Below are positions 1 to 64,000 of a DNA stretch of 64,000 nt, in pieces. The position numbers and the translations under genes were made by a program. The DNA comes from Marisa cornuarietis. Taxonomy: Eukaryota; Mollusca; Gastropoda; Architaenioglossa; Ampullariidae. The stretch is from NCBI GenBank assembly GCA_004794655.1, contig SMMW01000614.1, positions 1,738,501 to 1,802,500 on the forward strand, read 5' to 3'. Positions within the stretch are counted from its first letter, which is position 1, and each line of letters opens with the position of its first letter. The notes beneath the pieces were generated by a model. The model had not been told where the DNA came from. It saw only the letters and a list, made by a program, of their open reading frames with translations, and ran no database searches.

Positions 1-359
1 GGTTATTTGATGGAATGTGCACTACACTCCTATCATGTAACTGGGTTAAAACCACAGCGTGAGGGGAAAATATTTATCGTTCATGCGTTTCATCCTACAC
101 TTTTATCGGTATAAATGCATAAGTTCAAAATTTATTGAAAGTCCACAAATATCACAACAGTTTTGACTGTGACCTACCATTTGTAAGAAAATCTGTGTGG
201 AGCGCATTTTGTGCAGGATGCTGACAAGTCACACTCAGCCATGTCTTATTTATTGCATACCCTCTAGGGTCAGATATGTGTGGATAGTGTATTGTGTATG
301 AAAGGGAGAGAGTTCTTTGTGTGCGTATGTACATGTTTGTGTGTATATATGTGTGCACA

Positions 360-390
<31 letters not shown>

Positions 391-817
391 ACGTGTACGT
401 GTGCGAAAGGACTGTGCGTTGCATGTGCGGGTTGCAGGAGCGGATGAATTTACGTTTTTATTTTTTATGCCTTTCCTTTGTCAGGCTCATATATATATAT
501 ATATTACGGTGTAAAGTGACATTGTTGGTTTGTGTGTGTGCGTGCGTGCTTGTGTGTGACATATATTTGTCAAGTAAGTGGCAGCCATCATAAAGACATT
601 TTCATATACAATAAAATTTTGCAAACAAAGGAAGACTCCTTAATTATTATTTTTAACATAATATTTACCGCCCACTATGGTAATTTTTACTATCCAGTAA
701 TAACAATACACACCACCTTGTACCATCCATTATTAGTTCATGTTCAGTATCGATGTTGTGGTACTCTCAGACTATTGGAATAATGGGATTTTGGAGAGAA
801 TACCCGCTTGAACTAAA
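1..817. other. No gene seen; GT-rich tract
   Basis: The stretch is AT-rich apart from a (GT)n/(GC)n tract at about 359-392 and GT-rich DNA near 530-560. The open frames here are artefacts of the GT repeats. The region just before 818 could hold the promoter or 5' UTR of gene A, but I see no clear motif. Confidence 0.5.
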
Positions 818-3250
818 ATGACTGATATTAGTGTACGAAGATATCATATTTTTGACAGCATACCTTTTGCAGCAGACCAGAATACTTACCAACAAATGGA
901 AATAGACACTGACAGCCCTTCTCGCATCCATAGAGAATCGGGTTGCATGGTACCCATAACTTCCGATCAAGATGACACAAGCAAAGTTGAAAGTCTTCAG
1001 GACCGAATATTTAAAATCCTCATCATTGGAACTTCTGGAAGTGGTAAGAGCACAGCTGGAAATATTCTTCTTGGCAAGAAGCGCTTTCAAGTGTCCTCAA
1101 AAGATAATCCCTTCACTTCCGAAACAGTGGCAGCCATTATTGGAGAAACTGACAGGGAAGGCAGACGTTTACAGGTGATTTGAGTTTTTATTAAGATCAA
1201 AATGTTTTTTCAAAAGCTCAGTTAATTTAATTAGTGCAACTCAGTGTGAGATTTTAAGACTCTCAATGCAATAAATACCGTATACGACTGTTTACATATT
1301 TTTAATTTATTATTTTTTTAATTTTTCTTTCTTTCTTTCCTTCTTTTTTTCTTTCTTTCTTTCTTTCATAGTGTTTACTCATTTATTCCATGCTTTATAG
1401 AACAAGAGGAGTACAACATTATTTCTTTATGATCGGGTTAAGCTCGTTTTAAATTATAATTCCAAAAATATGAGTGTATAATTATGCTTAATTTGAAAGA
1501 AATTACTCTCCTGTACTGGAGGTTTTCTTACACGATCAGAGTATTTGTAACAGCGAGTGCGCATGTCTTCAAGTCAAATGAGAAAACTTCGCTGAGGTTG
1601 TCGTCTTCAAGAAGCAATTTTTTGCCCCAAAAATAAAACAGCTGACTTTGGAATACAGCCCTACAGATTGAAACTTTATTTAGAAGCTTTGAATGAAGTT
1701 AAAAAAATAATTAAATGGTCCAAACTGAATTCATTCAACAGACTGGTAAGTCAATCAGATCAAAATTTAACGGGCAACAATAGTGACAACTGACTGCTGG
1801 GAGGATTTTTTTACAATTAAAAATATAATGATAGTTTGAAACATGTTTATTGATGTAAAAACTTATTTCTTCCTCATTTAACTGCATGCAAAATTTTCTA
1901 TTTACTTTCTGATACTCGCACGTGTTCCCGTTTAAGCTCATATTTATCACACTCACTTCTTTTTTCCCCTTTTTTAGCTACTTCGATGACGCACATCAAT
2001 TGTGCCCTCACACTGTCAGTTGTTGTTAGCATTCTGCTGGATAAAGATACGACTGATGATGTGTTTGTGACTGTCACACGATGTTACTTGTGGACCACAT
2101 AATCTAGCAACTGTTGATGTTGCATATCTGGTGCTTGATCTATCAGCAGTCGTAGTTGGTTTTAACATCTCGTGCTGTTGTATAGTCAGCTCTGCTGTAG
2201 GAATAAGATTTCTTCTTTTTACTGAAAGTGCAAGACTTGCTTGTACTGTATAAGTGACTGGATAGCAATCCATTTTGAAATGTTTTGAGCAAATTCTTGA
2301 GTGTGGTGTGGGGAAGAAGTTTGTACGGCTCGTTTGAACAAAGCAGAGACCTGTATATACACATACATACACATCTATACACATATATTATATACACATC
2401 TCTGAACAAAGTGATCCACTGGCGTTTGCTGCCATTATCTTTAGGATTTCCTTCATGAGTACAAACTAACTCCCTCTGAGTGTCGAAGAGAACGTTCAGC
2501 AACAGCACAATGTGTCCTGGTCAGTTTTCTTTTACCGAGGATTGCATCTTTTGTCTTTCACTTCAGCTCGTGCAGACAACACTATTTTTAGAAATACGTT
2601 CGTTTCGTCACTTCCTGTTTTCTCGACAAATCCAGGTGTGCTTTAGAGAAAAATATTACTATAAAATCTGTCATGCCTCTCTGTCATAAAATACCACCGG
2701 AACATGTTTTTGTGATACTTTGTGCTCTGTTTCCAGCGATTTTCGCTGAGCGGTCGCGTTGTCCTTTAACTAGAACAGTCTAACACCTACGTGGGAGATG
2801 TTCACTTTTGACTAAGTTGGAAATTCCCAAAAGTGTCATTCTTGCTGTTGTTATCTGTCAAGGTGTTAGACACGCCCGACATCTGCAGTGCAGTTTTAAA
2901 AAACGAATATGTGGCGAGATGGGAATTAGAAAGATGGCAAAAGATGTGTCCGGAGCCAGACCTGATCCTGTTCACCATTCGCTACAGTCCCGCTGACCTC
3001 CACACCACTCTATCGAGGTTCACTAGATTCAAGAGTCTATGGAAGGAGGACTTTATTCGGCAAAGGCTCGTGGTGCTCTTCACATTTGGAGACGAGGAAG
3101 CACTGGATGAAGAGAATTTCCAGAAGAATGCAGCTTTGCAGGAGATTTTTGACTATGCCGGCCATCGCTACATCATCTTCGACAACACACTCGGTGTCAG
3201 CGAGCAAGAGAAGCGTGTTGGCCAGGTCTTGCACTACCTCAATGAGTTAA
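818..3250 (+). CDS. Gene A, AIG1 domain 1 (exons 1-2)
   Basis: Exon 1 (818-1174) encodes an acidic N-terminus and the P-loop GTSGSGKST, ending at RRLQ before donor GTGATT. Exon 2 (2863-3250) opens VLDTPDI, so the G3 glycine is replaced by Asp. It continues with LILFTIRYSPADL, a diverged conserved box, and VVLFTFGDEE at the G4 position. It ends at NEL plus one base, before donor GTACGT. This is the most diverged of the four domains: the RCDVRYTAEE box present in the other divergent copies has degenerated here. If the donor at 3251 is skipped, a stop follows at 3259-3261, giving a possible short single-domain product. Confidence 0.72.
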
Positions 3251-6200
3251 GTACGTGTTGACCAGGTCTTGCACTACCTTGATGAGTTAAGTACGTGTTG
3301 ACCAGGTGTTCCTGTACCTTGACTAGTTAAGTACGTGTTGTCCACGTCTTGCAGATGAGATAAGTAGGTGTTGACCAGGTCTTGTGCTACCTTAATGAGT
3401 TCAGTTTTTGTTGTATCTCACTGCAAACAACGTTAATGTTAACAGATCTTCTATTTCATATTCAGCATATTTTAACGTTTCTAACAGTTAAGTTGTCAAC
3501 ACACCTGCATATATGTGCACGCATATCTATCAATGGGTTATCTTTTACCTGAGTATAATGAAGTCCCCTTATATCGGCCTTTAAATGCTAGTAAATGTAC
3601 TTTTGAATGTCCATGGGTGTGTTTTTTCAGAATCTGCAGAACGTAAAACAGATTTTAAGGGACAAGAAAAGGATGAGCACAATGTATTCACCCATGAACT
3701 CGGTCTTAAGGTGCTAATCATCGGCAAGACCGGTAACGGAAAGAGCACGGTGGGCAACTCCATTCTGAACAAGATTGTCTTTCCTGTCACCACTGGGCTG
3801 GCCTCGTCCTGTACAAAGGAAGAAATAAGAAGTGATTGTAGACAAGGCATTAACATTACAGTGAGATTTGGTTAAACAGATTTTACTTAGAGCTTTTAAG
3901 TCATTTACTTTGTTTCAAATTGTTAAGCTATTGGAGTTAAAAGACAACGAATCGGGCTGAGAAATGGATTATATTTATAGTCTGTAAGTAGCACACGTCT
4001 GGATATATTTATTTCAAGCTATTTCAGGAGTATTGTTAAGATGAATTGGAACTAAACTGAGATGCAAAGCAGTGAAAACTAGAAATGAATGAATGTATTA
4101 AAATAAGTAGAAGTGGCGTTGACGACAATAGTAGTAATTTTTTCCCTGGCATAATAAATATTATTTAACTGTTATGTTCTTGGATTTGTCTGAGGGCGTT
4201 GTAAATGCAATCTCATTAAAGGTGATTGAAACTCCCGACGTCAGCAACCTTTCTCTAGAAGACAAAGCTGCAGACGATGAAATCAAAAAGTGGTCGGAGT
4301 TCGATCCCGACCTCATCTTACTGGCCATTCGCTGTGACGTACGCTATACAGCAGAGGAACATGAGATTTACAAACAGATAAAAAGAGTTCTTGGGGAAGA
4401 ATATGTCTGCCCAAGGTTAGCTGTGGCCTTCACCTTTGGGGACAGCCTTAACACAGACATAGAGAATGAGTTGAAATCAGTTTATCCAGAGCTACAAGAG
4501 GTTCTGACTGATGCAAGACGTCAGTATATTGTGTTCGGCAATGGCGATCAAGAGGATCATAGAGAGAAACATCTTCGCGATATTTTCGACTTTGTGTCAA
4601 AGAAAGGTAACTTTCTTAACAATCTGCTGAGCATTTTAAAGAACATACACTTTTTTCTTCTAGCGATTGTGAATGGGTGTTATTGAGCATCAAAATAAGG
4701 GTTTCATGATATTCTTGCAGGAGAGATGTTCTTTAAGAATGCAGATTTGATAAACTCAGTAACATGTTTGGTGTTAATCGCACATGATTTGTAGTACTTG
4801 TGGGGTAAAGTAAGTTTGTCACCACGAATAGCTCATCAGTTCTCCAATGCACTTGAAATTGTGACATTTGTAGGGAAGCCGAAAAAGGATGCCGAAAACC
4901 TCCCATCAGAGTCCACACCTGAGTTGTCACAGGCCGACGGCCCGAACATCGGGGAAGCCAACATATTCCAAGACAGCAAGCGAGAAATCTCTTTATTTCC
5001 TGATGAACCACGTAAGTTTTGAGAGAGAAAGAGAAACATAGAGAGAGAAAGAGGAACCGGGGAGTTTGGGAAAGAGATATCATTAACCATAATAAATAAA
5101 TATTCTACAAATGATTTTATAGAACAAAACATTAACATACTGATCGTCGGCAAGACTGGAAATGGAAAAAGCACAGTGGGCAACTCTCTCCTGAACAACC
5201 CCGCCTTCACTGTCACTAGCGGTTTAGCTTCATCAACCACATGCCTTGAAACCAAATCAGCTCGAAGATACGGAGTCAACATTAAAGTAAGACAGTTATC
5301 GATAAAACTGTCAAATTTATTTGCAAAGATCACAGATCATAAAGACAAGCGTCGAAATTCTTTATTTTCGTGCGTATTACTTGTAATCTGATCGTGTCCT
5401 CGTCTTTAATTTACATGCCTGTGGTCTACTCAGAAAAGCATTGTAAGCTAAATTTGATGTGTATTCAATAGAAAATATATCAATCATGATGTACAATAAT
5501 TATTAAAATGCAATGTGGAATGTATGTAATATAATAAATATAATGTGCTCTTATTACAATTGAATGTAATTTATCAGGTGACTGACACTCCTGACGTCAG
5601 CAACATGCCTATCGATGACAATGAGGCTGACAAAGAAATCCAAAGCTGGCGGACATTACAACCTGATGTCATCTTGTTGACAATCCGCTGTGATGTACGC
5701 TACACACGAGAAGAGTTCCAGATTTATGAACAGATAAAGAAAGTTTTGAGAGATGACTACCTCTGCCCAAGGCTGACCGTGGCCTTCACCTTTGGTGATC
5801 GACTGGACAGAGACATCGGGGAGGAACTGGAGGGCGTGTGCACAGAGTTGCAGCAGGTACTGAAGGACGCAGACGATCGTTATCTTGTGTTTAGAAAAGA
5901 GGAGGAAGAAGAAAACAAAAGGAAGCATATTGCGCATCTGACGACTTTTGTGCCGAATCTTGGTACGTGTCCTTGATGTTGTTCTTGTTTTTTGTAAGTG
6001 GAAATAAGAATTGTAAATGTAAATCATAATTTGGATTAATATCGTATTCTGGCACGAACACTCCACTATACGTCCACAAGCCTCCACACACGCACGCACG
6101 CACATGCACACTTCCGCTCAGTACTACACACCCTCAAACACTGGTAAAAAAATAATCTTTGTAGTGAGTCCTAGAAACAAGATTTTCTGCATGTTTTTGG

Positions 6201-7395
6201 TAGTCCAGACAAAGTTCTAATGCAGTGGAGACTAGCGCCTGCAGTTCGCCCATGACACCGCCTATACGATGAGACATTATGGGGTAGCATAGGTCGGTGA
6301 CTCAGGCAACAGGCAATAATATTTTATATGAATAAACCAAGTGTGTTCTATTGTTCTATCTGGCATTACTCAGAGTACTAGTCTTGGTTTGCAGTTTGTT
6401 TTAAACAATATGCTCTCGTGTTTAAAAATTATGCAGGTACCATTAACACATCTTTTATAATAATCAGCAGAAACTGAGGGAGAAATAAAAAAGATTCTCC
6501 TCCTCGGACCCCCTAAAAGCGGTAAAAGTTCAGGTGGCGATGCCATCGTAGGCAGACCAGTGTTCAAGGCCGGCACAAAGACTGTCAGGTCAGCAACATA
6601 ACCGAGGTTAACGGCACGTGGTGCCAGGTGAGTCTTGAGCACAGCACTTTTATATTGTTCTTATGATACTCAGGTGACGCGTGTCTGGTATCGTTTGCGC
6701 TTTGCATAACAAAGTATCGAAATAGACCATCGCGGCGAATGTGTAATGGACTCTGCACTTCAGTTCTCCAGTTATTTCCCTTTTAACACACACTTAAAAG
6801 CTGTGAGCTCTCCTTGACAATATATCTGCACAATTCTGTTAAATCTAAGACATATTCAGTATATTAAACGAGTGTAATTGCCCACTAGGATAAATAAGGT
6901 TGGTCATTGTCATTGTCATCACTTGATTATTTGCAAATCCACGTAAAGATGCACCGAGAGAAGTACTGAAAAATAAGATTGCTGTAACAAGATTTTGTTT
7001 TTTCCTCGAAGGTATTCGATACACCGGGAATATCGAGTGCCGTTGAGGAGCAGTTAAGCAGCCTGCTTGAAGTGACGCGTCCCGGTCCACACGACATCTT
7101 CTATTTCGTCAGGGAGTCCGTCGCGGAGACTGAAGACCTCAAACTGTTCAGGCAATTTCAAGACTTCATCGGGGAGAGCGTAGGGCAGCACGTGATACTT
7201 GTTGCTACCAAGGATGAGGAGACGGTCTCTTATCTCCCAAAACATAAGCGAGTAAAAGACATGGAATACATTTTATGTGAAATGGATGAAGAGGCGAAAG
7301 GTGGCAAAACAGTTTGGCTAATTAAATATTTTACCTTCAAGGTAAAGAAAAAGATCTTTGCACAATACATTAAACATCTCTTTACGGCCACGTAG
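818..7395 (+). CDS. Gene A: four-domain tandem AIG1/GIMAP GTPase, nine exons
   Basis: Proposed exons are 818-1174, 2863-3250, 3631-3860, 4222-4606, 4874-5011, 5123-5286, 5578-5962, 6468-6627 and 7012-7395, all with AG/GT borders. Phases alternate 0,1,0,1,1,0,1,0 and match at every junction, so domains 1 to 3 join in frame without forcing. Each domain is a P-loop exon plus a G3/G4 exon. Exon 5 is a 46-residue polar linker. The spliced product would be about 863 aa, against 200-300 aa for a typical GIMAP. The start at 818 is the first ATG of the open frame, 63 residues before the first P-loop. Exon 8 carries a one-base frame break (see the domain 4 entry), so domain 4 may be lost or the reference may be wrong. 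The family binds guanine nucleotide and oligomerises on membranes; a role in immunity is inferred. The alternative is several adjacent genes, but the continuous phase matching argues against it. Confidence 0.72.
1319..1369. repeat. (CTTT)n tract in gene A intron 1
   Basis: An imperfect tetranucleotide tract. The rest of intron 1 (1175-2862) shows no further AIG1-like coding sequence. Confidence 0.8.
3215..3404 (+). repeat. 40-bp minisatellite that copies an exon end and its splice donor
   Basis: Five tandem units start at 3215, 3255, 3295, 3335 and 3368. Units 1-3 are exactly 40 bp; the last two are 33 and 37 bp. Unit 1 is the coding end of gene A exon 2 plus its donor (AGTTAA|GTACGT). Units 2 and 3 repeat the same donor at 3291 and 3331, while units 4 and 5 have decayed. 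Only the donor at 3251 precedes the in-frame stop at 3259. Confidence 0.9.
3631..4606 (+). CDS. Gene A, AIG1 domain 2 (exons 3-4)
   Basis: Exon 3 (3631-3860, phase 1 to 0) gives LIIGKTGNGKSTVGNS, a perfect P-loop, then TTGLASS (switch I region). Exon 4 (4222-4606, phase 0 to 1) opens VIETPDVSN, so both the first Asp and the Gly of DxxG are changed. It has IRCDVRYTAEE, VAFTFGDS at G4 and ends near DFVSKK. Reading through the donor at 4607 stays open to a stop at 4686 and adds a short hydrophobic tail, so intron retention could end the protein here. Confidence 0.75.
4874..5962 (+). CDS. Gene A, linker exon and AIG1 domain 3 (exons 5-7)
   Basis: Exon 5 (4874-5011) is a polar, Ser/Pro/Glu-rich linker with phase-1 borders on both sides. 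Exon 6 (5123-5286) encodes LIVGKTGNGKSTVGNSLL and TSGLASSTT. Exon 7 (5578-5962) opens VTDTPDVSN, then has TIRCDVRYTREE and VAFTFGDRLDRDI. Exon 7 is 385 bp with the same phases as the 385-bp exon 4, and the two proteins align without gaps, so domains 2 and 3 look like a recent internal duplication. Confidence 0.75.
6468..7395 (+). CDS. Gene A, AIG1 domain 4 (exons 8-9), with a frame break in exon 8
   Basis: Exon 8 (acceptor before 6468, donor at 6628) has a working-looking P-loop, GPPKSGKSS. In that frame a TAA follows at 6599-6601. The expected continuation ITEVNGTWCQ, leading into the splice, lies in another frame, so about one base is missing near 6580-6590. Exon 9 (7012-7395) opens VFDTPGIS, so the G3 glycine is kept. 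It has VILVATKDE at G4 instead of TFGD, and ends at stop 7393-7395. Domain 4 therefore belongs to the canonical class, unlike domains 1-3. The break could be real pseudogenisation or an assembly error. Confidence 0.6.
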
Positions 7396-8228
7396 GAAGT
7401 TTCATAGCCTTGTACTTTTGTAACAGACTCGAAGAAAAAGGTAAATGAGTTTACTGGGGTCTATAATTAATGAGGTGTTACCTAACTGCGGAGATAACAT
7501 GTGAGGGAAGAAGCTTTTGTCCCTTGTACATTTAACACAAGAAAGGCTGACTAAAAGCGGTCGTTAGAGAGAGAATTTTACCTGACCTTTACTATTTTGT
7601 TCTCCAGATAATTAATAAGTAGCTGTTTAGTCTTTGGTTTTGAGTCTTTTTAATTCGTGTGTATGTGTTTGCACGTATCACACAAAATATATATCCGAAC
7701 TTTCATGGTCGAGAATCGTTGTATTTCTATTAATAGCAAACATGTACACTTTCTTTGTCACAAAGTGCATTCGATGCATTTTTTTATACATGCCTTCACT
7801 TTACTCAATATTAGATGAGACCTGTTGTGTGAGGACATTCAGTCACACGAGTGGGACATTTTTTGTGATAAAAACTCTAGCAGAATATTATTTTTAGGTA
7901 TCGATCAGAGCATGAGTAAGGGACATCCGGGTAGATGGATAAAATATCTGTAGATGGCTATTAAGATTATATAAAGCAGTGAGAACATTTTTGCTTTGAA
8001 GAATATTTATCATTAAATACTAGTTATAAAATGAGTTGTGCTGCCCGAAATTATTGTTAAAACTAGGTTTTTGATACATATTTTAAAAACCCAATCATCT
8101 TTGTTACTAACAATTTTCTAATGAATGTAACACAGTTCATACAAATACATTGAAATATTCGATATTGTTAATGAAATAATATATCAATGAATGTTTTCTG
8201 ATTAAAAATGGCCAGTAAGAACCTGGAA

Positions 8229-8478
8229 CCAGTTGCACAACACGTTTCTAAACCTTAAAACTGTTCTAAAGAAGCAAAATCTCTTCTTAGCCAGTTTGAT
8301 GCATTGCAGAAAAACATAGAAAAAATTGTACTGACAGGACGGAAAGTCACAACTTTATCTTACTTAAAGCAGTTTTAGTTTTAAAAATTCTAAAATTGTG
8401 GTGTGCACTTTAAACTAATTATCTAAATAGAGTTAAGACCTAAAAGTGTTTAAAATTAGAAATGTGTTGTGCAACTGG
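8229..8478. mobile_element. MITE family 1, copy 1 (about 250 bp)
   Basis: Terminal inverted repeats begin CCAGTTGCACAACA and the right end is TGTTGTGCAACTGG. The interior is AT-rich and non-coding. Two other copies lie at 49933-50184 and 59352-59608, in the opposite orientation for most of the interior. No target-site duplication is obvious here. Confidence 0.8.
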
Positions 8479-10986
8479 CTCTGAGCTGTAACAGGGGAAA
8501 TAATTTTAAATATTAGTTATTTCCATTGTACGAATCCTCTCCTTTCAGTAGATTAGTGATAAGCAGTAGTATTTACAAACATTATGACCTGCGTCGTGGT
8601 CTCCTAGGCTAGTTTGCAGCTGACTCATCTCTTAATAGGCAACAACCATTTGAAAATGATGATTCAAGCCGACAACTGATGATAATGATGCCTTTAAAGA
8701 TTTCTTTGAACAGTTGAAAAAAAGAGTTCTCAACAACTGTGCAACGAAGAAAAGGGAACAGTTCCAGCATTCTTGACATTTTCTAAAGTAGACTATCCAT
8801 AATCTAAACTGTCATCAAGTAATGTTGAGAGTCACACTAAATATTTTCAAACCAAAAAAGAAAGGTCTATTAGAAAACCCACATACACTCAGAGTCATAC
8901 AAACGTCAAGAGATAGTTATTACTCTTTGATTTACGCAAGCGCTGGCAAAATGAGAACATAATAAGTACCATTCACAAGTTCTTGCAGACTATCAATGTT
9001 CATTATGCAGAATGATATGCAAATGACGGTCATGACCCTTCTGGCGGACAAACACTCGTCGTCTGTCACTCAGTGTTAAAAGCAGGCGTTCTGATTTGTT
9101 TGAAAAAGAAATGATAATATATTCTTAATCTTTTCATTAATTAATGAAATAGTAATTAGATAAACTGGTTATTTTAAATGTTTTTCGGATTATGTGAGAA
9201 AAAGCATACTAAACTGAAGTTAAAAACAATAAATTCCCTGCGCATATTATGATCTTATCACAAACAAATTTGCAATTTTATTTGTTTACCATTTGATGGT
9301 GAACTTTCTTTGCAATCTTGACAGGAGTAATTTTGTCCAGAGTAGAGGCATCTCGTATGAAATATATCAGGCTGGGACTGTTTCACGCAGAACAATGTGT
9401 TTACACGATGTAGTACTGTACAACTTCACCAATAGGTCTGTCATAATGTCATTTCAATCATCACATCTTTATCAATTTCAGTTTCATTATTACATCTTTG
9501 TCAATGTCCGTTTCGCCTCTCAAAATGCATGGGGTGATCCCGACAGTTAAGAAGCGACTCTCATCACTTATTGACGTGAAATTTAAAGCAAGGAGATTCA
9601 TAGATATCTTTGGTTTTTAGGTCTGCGTACCTGGAAGAAAATGAAAAAACACCCGCCTTTGACAAAATAAAATATAGACCTACTAGTACAGTTGGGTAGC
9701 TGATCATCATGTGTTATGAACATCGAACAATAATGTATTCTATATAGGCGATGATATGGTTTCATTAAAATATTTATCTCTGGTTTTGCATTTCTGTTCT
9801 TCGGAATACTTTCCTGGTCCGTCCTACAGAACAGAGCGAGTTGTTTCAAACCACATCCCAATCTTAACACATCTTATCAAACTTGTCACATCCTGTGAAG
9901 TACATTATCAGTACGCACGCGCATGTTTGTATGTGGCTGTGTTTGTTCAAGGGTGCGTGTGTACGTATGTTCGGCCGCGGCATGCATGCCCGCAAAATCA
10001 AGGGGAAGATGTTTTGGAAAAATCCTGTCTTACAGACTTGTCTCCCCTGTTTAACACGTGCACACTCACCACGAACACCACGTGAAGCGGCAAACAAGGT
10101 CTGGCGCTAGAAAGACGAAATGCAAAAGACAATAACGACGATCATAACGGGGAAAACTTGAATTAGAAATTAAAGCTTAGGATTAACGCACACCAACCAG
10201 CCAGCCATAGTCCACGACCGAGGCATAAATGCTTCTTCTTCTGGGTAATGTGCTAACCCCTGCTAGGTGGGGAACAATGCACATGTACGAGAGAGCATGC
10301 CGAAATCATGCGCGCACGGAGACAAGCAAATCTCGCATGACTGCTTTATTTAGAAAATTCAAAGATACATTCGGTTGTTTGTGTTTATCTCCGTGCCATC
10401 TAATAAGGCTATATCACGGCTCAAACATTCAGGCATTTTACAAACTCGTTTATCACAATTGCTTCATCGTCGTTGTCACTAATCGCTGCGGTTCGTCAAA
10501 CACGTGCGTTAAATAATCCACTGCGACGATGAAATGAAAGCTTCACATGATGTTCACTATATACACAGCTCATTAACCTGTATTTCGGAGTCTTTCTTTT
10601 TATCAATTTCGATCAGAAACTAAAGAGTAAGCTCACATTTTCAGCTACATTGGCATAAATTGGCAGCCACTCGGTAGAAGCGGAAGGTGCAGAGAGCAAA
10701 GTTTATTCTAATAAGCAGTGCCTAATATTTTTTACCCAATCTGATTTATTGACGACTAACTTCAGCAAAGTGACCTCTTTAACATTATGTGATTTGATGT
10801 TTGAATTATTAATGTTATGCATAGCAAAGCGGCTTTACATTTTGTTGTTTTTTTTCGTTTTAAGCAAACATAAGCAAAACGAACCTAATCTCAGCTATAA
10901 TCAGCATTTTAAAAATATTATTTTACTTGTCCTGAATCTTCGGGAATTGGATTGGGTCTGTTTTCGACGGGTGTCCTCATATGTGG
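8479..10986. other. No gene recognised
   Basis: AT-rich non-coding DNA between genes A and B. The open frames at 9293-9550, 9756-10085 and 10229-10516 match no family I know and have no codon-bias or splice support. Confidence 0.5.
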
Positions 10987-11482
10987 CTAATTTACCTTTC
11001 GATGTGGAATGCGTAAAATGCGACTCAAAAGATCTTCAACGTTTCTGTCGACTTCAGTCTGTTGTGCATGGCAGTTAAAGACCACGTAGTTATTGTCGGC
11101 ATCATTCAGCACCTCCTTGAGTTCCTGGCACACATTCTTGAGCTCATTCTCAAACTGGCCTGGCTCCTGATCTAGCCTGTCACCGAAGGTGAAGGCCAGC
11201 ACCAGGCGATCACAGAAGTCAGGTCCCCACAGCTCTTTGATGTTCTGGTAGATGACGTGTTCCTCGGCGGTGTAGCGAACGTCGCAGCGGATAACCACAA
11301 CCACTCCTACCAGACACCTAGGGAAGTCTGCGGACTCTGGTAATTCGTTCCAATTTTTCCATCTGACCACTTCATGTTTTCTGTCAGCTTCAGACATCTC
11401 ATAGTTAAAAGGATCAAGAGTGTCGACTATCTGTAAACAGAATTTACATAAAATGCATCTTGCTTTTGGACAATAGGCGAGC

Positions 11483-11550
<68 letters not shown>

Positions 11551-12207
11551 GGAAAATTAAAGACAGTCACGCGCATGCAAAATGCAATTTTCACGTTTAC
11601 ACTCCTGAACACACAATAAAAATCAAGTTTTGCCTATCCTAGCTTTCATATAAAAGAGAAGCTTCAAAGAATACTATTGGAAGCACTTGTAATTGTACAG
11701 ATATCTGTTGAATGTTTTAGTCTTTGGTTTTCTTCAAAATTATTTCCTCTAAAGTATCGTTGTAAAGGGCAATAATCTTGCGTTTTTTCAGTTTAGATCA
11801 GTTATCTCCCTTTACCCACGTAGTCGTGCGTCCCTACCTCTCATGGTCATGTTTAGTAAGCATTAAAATGAGCATTAATTTCTTGTAAACCCAGTTTGAC
11901 AAACTCATGAGAGAAAAAATTCACCACACATTAGTCAGTTTGACACCTACTTTGCATGAGTTATAAACATTTTAACTTTACTTCAATGTCGGCTGCTTCC
12001 TTGAATCTGCAGATTGTCTCCAATGTCGTACTACTCATACCAGTTCCAACGGGAAATCTGTTGTCATGATGACCAAGAATGAGATTTGCAAGGGTACTTT
12101 TTCCATTCCCAGTCTTGCCTACGATGACAATGCGCGCCGGAGGCTTTTCAAGTTTTTCAAAAGATTCTGCATGAGAGTACGTTTAAATGATTAAATCCTT
12201 CTGCAAT

Positions 12208-12267
<60 letters not shown>

Positions 12268-12629
12268 TATCATTTGTAAATATTCACTTTGTTACATATG
12301 GCGTACCGTTTAACTATATTCTGATTGCATATCATGATTATCATCTACAATATTTTTTTCATAGTGTTTTTTTAGATACACGTCTTTTATTTGTAGAAAT
12401 TAAACTATTAAGATTGTAATCTCGCTTTTCTATATCATTCATACAGACACACATGCATGCATGTAAAACAGACATACACTTCCATATGTTTAACCACATG
12501 CACACACTAAAGGTCTGTATACAGATTAAAAGAAAAAATATTTGCACCTTCGGCTTCAGAGCATCCATCAGCCTCTTGATCCTGATCTGTTTTTCGACTT
12601 TCTACTTGTTCATCGGAGGGAGTGCTCAT
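10987..12629 (-). CDS. Gene B: divergent single-domain AIG1/GIMAP GTPase
   Basis: Exons on the minus strand are 12629-12548, 12166-11982 and 11430-10987. They give a 236-aa product and all junction phases agree (1, then 0). Exon 1 is a short acidic N-terminus starting MSTPSDEQ. Exon 2 holds VIVGKTGNGKSTLANLI and VGTGMSSTT. Exon 3 opens IVDTLDPFN, with Leu-Asp in place of Pro-Gly at G3, then IRCDVRYTAEE and LAFTFGDRLDQE. The protein ends PHRKVN with neither a CaaX box nor a membrane helix. A possible donor (AAAG|GTAAAT, exon end 10996) precedes the stop, so a further C-terminal exon cannot be excluded. A 63-bp (CA)n tract lies in intron 2. Confidence 0.85.
11484..11547. repeat. (CA)n microsatellite in gene B intron 2
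   Basis: About 32 dinucleotide units in the intron between the P-loop and G3 exons. Long Cys-Val or His-Thr open frames over it are artefacts. Confidence 0.95.
12211..12266. repeat. (AAT)n microsatellite in gene B intron 1
   Basis: An uninterrupted trinucleotide tract of about 18 units just upstream of the P-loop exon of gene B. Confidence 0.95.
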
Positions 12630-12842
12630 CGCAGTTATTTCTTTTTAACAAACACAAACAAACAAACAAGTCAAGCAGAAAACTTTAATAATTATCTTTT
12701 GTGACAGGCAAATTCCGATAACTTCACAACTATTTTTACTGCCACGTACTCAGGTAAGGCAACATACTATAATTAACATCGAGTAATGTACGCGCAGCGC
12801 TGACCCTTAAAAAACTGAAGACATCACCTGTACATTGACAAC

Positions 12843-12871
12843 TGCGCATGCGCTTTAGGACAAATATGGCG
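12843..12871 (+). promoter_or_regulatory. NRF1-like plus YY1-like promoter cassette, copy 1
   Basis: TGCGCATGCGC at 12843-12853 matches the palindromic NRF1 consensus, and ATGGCG at 12866-12871 matches the YY1 core. Pairs of these sites typify TATA-less housekeeping promoters in animals. The cassette lies about 210 bp upstream of the gene B start, which is transcribed the other way, so a bidirectional promoter is possible. Confidence 0.55.
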
Positions 12872-12881
12872 CCAGGAAAGA

Positions 12882-13145
12882 ATGTCTGCACTAGAAGAAA
12901 GCAGACTGCGAATAAAGAAATTTAAAGACACTATGCAAACCTTTTGGCGATTTGTTTACTATCGCAAATATGATTTAGTCAAAGTGATTAAGATAATGTC
13001 ACATAAATTCACAGAAAGTCAGAAATCTTTAGGTGACATGCGAAGTCTCCACGACCTCTTCCGTGTGTTTACACTAATGTTGATGGAGCTAAAGAAACAG
13101 AAGCGTGGGATGTTGGGAATGGGTCATTGTTCCTGGATTTTAAAG
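12882..13145 (+). CDS. Candidate first coding exon of an unrecognised gene
   Basis: An 88-codon frame starts MSALEESRLRIKKFKD 11 bp after the ATGGCG box and ends at a possible donor (AAG|GTGAAA). Without splicing the frame runs on to a stop at 13199. Composition is Lys/Arg-rich and helical, with many Met residues, and there is no repeat content. I do not recognise the family. Placement right behind an NRF1/YY1-like promoter is the main support. No downstream exon was found, and a chance open frame remains possible. Confidence 0.35.
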
Positions 13146-13259
13146 GTGAAACCGAACCCCACCTACTTCCTACTTCCACTAGATCGTGATGTGCTGTGAA
13201 GTGCAAATGTTAAATATAATGCTGAGCAGATGCTTTATTTCCAACATAATGATCATTTC

Positions 13260-13290
13260 TGCGCATGCGCTTTGGAGGTTTAAAATGGCG
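13260..13290 (+). promoter_or_regulatory. NRF1-like plus YY1-like cassette, copy 2
   Basis: TGCGCATGCGC at 13260-13270 and ATGGCG at 13285-13290, with nearly the same spacing as copy 1, 417 bp away. Downstream similarity continues (GCACTAGAA...GAAAGC, then TACAAACCTTTC), so this is a tandem duplicate of promoter plus start region. The open frame behind it, beginning at 13329, stops after 23 codons. Confidence 0.5.
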
Positions 13291-13300
13291 ACCCCCAGCA

Positions 13301-15099
13301 AAGCCTAGTCACAGGGAAATATAATAATATGACTACGAATGAGACCAGCATCGTTAGCGCACTAGAAAGAAAGCTATACAAACCTTTCCTAGGCTGCTAA
13401 CAGGGTTTAACTTGATATTCTTTTGTCTAAGCGGCGACGCTGGTGTGACAACCTTGTCAGAGAATATTCCCAAACTCACGGAGTCGGAAGAAAACAGACC
13501 TGCGAAGTATCGGGAGTCTCTTTGCTTACATTGTCAAAAAGGTGGTAGGTGGAGCTAAAGGGGGCGTCACATAAAGTGTTAAAGGCCACGTCTGTCACTA
13601 GTAGCAAGCCCCGCCTATATCTGGCTGTTGAGACGTGGATGTACTGATATGAAACCTCTCTCTCTCTCTTCCACGCACACACGAATGTGCGAAAGGCACA
13701 GGCGCTCTTTTCCAAACCTCTCACGCGTTTTGTGCTTCTGAAAAATCGGACAGCCTCTAGCGATTTCTCACGAAACCTTGGTATATAGGTGTCTCTCTAT
13801 TTGAGACACATGCAGGTCGAGTCACGTGGTCTAGTTCAGACATAGCTCAGCACCAGACCCTTGTGAAAGATGCTATCCTCTGTTAGGTCTCGACCCTCTG
13901 CTTATCAAAAAACCGGCTGACCTTTAGGCCCAGTGGTCAAGGCTGTTATTATAAAGTTGCAGAGGTCAGTGTTCGAGAAACTCGCAGACTGTGCGTAGTG
14001 AATGATATATATATATATATATATATATATCAACTACAGAAATACTGTTTACCCAATTCTGAAACTTCAACATGAAAGCGTCAAGATATTACGATAAGAA
14101 AAGTTACTTTACGAGAAGGCATGAGCACCATGAAAGACATTTTGATGACAATCAACAGTCAAGACGTGTGTTGTTGAAGTTAACTCGTTATGTAGGTAAT
14201 GTCTTAGAGTGTTAACACTGTAGTTTTATTAGGCACTAGTATGGAGCTTCGAAAGAATCAGACAAGTGTAAACAGCAGGCAACTCCTGTGACACAACAGA
14301 TCTTTGTTGTGAACGAATCAGTTTATTTCAATGAAAGGAAAAACAGTTTTTGGAACACATAAAATGGCTTAACTTACCTGATGCGGCTTGAAATTAAGCT
14401 CTAAACACGAATCTATAAATGACAGGGATGTAACAATTTCCAACTTACTATAAGATCTGCTCAAAAGTTTCGAGTAGGTCAAAAGCATGGCAAATGTTAA
14501 TGTATGAAATTTTACAAAAGCCAAACAAATAAAAAGGCCGCCTTTTTTGTAGATCCGAAAAGACGCACTACTTGTATTTACTTGCTGTTTATGTTTACCA
14601 ATAGTCAAAATAAGCACAAAATCTTTAGAGTGCACTCGACAAACTGTTTTTGGTCGTTTGTGAAACAATTGAGGAAAGAAACCTCTTGCACCTCACTGCT
14701 ATAGCACTTGCTGACTATATGAAGATTATTCCTTTCCCTCAAGGGATCTGTGAATACCCAGTAAACATCAAGTTTGGTGGCTGAAGCTTTCGCAAGGATA
14801 CTGCAAACAATTCCCCATCTTGGGCTCAGTTTGGACCAGCATTGTGTGTTTGCTGTAAAACTACGTGAAGGAACTTGTTAACAATCGCCAGATTTCACAC
14901 AAAGTTAATTGATCCTAGAGATAGCTAACATGATCTAGGAAAGAAGACAACAGCTGTGAAACTAGTGAAAATGTTTGCCATTAATATCAAGAGACATTTT
15001 AGTCTGTCAGATATGATTTTTTCCCCAGAAACTTTGTATCATCTTCACACGTGAATGATCAGGTGAGAGACTTTAGTCTGTGCTTCATCGCAAAACTGA
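13301..15099. other. No gene recognised; (AT)n tract and a tRNA-like SINE head
   Basis: A (AT)n run lies at 14004-14030. Just before it, 13926-13985 has A-box-like (CCCAGTGGTCAAGG) and B-box-like (GTGTTCGAGAA) sequences typical of a decayed tRNA-derived SINE. I see nothing coding. Confidence 0.45.
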
Positions 15100-16140
15100 T
15101 TACATGACGACACAGAACTCGTTACGTGTGAGAACTCTCGGCACAAAATTGAATAACCTGGAGATAAGTCCTTTATCTTTATCTTGGACAATATTTTCTT
15201 TAAGATCGTCGACACCAACGCCTGCCTTTTGTGCGCTTGTTGTTATCTCGTCGTCGAACTTCTTAACGAGTTCGTTAGAATAACAATCCTTGTTCTGGTT
15301 TTTGAGATTAAGGACGCTCTTGATCAGTGTGTCTCTCTCCATATCCTTGCAGAACTTGTTTTCGAGGTCTTCGCTGAAACATACGCACCTGTCTCCTGCT
15401 TCGCGCATGACTCTGACCAGGTTGGGAGGCAGAGGTTTATCGGTATTTTTTTGAGCAGCCTTAAATTCCTCTTCAGTGATGCGAGTCAGGACCAGAATCA
15501 TGTACTTTGTCATTTCGTTGCCGAAAACGGATTTTAGATTCTGGAACGCCTCAAACTCCTCCTTCGTAAACCTATCGCTTCCTCTAACCACGAACAAGAT
15601 GGCGTCAGGTCCAGGCACCATGGTGGCCACACACTTGGCGATTTCTCGCTCTACTTCACCTGGAAGTTTGTGAGTGTCACACACTCCTGGCGTGTCGGTT
15701 ACCTGGAATTCAAGCAAGTGAAGTAACTACGAACAGTCAGGCAGGCAGACAGAGGAACAAGCAGACAGACATAAAGGCAAAACAGAACTCCCTAAAGTCC
15801 AATACAAATACACAACAAGACTTCAAAACTGACTAATAACATAACGATATAGTGATACTCATTTATATTTATTGTGTTATTGTACATCGGTTTAAACAAT
15901 TATTTGTAATATGCGTAACCTGCACAAGTTGCATAATGCTAAGCCCATCCAGAAAGTTACAAGAATGTTAACAGAATAAACCAACCTCAAGGACAACGGT
16001 GTTGATTGAGACTTTTTTCCACCCACATTTGTCTGTCCCCGAACTCAGTCCACTGTGCTGTTCAAACAGTTCTTGTTACCCGTCGTGCTTTTTCCATTTC
16101 CGGTTTTACCGATCAGAATCAGGCGTAGTGTGGTGGGCAT
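15100..16140 (-). pseudogene. Gene C: canonical GIMAP with CaaX end, frameshifted after the P-loop
   Basis: Exon 1 is 16140-15986 and exon 2 is 15702-15100. Exon 1 starts MPTTLRLILIGKTGNGKST. It then hits a stop in frame, while the expected GLSSGTDKCGWKKV continues in another frame; its 155-bp length is one base short of a multiple of three. By alignment to gene I, roughly five residues around NAILG are also missing. Exon 2 is intact: VTDTPGVCDTH (G3 with glycine), then VVRGSDRFTKEEF and LVLTRITEEEF. A charged C-terminal region ends CVVM, a CaaX prenylation box. The acceptor lies directly before the ATG, as in gene I, implying an upstream non-coding exon. Either a recent pseudogene or a sequence error. 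Confidence 0.75.
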
Positions 16141-17229
16141 CTGGAGTAAAGTGAACTGTTTACCTTGTCATACTTGTAGAAAATGACATGACATGACATT
16201 TTAACACATTAACGTGTGTACTCAGTGTGTAAGGGGCACGCATAAACATGTGGGCATACACTATTTGCATACGTAATCACTTGAATTTATAATGATTTCA
16301 GTTCTTCATTGGGAAATTGGCCCGTAGAGTTCAAAAATTATGATTATTAGTTATTTTTTTATGGAAAAGTGAACAGTTACGCTCATGAAAATCCGTTTCT
16401 GTCTGCGATTATTCATTCTCTTTCTATGTATCTGTGTCTCTCTTTCCCCCTTGCACATTATCAAACAGTCTTCGTGGATAAGAACAAACAGGCACAAAAC
16501 TTACCTTTTCGCTCTCTGTATATATCCTGACTCTGTTCGCCAAGAAGTTATCAACCCGATCTTAAAGTATTCTCGCAGAAAAGTTGCTATGCAAAAGAAC
16601 CGTAAAGCGAGGAATTGCCAAGGGCTATCGACACCAACCTGACCTCAAGTGTAGCTCCGCCCCCAACATAGAGAGAGAGACAAAATAGATAAAGCAGTTC
16701 TGAGCCTCTCATATTCAGGTTGGGATTTGGTATCGAGTCTTCCCACGTCTGCTCGTCTGCGACTACGAAGCTTGTTCCTGTTATGATTTGCTTAGTGCAG
16801 CGATATCCTTCTGGTGTTTTGTGTCGATCATCGATGACGTAGGCGAGTTGTAGCATGTAACAGTCCTGGATAGTGGTATAATCTGAGCAGACAGGTGCGT
16901 GTATGCGTCTATACAAACTTAATAATGCTAATATTACTTTAGTATGAATCTGGGGAAGTAGCTAGGAAGAAGACGATTCTATTGTCTGCCTTACTTTCTT
17001 TCATTACCTACAGTCGGAGTGTGTACAGTGTAGTCAACGCTGCAGACTGAACGCAAGGCTTTGACTTTTCAACTATTTTTTAACCCAATGGGTCTGCAGG
17101 CTCTCTCTCTTTAAAAAAAGACTAGGATGCTTCCATAGTTAACACTGAGATAAAAATCACTGTTATATAAATACAGCCCCTGGATAATGCATTTCATTAA
17201 TGATAATTTCACAAAGGTTATCATGACTT
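16141..17229. other. No gene recognised upstream of gene C
   Basis: Should contain the 5' UTR exon and promoter of gene C. The 109-codon frame at 16587-16916 (minus) has no recognisable domain. Confidence 0.4.
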
Positions 17230-17640
17230 TCCATATCCACCCTCTCTTCATTTAATGTAGTTTGGAAATGCTTTTTCCCAGTCTTCCCTTATTTGCTCCG
17301 CTACAAACTGTCTTCTTCTGTATCTCCTACTTACCTTCCAGAACTCCTTTGGTTTATTGGCTGCATTTTCTAAGGACTTAGTATGTAATTCATTGTAAGT
17401 TTGTTACTCTCCTGTTAACATATTTCTATAACCTTTTCTTTCTCTACTGTAAGCTGTTGTGTCTTCCTGTGTTTTCTTCTTTCTAAACGTTCTCAGACAC
17501 TTTCTAACTAGTCTTTTCTTCCTTTAAATTCTTTATCAAACAACGGTTTGTTTAATTCAAGTGTTTGCTTTTCATACAGAATCTTTAATTCTACAGGAAT
17601 GTGTAAGGATTCTACTCTATCAGAGACAGAGCAAGCACAA
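17230..17640 (-). mobile_element. Non-LTR retrotransposon fragment (pre-RT linker region)
   Basis: The minus strand reads PLFDKEFKGRKRLVR..., then RKKKTQEDTTAYSRERKGY, then SLENAANKPKEFWKVSRR and EDWEKAFPNYIK. This is the typical basic segment between endonuclease and reverse transcriptase of animal LINE ORF2 proteins (the KxFWK motif). It contains at least two stops, so it is a dead fragment. No long open frame covers it. Confidence 0.7.
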
Positions 17641-18659
17641 TGAAACCCTCAAAGCAAACAACTCTAGGATAGAGTAAAGTGATAACAAAACAGAATTAAA
17701 ATGTGGTGAGTAAACGACAGACAAATTGTACTAAAAAGAAATCAGGGAGACGCAAAGTAACAAAAGCGAGAAAGAACGAGAGAAAAAATATCTTTGCTAA
17801 TGTGCGGCAGACTATCATCATTGTCAAGGGGGATAATATAGAGCTACATAAAACATTCGCATCAACATCATTATAGTTATGATAATATGAGAGGAAGAAA
17901 AGGAGAGAGACCAAAAGAACTTAAAAAAACAGGATAAACTGAAGAAGCAGTAAGAAAGCTGTTAGAATAACATTTTTGTAATGAAGTCGCAGACTTTAAG
18001 TTTCACCCGCCCTAACCAGCTGGAAACGTTGAACCTCACGTTCAAGTTTCATATGGTGTCATATAGCGAGACCTTCACGGACTATCCGACAATCATTCTG
18101 AGGTCATTTCTTCCGTAAGTACACATCTGTGACTATTTATTGTTTTACTGTTTTTACTGTCGTCGATAATTTCATATTTTTTCGAGGATCAAATGGTCTC
18201 ACGTAGAAGGCTGCTATAGACTTCTCGCTGGTTTGCTTTCTCCGCCCATGTCCTTATTTGGCGTGTTCGCCTGTGACTGGCAGTTTATTTATGCAAATTA
18301 TGTTTTGTGGACGAGTACGCGTGTCCTCATGACCGCAGAGAGCTCAGAAACTGTTGTTGGCAGGCTGAGTGTTTTCTGTTTGACTCAGGCTCCGCGACGA
18401 CGAAAACAACGATAGAAAGAATTTTTTTCTGTTTGAGGGGTAAACACGCGAACACACGTTCGGCAATTCACCTGCTACAGTCTGCAAATATATGATATGC
18501 ACGTGCACAGCAACCCACCGCTCTTGCATTTTTACACACAGGTACGCAAGCACTCACACTCACACACACACACACACACTCACACACACACTCACACACA
18601 CACTCACACACTCACACACTCACACTCACACACATACTCGCACATTCGAAAAGAAGGCT
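17641..18659. other. No gene recognised; imperfect (CA)n/(CTCACA)n tract
   Basis: Non-coding DNA ending in a CACACA/CTCACA tract at about 18555-18640. The His-Thr-rich frames over it are artefacts. Confidence 0.5.
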
Positions 18660-19390
18660 CAAATATTATTATTTATTGCTATAGGAAACGTCTTTTGACG
18701 TAGGATTTCTCAATGCAAGATGAAACGTGAAATATCCATCTGTCATGTTAATTCACGCTGTGCATTGGACAATAAAAATCCATCTATTCCTTTTTATTCA
18801 AGTAATCTTGCTAAAATCGTTGTTGGCAACCACCAAACAATCAGCTGCTGCACTTTATATCATAAAAGAAACTTGGATGTCAATTCACAGATGCCCTCTT
18901 TACAAGCGCAGATGAGCCACCCCATTCCAGTCAACGCGAAGGCAAACAAAAAGGAGAAAAAAAATACACCAATAGCGTTCACTTAACGATACAAAGCTTT
19001 GAACAAAATTGTAAAGGTGTTGAGGCGCACTCCAAACAAATTTCGCTGAAGTAAACATCAAGCCACGGTCATTGCCGTAGACGTTTTTATTTCTCATGAC
19101 CTAATTCATGAGAAATCTTACAGCAGGTCAAGAATAGAGGCAGTTATACTTACAAACAACGTTGCCTAGATGGTTGACCTACTTGCACCTCTACCTTTGG
19201 AGGCAGTGTTCCACATAAAGTTCTCCAGAGAGTCATGAACATGGAAAAGGAACTATTGAATGAATAAATTATTTCGACAAAGCAAGCACTTGAGCACAGA
19301 CTCTCCCCCTCCCCCCCCCCACACACACACACACATGCAAAGAGAGAGAGAGAGAGAAACTCACATATTCACACATTGACTATGTTTTTC
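18660..19390. repeat. Segmental duplication, left arm, copy 1
   Basis: Aligns with 55330-56101. Shared landmarks in order are TTCACGCTGTGCA, AACAATCAGCTGCT, CAACGCGAAGGC, CAACGTTGCCTAGA, TTCTCCAGAGAGT and GACTATGTTT. Identity is high but broken by small indels, so this is an older duplication. Confidence 0.85.
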
Positions 19391-20724
19391 CCCTCATTTT
19401 TCATTGAATGAATGCACGTGTATACTTTTGTGTATATTTTTTGTACTAACGTAAAGTACAAATGAAGTTACAAATGTGCATCTGTGTTTCGAAGTCGTAG
19501 ACGTCTCGATTGCCTCATGACTGAAATAGTTTTGAAAAACCTGGGTTGTGCCTGCGTCTGTGCTGGCAAAAATAAACATTACCAACCCTAAAACCCTCGT
19601 AAAAGTGCCACGCGAGCCGAGACAAAGAAATCAGAGGTAGTCAGTCTTGGGAAGTCAGCTCTCAATGCCCATATATCCAACAGACATTCCTATGCATAGT
19701 CGTGAGCACTATCCACTTACATTGTTAACTAGCGTCTTGTTCTTTAATGGGCCGTTGTGTGTTTTAGCCTTATAGTATGCCTGGAGATGCCAGGGAGTAA
19801 AGGTGTCGGCTTGGGCAGGTACAGTAACAACTCATAATAATGCAGGGATGGCTGTCCGTATATTTCTACAGTGACTGGGTTGTATGCAAGCGAAAACATA
19901 GACAACGTGACGAACGTGCGTATGCATGAATATCACGTGAACTTAGGCGTGTGAGCGTGCCAGCGAGCGAGAAGTCCTTGCTTTAAGAGAGAGAAAGAGA
20001 GAATCATTTCTTCCTGGACAACGCTTATGTTTGACAGGGATTTTATAACATGGTAGAACTGCCTTAACTACCTGGATGTCTGTTTGTGTACGGGTAGAGA
20101 GTAACTCTAATGCAGTAACTGACATAACATGACTGTCTGTGTTTAGGTTAGACTTCTGTACGATCTGATATACAACTTCTGTGTTTAGAGCCAGTGCACC
20201 AGGTCGCCTTCAAACTAAATGGTGATTGTGTTTGGGCACATCTGTGTTTCCAGTTGTGTGTTTCCAGGCTGGTGATTTTACCGGAGTGTGGCTGAGACAG
20301 GTGATACAGAACAGATGAGATACTTGGGTCGTGCACTGCGTACAGAGTCTGCGCCGATCGCTAAGTAACAGACAAGGTGTGTACTCTTATTTCTCAGGAA
20401 TTAAAACAAAATATTGTTTCAAAGATATTTACTTAAAGAAATTAGATGAAATATATAGGCGCGGACAGGAATGTATGCGGAATTTGTAGTTGAGTTGCAT
20501 AGATGTGATCGACTGAATCGGTTAGAAACATTTGCCTATCACTTTCAGTTTCGCTCGTCTCAAAAGCTGATCTCATTGATAAGCAATAAGCAATGAACAG
20601 AGAGGGAGAGAATGAGGAGGAAATTCTTTTTACATAAATTTCCTTAAACGTGGCAGTTAATTGAATTGATAAGTAGGCAGGTAGACTTGTTGATTGATAA
20701 AATGATCGATCTTTCAGGTTAAAA
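19391..20724. other. No gene recognised; upstream region of gene D
   Basis: Unique sequence absent from the second duplicate. The promoter and any 5' UTR exon of gene D should be here. The acceptor TTTCAG at 20711-20716 sits 8 bp before the gene D ATG, which suggests an upstream non-coding exon. Confidence 0.4.
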
Positions 20725-20950
20725 ATGAATTCTGCACGAAGTGCGCAAAGTGAATCTCGGTGTGAGGAACGCTTGACAATTGTTTTATTTGGCAAAACTG
20801 GGAATGGGAAAAGCAGTGTGGGCAACATCATCCTCAGCACTTGGGGGTCAGATGGGCCATTTACGGTTGGAAGCGGGCTGGCCAGCATAACTGAAAAGAT
20901 CGAACAGATATTAACGATGCGTAAGGATATTGAGGTACGCACATGTCCTA

Positions 20951-20985
<35 letters not shown>

Positions 20986-22498
20986 GTTATATACTCTGTG
21001 GGTAAACATCTGTCATTTTTTCTTTCATAATTATGTTAGTCTGTGTCATATGATTACTAGTATTGAGGGCTGTAGTGTTGGTGCTTCACTCTTGCTTTCA
21101 TACAAGCCGTGCGGACAGGCGTCCAAACGGACCTGGGCAGGTAAGATCAGATAGCTGAACAGCGACCCATCCTTTTGTCCAGCAGAAGAAAGGGACGGCC
21201 GGTGTTAGTTCGCTCAAGGGAAGAGACTGGCCAGACCAGTAGGTAAGCTGAGCTGGTCAGGATCATAAATCCACCGCAGGTGACCAGGCTGACTGGGGGA
21301 TGGGATTGAATGAGGAGAGTTGATCGGGGGACAGTAGCGCCTGCTCTGTTCCTGATTGAACTGAACTCGTTCACCGCACATTCATCAGTGCAGGTTAGAC
21401 GGGTGGCAATTTAACGACTTGACCACTCTTTAGAAAGGGTAGGCACCCAGGTAAGATAAACTTGGGGTGGGGAATGTTTTCCCGACTTGGGTGGCGGTAG
21501 TGGTCTTAGACTAGCGTCGATGCACTATTGGTTGTAGTAAGCAGAGTCCATGTTTGGAAAGTCAGAACTGACCACCTGTCTGTCATGTGCTAGCTAGGTA
21601 GTGATTGGGTGTAGCTATGCAACAGAAGGTTGGAAGGAAGAGTGTATGTATGCTTGACCAATCGTGAGAGAGAATGATCCTCACGGATGAGGATTTAGCA
21701 TAGAGACCGGCGAGAACTCGCGGTCTTCGCACTGGAATCTCGAGGGAGAAGGTTGTAGCAGAGATCTGTTCGAGGCTGTTCAGATTCTCCGCTGAGAGTT
21801 AGTCTGGGAATCGTGACTACTTCAGCACAACCGACTTCAGAGGTGCGTTAAGACCCACTCTTGGTACAGAGTGCACAACGTTTGCATCACCAGTGGCTGT
21901 CAGTCGTAGACAGCAGAGGTAAAGCTGGTAGAGAAGCGTTGGTCCTCATTAGGCGCGGTTAAGCTCTGATCGCAGTCCGGCCTTGAGGACGAGTCACGTG
22001 GTGGCACGCGGCAGTTAAAGAATTGTTTTCTACCAATGAAAAGATTCTTGAGGTGGGTTGAGTGTACAGGCTCTTGAAAACACAGGGCATGCTCAGCTGG
22101 CTCTCAAAAAAACTCATAGGAAAGATAGGAGAAGCCTTAGCCCATTTATCTCCTTGTGTATCCCTTTCACTGAATAACTTTCCTCATGATTTAATCACGT
22201 CGTCTTTAAATTAACGGTTGATATATCATATTGCTAAAAAACAAAACATATATACACATGCATACAGAGAGAGAGAGAAAGAGAAAGGGAGAGAGAAAAA
22301 GTGGGAGTGATATTTGACAGAGATAAACAAACACGCATCATCATTATAATACAGCACGCACTCACTCAATCCTTTAAAAATTACTATGCACGAATGCTTT
22401 GTTTTAAAAACATGAATTTTTAAAAACACAAAACACTTGACAAAAATGTAACATATTACAGAAGGTAAAAAAAGGAGGTAATTGTATCAGACGACGAC

Positions 22499-22596
<98 letters not shown>

Positions 22597-23233
22597 CACT
22601 AGCACTCGCTGCAAATTATCAGCTCATGCCAATATTTTCCCAGCCTATTATAATGGGTAGTCCGCTTTAGTTTCCTCTTTACTTGGTTCTGCATTATGCT
22701 CTAATCTAATTCCCTTCTGTCTTACTTTACAGGTCACTGACATACCCGACTTTACCAATCTTCAAGTGGGCGGTGATCAAATCAGAAAGGAAATAAGTAG
22801 TTTGAGGAAACGTCTCACCAACACCCGCTACGCCGTGCTCTTGGCGGTTCGCTGTGATGTTCGCTTCACAGAAGAGGAATATGACATTTATAAACAGTTC
22901 AAGAGTCTTTGGGGAGAAGACATTTGTAGTCATCTGATTGTGGCCTTCACCTTTGGAGACAGATTAGAGCGTGAACTACACCAAGAGCTCCAGACTGTGA
23001 ACACCGAGCTGAAAAACTTGCTAAGTGATGCCGGGCAACAGTACGTGCTTTTCAACGACAAGAGCGACAAAAAGGCCAAGAAAATACAGACAGAACAGCT
23101 TTTGAAAATAATCCAACACCTCCCACGACAAAGGCAAGACGTGGGAATTATAAAACCGCCTCCTAAGGATAATACGAAACCTAGACAAAACGTAGACTCA
23201 GACAGCACTGAACAATGTTGTCAGTTAATGTGA
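20725..23233 (+). CDS. Gene D: divergent GIMAP-like GTPase with C-terminal CaaX box
   Basis: Exon 1 is 20725-20934 and exon 2 is 22733-23233, joined at phase 0, giving 236 aa. Exon 1 has VLFGKTGNGKSSVGNIIL and VGSGLASIT. Exon 2 opens VTDIPDFTN, so G3 reads DIPD and lacks the glycine. It has AVRCDVRFTEEEYDIYKQF and VAFTFGDRLERE, then a basic, proline-containing tail ending EQCCQLM. The last four residues form a CaaX box, with a second Cys that could be palmitoylated. Poly(A) signals AATAAA follow at 23259 and 23279. The intron holds a repeat copy and a 105-bp (GAT)n tract. This is the only divergent-class gene here with a prenylation-type end. Confidence 0.88.
21540..22020 (+). repeat. Repeat family 3, copy 1 (partial), in gene D intron
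   Basis: Homologous to 42330-42780 and, inverted, to 44640-45090. Landmarks are GACCACCTGTCTGTCAT, GTAGCTATG, TGACCAATCG, GAGAGAATGAT and CTGATCGCAGTCCGGCCTTG. It ends at GTGGCACGCGG, short of the other copies. Confidence 0.85.
22492..22596. repeat. (GAT)n microsatellite, about 105 bp
   Basis: Roughly 33 perfect units in the gene D intron, ending 136 bp before the exon 2 acceptor. Confidence 0.97.
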
Positions 23234-23234
23234 T

Positions 23235-24010
23235 CTTGTTCTTATTGTCATTCCTGTTAATAAATAGTGAACAAATGTAATAAAGCTTCCTATGTCGAGT
23301 TAAATTGACACAGGACGAGTTCTAAGATTTCTACAACAAAACCACTTTTGTATACTATATTTTTCCTTTTAAAATGGTGAGAATACAGATGAGTGACATC
23401 GTATTAAATAAGAGTGTTGATTTTCTACAAAATATGTCATCTACGGCTGTACATTGAGCTCCATGTAGGGTTTGCAAGAATTGAAAACCTCGTTAGACTG
23501 ATGAATCAGCTGAAGGGAAACAGGTGGATAGGAAATTATGACATTTTCAATTGCTACTTACTTGACATACAGCGGTGACTATTCCAGTCTCCTACACACC
23601 GCAGAGTTCTACGCCACAAATTCTAATGCGAGATCTTCCATCCGAGCGGAATTAAGGGTCAAAGTTCACAAGTCTTAGCACAAAACGTCAAACCAGTGAC
23701 GTCACAAATGTCCTCGGATACGCCTCATAAACATATGGTCCAAACTCTTCTATCTGCTGCAACCATAGCAACACCAATATTTTCATAAATGTTTCATAAA
23801 TATTTTCGCTGATAGGCAATAGCATCGAGCTAAGCATATTGTGGACCCATCTCTCTCTCTATATATATATATATCATGTCTTCTTTCAATTTTTATTTTC
23901 GCTGTATGTTTCCTTTTGTCTGTAGGCTTGTATCTCCATAATGGAGGCGATGTTATTCAATCAAATAGCTTAATACACCTAACTCAACCCAGTCATTTAA
24001 AACAGTTATG
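23235..24010. repeat. Segmental duplication, right arm, copy 1
   Basis: Aligns with about 56170-56900. Shared landmarks are GTGAACAAATGT, GACTGATGAATCAGCTGAA, GACTATTCCAGTCTCCTACA, CCGAGCGGAATT, CCAGTGACGTCACAAATG and TTGTGGACCCAT. It starts at the 3' UTR of gene D. Confidence 0.85.
23259..23284 (+). terminator. Two AATAAA poly(A) signals of gene D
   Basis: AATAAA at 23259-23264 and 23279-23284, 26 and 46 bp after the stop codon. The sequence from here onward is shared with the gene-less duplicate at 56.17 kb. Confidence 0.6.
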
Positions 24011-27005
<2,995 letters not shown>

Positions 27006-27681
27006 CTACAACGGCCTATAGGGAGGATTTCTATTCCAGGCCTGGATGAGACCCCGAAAACAGTCATATACAGCCTGTAGGATCCACATTATAAACAAAA
27101 ATATGGATAGTAGAAATATGTACACAATATATACACATCCTTCACAAAAATCCCACAGTGTATTTTGGGGTAAGTTCTCAATTGTTTTCCATAACTTTCT
27201 GACTGCTTCTTCATTCTCAGAGCTCGCTGGTCCGTGGAACAGGACGTACCTATTCGAGGCATCCGTCAACACGCTTTTTAGTTCGGGACAGACAGTCCTG
27301 AGTTCCTCATCAATGTCACGGTCTTGCCGGTCTCCAAAGGTGAAGGCCACCACAAGCCGCCGACAAAGGTCGTCACCCCATATCTTTTTCACTTGCTGAT
27401 AGATGGCGAACTCTTCGGCCGTGTAGCGAACATCACAGCGAACAGCCAGCAGAACGGCGTCTGGGGGCGACTGGGGGAGGTCCCTCCACCTCTTCACTTC
27501 TGCTTGAATTTCAGCGAACGTGTGATACTGATTGCTAAGGTCAGGTGTGTCGGTCACCTGCATTAGGCAAAAGGAAACCCAGAAATGATCACACAAGCAT
27601 CATAATGCAAAAAGAAAAATGTGTATTCAAATGTCCAAAAGTCTGAACTGAATTGATAGGGTCGAAATGCATACACACACA

Positions 27682-27761
<80 letters not shown>

Positions 27762-28604
27762 AAACGAGCATATCATACTAAAGATGTAAATAATGTGCTG
27801 TATTCATTGCATAACAATTTATGAGCTTGAAATTCTCTAATAAATAAAACAAACAATCAATCAACAAACCTATCAACCCACCAACCAATCATCCAACAAA
27901 TCTACCAACCAAATAACCAACAAACCATCCAACCAGCCAACCAGCCAGCCAGCCAGCCAGCCAGCCAATCAAATAGAAAAAGTAAATTTATGCAAAAACG
28001 AAGCAAGAAAAGAGAAGCCATGATGTCATTATTTTACTTTCATATTATAGGTCTTCTACTTTTTTTGTCTTACTAGCTGGGCTCTGGGCATGATATTCTT
28101 CTTCAACATGTGAGTGGATTTCTCCTTTTCCTTCTTGAATTAAAAATGTACTGTAGCATATCTTTAAATTCCACGCATTCAGATACCTTCAAAGCAAATG
28201 TCCACGCGATGAGGCTAGAAAGCTGATATGACATGTGTTAATAGAGTAAAGAATCTGAACTTCAAGGTCTTCATCATAATATTGTCTCTTGTCCCATTTT
28301 ACATGTCACTGAGAAGCAATATCTTATAAATCAATTAACTTTGTAAAAGAAAGCAGAAGTGAAGTCTGAACTCTAAAAGTTTCTACTGAGATGAAAACTT
28401 CGCTGCTGGTGACAATCTTACTTCAATAGTCCTGCCATTACTGAGTGAAGATCTTGTTGCCGTGGATACCGTCGTACACGCCATTCCAGTCCCAACAGCA
28501 AACGCCTTCTGGCAAAGGATGCTGTTCCCCAGAGAACTTTTACCATTTCCAGTTTTACCGATGATCAGAATTCTTGTCGTCGAATGTCCATGGTTCGAAC
28601 TCAT
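27006..28604 (-). CDS. Gene E: divergent GIMAP-like GTPase with C-terminal membrane helix
   Basis: Exon 1 is 28604-28422 and exon 2 is 27557-27006, joined at phase 0, giving 244 aa. Exon 1 starts MSSNHGHSTTRILIIG and continues with KTGNGKSSLGNSIL and VGTGMACTT. Exon 2 opens VTDTPDLSN (Asp for the G3 Gly), then AVRCDVRYTAEEFAIYQQV and VAFTFGDRQDRDIDEEL. After the GTPase core, a segment of about 23 hydrophobic residues (VYIVYIFLLSIFLFIMWIL) near residues 205-227 should anchor it in a membrane, with a short positively charged tail. An acceptor-like GCGCAG lies just before the start at in-frame phase. An upstream frame with its own hydrophobic segment stays open to 28829, so a longer N-terminus is possible. 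Confidence 0.86.
27671..27758. repeat. (CA)n/(CGCA)n tract in gene E intron
   Basis: Alternating purine-pyrimidine DNA in the intron between the P-loop and G3 exons of gene E. A CAAC/CAGC-rich simple repeat follows at 27852-27970. Confidence 0.95.
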
Positions 28605-29442
28605 TTTCTGTTTCGGATTCTGCGCAACAACCAAAACAAACATTAAGATACATGCAGCCATGCAGATAAAACTACTAATTATTTCTCTCAACATTATTAT
28701 TGTAAACTTTGCCTGTGCGACCTTATCTATCTTCAGTCGCTTTACGATGTCGGTCTGTACCTTGAGGAGGGTTAAGTAGAAAAGCAAACAGAAACCACGT
28801 GTTGCATAATTTGAAAATGTACCCACCATTCAAAACTGTGTAAATTTCAATGTGTTAATGAATATACGGAGGGTAATATGATCTATACTATGTAGGGCAA
28901 TTTTTTGTAGAAATGCAGTTCCTTGCCTCGCTGCTCTCGTCGAACTTTTGCGTGTTGAGCAGCCTGGTGTCGATGAGTAGTTAGTGAAGCCCAACGTGTG
29001 ATTAGTTCATGCTGCAAACAAGATGACTTTGTTTTCCCCTTTTAAGGCTGACTTCGCTCCTGAAAGTTGCTGGCCACGCAGGATAAAGTGGTCTCTTGCA
29101 TACACAACTGCACACGAGAAGCTGAACACTCAAGTATTCGTACAACACAGAAAGAATCTCGAGCAGGTCACGTCAATCAAGCCTAGTCAGTCGCACTCAC
29201 AGCTAGGTCGTCCCGCCCACTGATTTTTTTTTCGTAAACGTCTCCATTTTTTTACTTTCTTGGTATTTTATCTATTTATTTACTTTATTTGTTCTTATTT
29301 TTTATTTATTTTCTTTTTGCTGCGCAATGAGCATTCTTCTGAATGGATACCTGCGCATTACAAATGGACATCATCATCATCTCAGTGAAGGCAAAATCTT
29401 CGGAAGCCTAAGCATGCGTGACGTCAGCGACCTTGACAGTCC
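28605..29442. other. No gene recognised
   Basis: Upstream region of gene E. Apart from the open extension to 28829 mentioned there, nothing coding is recognised. T-rich DNA at 29225-29330. Confidence 0.4.
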
Positions 29443-29996
29443 GCGCTAAGCCAAACCTTGGGTTTCAATCTTTACCAGCTATGAAACCTTGTTATTGGGC
29501 TAAGCTCAACGATACTTAAACAATATAAAGGGCTGCATTAAGTTAATGGTTACAGCCAAAGTAATTCAAGACCTGAAACTTATGACGGGTAGCGGTGAAC
29601 TAAATGATGGCCCGAAACAACTGAGACGATATAAAACTCTTACATAGGTCAGATTACATACCGAGATCGCAATGTCTCTATAGTGTAATGGATACAAGCA
29701 GTGTCTCACGTTTGACATGTAATGCGTTCGAAATTCTGGTAAGTTTCTTTAAAAGCGGGTCTTTTGTTTTTGGATTTTTTTTCTGATATGATGAATTCTC
29801 TGTCAAGCCTTTCATAAAGATCCATTGATTGCCAAGCTAAACCATATAATCTAGCTGTGTAAAGTCCTACCTGTAGACACTTACCTTACCTCAACTATAA
29901 TATATAATAATAGATATTTTAGACGCAAAGGTGATAAAATTGGTTTAATAATTACTAATAATAATTGATGCGTTTGGAAAAGGAAAATTTTTTTTA
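29443..29996 (+). mobile_element. tRNA-like SINE-type repeat, family 5, copy 1
   Basis: About 550 bp homologous to 54483-54996. Shared landmarks are CCAGCTATGAA, GCTCAACGATA, AACTTATGAC, ATAATGAATTCTCTGT-like sequence and AACCATATAATCT. An internal A-box-like TAGTGTAATGGATAC near 29680 and B-box-like GCGTTCGAAATTC near 29724 point to a pol III promoter of tRNA origin. Confidence 0.65.
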
Positions 29997-30119
29997 AGTG
30001 TGTGATTCTTTCCTCAGTACGAACAATTCCCAACCATTGCGAGAACAAGTTGTTGTTTCACGTGCCTTTGCGAATTGATGCGATATGCCTGTCCAAAACC
30101 ATTTCAAACAACAAGCTAC

Positions 30120-31414
30120 CCAGATAGCATTTAAACCTTTTATAAATGTTCTCACGAAATGTTTGAATAGTGTTTGCAGAAAATGTTTTCGAAAATGTAT
30201 TTTGCACATCGAAAAATGTTTTCTTAACGTTAACATTCAATCTATTTTAAAACTTATTTTCTACCTTTTTTATAAACATTTTCCTGTAAAGCATTTAATA
30301 GTTGTGTCACAACCTCGGGAAGCGTAACTCTCTCTCTTCCAATTGACATGCACGGGCCAGACAAATACAGGTTCTTTTGCACAAATAAATAAAAAGTTTT
30401 ATCTACAGATAAAGAAAATATCTTCAATCCATGTCAGCCCCTTCTCATTTTCCCTGATTCTGTCACGTCACATATCTTTTCTGGACGTAACAGAGTGGGG
30501 AACAGGCATTATAACACTATGTTATATGTCATACATAGGAGAAACAGAATATTTAAGATAAGATCTGAACTTTATCCTGCTTACGCTTGTTGTTGTTGTT
30601 GTTGTTGTTTATTTAGTTGGAAAGTGCTTCCACCTTGCGGTGATTTCGCACTATGGGGGGAAGGGGAGGGGGGAGGAAACCGGAGTACCCGGAGAAAACC
30701 CCCGCCGCCCAGCCCTGCGAGTGGGGACCAGCGAGGGTTTTAATTACTACATTATAGTAGGATCTAGCATTCGGGTGCGGCAACATAAAGTGACTTTTAA
30801 TTTAGAATGGCGCCATCTGTTTAAGGCCTCACTTGATAATCTGACTGTAGTTGTTATCTTCAACCTTTTACCGTATTTCTACGAAGGTTCACTAAGAAAA
30901 CGGTGATAAAAATTTTGTTTTTGAAACAAAAATTATCTTCTCCGAGCATTAGCAAGGGAAACAATCCAACGTTGTGTCCATACGAAGTGCATGGTGTGTA
31001 ACTGTGTTTTGAGATGACTGATTTTACAACAGTTTTCAAATCTACAAATCTTTAGTACCAAACAAACATATATTTTATGAGAATACACATTAGCGCTTGA
31101 ATATTACTTAATAGTAAGCATCTTTATTTTGTTCTATGGCTTCCATCCTCTGTGGTTTCTCTCATTTAACCATCTCTTACTACGTCATACATTCTACCTC
31201 ATACTCACTGCATCATAATCCTACGTCATACATCTTAAGAAGTTTTCGGCAAATTTTTACTTAAGAAGTTTATTTAATATTTTTGATTAAATGTTATGTT
31301 TCTAACCATTTTAAAATGTTTGCAAAATGTTTCAGTTTTAAATGTCTATTAAATGATTATTAAATGTTTATTAAATACACCATAAAAAGTAAACATAACG
31401 ATAACATAATGCTT
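30120..31414 (+). mobile_element. Foldback-like DNA element, family 2, copy 1
   Basis: Shares over 1 kb with 36090-37470, for example GATAAGATCTGAACT, GCATTCGGGTGC, AATGGCGCCATCTG and GGGAAACAATCCAACGTTG. Its left end, CCAGATAGCATTTAAAC at 30120, is the inverted complement of the right end of copy 2 (TTTCATTGCTATCTGG). The ends are rich in AAATGTTT-type subrepeats, as in foldback elements or MITEs. No transposase frame is visible. A foreign insert of about 165 bp lies at 30580-30742. Confidence 0.75.
30580..30742. mobile_element. GC-rich insert inside foldback copy 1
   Basis: Absent from the paralogous element at 36.7 kb. It begins with a (GTT)n run and contains GGAAACCGGAGTACCCGG followed by AGAAAACCC. 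That block is widespread in invertebrate genomes as part of dispersed repeats (from general knowledge; not searched). It is flanked by AT-rich element sequence. Confidence 0.5.
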
Positions 31415-32394
31415 TTTTTCAAACAGCTACACAACTCTTTTTTGTTGTAATACCAGATGGCATGCGGGTGGCTGTAGAACAACAATTAAGTAAAGCTCCT
31501 GAAACTCTCAAGGAAGTTTTGTGTGAAGCCAACAACCGTTACTGCATTAGAGAGTTTGAGATCCACGACGATTTGAGAGACGCGTGCGGCAACGAGAACG
31601 GCGAGCCTCTTAACCTACCCCTTGTGAGAAAGCGATTGGTTGGATTTTGTGGATGTGATGATGTGTGGCGCAAATTCCCGTGACGCTACAGGTTGCCGCT
31701 CCCGCACGCGTCGTGCGAGCACTGAATCTCAAACTCTCTAATGTATCCAACACTGGGACATTTAAAACGAGACGAGAGCACGCAAAGGTCGTATTAAGTA
31801 AGATTGAAGTAAGTTTATTATCTCACTCATGAAATCCATGACATTTCTTACTCTGTTAATTGTTACACTTTAGATCGCTTTCATTCTAAGGTCTCTTGTT
31901 ATCTGTTCTTTCCTCTCTGTCCATTGTATTCAAATAAAAGAAATATTTCAGATGAGCAAAAAGAATAATTTGGATAATATCAAAATAATATGCTTTTAAA
32001 ACTTCATAAGAAGAAGAATTATCCTAATGAAAAGAACAAACATTTTATTTAAAATAAAAATCAAGACTGTCATTAAATTTTAAAAAAGCTTTCTTTGTGT
32101 TAGGATGTGGTTGGAAGAAACAACAGGGAGTATTTCGTGAACGAGATGGTTGATGAGTACAACATTCAAGTGCAGTCAATTATTGCTCGCCGCCAGAGAG
32201 CTCACCATCTGTCAAACAACGAGGCTGTCACAGAAACCAGGCAAGCGATTTTTGAGAAGAAGTAAGATCCTGGTTTCTTCAATACACTGAAGAACATAGC
32301 ACAGAATTACATATTTCCTGTCTTAATCACGGTCGCTGAGGTGGGGTTATCTGTCGCTGCTGGAGCCCTGGCAAAGCGGTGTTCTGTGATATAG
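31415..32394 (+). pseudogene. Gene F: 3' relic of a canonical GIMAP with CaaX end
   Basis: Only the C-terminal half survives. From about 31415 the frame reads LFFVVIPDGMRVAVEQQ and APETLKEVLCEANNRYCI, matching the region after G4 in canonical GIMAPs. A repeat of about 173 bp (31569-31741) interrupts the exon, after which TGTFKTRREHAKVVLSKIE leads to a donor at 31809. The next exon (32104-32394) reads DVVGRNNREYFVNEMVDEYN. It meets an in-frame TAA at 32263-32265, then continues in the same frame through a hydrophobic stretch (IFPVLITVAEVGLSVAAGAL) to KRCSVI and a stop at 32392. The P-loop half is missing, replaced upstream by the foldback element. Clearly dead, but it shows that this lineage combined a hydrophobic tail with a CaaX box. 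Confidence 0.75.
31569..31741 (+). repeat. Short dispersed repeat inserted in the gene F exon
   Basis: Matches 50305-50749 once the SINE inserted there is removed. Landmarks are GGTGCGGCAAC-like sequence, AAACCTACC, GATTGGTTGG, GATGTGATGATGT, GCGCAAATTCCCGTGACG and CAAACTCTCTA. Confidence 0.8.
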
Positions 32395-33157
32395 AAGTCA
32401 CAATCAAACAACGATGTGTAGTGTGTACTTTATAGGGCGAAAACAGAACACACAAATGACGTACTTCCACGACCGATTTAATGAATTTAGGTAGCAAACG
32501 ACGAGACAAGTCCAAAAAATTAAATCATTCACTTTAAAAAAAAAAATAAAGAAACGACATTGAAGGAAATAAATTTGTTAATCAATTTTAATTTGTTTCA
32601 AACATGCCAAGAAAGGTTGTGTGTAGAAGCTCAACTCTTCGCCTCCATTTGTTTTTCTGTTCTTAAAATAACAAATAAACATTATGGCTACCTTACCTTG
32701 TTGCAAAGATAATACAATAGGGGTAGAGTAAAGGAATCAAGAGTTATCTAACTTCCTCAAGGGTCACGTGGTGCTACGCTAATGCACACTATCAGGATGA
32801 AAGTTTCCTACGGGGTTTGGTGGACATTAAAAGAGTTTTTTTCCTAAGAAATGGCAACATACGTTTTCAAAACGTTTACAGATAAAGAAGAAGTAATATT
32901 GACCAGTTTCTTCGTAAAAAATGATAATAATATTATAGTGTAAAATTTCATTAAGTTCCAGAAGCCATAAGGTTTCATAAGGAAACCATATATCTTTGTT
33001 CATTTGTATGTAGTGAAAGTTTTAAAAACCCCAGGTCATTTCTTGAGCTTCGGATCATGACTAAAGGGAATTTGTGTATTTTAACTTTGTCAGTTGGTCT
33101 AATGAACATTAATAAGCCTAAGGACTTTAAGCACAATTTCTCATTCTTTCTTTCTCT

Positions 33158-33200
<43 letters not shown>

Positions 33201-34334
33201 GGCGCGGTCAGAGAACGAGAGTTTAAGTAAGACAGAGACAAAAAAAGGAAAAAAGAAAAATAAATAATATATGTAAATACAAATACATATATCCTTATTC
33301 ATCAAAGTCTGGCAGAGTCAAGAAAAAAAGTCTCTCAATGGCTAGTTCTCTTGTGATCTGATAACTTGAAATGGGTAAATGTTTTAAAATGGTTGGCAAA
33401 GTAATTAAAGTACCTACATTTTCGTCTTGAAGAAAATTTAAGTTTGTTTTATTAGTTTTAATCCACAGTTAGCTTTAACGAGGAAAACACATACAAATCC
33501 CATATAATGCTACAAATCAGTAGAACAGCAAAGGAGAGCAGTTATGAAAGCGCCTATGTGCAGATCTTTTTTATTATTCAGTATTTAATCAGCTGTGTAG
33601 TAATAGTTTCTCTTCTGCTGTCACACGAGGTGAAAACATAAATGAAACACCAACATCATTTGTCACCGCTCAGATAAATCATGGTAAAAACAGGTCTCTA
33701 CAACATCTCTCATATCTAAAATGAATACTGACTTGTGTAGGTGTAGTTTTTATTTTTCCGCGTCACATGGGCTGGTCACGCCTGTGGTCCTTTTGGATAC
33801 TGAATCTTGGCTAACGTGTTGGACCATCTTCAGTTTCGCAAGACTTTTCAGTTACCAGAAAGGCAGATATGTTTAGAGTGTTCTAGAGTGTTTAATTATA
33901 GTTCGACTTTGTCATCTTGCCCGCTATCCACCGTCTACAAACATTAGGTGAGAGGCGAGAATGGAAACATAACGAGGGTATATGAATATGATCCATAATT
34001 AGGGGAGCTTTCGGCAAAATACATTCTGCAACAAAGTGGGGTGAGAAGAGGGCTTGACGAAATAACGAGTAAGTAACAAGTTGAGAATGATATCATGATA
34101 TGTTCTAAAATAAGGAATCATATGGTACATTATACACGTATATATATATATATAATATCAAATATGGACCACTAAATAGTCTTATAAAGAATTGTTTGGA
34201 CCCTCTACTGCACATAAATGAAAACACAAACCAGACACATAAGAAGATTTTGTATCGAATGCAAAAAGGTGTTGAGGAATCTATTTGGCTTTTTCTTTGT
34301 AGTTCTGTAAGACTTGATCGTATTTTTCTCAATG
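32395..34334. other. No gene recognised; (CA)n at 33159-33199
   Basis: AT-rich non-coding DNA between relic F and gene G. I see no AIG1, transposase or RT motif. Confidence 0.5.
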
Positions 34335-35817
34335 TCAATAATGAGCACCACTCGTGTAATGCAAAGTTCTTCGACTTTGTGTCCGGGCTTCATACCGACA
34401 CCCTAGTAACAGCACGGCTATCGTGAGACCGAACAACCCGAGACCGATCGCTAGACCCAGATGATCGAAGACGCCAGCAACGACACAGCCAACTGCGGCG
34501 AGAAAGGCGATGACCAAACACACCACGGACACTCTGATGCGGACTCGTTTCGGCGACCTGTCAGGCAGTCTTACGATTCTGAGCAGTTTATCCACTTGCT
34601 GCTTTTTGTTGGGGTCCTGTGAACGAAAAACAGGAGTACGTTGTTCAAACGTTCAAATAACATATTCAAATATTCAGAGCATAGCACGCTCACACATGCA
34701 CACAGGCACTAAAACACACAAGGAAAAAAACACTAAATTTTAAAGGGGAATCTAGTTGCCGAGCGGTCCGAGGCGAGAGGCGCACGTAAGCGATTCGATA
34801 CCTGGGTGGGCCGTGTGGGCCGTGACGGTCGTGTGGGTCGTTTATACTTTACACACTTAAAACGGTTGCTGAACAGGTACCTGAACAGGTACACACAATA
34901 CTTACCTGTTTGTTGAAGAGCACGTAGCGGTGTCCAGCGTCCTTCAAGACACTCTTCAGCTCGTTACACACACCCTTCAGCTCCTCATCGAGGTCTTTGT
35001 CCTTCCTGTCACCAAAGGTGAAGGCCACAACCAGTTGGCGCTTGATGCTGGAGTTGTCTCCCCAGAGACTCTTGAACTCCTTGTAGATGGCGTATTCCTC
35101 GGCCGTGTAGCGCACGTCACAGCGCACGGCCAGCAGAATAGTCGGGTAGCCGGGTGACGTCAGCGCCTTCCACTTCAGAATCTCCTCCCTCCTTTCAGCA
35201 GGACTGTAGTTGAGGTTAATGATGTCTGGCGTGTCTACCACCTTAACGACATGAACACATTTTCTTCAAATCTTTTGAAAAGAAAATCGCGTCTTATCTA
35301 CTATGTGGTGTAAAAAGCTTTCACACACACGCACTTACATGTACACATGTACACGCACGCACATATCATAACCTGAAATAGAAGAACGGCTTTTCAAATT
35401 AGCATCGTATTTTCAAGGCAAAATAAAAATAAAAAAGGAAACCAGCTGAAATCCCACACACATGAACAAGAAGACAGATATACAGATGAATTCAAACAAA
35501 TTTTGTTTTTGAAGATAAAAGAATTAATGAGAGAAAAAATATGCGAAAAAAAATGTCACCGAGAGGGTGACCACAAAGAACACGAATGAGAACACGACAA
35601 AGAACACGATAAAGAATACGACAAAAAATTTTAAGTGCATATAACCTACCGTTATAGTTACTTCGCCTCTAATTCTGGATCTTTTCTCAGCTCTCTTTGT
35701 TGTTGGAGTCATGCTAGCACCAGTCTGGAAGTCATCATTTCCTAAAAGACAATTTCCCAGACTGCTCTTCCCATTGCCTGTCTTCCCAACAACGAGAAAG
35801 ACGTGACTGGAGGCCAT
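34335..35817 (-). CDS. Gene G: divergent GIMAP-like GTPase with two-helix membrane tail
   Basis: Exons are 35817-35650, 35241-34906 and 34616-34335, all joined at phase 0, giving 261 aa. Exon 1 starts MASSHVFLVVGKTGNGKSS. The frame upstream to 35853 has no ATG, so the start at 35817 is preferred. Exon 2 opens VVDTPDIIN (Asp at the G3 Gly), with AVRCDVRYTAEEYAIYKEF and VAFTFGDRKDKDLDEEL, ending VLFNKQ. Exon 3 encodes a basic linker, then two hydrophobic helices (about VVCLVIAFLAAVGCVVAGVF and LGLAIGLGLFGLTIAVLLLG), then a basic tail. This should form a membrane hairpin at the C-terminus. Exon layout matches genes H and J. Confidence 0.9.
34757..34806 (+). mobile_element. tRNA-like SINE remnant in gene G intron 2
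   Basis: GTTGCCGAGCGGTCCGAGG resembles a Leu/Ser tRNA A-box and GCGATTCGATACCTGGG a B-box. Short and decayed, so not a functional tRNA. Confidence 0.4.
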
Positions 35818-36089
35818 CGTGAGTTGTCTCCCGCTGATATCTAGACCAAGCAAACCATGGAAACTTTACTTCATACTCCACTCTACCTACATGGAGTTAA
35901 CTCACTTCTTCATTGTGCACACAACATAAAGCACATTATGTACACAGTACATAGTACATTATGTACACAACACATAGCACATTATGTACAATGCAGCATC
36001 CACTGTCTCTGTCTCACTTTTTCTCACTTTCTCTTTGTCCTGTTTCCTGTGACTTTCCGTTTGTATGTCTTTCTATTCCACTGTCTTAA

Positions 36090-37470
36090 AAGTTTAAATG
36101 TTTACATTTAAACTATTTTTAAACTTATTTTCTATCGTTCTAAAATGTTTTATAAACATTTACCATTTAATACTTGTGTCACAATCTCGGGAAGCGTTAC
36201 TGTTACTCTCTCTCTTTCAATGACATGCACGCGCCATACAAAGACGTGTTCTTTCACACAAAAAGAAAAAAACGACTTGCCTGTGCTGATCTGCCTACTT
36301 TAACTAAAAACTAAAAGGACACAAAAATAACATAAAAAAGAATTCTCTAACAACGATCTTAGCCCAATCCGAAATCTACTGTTCTCTCTCTACGTTTGAC
36401 ACTTTTTCCTTTCTCATTCCTTTTTCCTCGAAACGATTTCTCTCTGGTCTTTTCTTATTCTACTCCTCTAATAACTCTCTTGCTTCTCTCCTCATTGAAT
36501 AATTAAGATCGTCTCGGCGTTTATCTAGATTGTCTTTCACTCCAATTCAGCCCCTTATCATTTTCTCTAATCGTCTAACATCATCCATATGCATTCAGAC
36601 AAACTGTCCTAAGTCTCTCACGTCACACAACTTCTGACATCATCAACACAAACTGACGTCTGTCACGCTTCTTCAACCTCATCTAAATATAAACAAGTTC
36701 TTCTGAGATAACAGCAGCGAGAATTTCCGAGATAAGATCTGAACTCACTTACTCGCTAGGGGTGGAACAAGCGTGTTTTTAACAACTACACTATAGTAGC
36801 ATCTAGCATTCGGGTGCAGCAACATAAAGTGACTTTTAATTTAGAATGGCGCCATCTGTTTAAGGACTCACTTGATATTCTTACTGTAGTTATTATCTTT
36901 AACGTTTTACCGTATTTCTACTAATGTTCACTAACAAAACACTCATAGCAATCTTGTTTTTGAAACGAAAATTATATTCTCTGAGGGTTTGCAAGGGAAA
37001 CAATCCAACGTTGCGTCAATACGAAGTGCATGGCGTGTAACTGTGTTTTGAGATGACTCATTTTACAACAGTTTTCAAATCTAAAAATCCAAACAAGCAT
37101 ATATTTTATTAGAATACACATTTTGAATATTACTTAATAGTAAGCATCTTTATTCTGTTCTATAGCTTCTATCCTGTGTCCTTTCTCATCCCTTACTACG
37201 TCATACATTTTACGTCGTACTCACTGCTTCATACATCTTAAGAAGTTTTCGGCAAATGTTTACATAACATTTATTTAATATTTTTGATCAAATGTTATGT
37301 TTCCTATCATCTTAAAATGTTTGCAAAAATGTTTCAGTTTTAAATGTTTATTCAGTAACATGTTTCTAAAACGTTTCTAAAATGTTTCATGTCAAACTCT
37401 TACATTATTACAACCTTACAACCATGTTAGCGTTTTTGAAACGTTTATAAAATGTTTCATTGCTATCTGG
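36090..37470 (+). mobile_element. Foldback-like DNA element, family 2, copy 2
   Basis: Paralogue of 30120-31414 without the GC-rich insert. The right terminus ends TTTCATTGCTATCTGG at 37470 and is preceded by several AAATGTTT/AAACGTTT subrepeats. The left terminus appears truncated. Lies directly upstream of gene G. Confidence 0.75.
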
Positions 37471-39570
37471 AAAAGGTGAGATGTTAGTTTTCGCAAGCAG
37501 GACGACACACTGTAATCAAGCTGATTCACCTAATATAACTTAAACATGCAATGAAAATCACAGAGAAGCAACACACTCTGTTTTAATTTCAGTTGCCCTA
37601 ATCATATAAAACTTTCTGTCTCCACTAACTGGATGCTACTCTGAATCTAAGTATTAATTTCTGCTTAACAGAGACAGTCGTTCATTGTAGTCATACGACT
37701 TCAGATGAAGAACCGTGTAGTGGAGATGCACTTAAAATCATTTCGACATTGAATTCAGATACAAATAGAAGACTATTTTTCTTCAGAAGACATTTGATAG
37801 TCAACTGTAACTAGGCTTTAGATCTCTTAGCTGGCAGGCTGTTCCTTGTCTTCATGGGGCGCCTTCACTGGCTGTTTAGTCGTGATACAGCCAGGGTACC
37901 AGCTCGGCATAAAACATCGGCTATTTTCCAAAAGTAATCAAAAAGACGTAAAAAGAGAATAAAAAGAAGAAATAAGTAAAAAAATAAGAAGAAAAAAACA
38001 AAACAAAGGAACACGAAAACAGAAACAGATCAGTGACGACATGTCAACATGTCAAGCTGGTGTAAGGACAGTAGACTGGGGCACCACATGACAAACAGAG
38101 AAGTGATGAGACACAAGGAAGCAGGTGACAGAGAAAGAAACAAATAGCGAACAAACAACTACACATTTTGACAACTGGTTTGATTGGTTTATTAGGAAAT
38201 GGTAGAATGCCGGGGAAAAAAACTGTAGTACCAGTAGAAATCTCCGATGAACAAGTGTCACATACAGAATGTGTCCCGAGACGAGATCTGAACCCAGAAC
38301 CTCTCACTGCAGTTATGACAAATGAGTGTCTTATCACTACCTAGTAAACCTGGAATGAAACAGCTGTACATTCTGACAATCTAATCTGAAAGTATGTTTA
38401 CCACATATTGCTTCTTGTTGGTCTACACCACAAACATCACAGAGATACACATGATGCAAATTTTAAATTCTGGGACGTTTTATTCAGAAACACTAGCAAT
38501 TTAAAGAAAAGCGAAGCAAGACATATCTTTAGTTACAATGTTTTTAAGATAATTTCATCTAGACTGAAAGATACAACAACAGCTCCCCAACTGGAATGTT
38601 TGATGTTACCGAAATATGACACAACTGCACGCTGGGAGGATGTGGTATCGCTCTCGTCTGTCTGGCTCTAAACTTTCTGGGTTTTATTATCAGAATGACA
38701 GTCCCGACATTTCATGTAGTCCTAATCATGTGTAGCTATTGTAACACATCCGTGTCCTTAAATCCTTTTTGACACTCATCAGTGCACTTCTGATATGAAT
38801 CAGCAATGTCCGGGTGATCAGGCAATACCGAATGACTTCATGCACAGAGACATGCCATCTTTCACTGTTGATCTAATCGTAAAATTCACATTTTGTAGCT
38901 TATAAAAATATGTATTCGCTCGAAGCGGAGACAATGTAAGATTGTAAATAAAAAAAAACTTAAATCCAAATATATTTCTGACACAAATTTAAGACACAAC
39001 CAGCTTTAAAGTCACCAGGACTATTGTAATTTTTCGTCAGAAATGTAGAGATAAGATTATTTACTTATAGAAACAGACTACATTGAAGTGTTTAGAATAT
39101 GCAGTAAATATCCCACTATCGCAGTCACAGTCCTCTTTATAAAACACCCCTAGCCCTCACAAACATTAACGTATAAGGCATATTTAGATTAGCAAAGTAT
39201 GCAAAAAGGTGTACTAAGTTATTAACATAGCCTATTAACTTACACTTCTGCATTCAAACAGAATGAGCTGGAAATGAACTGGATAACTGAGTTACTAACT
39301 ATGTGAAAGAAAATCGCTACTTAAATATGCTGTTGCGAAATTCAATTCGAAGCAAATCCACCTTTACTGTTGTAACATTAGCCTCTCTACTTGTTCTTAA
39401 ATGTTATTTCTGAATATAAAACATTGGCCTACAGTTACAAACAAAATGTGCGCAGCGCCCTCTTTAGTAGCTGTTCATAAGTGAAGCAACTATTCCACTA
39501 AATGTCATCTGGAAATGTGTGTCAGTCATATCTAGCGGAGACAGAATGAGAGCAAAAATGCGGGAAGGAT
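37471..39570. other. No gene recognised; tRNA-like SINE at about 38060-38350
   Basis: On the minus strand, 38345-38280 reads GTAGTGATAAGACACTC with a downstream GGTTCTGGGTTCAGATCTC box, similar to the SINE at 52230-52370. The rest is AT-rich with no recognised coding sequence. Confidence 0.45.
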
Positions 39571-39928
39571 TTACATAAGCATGGCACAGTTTAAATAGGT
39601 GAGAAATCTTTTTCTGTAAACATAGGCGAAGGTACCAACAACAATCACTACAAAGATAACGAAGAACACTGGAGTTTTCACAATGTTAGGTACCCAAGGG
39701 ACACCAAACCAGAGAGCAGTGCTAAAGATGGTGGCGACAAACACAAGTAGCAGCTGCAGCAGCAGCAGCTGCAGCTGTTGTTGGTTGCAGGGTGGGTTAG
39801 AAGGTGGCTGGGCCATACGCTCTAGAATACCTAGCAGCTTTCGTACCTCACGTCCACTGTCAAAAGCCTGTGCCACACATAGAATTAATTAAATTAGTGC
39901 ACCCATGAAATAACATGCATAAGCTAGT

Positions 39929-39985
<57 letters not shown>

Positions 39986-41776
39986 GGAACATCGAACAGC
40001 CGGAGAGACAGAAACACAGACAGTATGTGAGCTAAGAGCTAATCATTTTGTTCAAATAACAGAGTGGACCACGGACGTGTATAGGTGGACAGACGACTCT
40101 CTGACGAGATCAGCGGTTAGCCTCTTGCAAAGTTCTCCACTATTAGTCTTGGCGAGCTTCAACAATGAATGTGACTAAACCGAAAGTATTTTTTACACAA
40201 AAGCCTCGTTCCAACCGTTAACTGAAAAAAATCGTCTGCATGCAGTCCATATCTGCTTATCGCATGCTGTAGGCGCTTTCTCCACTCATCTTACTCCACA
40301 CTCACGCAAAGTTTAGGCAAACGCATAAAACTTTTTCCCCGGCTACTAGCACTGATGTACTGCACAATGATACACAACAATCTGATCCGCTAGAACATTT
40401 TTTTCCAAGTGAATGATTGAAGTGCTCGATTCCCCCATTATCGAAGGTAGCGCCGGAAGTTGCTATAACCCAATGCGCGAACGCAACCGGTTTTCACGCT
40501 TTCCAGCGCAGGCGGCCAAGATGCTACTCCACTAGTAATATAACTCCGTGGAGTGGACCAACAACAAATAAATACAAGCATACAATCAAGTAAATAAATA
40601 TAAATGCATAACATGCAATTCTGGCACTAACCTTTTTATTTTAAACCATAGTAATAAAATGTTTTTATGATATACGTTAATAAATTAAATTACATAATAA
40701 AACTCTTTATAAAATGTGTTTGTCAACAGTATCCTTTGACGAAGACATTCAATGATAAACAAAAAAAAAAGAAAAGAAAGAAGAAAGAAATTGTGATTGA
40801 ACCCTCATGTCTGCGTCTATTCTAGGTTCAGTGACTCAGCATTCATATTTTTATAGGAGTTGAGAAATAAATAGTAAACTAAAAATAGCTGATGATTTCT
40901 TTTGTTCTAAGTGGCAAATACCTGGAGACTTATGCCTTTAAGCAGTTGACAAAACAAAGGGTGAAACCGACGCGCAGTAGAAGCTGACGAGGATTTTCTC
41001 TTTCTAGTTCATAAGCCAGGTAGTCAAAGATTTTACACAGTGTATACCTTGTTGTTGAAGAGGACGTAGCGGCCCCCAGCATCAGCCAGCACACTGCGCA
41101 GTTCCCAGCAAACTGTCTTTAACTCCTCATGAATGTCTCTGTCCTGCAGGTCTCCAAAAGTGAAGACCACCATCAGGTGACTTGTAAATGAGTTGTTGTC
41201 TCCCCATGCTCTCTTGATTTTCTTGTAGATGTCGTATTCTTCCGCCGTGTAGCGCACGTCACACCTCACCGCTACCAAGATGGCGAATTTGCCGACAGCC
41301 AGAGACTTCCAGCGGGCGACTTCGTCACAAATTTCTGTATCACTGAGGTCGAGGTTCACAGGCTCAGGAGTGTCGATTACCTGCAAGAATGTCACGGAGA
41401 AAAGGGCCACCAGTTGCTTACCTGTGTTATGGTGTGAGATGTGACTCAGTAGATAGGTTTCAGATAGTGCACGTGTGTTTATTAATAGTGCGTGTATATA
41501 TATATATATATGTTGTGCGTGTGCGTGTGCGTGCGCGCCTTTTCTGGTACATTTACTGATTGATTTCAAGTGGCGGGGCGAGGTTATTAATGTCGAGTCG
41601 TCTGACGATACCTTAATTTGCCTTCCATTGACCACGCCCACAGCTTGAGACATCCGCGTGGTTCCTGAAGCCATGCCGGTTGACACTTGGAACTTGGGTT
41701 TTCCCAGAATTCGGTTTCCTACAGAACTTTTACCGTTTCCAGTTTTTCCAACGATAAGCAATGTGATTTCATCCAT
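39571..41776 (-). CDS. Gene H: divergent GIMAP-like GTPase with membrane tail
   Basis: Exons are 41776-41612, 41380-41048 and 39867-39571, all joined at phase 0, giving 264 aa. Exon 1 starts MDEITLLIVGKTGNGKSSVG, with VSTGMASGTT. An AG acceptor 26 bp upstream, in phase 1, would allow an extra N-terminal exon as in gene B. Exon 2 opens VIDTPEPVN, with Glu at the G3 Gly, then AVRCDVRYTAEEYDIYKKI and VVFTFGDLQDRDIHEEL, ending VLFNNK. Exon 3 has a Gln/Leu-rich stretch, then two hydrophobic segments (around LLLVFVATIFSTALWF and VFFVIFVVIVVGTFAYVY) and a basic end. A 138-bp alternating purine-pyrimidine tract lies just upstream of exon 1. Confidence 0.88.
39932..39982. repeat. (CA)n microsatellite in gene H intron 2
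   Basis: About 25 dinucleotide units just upstream, in the gene sense, of the membrane-tail exon. Confidence 0.95.
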
Positions 41777-41800
41777 GTTTATGGTTGTGGAGTCTTCTAA

Positions 41801-41875
41801 GCACACACACACACACACACACACACGCGCGCGCGCGCACGCACACGCACAGACACAGACACGCACACGCACGCA

Positions 41876-41939
<64 letters not shown>
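41801..41939. repeat. (CA)n/(CG)n/(CGCA)n tract next to the gene H start
   Basis: About 138 bp of nearly pure alternating purine-pyrimidine, including a (CG)n core at 41826-41838. It lies 25 bp upstream of the gene H ATG, in the promoter or 5' UTR intron. Confidence 0.95.
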
Positions 41940-41940
<1 letters not shown>

Positions 41941-42219
41941 ATGCACACACATTTATATTTGTTGAGAGAAAGAATAAATCATGTCATAACTAGGTGGCGA
42001 TAGGGTATCAGTCGGCTTTGGTACCTTAATTAACGGCCGCGTATCTCCCTGGGATCACCTAGGTCGGTGCTGCTGGCCGCTTACGTCAGCCCTAGCGCAG
42101 GGCAGTTATCGCTGCAGGGGATCTTCAAAGAGGAGAGAATGGCACTGATCATAGGCCAGGATGCGAATGTTAATTGTAAGGCTGCGGTGTACGTAGTGCA
42201 GGACAACAGCACGTGTTTT

Positions 42220-42918
42220 TATTGCCACTGACAGTACACCAGTAGTGAATAGAGAGTCAGACGTGATGGCGCCGCAGTCACAGATCGTGATTCTAGTAGG
42301 GAGAGGTAAGAATGAGGTAAGAGTGGGCAGAGATACGTCAAGACTGACCACTTGTCTGTCATATGTTAGCTAGGTAGCGATTTGATGTAGCTATGTAGCA
42401 GAAAGGTTGGGAGCAAGTGTGTAAGTATGCTTGACCAATCGCGAGAGAGAATGATGCTCACTGATGAGGATTTAGTATCGAGACTGGCGAGGAATCGTGG
42501 TCTTTCACACTGGATGCTCGAGGAGAAGGTTGTAACAGAGATCTGTTCAAGGGTGTTAAGGTTATCCGCTGTGAGTCTTGTCTTGGAATCGTGACAGCTC
42601 CGGCACAGAAGACGCAGAGTGCGTGAGGACCCACAATTGTCACAGAGTACACAAAGCTTTATCACCAGTGGCTGTTGATCGTAGACAGCAGAAGCTGGTA
42701 GATAAGCGTTGGTTCCTCATTAGGCGCGGTTAAGCTCTGATCGCAGTCCGGCCTTGAGGAAGAGACACGTGGTGGCACGCGGTGGTGCCAGAGTCTCAGT
42801 GGTCGTGGGAGAGGCAGCAACGATAGACGACGTCACAGCAACGGATTCCTGGACATCAAGAACATCGGAGGGCCCTCCACGTGGAAAGAGACAGTCGTGT
42901 GTAGAGCTAAAGGGCGAG
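42220..42918 (+). mobile_element. Repeat family 3, copy 2 (about 0.7 kb)
   Basis: Inverted paralogue of 44515-45215 and longer than copy 1 at 21540-22020. Shared ends are GCCACTGACAGTACACCAGT on the left and GACAGTCGTGTGTAGAGCTAA on the right. It carries a short conserved frame (42754, VVARGGARVSVVVGEA) and, on the other strand, a Cys-rich frame (CVLCDNCG ... LCRSCHDSKTRL). The class is unknown and no terminal inverted repeat was seen. Confidence 0.8.
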
Positions 42919-44476
42919 TGTGTGTGTCAGTCGAGTGTAATGCGCTGTGGGTATTACTTAAGGTAGTGACTCACGTTTCTGGATTAGAAGTAGGAATTAT
43001 ACCGGCACGCCTAGAGAGCGAGCTAACATCGAATTTAGCAGTACTGGATCTTAATGATTAATTGTCAACTCTCGATTATTAATAATTGTCTTATTACACT
43101 AAATTGGCTCGTTTTATTCTTGGGGACGTACGCTGGGGCTCGGAGTCAATTGAATCTTTATTAGCAATTTAGTGTAAGTGTGCGCTTACACGTAAATGTC
43201 GGCGTGAGTTGGTCGAGGTGTCGAGAGTGTGATTAGACGGCTATCGCAACCTATGACCATCTTCGCGCGCTCATTCCCCGGAGTTCAAGACATTTATAAA
43301 AGACGTTTAACATAATTTACCACTCTGTTTTGCATTTTATCTACGAAAATACGAATGAGAAAAGAAAGTTCACCTGTTAAATCATATAAAAAGTCACAGA
43401 TGCAGATGGTTGTGTCATATCATTCACACATCACTGAATGACATGACTGTGTTAGCTTTAGCATTCTAAAAAGAAATTTTACGACTTACCCATAGGCCTC
43501 TATCCTTGTGATTTCATTAGGGTTGTAGCATCTCTTACTGGAAAAATGTTTGATCTAGTCTTAAGGTTGCTGCCACATTACTTGACCTCCTGAACATGAA
43601 ACAATCGAATGCAGAATTGTTTTAAGGAAGAAGAATATGCTGAAATTTCTCAAAGGAAACTATTTACTATAAAATATTTGAAGAATTGTGAAGTAGCGAA
43701 ACGTCGAACTGTTGGACAAGAGATGAGAGAAACAGCAAACATGAAACACTGCGCAAAAGATGTTCCTTAGAATACCTTCATGCGGACGTTAATTGAGGAC
43801 ACACACACACACACACACACATGCGCGGTCATGTATTCACACATGCGCATTCCCTCCCTTCTTCCTGTCTCTCTGTTTCGTGCACACCGAGAAAATCACT
43901 GCCTCTGCCAACATGCGCGCGCATGACTTTTTTCGGCGTCCGCTGTGTGGTGCTGAAGACACTTACCGTGCTCACTTCGTCTCAGAAGCGTTTGCTGACC
44001 TCGTTGTTTGCAATGAAATTGTTAGGCCACAAAATTCTCACAATACCCAACCCTTCAAGTCCTCACTGATGCAAATTTCGAAGCTTAACAGCAATATTGT
44101 GACCAGACCCAACACACAAGATCTTTTCATTTCATGTGACGCGCTGTATAGGGCGGGCTAAGGGGCGTGGCTTGTAATTATCGTCAGCTACCACCACCCG
44201 CTCCTGACTAGACTCCAGGCTTTCTCTAGCAAGTAGAACGGGCCAGGGTCAAAAGTGCTAAGCTTGCCTTTCAGGTCACCCTCTACCAAGCAGAAACTGT
44301 GTTTATACAACTATAAAAGTCCAGCTGTTGAACTGACTACGAGACACAGGGCGAGATTGTGTAAGGGGTAACATGTCTGTACATACATTGTGACCGTGCA
44401 TGGAGACCAAGAGAAATGTCGCCATGTCTCTCTTTTCTGAAACCGTTCTCTTCCTACAAGTAAGAACAGGCGATTG

Positions 44477-44514
<38 letters not shown>
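42919..44514. other. No gene recognised
   Basis: Sequence between two inverted copies of repeat family 3. Contains (AC)n at 43799-43822 and (CA)n at 44479-44518. The open frame at 43793-44161 starts in the CA tract and is not convincing. Confidence 0.45.
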
Positions 44515-44520
<6 letters not shown>

Positions 44521-45215
44521 AGCTCTACACACGACTGTCTCTTTCCACGTGTAGGGCTCTCCGATGTTCTTGATGTCCAGGAATCCGTTGCTGTGACGTC
44601 GTCTATCGTTGCTGCCTCTCCCACGACCACTGAGACTCTGGCACCACCGCGTGCCACCACGTGACTCTTCCTCAAGGCCGGACTGCGATCAGAGCTTAAT
44701 CGCGCCTAATGAGGGACGAACACTTATCTACCAGCTTCTGCCTCTGCTGTCTGCGATCAAACAGCCAATGGTGATGAAACGCTGCGCACTCTGTGACCAG
44801 AGTGGGTCCTTAATCACTCTGAGTCGGTTGTGCCGAAGCTCTCACGATTCCAAGACAAGACTCGCGGCGGAGAATCTGAACAACATTGAACAGACCTCTG
44901 ATACAACCTTCTCCTCGAGTATCCAGCGCGAAAGACCATGATTTCTCGCCGGTCTCAACTAAACCCTCATCTGTGAGGTTCATCCTCTCTCGTGATTGGT
45001 CAAGCATACTTACACACTTGCTCACTACCTTTCTGCTACATAGCTACATCCAACCGCTACCTAGCTAATACATGTCGGACAGGTGGTCAGTCTTAACTTA
45101 TCCCTGCCCGCTCTTACCTCATTCTTACCTCCCCCTACTAGTGACGCGATCTGTGACTGCGGCGCCATCACGTCTGACTCCCCATTCGCTACTGGTGTCC
45201 AGTCAGTGGCAATAA
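44515..45215 (-). mobile_element. Repeat family 3, copy 3 (inverted)
   Basis: Reverse-complement paralogue of 42220-42918, with the same short frames conserved in sequence (VVARGGARVSVVVGEA at 44675-44620 minus; CALCDQSG ... LCRSSHDSKTRL on plus). It abuts a (CA)n tract at 44479-44518. Confidence 0.8.
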
Positions 45216-45345
45216 TGTGTACGAGGTATACCTTCGACGCTGAAAGTCTGCTTGTCTCGTGCTAAAGTAACATTTTTTCAGAACCACGAGAAATGAAGAC
45301 TTTCAAGGTCAGAATAAACCGAACTGTCACTCACTCTCTCTCTGT

Positions 45346-45811
45346 TTTGTGTTAACGGCTGCCAGTGTTGTGAATGGTGCACTAGTGTGACGTAGTACAC
45401 TGTTTGGTGTTGACTGCTGCCAGTGTTGTAAATGGTGCACTAGTGTGACGTAGTACACTGATTGGTGTTCACTGCTGCCAGTGTTGTGAATGGTGCACTA
45501 GTGTGACGTAGTACACTGTTTGGTGTTGACTGCTGCCAGTGTTGTGAATGGTGCACTAGTGTGACGTAGTACACTGATTGGTGTTGACTGCTGCCAGTGT
45601 TGTGAATGGTGCACTAGTGTGACGTAGTACACTGATTGGTGTTGACGGCTGCCAGTGTTGTGAATGGTGCACTAGTGTGACGTAGTACACTGTTTGGTGT
45701 TGACTGCTGCCAGTGTTGTGAATGGTGCACTAGTGTGACGTAGTACACTGTTTGGTGTTGACTGCTGCCAGTGTTGTGAATGGTGCACTAGTGTGACGTA
45801 GTACACTGTTA
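45346..45811 (+). repeat. 59-bp minisatellite, about eight copies
   Basis: The unit contains CTGCCAGTGTTGTGAATGG followed by GTGCACTAGTGTGACGTAG and TACACTG. Copies are over 95 percent alike by eye, differing mainly at TGTTTGG versus TGATTGG and GACTGC versus GACGGC. Each unit has a TGACGT (CRE half-site-like) inside an imperfect palindrome, GTGCACTA/TAGTACAC. Confidence 0.93.
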
Positions 45812-46951
45812 GCGGCGCTTTTTGATCTCATGTGCGAATCGTAGCGAGTAATTAATTAACGTATGGGTTTTGGACGCTAAAATTTGCAGGTTAGTTTTAT
45901 ATCGCCTGTATCTACCGAAATCTATGCAAGTACGCAACCCATTCTGGTTGGTCTTTAAACCGCGAAAGCGTCTGAGGACAAGTTATAAGGTGGTAAACTA
46001 GTGTATAGTTTAACATGGAGACTGGGGTGTCTTTGACGGTGTATGGAGTAGAAGATCTTTCAGGTATATTTGTTACAAGATATGTAAGAAAGGCTAACAA
46101 TTTATGTTGTCTAATATAAGTAATAATTAAGTCATTTAAACTAATTAGTTGACACAAAGATTTGATGAACAGGTATGGAAACTTTTAAAATATATTTATA
46201 TTATCTGTTTTATTTATGACTTGTTTCTTCAGAATATTAACATCTTCTTATCTGTCCTGAACAATTATTTAACCTGTAGCGTTCAATGTACCGAAAACTT
46301 TACAATCAGTGATTGGAGAGGTATTCGAACTGCTTACTTATTTTGCCCGTGCGCTTTACCTATGTTACTATTTTACAACAAAATCGCTGTGAAGAGAACA
46401 ACAGACTATATAGTCGGATTTTTAACTTTTCATGAGTAAAAAGAACCTATAACACTTTCCAATGTGTCCATTAAAGTGGTTTCAATACATGCGCAAATCC
46501 TACTGTAGAGGCTTTTGTTCTCGTTTCAACCATGCTGTTGTTATTTAGATAATAAATTCATTTTGGTGAATAAAAATAAAGGAATTCTGCTCTTTCAAGC
46601 ACATCCACGTAAAACATTCACTCGCTCAAGGAAACACTCACACACACTCTCTCTTACAAATACCACACACACAAACACACACACTCACACAAGCAATGTA
46701 GCTCATGAAAAGGAAGCCCCACTTTGCGCATTTTTTTCTATATACTGTATACAATGAACACCAAAGAACGCAGTTCTAAAACAAAAACATCTAGCACTTA
46801 GCAATCGGCTGCGGAGTCATGAAACGTGAATATGCTTTGATTTAATAATAATAATAATAATAACAACACAAATAATAATAATAATAATAATAGCAATTTT
46901 AGTATGCTTTTTTCTGCCGGTCAAAAGTTCAACATAATCAGTTTAACAATA

Positions 46952-47027
<76 letters not shown>

Positions 47028-47738
47028 ATACACACACGCGCACGCACACAGTAAAGGTGGTGCTGCTATAAATTCTACTACATTTGGTATTTCTGTAGCA
47101 TTTTCTGGGATATTTTAGGAGCAGGGCGATAGAAATAAATAACAATCCTTTTTTAAGGTTAATGGTCTTTTTCTAAGGAAATTGAATTCATGAATTATAG
47201 AGAGAAGTTGTACTATTTTGAAAACACGTCTCATGCATAGCAATATGGTTTCATATCAAATACATGTACACGGTTAAATATTTATAGAAATTAACACTGA
47301 GATAAAAGTAGGTACTCTGGCGATATTTTGGAGCTGAATTACTGTGGACGCGTCTTTGTATGTGTTTCTCAACAAACAGCCATTTCATAAACTTTGCAGA
47401 TGTGTATATACATTTATGTCCTGAAATGTTTACAGTGTATGCGTAGGTATGAAAGGATAGAAAACAGAAGTAACATTAATTCATGGCAAGATGTATAATT
47501 GAGAGCTCATTTGTAAACTCTAATAAAAATATCAAAAACATTATTTTTAATACAGCAAGCAGCTCAATATGTGGGAAACATGGAAGACCTTCAACAAAAC
47601 GGCAGCATAGCTTAGTAATAATAAAGTTAACATAATTATGAACCGGCCCACAAGTTCAAATTTTAAAGAAATCATTGCGATAAACATTACTTATAGCTCT
47701 GAAAAAAGTGAAATACTCTCATTTTAAAATTATGTTGT
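45812..47738. other. No gene recognised; (AAT)n and long (CA)n
   Basis: Holds (AAT)n at 46846-46890 and a 72-bp (CA)n at 46953-47024. The 3' UTR of gene I should begin at 47738 and run toward lower coordinates. Confidence 0.5.
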
Positions 47739-48807
47739 TTACATTACTGAGCAAAGGGTTTTGTTTTGTGATACATGTTCTGGAACAGCTTCGGATAAAG
47801 TTTGTAAGAGCTTCTTATCTTGTTCGGTAACAATTTCTTGCTTCACTTCATCAACATTAACTCCCTTTTCGTTGGCGTTATCGTTCATTATTTGATCGTA
47901 TTTCCTCACGAAGCTGTTGCTGTAGAACTTCTTGGTATCTGCCATGAGCTTATGGACAAGACTCAGCAAGTATAATGCATCTCTTTGTCGAGTTTCCTCC
48001 TTGTCACGTGCATCAGGACTAACACACGCAAACCTAAATGAAGCCTCGTGCAACAGTTTGATCAGCTTAGGAGGAGGAGGTCGCTCTTGATTGGCCAAAT
48101 ATTCCTTAAGTTCTTCGAGCTCTATCGCGGTGAACACTAGTATTAAGTGCTTGGTCAGGTCTTCTCCAAATACTTCCTTCAGATCCACGTAGGCCTTATG
48201 TTCTTCGTCTGTGAAGCGCCTCTCGCCGCTGATTACCAGGAGAACAGCATCAGGTCCAGGGGTCATTGTCGCCAGGCACTTGCCGATTTCTGTTTGAATG
48301 TCCTGTTTACCACGATGAGTATCACAAACTCCAGGTGTGTCCGTCACCTGAAATCAGAAAGATTTAATGGCATATTTTACATGTTTGTTTCTACTAAGCA
48401 CACGAATACAATGCAATTATGATGCTTTAGTAAAACTAGTCAAATTGAACAAAATATGCAACCTATTTATGTAAAGTATAAATATATAAAGTAAATATAT
48501 TTAGAAACAAACGATGTAGTTCTACTGATAGAAATATGTATATATTAAATATTAAATGTATATATGTATATATAAATATTTGTGTGTGTGATTTGTCTAG
48601 CAATAGCGTGTACACTATAGCGTAAGCACTAACCTCGATGGTGAGGTCGTCGACAACAGTTTTGTGCCACGAGCACACCTGTGTTCCAGAACTTAAACCT
48701 CTGGAAGGTTTACAGAGCTTCTCCCCAAGAATAGCGTTTGCTGTTGTACTCTTGCCGTTGCCAGTTTTTCCAATAAGAATCAGACGAACAGTTCTGCGAG
48801 ATGCCAT
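47739..48807 (-). CDS. Gene I: canonical GIMAP with CaaX end
   Basis: Exon 1 is 48807-48634 and exon 2 is 48347-47739, joined at phase 0, giving 260 aa. Exon 1 starts MASRRTVRLILIGKTGNGKS and has TTANAILG and RGLSSGTQVCSW. Exon 2 opens VTDTPGVCDTH, an intact G3, followed by PGPDAVLLVISGERRFTDEE (the conserved box) and LILVFTAIELEEL at G4. The C-terminal 90 residues are charged and probably helical, ending KTLCSVM, a CaaX prenylation box. The splice acceptor abuts the ATG (TTCAG|ATG), implying a 5' UTR exon near 49.1-49.2 kb. It is the intact sister of gene C and the only intact canonical GIMAP in the window. Confidence 0.92.
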
Positions 48808-49000
48808 CTGAACAAGAAAACAGCAAAATCAAAGAAAGCTTAACATCTTCAATAATTAAACTAAAAAATAGAACAAAAACATGACCGCGTGCACACGTTC
48901 ACACGCACACGTACAAATTTTAACAAATACGCGAACTCACTCTCAAACACGCACGCAACCCCCCCAAATCTCCAGACAGACACATACCAACATCCTCTCT

Positions 49001-49057
<57 letters not shown>

Positions 49058-49586
49058 TGACAGAGGAAATAAAGAGAAACGGACGAAAGAAGGAAACAGC
49101 AACAGATAGATGAAGGATGAAAGACAACCAATGGCATGTAGTCGTAAGTTTAATCTTACCTTGATGATACTGTTGTATATTCTTGCACATGAAGCTACTC
49201 GATATCCTTTCAGTCAACGTCGTTGAGTGTCCTTTATCCCGTCACCAGCATGGCCTACATGGCCCAATCTTTAGGAGCAGTAGTGTATGCGCATGTGACT
49301 ATTTCTGCTTCGGTAAACATGAATGAAATACTGGGGGGGGGGGGTGAGTAGGAGAGGTTATCCTTCTACCTTTCTACCAATAGAAAGTCTGCCGAATCTC
49401 ATTACAATAATGTGTTGGCGTGGTTATCTTAACAAAGGGCCTGTGGATTCGTTAGGGATTCTTCGCGGTGTAAGGTGGCTGGGTGGGGGGTATCACTCAA
49501 ATAAACCTTCTTGGTACTTCGCGTGCGTGATCATACAAGGTCACACACATAGGCTCAGTGGATATGCATACTTCTATGTACCGATA

Positions 49587-49634
<48 letters not shown>

Positions 49635-49932
49635 TATGTTGTATGTGTTGTATGCTGCACACATATATACATACACATACATATGTATGTGATAAAGCGT
49701 TGAAACACTTGCTCAAAAGCATTAAAACGAACAAAAACCAAATGCATTTCAATTTGATTAAATGAATAAATAAATAAATACTGCTGGCACAATCACATTT
49801 TTGTTTTAATCCTGAATCACTTTCATTTCTTAAAAGTTTGTAGAGAAAGAAATGTCTCATTACCAGTTAAACAAGAGAGGTACACAGGGGCAACAGCACA
49901 TCATTCCAAAGGAATAGCCCAGTGGTTAGAGT
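48808..49932. other. Upstream region of gene I; two CA/GT microsatellites
   Basis: (CA)n at 49002-49053 and (GT)n at 49588-49633. The 5' UTR exon and promoter of gene I are expected near 49150-49300, but I cannot place them. AATAGCCCAGTGGTTAGAG at 49912-49930 looks like a tRNA A-box of a SINE cut by the next element. Confidence 0.45.
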
Positions 49933-50184
49933 TCCACAACACATTTCTAATTTTAAACACTTTTAGGCCTTAACTCTATTTAGAGAATTGGTTTAAAGTG
50001 CACACCACAATTTTAGAATTTTAAAACTAAAACTGTTTTAAGTAAGATAAAGTTGTTTAATTCTGACTTTCCCTCCTGTCAGTACAATTTTTTGTATGTA
50101 CTTGTGCAATGCATATAAATGGCTAAGAAGAGATTTTGCTTCTTTAGAACAGTTTTAAGGTTTAGAAACATGTTGTGCAACTGG
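49933..50184. mobile_element. MITE family 1, copy 2
   Basis: Homologous to 59352-59608 throughout and to 8229-8478 inverted. The left end has lost the CCAGTTG bases and starts CCACAACACATTTC. The right end is intact (GTTGTGCAACTGG). Confidence 0.8.
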
Positions 50185-50383
50185 TCCCTTTGCGGCCGTA
50201 TTATCGTCGAGGGGCCAGTGTACGCTCCTCCTAACCTCAAACCGCCTGTTAGCTGGCCGGCCGCCAGGCGAGCAAGTCGCGCGCAATTAATAGTCGGTTT
50301 GAGATTTGTGACGCGGGTGCGGCAACAAGAAGGGCGCGCCTCTAAACCTACCCGTTTTGAGAAAGAGATTGGTTGGCTTCTGT

Positions 50384-50646
50384 AAAAAAAAAAAAAGGTC
50401 ATCCCATAACCTTTTCAGGTCGTAGGGGAGTGAGGTGTTAGAGACCCCACTTTTCTCGGGGCCAGCTTTTACATGAGGGTGGTGCCAATCTCCTCTCCCT
50501 CGCTGCCTTACCTTCCCCAACCCTCTATGGAGTCAGGTACCCATTCCTGTCAGCTGGGTCGACTGGGGGAAGTTTGCTGCGCTTATCGGGAATTGACCTA
50601 GCGCGCTCTCGGTTCGGAAGCCAGCGCTCTAACCACTCGGCCATCC
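50384..50646 (-). mobile_element. tRNA-derived SINE with target-site duplication
   Basis: On the minus strand the head reads GGATGGCCGAGTGGTTAGAG, then CGCTGGCTTCCGAACC, a Ser/Leu-type tRNA A-box region. The tail ends in poly(T) (poly(A) on plus, 50384-50396). Flanks carry an 8-bp direct repeat GCTTCTGT at 50376-50383 and 50647-50654. The paralogous site at 31653-31660 is unoccupied (GGATTTTGTGGATG), which defines the insertion. Confidence 0.8.
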
Positions 50647-50654
50647 GCTTCTGT

Positions 50655-52205
50655 GGATGTGATGATGTAGGGCGCAAATTCCCGTGACGCTACAGGTCAC
50701 CGCTCCCGCAAGCGTCGCGCGAGCGCTAAATCCCAAACTCTCTATTGTCACCTTTTTGACCGGAGGTCAACTAGCAGGCACTTTATATTTAGACACTCGA
50801 CCTACATAGTCAGTCAGCGAAATCGCTGCGCATGCCCACATGACCACAACAGTCGGCGGTCTGCTATTTCATGCGTAACATAGCATGGGAAATTAGAGGG
50901 AAAAAAAAAAAGAAAATTCAACATCGGCCTATCACTTCGGAAAGTCTATTTAATCAATAAAGAGGCTTGGAAATTTTTAGAAGAGATTTGTGACGATTTA
51001 AGATAGGTTAATAAGTCATTATCTGTGAAAATATTAAGTGCCGAACACACTCTCAATAACTGTATTTTTATTTCCAATTCTCGAGTTTGTTCATATAGCT
51101 TTTTCGTCATTCTCGTTATTCTTGGTGTGTCTCTTTGTCATTTGAATGTCTTCAGTTCTTTAATTTTACTTTCCCACTACTCGGTTACATCATTTTGAAG
51201 CAAGCCATTGTGGACGGCCAGTTTTACTACCCATAGTTACAGAGTGGCCTTGTGGCCTTTTGTCCCTCTTTTATGTTCCCCTTTAACGTGAACCGTGGGA
51301 AATTCGCAAATCAGAAAAACTCCCGTGGGTATTCACCAAGAATCCTAGAAAGAAAAGGGGGGGGGATTGGTGTTTTACGCCGAGCCAGCAACTAAGGCTA
51401 TATCACCACGGACCTTCATCTACTGGATGAGTGTCTCTCATTCGTTGCCTCTTTGCGCTATCATAGGAGTGGCCAAATGTAACAAACGTTAGGTTTTCAC
51501 TTCCGTTTCCGATTTCAAAATGGCGGGTTTTCCTAACGTCAAAGAAATTTTAGAAGTAATTAAGCTTTTCTGTCATAAGAACCTTGTTAAAGAAGACTGA
51601 TTGCAAAAGCAACAGTTGTATTTTCTGTAAAATGTATTTTGGTTGTTTATAGAAAACCCATGTGGGTTTATCGTCAATTTTATCATATAAAACATCGTCA
51701 CAACAGATGCTATTGACTTGCTCTACCACTAACAATTTTTTAAAAATGCATTGTTTTTCATTTTTTGGAAACAATTATATAGATTATTCTGTTACAAAAA
51801 GCCTATACTTTATCAATTAATTTAATAAATGCCACATATGAAGGTCCGTGGTAGCACTGAGTTCACGACAACACCATTAACTAGCAGACGACAATAGGGA
51901 AGTCCCCCCACCCCCGTTGCTAAGGTTGGTTGGTATTGTAAGCTATGATAGCGACGAGCATAGATGTTTACTTTTTGTTGAGGATAATGACATCTCGCTT
52001 TATTGGTATGACATCCAACAATGCAACAATTTGCACCTGTCCATCTTTTTCGAATCCATTTATGTCTCCAAACCACTGACTTTCATTAAAATTAAATGAA
52101 GGTCCGTGTCTCTTCGCAACAGCAAACGGAAACTGGAAACACGGGCTCGCTGATAAGGAAAGCCGAGACTTACACCGGATATAAACCTGAGACACTTATC
52201 CAGTA
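50655..52205. other. No gene recognised; nested old repeats
   Basis: Contains repeated GAAGGTCCGTG motifs (51840, 52097, 52209, and inverted at 51406), and a block near 51366 (TGTTTTACGCCGAGCCAGCA) of a kind I associate with mollusc interspersed repeats. ATGGCGGG after TTCAAA at 51519 is a YY1-like site, but no gene follows. Confidence 0.4.
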
Positions 52206-52375
52206 GATGAAGGTCCGTGATATCACGGCAAGGCAGCCGCCCCTGTAAACAGATGCCACATGCAGAGAAAGAACAGCGAACCCGAGACGAGAGCTGAACC
52301 CAGGACAGCCAACCTTCACTGTATTGGTGACAGGCCCTAGCCGTTGTGCCACCGGACCACCCCCTAGAAAGACAA
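52206..52375 (-). mobile_element. tRNA-derived SINE
   Basis: The minus strand reads GGTGGTCCGGTGGCACAACG (A-box) and, about 45 bp on, CCTGGGTTCAGCTCTCG (B-box). Flanked by copies of the GAAGGTCCGTG motif. Confidence 0.6.
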
Positions 52376-52549
52376 GTACATCTTTTCAAACTCTGCTCTC
52401 TAGAGAGACGTGCCGTACTTTCTTTGTTCAGAAAGTGAAGTCTTTTTTGTATTTGATGTTTTCATGATTTTTTTTTATTTCGATAAACATTTGACAAGGC
52501 AGCAATATCAGTGTCGAGGAGAGTGACTATAGCAAGCGTTTCGAAAAGA

Positions 52550-52846
52550 CTAAAAATAATCAAGAGTTTGTGACAAGATAATATACATTTTGAAAGGCAC
52601 CCGTTGCATAAATCGAAAGGCAAGACACACTTGCAATGTCAGTGTCACATTGTCTCCCCGATTTGCACGTTCTAAGTCCGCCTGTATGTCATTTACGATC
52701 TCAAGGATGTCATGATGTCTAAATCTTAATCGTTGATAGAGTGCTACATCATCCCATATATCGATGGGATTACTTCGATCGCGAAATATTCTATTTCTGC
52801 GAAGATTTCTTTCGGCTTCAAACAGCATGAAGTATACAACAGCCAT
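52550..52846 (-). pseudogene. PIF/Harbinger (HARBI1-like) transposase, N-terminal fragment
   Basis: A 98-codon frame reads LRRNRIFRDRSNPIDIWDD, then LYQRLRFRHHDILEIVNDI and LTLQVCLAFRF. This is the N-terminal helical region typical of HARBI1-like nucleases before the DDE domain. It stops right after the conserved LQVxxALRF segment and no DDE-domain remnant follows, so it is a truncated relic. Recognition is from memory of the family. Confidence 0.65.
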
Positions 52847-53327
52847 CTTCAGTGAGCCTCTAGCGAGTTAGACGCGGGGGTGACGACCTCTGACTTGAAG
52901 GCTGGATCCACGGACTTGTATTACTGGACTGCTTGCAGACGGTTTTTTTTCAGTGAAGTCATAGAACAAGGCTGGTTACGAAGTAGCTTCCGGTTTAGTC
53001 ACGTTTCAGTTTAACTACTAGAACGAGGCTGGTTACGAAATAGCTTCCGGTTTATTCACATTCATTGTTAAGGCTCGCCGAGACTAACAACGGAGAACTT
53101 CGCAAGAAGCTCAGCGTTAGTCTCGGCAGACAGACAGCAGTCCACCTATACACGTCCGTGCTGGATCAGCCGGCAAAAGGGGCCGCTACTTGTGACAATA
53201 ATCGCGGTTTTTCGCACCTAGAGGCTCGGTTGACCTTTTCCGGCCTCGAAGTAATTTAGAGGCGCGAATATAATATGGCCCCTGGCGTCCAAATGGAGAG
53301 GCAGGGCGGTTCGATACCCGTGTAGCG

Positions 53328-54370
53328 CAGGGGTGGGCAAATAGCGGTCCGCCAAGTGGTTCTGTGCGGCCCGCAGAATCCCTTTATCCAAAAAAAAATA
53401 AACTATTACCAAAAAAAAGTTACGCTTGAATCGTTGCTAACTTTTCAGAAATACAACGATTTCCTGAAAGTACACATGCCGTGCATGCGCATGTGAAAGG
53501 GCATTTCCGTTATGGACAGTCGTGTGCACAACAACCCTGCGACAATGCCTGTTAAAATGCGTAAAATGGAGAACAAAAGGTCGTGTTTTTAATGAAGAAT
53601 GGACTCACAAATATTTCTTCACCTATTCTGAACAGAAAGCAGTATGTTTACTGTACAAAAATACCGTTGTCGCGCTGAAAGAATACAATTTACGGCGTCA
53701 TTATCAAACAAAACACGGGGATTTTGGATGCAATCTGGCCGATGCAGAAAGAAGGAAAAAGGCTTTGGAATATGTTTGAAAGCTGGACAAGCAGCAATCT
53801 GTTTTAAAAAGCACTCATCAAATCAGGATACTGCGCTGTAGGCAAGTTTTAAAGTGTCTTACATAATTTCAAAACTAAACAGACCTTCCTCAGATGGAGA
53901 TTTCGTAAAACAATGTATGGTGGATTGAGTAAAATATAGTGTGTCTGGAAGGGAAAAGCAAGTTCGTGAATATTTCATTATCGAGGAGAACTGTTGCTCG
54001 ACGTGTAGAAATGATTAGTGAAGAACTAAAACAATAGCTGACGGATGGAAATTGCTACATTTTTTCCCCACGCATGGCTCTTGCACCATCAGAGGTAATA
54101 CAAGCCAAGATGTTCCATTTCAATCCACTGTCATCAACTGCTTTTACAACACAATCACATATATCTTGGTCAGTTGTTGTGTCTTTCGTGGACTCCACTG
54201 TTAGTAATTATTGTGTGATTGTGAACTTTTCATCGACCCCACGCAGAAAAATTAGTAACTGGGCAGTATCCTGTATGTCTGTGATCTCATCCAGTGCTAA
54301 TGAATAACACAAAAAACTCTTACTGGCATCCGTCAGCTTTTGTTTTAGTTTGTTAGTGCATTTTGGTGTC
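53328..54370. mobile_element. Degraded hAT element (BED finger / GTF2IRD2-ZBED-like transposase), halves inverted
   Basis: Starts with CAGGGGTGGGCAAA and GTGCGGCCCGCAG, typical of hAT termini. The plus strand (about 53549-54050) encodes a BED-finger-type segment (FNEEWTHKYFF, YNLRRHYQTKH, ADAERRKKALE) with a one-base frameshift near 53590. A finger cysteine is changed to Tyr (CLLYK). Part of the transposase core is on the opposite strand: minus 54360-54100 reads KLTDASKSFLCYSLALDEIT, then DTAQLLIFLRGVDEKFTIT and a stop. The element is therefore dead and internally rearranged. Confidence 0.75.
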
Positions 54371-54482
54371 CATTGAGCGTACTTAACTCAGTACTGACTG
54401 AAAACAAAAATCTTTTTGTAAATTGAGAGGGACTTGGTTCAGAAATCTTGTCCCCTTCAATACGTCATCAGGTGCCGCGATG

Positions 54483-54996
54483 GCTTAGTGCAACCTTGCT
54501 TTCAGTCAGTCTTTGCCAGCTATGAAGCTCAACGATATTTAAACATTATGAAGAGCTGCATACAGTTAATGGTGACAGGCAAAATAACTCAATACCTAAA
54601 ACTTATGACAAGTAAAGGTGAAATAAATGAGAGTTTAAAACAACCGAGACGATGTAGCCTGTTTAATAGGTTAGTTTGCACTCCGCGATAATATTTCTGC
54701 TGTGTAGTGGTTACGCGCAGCGCCTTTCCTCTGAAAGGTATTGCGTTCGAATCTCGAGTGTATTTTGTTTTGGGATTTTTTTTCTCTCAAATATAATGAA
54801 TTCTCTGTGAAGCATTTCAAGACCCACTGATTACTAAGCGAAACCATATAATCTCTCTGTGTAAAGTCATATCTATAGACACCTAATTTCTACTATCATA
54901 CATTGATATTGAAATATAGATATTTGAGACTCACAGGTGATAGAAATTGCTTTAGCTTAGTAATAACAGTTATTGCGTTTGAAAGAGGATATTTTT
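54483..54996 (+). mobile_element. tRNA-like SINE-type repeat, family 5, copy 2
   Basis: Paralogue of 29443-29996. The internal promoter is better preserved: TAGTGGTTACGC at 54705 (A-box-like) and GCGTTCGAATCTCG at 54743 (B-box). Confidence 0.7.
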
Positions 54997-55329
54997 TATT
55001 TTTTACATAGCGTGTAGTCTAACCTACTTAACAGGTTACATCGTCTCGCTTGTTTTCGACTATTTCCCCTTTCTAACGTCATTTAAGGCTTATATATATG
55101 GTATATACAATATTATCTGGTATTTTCACATAAATCTTTATCTTATAATCAACATTATTATAAAACCTGATTTGTTCGTCGATTACTTGTATTACTATTT
55201 ACGTAGTACGAGATACATACTGAGGCGCAAGAGAAATGCAGGAAAACGCGTAGCTTACCGCCCCCCTCAGCCCCCACCCCCAGTCCCCTATAGCTGGTCC
55301 CCAGTGGGAAATCTCACCGCACGCCACTG

Positions 55330-56101
55330 GTAGCGCTGTTACAAAAAAGAAACGTCTATTTACAAAGGATTTTAAAATGCAACATGAAACATAAAATATC
55401 CCTTCGTCGTGTTAATTCACGCTGTGCAGTCAACAATAAAAATACTTTGAGTCCTTTTTATTCAAATATCCTTACTAGAATCGTTCTTCTCAACCGCCAA
55501 ACAATCAGCTGCTCCACTTAACACCGCAAAAAGCACTTGGGTGGCAATTCACAGATACAATACAAGCGCAGGTGAGTCACCCGTTCGAGTCAACGCGAAG
55601 GCAAAAAAAATAAATAAATAAATAAATCATTGGTATTTACATAAAGTAACAGTGCCTTGAAAAAAATTCTAAAGGTGGCGACACAACATTCCTGAGAAAT
55701 TTTGCACAGGTAAAAGTCAGGTCAAAGTCATTGCCTCAGACATCTTGCAGCAGGTCAAGAATGGCACAGGCAGTTAAGTATCGAGTTTACCCACAACGTT
55801 GCCTAGACGGTCGACCTTCGTGCACCTCTACCTCTGCAAGCCTTTCTGGTAAAAATAACAGTCGTGTTGTGAGCTGTATTTTAGGCAGTGTTCCGCATAA
55901 AATTCTCCAGAGAGTTATGAACATGAAAAAGGAAATATCACGGGAATAAAGTATTTTGAGGAAAACATTCAACAATGCACGATCTCGAGCACACACATCC
56001 ACCCACACATAGACTACCCCTCGCGCAGAAAGTAACGCACGCATTTATATATATATATATACACACACAGAGACGCACAAATACACACAGTGACTATGTT
56101 T
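55330..56101. repeat. Segmental duplication, left arm, copy 2
   Basis: Paralogue of 18660-19390. It runs directly, after about 75 bp of unrelated or decayed sequence, into the paralogue of the gene D 3' flank. Confidence 0.85.
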
Positions 56102-56169
56102 CTAATAGGGGTACTAGGAAGACTAAACAGAAGACAAAGAACACCAGAGCAAGTTGTTGTTATCCTTCG

Positions 56170-56900
56170 TCTTGTATTCATTTTAATTTAATAAAAGAGT
56201 GAACAAATGTTGTCATTATGTAACTCTTTCGACACAGAACGAGTTCCAGGATTTCTACAAGAAAATAAACAGACTTGAATATGTTAGATTCTTACTTTCA
56301 AAAAGTCGAGAATACAGATTAGTAAAATCATATTAAATAAAATATTGTAATCTACGGATGAAAGTTGGGCTCCATTTCGGGTTTACAAGAACTGAGAAGC
56401 TTAGACTGATGAATCAGCTGAATGGAAACAGGTAGAAAGGAAATTATGACATGTTGATCATTGCATTCTGTCTTTATTTCAATTGCTACATACTTGCCAT
56501 ACGGAGGAGACTATTCCAGTCTCCTACACACTGCAGAGTTCTACGCCACACATTTTAATGCGAGCTCTTCCGTCCGAGCGGAATTGAGGGTAAAAAAGTT
56601 CTAAAGTTTTAGTACAACCCAGTGACGTCACAAATGACTTCGGGTACGCGTGATCTTGGTCGAAACTCTCCCATCTTATGTAACTATAACATCACCAATA
56701 TTTTCACAAATGCTTCATATGCATTCTTGGCATATGAATGATAGATATTAGCATCAAGCTAAACAGATTGTGGACCCATGGCTTCTTCTGATTTTTTATG
56801 TTAATAGTTGTGCCTGTACGCTTGTATCTCTGTAATGGGTGTTAATCACTCAAATATTTTAATTCACGCACCTTGTACCAAGCCTATAAAACTTGAAAAA
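56170..56900. repeat. Segmental duplication, right arm, copy 2
   Basis: Paralogue of 23235-24010, including the segment that forms the gene D 3' UTR. No GIMAP exon lies between the two arms here. Confidence 0.85.
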
Positions 56901-58546
56901 GGAAACCTCAAGGTGGCACATTAAGCACAAGGACGAAGATGCGCATTAACAGACTCAATTACGCTATAAGCTCAGACCGTTCAACATGAGACCCATAACT
57001 TAAAGGTGTGTGCATATATATTATATATATATATAGATATATATACACACAGGCTTCGTGTTAACAGATAATAATTACAGAACGAAGGCACTGAGAATAG
57101 CACACTGTGCAATACACAGTACCTTACAAACACATTTTGTTCGCTGGTAAAAGGCAACAGAACAATATTACAACTTGTTCCGGTTAAATTTCTAAAAAAA
57201 TGGATTTTTATACGAATAAATTCTGCCCAAGTATATAAGTGTTACCAAGTAGATGTGTGTACCTACTTCTGAAGGTAAGGATTAAGGCTGCGGAATGCGT
57301 ATGCAGCGTTGAAACAGAGAAACACGAGGAGAAACCTTGGTGTCCTGTTATCACACAGCAACAACCACAGTTTAATATCGCAGGGATCTTGTACTCACCT
57401 CAGATTCGGTCTCCCTTCAACTTACCCGGATTAAAGTTAGACTGTTGTTCCACTTCACATACTTGAACCCCAAACACCCTTGTTCCTGCTGGAAAAGGAG
57501 TGTTGACATTACAAAGTACGGACTGTCAGTACTAGGTAGCAGACTTCATGGTATTTCTGCACTTAATCATTTTCGTCCGGGTTATTGTTGTTGTCGCTGC
57601 TGCAATCCTGATGTGGATTTTTGCCACGCAACTGCCGTTAGATGGGATGGTTCTCATATTCTTAAAAACTCATTCAGTATTCCACTCGATTAATTAATCA
57701 AACACCAATCGCTCCTCTCATTCAGCTCTCCTCTTTGTTGATGATCCATCCATACTCAAAAACCTTCCTCCTATCAACCTAGACGACAATGCATGCACAT
57801 CTACAAGATTTATCCCACCAGAACAAGCAGATATAAAAGGTTATTTGTTTTATTTCCACTTTATATTAATTAAGAACAAGGAATTAAGTTTTTTTGTAAC
57901 TTAGAAAAAAAGAACATGCGCCTACGTAGTGAAGAAATCTCCAACGACAGAAAATAGCCAGTCATAAAGAAAAAATTGAGAATTCACAGCAAAACATTGA
58001 GAATACTAAATAGATTGAAAAAAACAGAGCAACGCTGAATTGAAGAAAGCAAAGTATATATTTCTTTTTCGTGTATATTCTTGAGTATAAACTATCACAA
58101 CTATTCTGTCATGCTATTTAAACAGCAATTTAAACGTTTCAGATGAGAGAAAGAGATAGAGAGAGATAACAGATAAAACCTCTTCTAGTCTTATCTAAAG
58201 GCAATATAAATAATATCTTTTGCAAATACAGTGTAGTACCAAAAAACCCCAAACCGATGAGATACATGTGCAGCAGTGTCCTGTGGCATGTAGTAAGATT
58301 TTCATGAGTAGTACTGGGTACACAGTTGCTCATCACGAGGTTCACATTGTCACATGGATCATGAACCTCCTTCCCGTATTTGACAGTTGAACCTGCATTA
58401 ACTACAATCGCCGAAGTCATGATAAGTCACATACTCACAGAGAGAGAGAGAGAGAGTATGTGTGTGTGTATGTGTGCGTGCGTGCGTGCGTGATCATTAC
58501 AGTTTGCCATACTGACGAATCACTTTAATGTGACTTTCATAAACGT
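56901..58546. other. No gene recognised
   Basis: AT-rich DNA with short (AT)n runs near 57019-57050. The open frames at 57239-57466 and 57445-57693 show no known domain. The 3' UTR of gene J should lie just below 58547. Confidence 0.45.
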
Positions 58547-61223
58547 TTATGCATCACGACACCACTTAAGCAGGACGAACAAAGCTGGAGGAGTAGACAA
58601 CAGCACGAGTCTTATTCTTGTTGGTAGTCGCCTCGAAGCAACAGCAATACCAAGAAAAGCTAAAACATATAACCAGTAACTTTTTATATTAAACGTAGGA
58701 GCTGGAGGTGAAGGTGGAGGTGTAAGTGAAGGTGAAGGTGAAGTTGAAGGAGGAAGTAGAGGCGTCAGAGGTTTTTTAATTCTTGAGATGAGTATTTTTA
58801 CTTGTTCCTCCATTGCTTCTTTTGAAGCCTGTAATTTAAAAAAAAACATCTGAAGCATAACATGCGTTTTTTCCTGCTGGTTAGAATTTAACTTGCTGGA
58901 AAAAGGTCGATGAATTTCATAAAGTATTGGTAAAAGTGAATAATTATGTATAAGACAAATGTTCTAAGTGTGAAATCTGTCTGAAAGAGATACAAATACA
59001 AACTTTGAGTGTTGAGACAAACTCCTTACTATGTCGCACCTTCTATCCACATCACGTTAGTTTAAGTGTAATTCGTTGTTGAAGTTAAGGGGCTTTTGCT
59101 ATTTTCCGAAGATTACCGAGGCTGGACTAAATAATCCGACAGCATGTAATGCCGGAAGTTGCGCGCCTTTTCAAAGGCGATACGCGGTGTACAGACAGTG
59201 CTTCAGCCAGCAAAACAACTTCCAAAAAAAATGGCAATATAGTCTGATGTTCAACCTTACCTCTTTGAACCTATCGATGAACAGATAGGCCTAGAAACAA
59301 TTAACCAATAACGGCCAATGAAGTCGATTGTCTGGATAATATCGACCAGGGACCAGTTGCACAACACATTTCTAATTTTAAACACTTTCAAGCCTCAAAT
59401 CTATTTAGTAGTTAGTTTAAAGTGCAGACCACAATTTTAGAATTTTTAAAACTAAAACTGCTTTAAGTAAGATAAAGTTGTTGAAGTCTGACTTTCCGTC
59501 CTGTCAGTACAGTTTTTTGTATGTTCTTGTGCAATGCATATAAATGATAAAGAAGAGAATTTGCTTCTTTAGAACAGTTTTAAGGTTTAGAAACATGTTG
59601 TGCAACTGTCCCCCGTACGTTTTGTGATGGCTGATATTCCACTTTAAAAATAATTTATTATAAAAAGTTAATCGTTTCTTAAAATATTCTTCATCCACTA
59701 TAAAACTCACTCTCGCTGCAGCGAAACTGCAAATCTATTTCTTTGAACGCCATTTTGCAAGATAAAATATACATGTGTTAATGTGCCGGTGTAAAGCTGA
59801 ACTACAGCGTTTATAGCAGAGCTTCTAGCTAGAACCTGCCGCAATATATTATTTCTATTAAATTGTAGGTAAACATGTGACTTTTGCGAGCTATTTGACA
59901 GCAAGGAAGAAAGCTGCTGCTATGCACAAATTCTGAGGTGTATAAAAGTTCTTGACTTTAGGTAAATGTGTATGTGTAGGTACAGTGAAGATAACACTTA
60001 AAATGTACCATGGCCGCCTGCAACTACCTGTGCAACAGGGCAAATACAAGACTGGCGCCCCCTCCAAACTTCTCTCTTTCACCCGTGGGTGGTTGGTTGG
60101 TTTGATGAGAGGGTTAATGTGCCTTGGGTGCCCAGTAGATAGAGGATAGCGCTGACTGTGCGGCTGGAATCCACCTAGTGGGAGGTTTGGTGCGGCCCCC
60201 TCTTTTTTCGCGCTGACCCCTCCGTCTTCTCTGGACAACACAACCTTTCGCTGTCAACCAGTGGGTCTACAAGCATGTACGAAATTACTAACAATTAGAG
60301 ATACTTACAACATTGTTGAAAAGGACGTAGTTGTCATTGGAGTCTTTCAGGACGTTCTTCAGTTCCGGACATACAGTCTTCAGCTCCTCGGCCAAATCTT
60401 TGTCCTGCCGATCCCCAAATGTGAAGACAATGATGAAATTATCCAGAAATGATTTATCTGCCCACGCTTCCTTTATCTTCCTGTATATTTCGCACTCTTC
60501 GGCTGTGTAACGAACATCACACCGCACAGCCAGCAAGATGGCGGATGGGAAAGGTGCAGTCATCTGCTTCCACTTCTGGATCTCCTTCTTTGTGTCCATA
60601 TCGGAGTTGACTGGATCTGGAGTATCAACTACCTGTGTAACACAAGATCATTTTCAAATTAGAACAGTCCAGTTAAGACTATAATTACAACTATCGAAGT
60701 GAGTGATTTTCAACATTGAATAGCCTGTCTTACGGTGGCGGACGTACTAGTCGTTGGGATAAAATGATAAAGACGACAACTACGACGATGATAATAATGA
60801 GGGAAAAGAGGAAAGTGAAAGAAAGATATGACGGTAAGCAAAGATAAATGAAGTATAAATTCAAACTTGTCAACACCAACAACAATAATAATTGTGTTTA
60901 TGATCATGCAGTTTTGTGGTTGAATTTTCTTCCTGACGCAGAAGTTGCATGTAACTAATCGAAAACTTGATGCGGAGTATATAACTAAAATTACTGAAAA
61001 CATAGATCGACTAAATAATTGGACAAAATAAATAGTTTCTTGCCTACCGTCCATAGACAATTATCTTTCTGCAACTTAGCTGACTGCACTTGGAGTGTTG
61101 TAGAAGCCATTATACTACCAACTGCAAACTCCTGCTGACCAAGAATTGCGTTTGCAGTGGAACTTTTTCCATTTCCGGTTTTGCCAATAATGAGTATTCG
61201 GTATTGTTCTTTCTTGCTGTGTT
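58547..61223 (-). CDS. Gene J: divergent GIMAP-like GTPase with Pro-rich linker and membrane tail (first exon not located)
   Basis: Exons are 61223-61048, 60632-60309 and 58828-58547, about 259 aa without the N-terminus. The P-loop exon begins at a phase-1 acceptor (GGGCAG|AACACAGC), with no ATG in frame before the core, so a first coding exon is missing. A phase-1-compatible donor, GGTG|GTGAGT, lies at 61557 and is a candidate. The core reads ILIIGKTGNGKSSTANAIL and VGSIMASTT. Exon 2 opens VVDTPDPVN (Asp at G3), then AVRCDVRYTAEECEIYRKI and IVFTFGDRQDKDLAEEL, ending VLFNNV. Exon 3 encodes a helical segment, a proline-rich linker (PSPSLTPPPSPPAP) and two hydrophobic stretches (YWLYVLAFLGIAVA, VLLSTPPALFVLL). 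The layout is as in genes G and H. Confidence 0.83.
59352..59608. mobile_element. MITE family 1, copy 3, in gene J intron
   Basis: Both termini are present: CCAGTTGCACAACACATT on the left and ACATGTTGTGCAACTG on the right. Best-preserved match to copy 2. Confidence 0.85.
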
Positions 61224-61397
61224 CTGCCCAAATCAATCAGTTAGCTGAAAGACATTAGGTCTAAAGTGTGCCTCGTTTCATTCATCCTGTCTTATTAGCA
61301 TGTCATTCCAATATCCGGTTCTGATATCCTTTTCTTTGTTGTTCATGCTAAGCAAGTTGATCTAGCAACAGTCTCGTGCGGGTCTCTCTCTCTCTCT

Positions 61398-61451
61398 CAC
61401 ACACACACACGCGCGCGCGTGCGCGCGTGCACGCATGCGCACACGCACACA
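61398..61451. repeat. (CA)n/(CG)n tract upstream of gene J P-loop exon
   Basis: Alternating purine-pyrimidine sequence with a GCGCGCGCGTGCGCGCG core, similar in type and position to the tract at gene H. Confidence 0.9.
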
Positions 61452-62006
61452 TGTCTCGCGTACAATAAAAACAAATCCTTAGAAATCTGAAGACCTACAT
61501 TACCCAATCACTAATTCAGCATACACACAAAAGTCATGGGGGTGGAATATACTCACCACCTGTTGTAGAAACTTCAGTTGGTCCTACCACAACACTCCAC
61601 AAAACTCCCCACACTGAAACATTTGCCAGCAACGCATGTCTTAAAAAATTGCTTTAATTAACAGCCTCTTGTTTTCTTTTTAAAAACGATTAAGGTGTAT
61701 GCAACTTTTGTGCAAACAATTTCCGTTGTCATCATCAATATATGAGCAGAGGTGAGTTAATGTTTTTTTAAACTGAATATTTAGAAATCATATTTCAAGG
61801 CTTTTCTTATTCACTATATACATATTAACTTGTCAATTTAAAGAACATTATCCTTTGTTGCAGTGTGACTTACAAGAGGAAAACTATTTCTATTTTAGAA
61901 GTTTTTACTTGACGACGTACTAACTACAGAAAGCGTTCGTGTTACACATTTACAGATATTTTTCGTGCAAGTGTGTGTTTGTTTGAATGACGGCCATGCG
62001 TTTACA

Positions 62007-62064
<58 letters not shown>

Positions 62065-62270
62065 GTGTGTCTTGGCGTATGCATCTATGCAAGTGCTGTG
62101 TGTTGGGGAAACACAGTCTACAGAAAATATATACCAGCAAACACTGTTTCTCACACGTGTTCTTTCTCTTAAATTCCAAAGACCTGTCTATGGGCTGCAC
62201 GTTTTCTATTATCGGGGATTTAGATTATCTTTAGTGGGAGGCAAACTACTCTAAAAACACACTACTATAC
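61452..62270. other. No gene confirmed; (GT)n at 62011-62063
   Basis: May hold exon 1 of gene J (donor at 61557). The frames over the GT tract are artefacts. Confidence 0.4.
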
Positions 62271-62400
62271 TGTCATTTCAATTGGTGGAAGACCAATTTG
62301 CAACCCGCGCTTTGCAGATGACATAGATTTGTTAGCAAATACTAACAAAGAGCTGCAAGACCTCACCAACAGACTGACAGACAGTTCAAATGCGTACTAT
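62271..62400 (+). mobile_element. Non-LTR reverse transcriptase fragment
   Basis: The frame reads SIGGRPICNPRFADDIDLLA, then NTNKELQDLTNRLTDSSNAY. FADDIDLL is the catalytic FADD box of animal LINE reverse transcriptases, followed by the usual ELQ.LTN.L helix. Only about 43 codons remain. Confidence 0.8.
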
Positions 62401-63480
62401 AAAAGTGTTTTTTCAAGCAAACACAAGGAAAGGCTGTTCCTTTTCTTTACATGTTGATCTTTCAGAATTACTTTAAATTGTTCTTCTACCTCGTTTAGTT
62501 GACTTTTTATGATTTTTTAAAAAAGGGGTCAATACATCCGTCCAAGGGGGTCAAACCACCGCTTAGCCTACCGTCAAGAATGGGCTACCACCAATTTCAT
62601 TCCCAAACAGACAAAAAGAAATGAAGCTTATGACTTTAAGGATAAGTGCATGTTTTTGTAACTTTAGAGAAGTCGTGTGAATGAAAGTACCACCTCTCAA
62701 AACTAATTAAACTGATTAGTTGGTATGTTATATTACCAGCTTTTGTACTAAACCTTGCAGTAAGAAACATTACTAAATTTTGGGTACCGCATGATTCTTT
62801 CGGCATGCTGGATCGATACTCTGTAATTAGTTCTTTTTATTTCTTTCTATTTCCTTTCTATAAAACAAACTATACAAAATAAGCATCCTTTCCATGAAAT
62901 AAAATGTTTATAGAATAAGTCTTTATTCAACTGTTGTTGCTATTATATAAGTCACGTACCGCTGGTATGGCCAATATTTTGACCAACCTACATATAAAGA
63001 GAAAATCTTGAAGGCACTGAGACTGTAATCTTTGAGTTAGCAGCACTGCCTATTAGTAAATAATTACAACTGTGACAGTATAGGGACTTGTTGTGTTGCT
63101 TATTAGCCAGCTAAAACAAAACCCCCGAACGAACAAAAAACTGTCAATGATTATTTCACAGACAATGACCATGTATTTTTCATAGAAAAAAATCTTGTCA
63201 AAAACATTTTAAATGCTCAAAAATACGATGCCATGTCACAGTTAGCACACAGTGGCTTAGTCTTGATCCTGTTTGTTTACCTCAAGTAAGGGCAAGTAAT
63301 TCTTGCTCACATCAAACCTTACAGGCCTCAAACTGACAAACCTAACACGACTTGTCTCCGCGTCTGACAAGCTTTTAACTCTTGGTGACCCAGTGGTTAC
63401 AAAACCCACAGACCCTACGCACCAACCCGCGGGGTAAAAGGCATAAATATGATGTCAATCAGGATTACAAGGGGCTGGTT
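62401..63480. other. No gene recognised
   Basis: AT-rich non-coding sequence. A weak tRNA-like patch (TGACCCAGTGGTTACAAAAC) at 63386-63405 may be a SINE remnant. Confidence 0.45.
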
Positions 63481-63715
63481 CCCAATATTTTTGGTGCCCG
63501 CTTAATGGCTTAATATCCTGACGCCAAGACATTCCTGACTCTGGGATGCAACATGTGACCATATGCAAGGCTCCACCCCCAGCAATGACAGCGAACATAC
63601 AGCCCCAGTAATATATCTATTTATACGCATTCTTTTATATTGGCGCATGGTGCTCGCGTACCTCCCGTCATACCTTCGTGGTACGCGTACCACAGTTAGA
63701 AAACCTCTGCTCTAC
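63481..63715 (-). mobile_element. Non-autonomous hAT-type element
   Basis: The minus strand begins CAGAGGTTTTCTAACTGTGG, then GTACGCGTACCAC, a known type of hAT terminus. The other end carries GGCTGGTTCCCAA at 63475. The internal 63-codon frame is not a transposase. Confidence 0.55.
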
Positions 63716-64000
63716 TGCGCACTCCGCTACACTGCTCACTAATTCAACAGAACTAGGTCAACCTAATGTCAAGGTCAATAACCACTCCCACCCATTCCCC
63801 CCACTCCTCTCATCCGGAGTAAGCCTTACCTGCCCGGTACAGGTGTTTTCCTGGGATCTGTCTCACCATGTTGTCCACAACGACGTACTCTCCGTGGTGT
63901 AAACTCAATGACGAGTGAGCCAGACTTCTAAAGCTCGACAACCCCCAACAGTCGGTATGGCTTTACAGAGATTACATGCTGTCAATCATTCCTTATGCTA
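63716..64000. other. No gene recognised
   Basis: GC-richer than average. A 74-codon frame at 63678-63902 overlaps the hAT end and is not convincing. Confidence 0.4.

Follow-up and report, generated by a model that had tools for sequence, protein, structure and literature searches.

The GIMAP genes of the caenogastropod snail Marisa cornuarietis include a large class in which an acidic residue takes the place of the glycine in the G3 motif (DxxG). The window, the 64,000-nucleotide stretch of DNA analysed here, sits within a GIMAP array of ~0.4 Mb. Nine of its 12 GIMAP domains have Asp or Glu at G3 position 4, and the position is acidic in 34 of the 56 scored domains of the whole array. The replacement described for the window by the first-pass annotation is confirmed, and its extent is far beyond the window. 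We lean towards reading the DxxD/E copies as a single caenogastropod clade of GTP-locked, membrane-anchored scaffolds, which would turn over GTP only with help from DxxG relatives. GIMAPs are linked to immune-cell survival, and a large invertebrate immune-type family may consist of long-lived GTP-bound scaffolds.

Each domain in the window has a P-loop exon and a G3-G4 exon. Gene A, on the forward strand, contains the domains A1 (P-loop exon at approximately 1010..1180, G3-G4 exon at 2863..3258), A2 (3618..3863, matching Pomacea P0075, and 4216..4683), A3 (5125..5289 and 5578..5973) and A4 (6464..6630 and 7006..7392). Gene D is also on the forward strand (20725..20949 and 22727..23230). The other genes are on the reverse strand, with P-loop and G3-G4 exons, respectively, at 11979..12170 and 10990..11450 (B), 16019..16137 and 15103..15711 (C), 28407..28604 and 27009..27569 (E), 35647..35817 and 34906..35247 (G), 41609..41794 and 41045..41386 (H), 48628..48807 and 47742..48353 (I), and 61045..61224 and 60303..60647 (J).

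The G3 boxes are as first annotated: DTPD in A1, A3, E, G and J, ETPD in A2, DTLD in B, DIPD in D and DTPE in H, with DTPG in C, I and A4. The P-loop GKTGNGKS was likewise recovered in all copies except A1 (GTSGSGKS) and A4 (GPPKSGKS). A4 also has a degenerate G4 and no arginine finger, and its P-loop exon changes frame within the stretch homologous to Pomacea P0096 and P0120; the P-loop exon of C has a broken reading frame. All nine acidic copies in the window carry TFGD at G4, as had been claimed. An RCDVRYT-type box had been proposed as a further companion of the acidic G3. It is indeed found in every acidic copy of the window but A1 (VRYT in A2, A3, B, E, G, H and J; RCDVRFT in D), but the RCD part does not set the acidic copies apart: DTPG copies of the array carry RCDQRFT, RCDRRFT or RCDKRFT, and a DTPG copy on C445 has RCDV. 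The cleaner partner of the acidic G3 is an aromatic residue in G4, with Phe or Tyr in 33/33 readable acidic copies of the array and 0/13 readable DxxG copies. Several DxxG copies of the array have odd G4 boxes (TRIT in C, which has DRFT; TAIE in I, which has RRFT; TATK) and may bind guanine poorly, a point against the scaffold-and-activator reading.

Six of the seven window exons submitted to Pfam match AIG1 (PF04548) with 42.2 to 96.9 bits, above the cut-off of 27 bits, and six relatives score 65 to 211 bits; A4 falls under the cut-off at 21.7 bits. An NCBIfam search returned mainly general GTPase models, none of them above cut-off. The GIMAP fold, the G1 P-loop and the conserved box with (R)YT/FT are all present, the A1-type domains lacking the box arginine. 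DxxG itself is absent from the acidic copies, but it does not define the GIMAP/AIG1 family, because human GIMAP1 and GIMAP2 (both DTPD) and GIMAP5 (DTPS) also lack the glycine.

In a tree built without G3 and G4, the acidic copies form a single clade (support 99/96) common to the Marisa array, Pomacea, Batillaria, Babylonia, Littorina and Nucella, spanning freshwater and sea snails. Scattered DxxD copies would have argued against the subfamily as first proposed; a scattered origin inside the C490 array is ruled out by this clustering. Human GIMAP1 and GIMAP2 are nested in a human clade (support 98/93), and a shared origin with them was rejected (AU p 0.027 for a joint clade, a nominal value for a group named post hoc, after the tree had been seen). 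The human and snail changes therefore look independent. Two further acidic boxes are worth recording. A lone DSPD copy in another cluster (L055, C410:1,885,500-1,886,200), outside the sampling of the tree, has TRGD and HYT instead of RYT, and domain 3 of Pomacea P0086 has NTPE and groups with degenerate A4-type domains. Acidic G3 boxes thus also arise in degenerate-looking copies, which counts against the single-clade reading.

G3 position 4 is Asp in 145, Glu in two and Asn in one of 148 acidic-class domains; since this set was chosen by D, E or N at that position and contains near-copies, the informative point is the rarity of Glu and Asn. This composition, together with the single clade, suggests that the acidic G3 is more than chance. 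The Glu of H looks like a late variant, because a sister copy ~90 kb away has DTPD.

Predicted membrane anchors are common in the acidic class. Of the 47 DxxD proteins that are complete, 29 have a membrane-type helix at the C-terminus by a hydropathy threshold of 1.6, while 13 show no anchor by this simple test, which speaks against the scaffold reading. In the window, E ends in a hydrophobic helix (hydropathy 2.74), and hydrophobic stretches are encoded by tail exons on the reverse strand in G (34362..34646, TM-like, 2.93; 65% to Pomacea P0015), H (39574..39870, TM-like, 2.46; 45% to Pomacea P0035) and J (58550..58843; 63% to Pomacea P0021), the last falling just short of the threshold at 1.52. 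D has no helix and ends in a CaaX-like CQLM; tail exons of A and B were searched for in the window and not found. All eight complete snail DxxG proteins end in a CaaX-like box, although the gene model of one of them (P0127) is possibly chimeric, with a first exon that matches gene H at 77%; in the window these ends are CVVM (C) and CSVM (I). Acidic and DxxG domains also occur in one chain: the DxxD-DxxG fusions P0081 (Nucella) and P0085 (Babylonia) share 54% identity across 540 columns that take in parts of the linker, and their second domains have a degenerate G4. P0078, P0106 and P0112 resemble such fusions but were left out as possible products of merged gene predictions.

How would such a protein work? 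The first-pass annotation had suggested that the acidic copies bind GTP but hydrolyse it poorly, or use an acidic switch in a new way. The first suggestion agrees with human GIMAP2: its G3 is likewise DTPD, and on its own it reportedly binds GTP without hydrolysing it (PMC8201404). The second is unnecessary, as human GIMAP1 and GIMAP2 already provide a precedent for an acidic G3. Our working model is the pair of GIMAP2 (DTPD, membrane-anchored) and GIMAP7 (DTPG, arginine finger), GIMAP7 having been reported to help GIMAP2. By analogy, the acid replacing the switch II glycine would leave GTP bound without intrinsic hydrolysis, dimerisation would occur via the nucleotide face, and a DxxG relative would activate the acidic member in trans. 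The best reading of the snail family would then be a second, convergent division of labour, with GTP-locked scaffolds at the membrane and DxxG relatives as their activators. The structure models, one per class, are consistent with this: the best structural match is GTP-bound GIMAP2 for the acidic class, albeit with small Z margins (1.1 over 2xtm_A and 1.7 over GIMAP7), and GIMAP7 for the DxxG class. AlphaFold confidence for residues 61-70 was 91 in the acidic and 68 in the DxxG model, a difference that is not evidence given the unequal alignment depths (42 and 19 rows, respectively).

The G3 glycine may not be the cause of non-hydrolysis, because human residue 100 (Gln in GIMAP1, GIMAP2 and GIMAP5, Leu in wild-type GIMAP7, Pro in GIMAP4) separates GIMAP2 and GIMAP5, the latter also reported to bind GTP and not to hydrolyse it alone, from GIMAP4 and GIMAP7 as well as G3 does. 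Arg fills the position aligned to residue 100 in 85 of the 86 acidic rows from snails and Cys in the remaining one, with Gln in none; the alignment is approximate owing to an insertion nearby. The snail clade can thus uncouple the two residues, making the role of the G3 glycine as a hydrolysis switch in GIMAPs directly testable.

A more far-reaching version of the scaffold model is that snails and mammals independently built a two-part GIMAP machine of glycine-less, membrane-anchored, GTP-locked scaffolds and a DxxG activator, with the snail scaffold clade expanded, the aromatic G4 residue packing the locked GTP, and some genes fusing locked and DxxG-type domains; we put this forward only tentatively. 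Alternatively, the acidic copies could be active GTPases in which the acid tolerates hydrolysis and the retained arginine catalyses in homodimers, the change tuning only the rate or the choice of switch II partner. The finger arginine is kept in 26 of 34 acidic array copies (20 of 22 DxxG copies) and, across the whole acidic class, in 118 of 145 readable domains. Human GIMAP2, however, combines DTPD with this arginine yet reportedly does not hydrolyse GTP by itself (PMC8201404), making this explanation unlikely.

Degradation into pseudo-GTPases, with nucleotide binding lost and only protein-interaction folds left, would account for the A1-type domains, which lack the finger arginine (PADL in A1) and have GT or GA for GK in the P-loop while retaining GKS, for the degenerate A4 and for the two lone acidic boxes beyond the clade. 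Moreover, the dN/dS values computed for acidic duplicate pairs are not uniformly low (0.19 to 1.81, with small dS in some), lying near or above 1 in some pairs. Against this, the first Asp of G3 is kept in 142 of 148 acidic-class domains, the G4 Asp/Glu in 143 of 144 readable rows, and the P-loops are mostly GKTGNGKS. The acidic residue ranks third in conservation among 108 columns, and relaxed decay would not hold one residue across five snail genera. We consider general degradation improbable; within the scaffold model, the A1-type domains are likely to be purely GTP-bound or regulatory. A shift in nucleotide specificity is very unlikely: the G3 Asp and the G4 position 2 Phe/Tyr do occur together in all readable acidic array copies, and human G4 boxes have a basic residue where the snail aromatic stands, but the acid of G4, by which known GTPases recognise guanine, is almost always kept, and it is some of the DxxG copies that lack it.

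Among known systems, RGK GTPases (PMC4081519) also have an acid in place of the G3 glycine (DXWE) and switch non-canonically, but they belong to the Ras superfamily and have Trp at G3 position 3; RGK membership was rejected for the snail copies on their G3 boxes and AIG1 match. Several AIG1 domains per chain, as in gene A, are known from GIMAP8, which has three G domains (PMC4201521, PMC3100574), although the chicken GIMAP8 match (P0121) has DTPG in both domains read. The Biomphalaria glabrata AIG family is likewise an expanded gastropod AIG1 family with TxGD at G4, but its G3 is given as DxPG, and the main text of that paper, which describes a separate AIG expansion in Pomacea, does not mention DTPD, TFGD or hydrolysis (PMC7053062). 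Human GIMAP7 and GIMAP4 are the counterparts of the snail DxxG class in the working model, sharing DTPG and the arginine; their G4 boxes are TRKE and TRKD, whereas many snail DxxG copies have a divergent G4 and a CaaX-like end. Human GIMAP2 and GIMAP1 share with the snail acidic copies the AIG1 fold, DTPD, the RYT/RFT arginine and a C-terminal membrane anchor (PMC8201404), predicted in most complete snail members. They differ in G4 (THKE/TRKE rather than TFGD), in the box (QLG rather than RCDV) and, by the tree, in origin. A second, apparently independent lineage in which an acid has taken the place of the G3 glycine, and in which membrane anchors divide the classes in a similar way, amounts to a natural replicate of the human system.

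The window maps to positions 1,738,501-1,802,500 of contig C490 within the 534 Mb genome. AIG1 exons occupy this contig between approximately 1.61 and 2.02 Mb; among the matches listed, another AIG1 cluster lies on contig C410. Among named proteins, those of Pomacea canaliculata are closest (62% over the exon of gene E), followed by those of Batillaria, Babylonia and Littorina; a wider protein search added relatives from Nucella. A taxonomy look-up places Pomacea, Batillaria, Nucella and Littorina in the Caenogastropoda. Stretches totalling 17.7 kb of the window match its flanks with 79-92% identity (counting matches of at least 700 bases).

The genes encode the P-loop in one exon and the stretch from G3 to past G4 in another. 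In gene H (41036-41983), a single stop-free frame of 316 amino acids extends from a CA repeat across the P-loop exon, the intron and the G3 exon. A 40-bp tandem repeat (3214-3405; five copies, 76% matches) spans the end of the G3 exon of domain A1, repeating its last codons. The reading frame of the P-loop exon of gene C (16019-16137) is broken, whereas that of the duplicate exon at C490:1,655,703-1,655,912 is open; gene C is therefore probably a pseudogene or carries an assembly error. The four A domains very likely belong to a single gene, given that Pomacea proteins bridge them: P0075 spans A1-A2-A3, P0096 spans A2-A3-A4, and P0120 spans A3-A4. Two neogastropod records, P0081 and P0085, have an acidic domain fused to a DxxG-type domain by a partly conserved linker.

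The G3 residues listed in the first-pass annotation are exact: nine of the 12 domains in the window are acidic at the fourth G3 position, and three have the usual DxxG. We found 77 G3-exon pieces in the sequence covered, 67 of them on C490. Twenty-one of the 77 were incomplete and set aside; ten of these still showed G3 and were restored, leaving 11 unscored. C490, which was covered in full at 1.600-1.862 and 1.876-1.8895 Mb and elsewhere only around the matches listed, contains 34 acidic and 22 glycine domains among the 56 scored. Outside C490, 30 domains were scored (about 52 G3-type matches were listed), of which 29 have glycine and one has DSPD. This lone DSPD copy of the C410 cluster (L055, C410:1,885,500-1,886,200) has His at the finger-arginine position, and the match contains two TGA. 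Another class of DxxG copies on C490 seems to carry an additional intron, which splits the domain past the conserved box (C490:1,721,424; 1,727,572; 1,734,650; 1,810,900; 1,817,844; 1,824,775; 1,965,132). Some DxxG copies lack the terminal acid of G4, with TRIT, TGIT, TRVT or TGIS instead (window 15103-15711; C490:1,650,572; C490:1,959,781; C48:889,846).

Judged by sequence phylogeny, the acidic snail copies are one clade. Our first tree excluded the four G3 and four G4 columns and comprised 129 rows, 12 of 141 having been dropped for want of a readable G3. A single branch (99/96; recovered in 98% of 200 bootstrap trees) sets all 86 acidic snail rows apart, together with the DTPN row P0018, which falls among them; no glycine row lies inside this clade. 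With an alignment of only about 100 columns, the inner forks are weak. A second, wider tree was thinned to 126 rows, comprising 80 of the 147 acidic-class rows and 46 of the 54 others; it places 79 of the 80 acidic rows together (99/89; the bootstrap had not settled). The row that falls outside, the third domain of Pomacea P0086 (NTPE), sits among degenerate domains of the A4 type. Neither tree includes L055. For 32 acidic rows, a tree of the P-loop exons alone requires two changes; of the labelled rows, only the two degenerate A4 P-loops sit among the acidic ones (fork 89/94; one change in 6% of bootstrap trees).

The acidic-class set comprises 148 domains (34 from this genome and 114 from proteins) and was chosen by the residue at G3 position 4, which is D in 145, E in two and N in one. 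In the acidic-class alignment this column has the third lowest entropy of 108. The acid codons are GAC (21), GAT (12) and GAG (1), and the sister copy of gene H, which has Glu, carries DTPD. Phe or Tyr occupies the second position of G4 in 139 of the 144 acidic rows that could be read there, and in none of the 47 readable rows of the 59-member DxxG set. The dN/dS ratios of duplicate pairs (ten pairs, excluding C and H; dS below 0.1 in seven of the ten) are 0.19 (B), 0.29 (J), 0.37 (A3), 0.50 (G), 0.68 (D), 0.74 (A2), 0.85 (A1) and 1.81 (E) for the acidic class, and 0.22 (I) and 3.08 (A4) for the DxxG class.

C-terminal tails were compared in complete single-domain gastropod proteins, a set in which proteins of unnamed source were assumed to be gastropod. 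A tail helix was defined as 19 residues with a mean hydropathy of at least 1.6; the CaaX pattern was loose. The 47 acidic proteins include 29 with a tail helix, five with only a CaaX-like end and 13 with neither. All eight DxxG proteins have a CaaX-like end, two of them with a hydrophobic stretch as well. Within the window, the helix of gene E lies inside the G3 exon (2.74). Tail exons of G (2.93), H (2.46) and J (1.52, slightly below the 1.6 rule) were identified by similarity. No helix is present in C, I or D, whose C-termini are CVVM, CSVM and CQLM, respectively. The DxxG-class boxes CVVM, CSVM, CAVM and CTVM (window 15103-15711 and 47742-48353; P0066, P0123, P0127, P0128, P0132) mark predicted prenylated GIMAPs. 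Prenylation has already been stated for AIG1 proteins of Arabidopsis (PMC6866125) and so is not in itself novel. Three bat GIMAP7-like proteins (P0133, P0134, P0135) end in CTIL or CSIL, resembling CaaX boxes.

Alignments to solved structures give the human G3 boxes as DTPD in GIMAP2 and GIMAP1, DTPS in GIMAP5, and DTPG in GIMAP4 and GIMAP7. GIMAP2 and GIMAP5 are described as binding GTP with no hydrolysis on their own, GIMAP4 as having GTPase activity, and GIMAP7 as promoting hydrolysis by GIMAP2 (PMC8201404), help that has been ascribed to an arginine finger (PMC8066113). GIMAP1, 2, 3 and 5 are listed as membrane-associated (PMC8201404), and an older review also gives GIMAP4 a putative membrane segment (PMC3100574). 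We found no DTPD in the literature covered on GIMAP G3 and switch II, which did not include the GIMAP2 structure paper, and neither DTPD nor TFGD in the main text of the Biomphalaria AIG paper (PMC7053062). Human GIMAP1/2 are nested in the human clade of the 129-row tree; forcing them into a group with the acidic rows from snails carries a cost of 35.6 log units (AU p 0.027, nominal because the group was chosen after the tree had been seen).

The backbone of the G3 glycine touches the γ-phosphate and permits movement of switch II. An acid at this position would place a charge close to the γ-phosphate. Given this charge and the case of GIMAP2, we favour a mechanism in which the G3 acid would lead to a GTP-holding state with poor hydrolysis, the acidic proteins would assemble on the membrane via their tail, and a DxxG partner would bring about GTP turnover. 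For snails, we infer every step beyond the acid at G3.

The numbering of GIMAP7 was anchored on residue 100 from the title of entry 3zjc (L100Q), so that the R of GRYT is numbered 103 and the glycine of G3 is numbered 66. We take R103 to be the arginine finger, and the arginine of the snail VRYT motif is aligned with it. Thus, the acidic class of snails shares two features with GIMAP2, namely an acid at G3 and this arginine.
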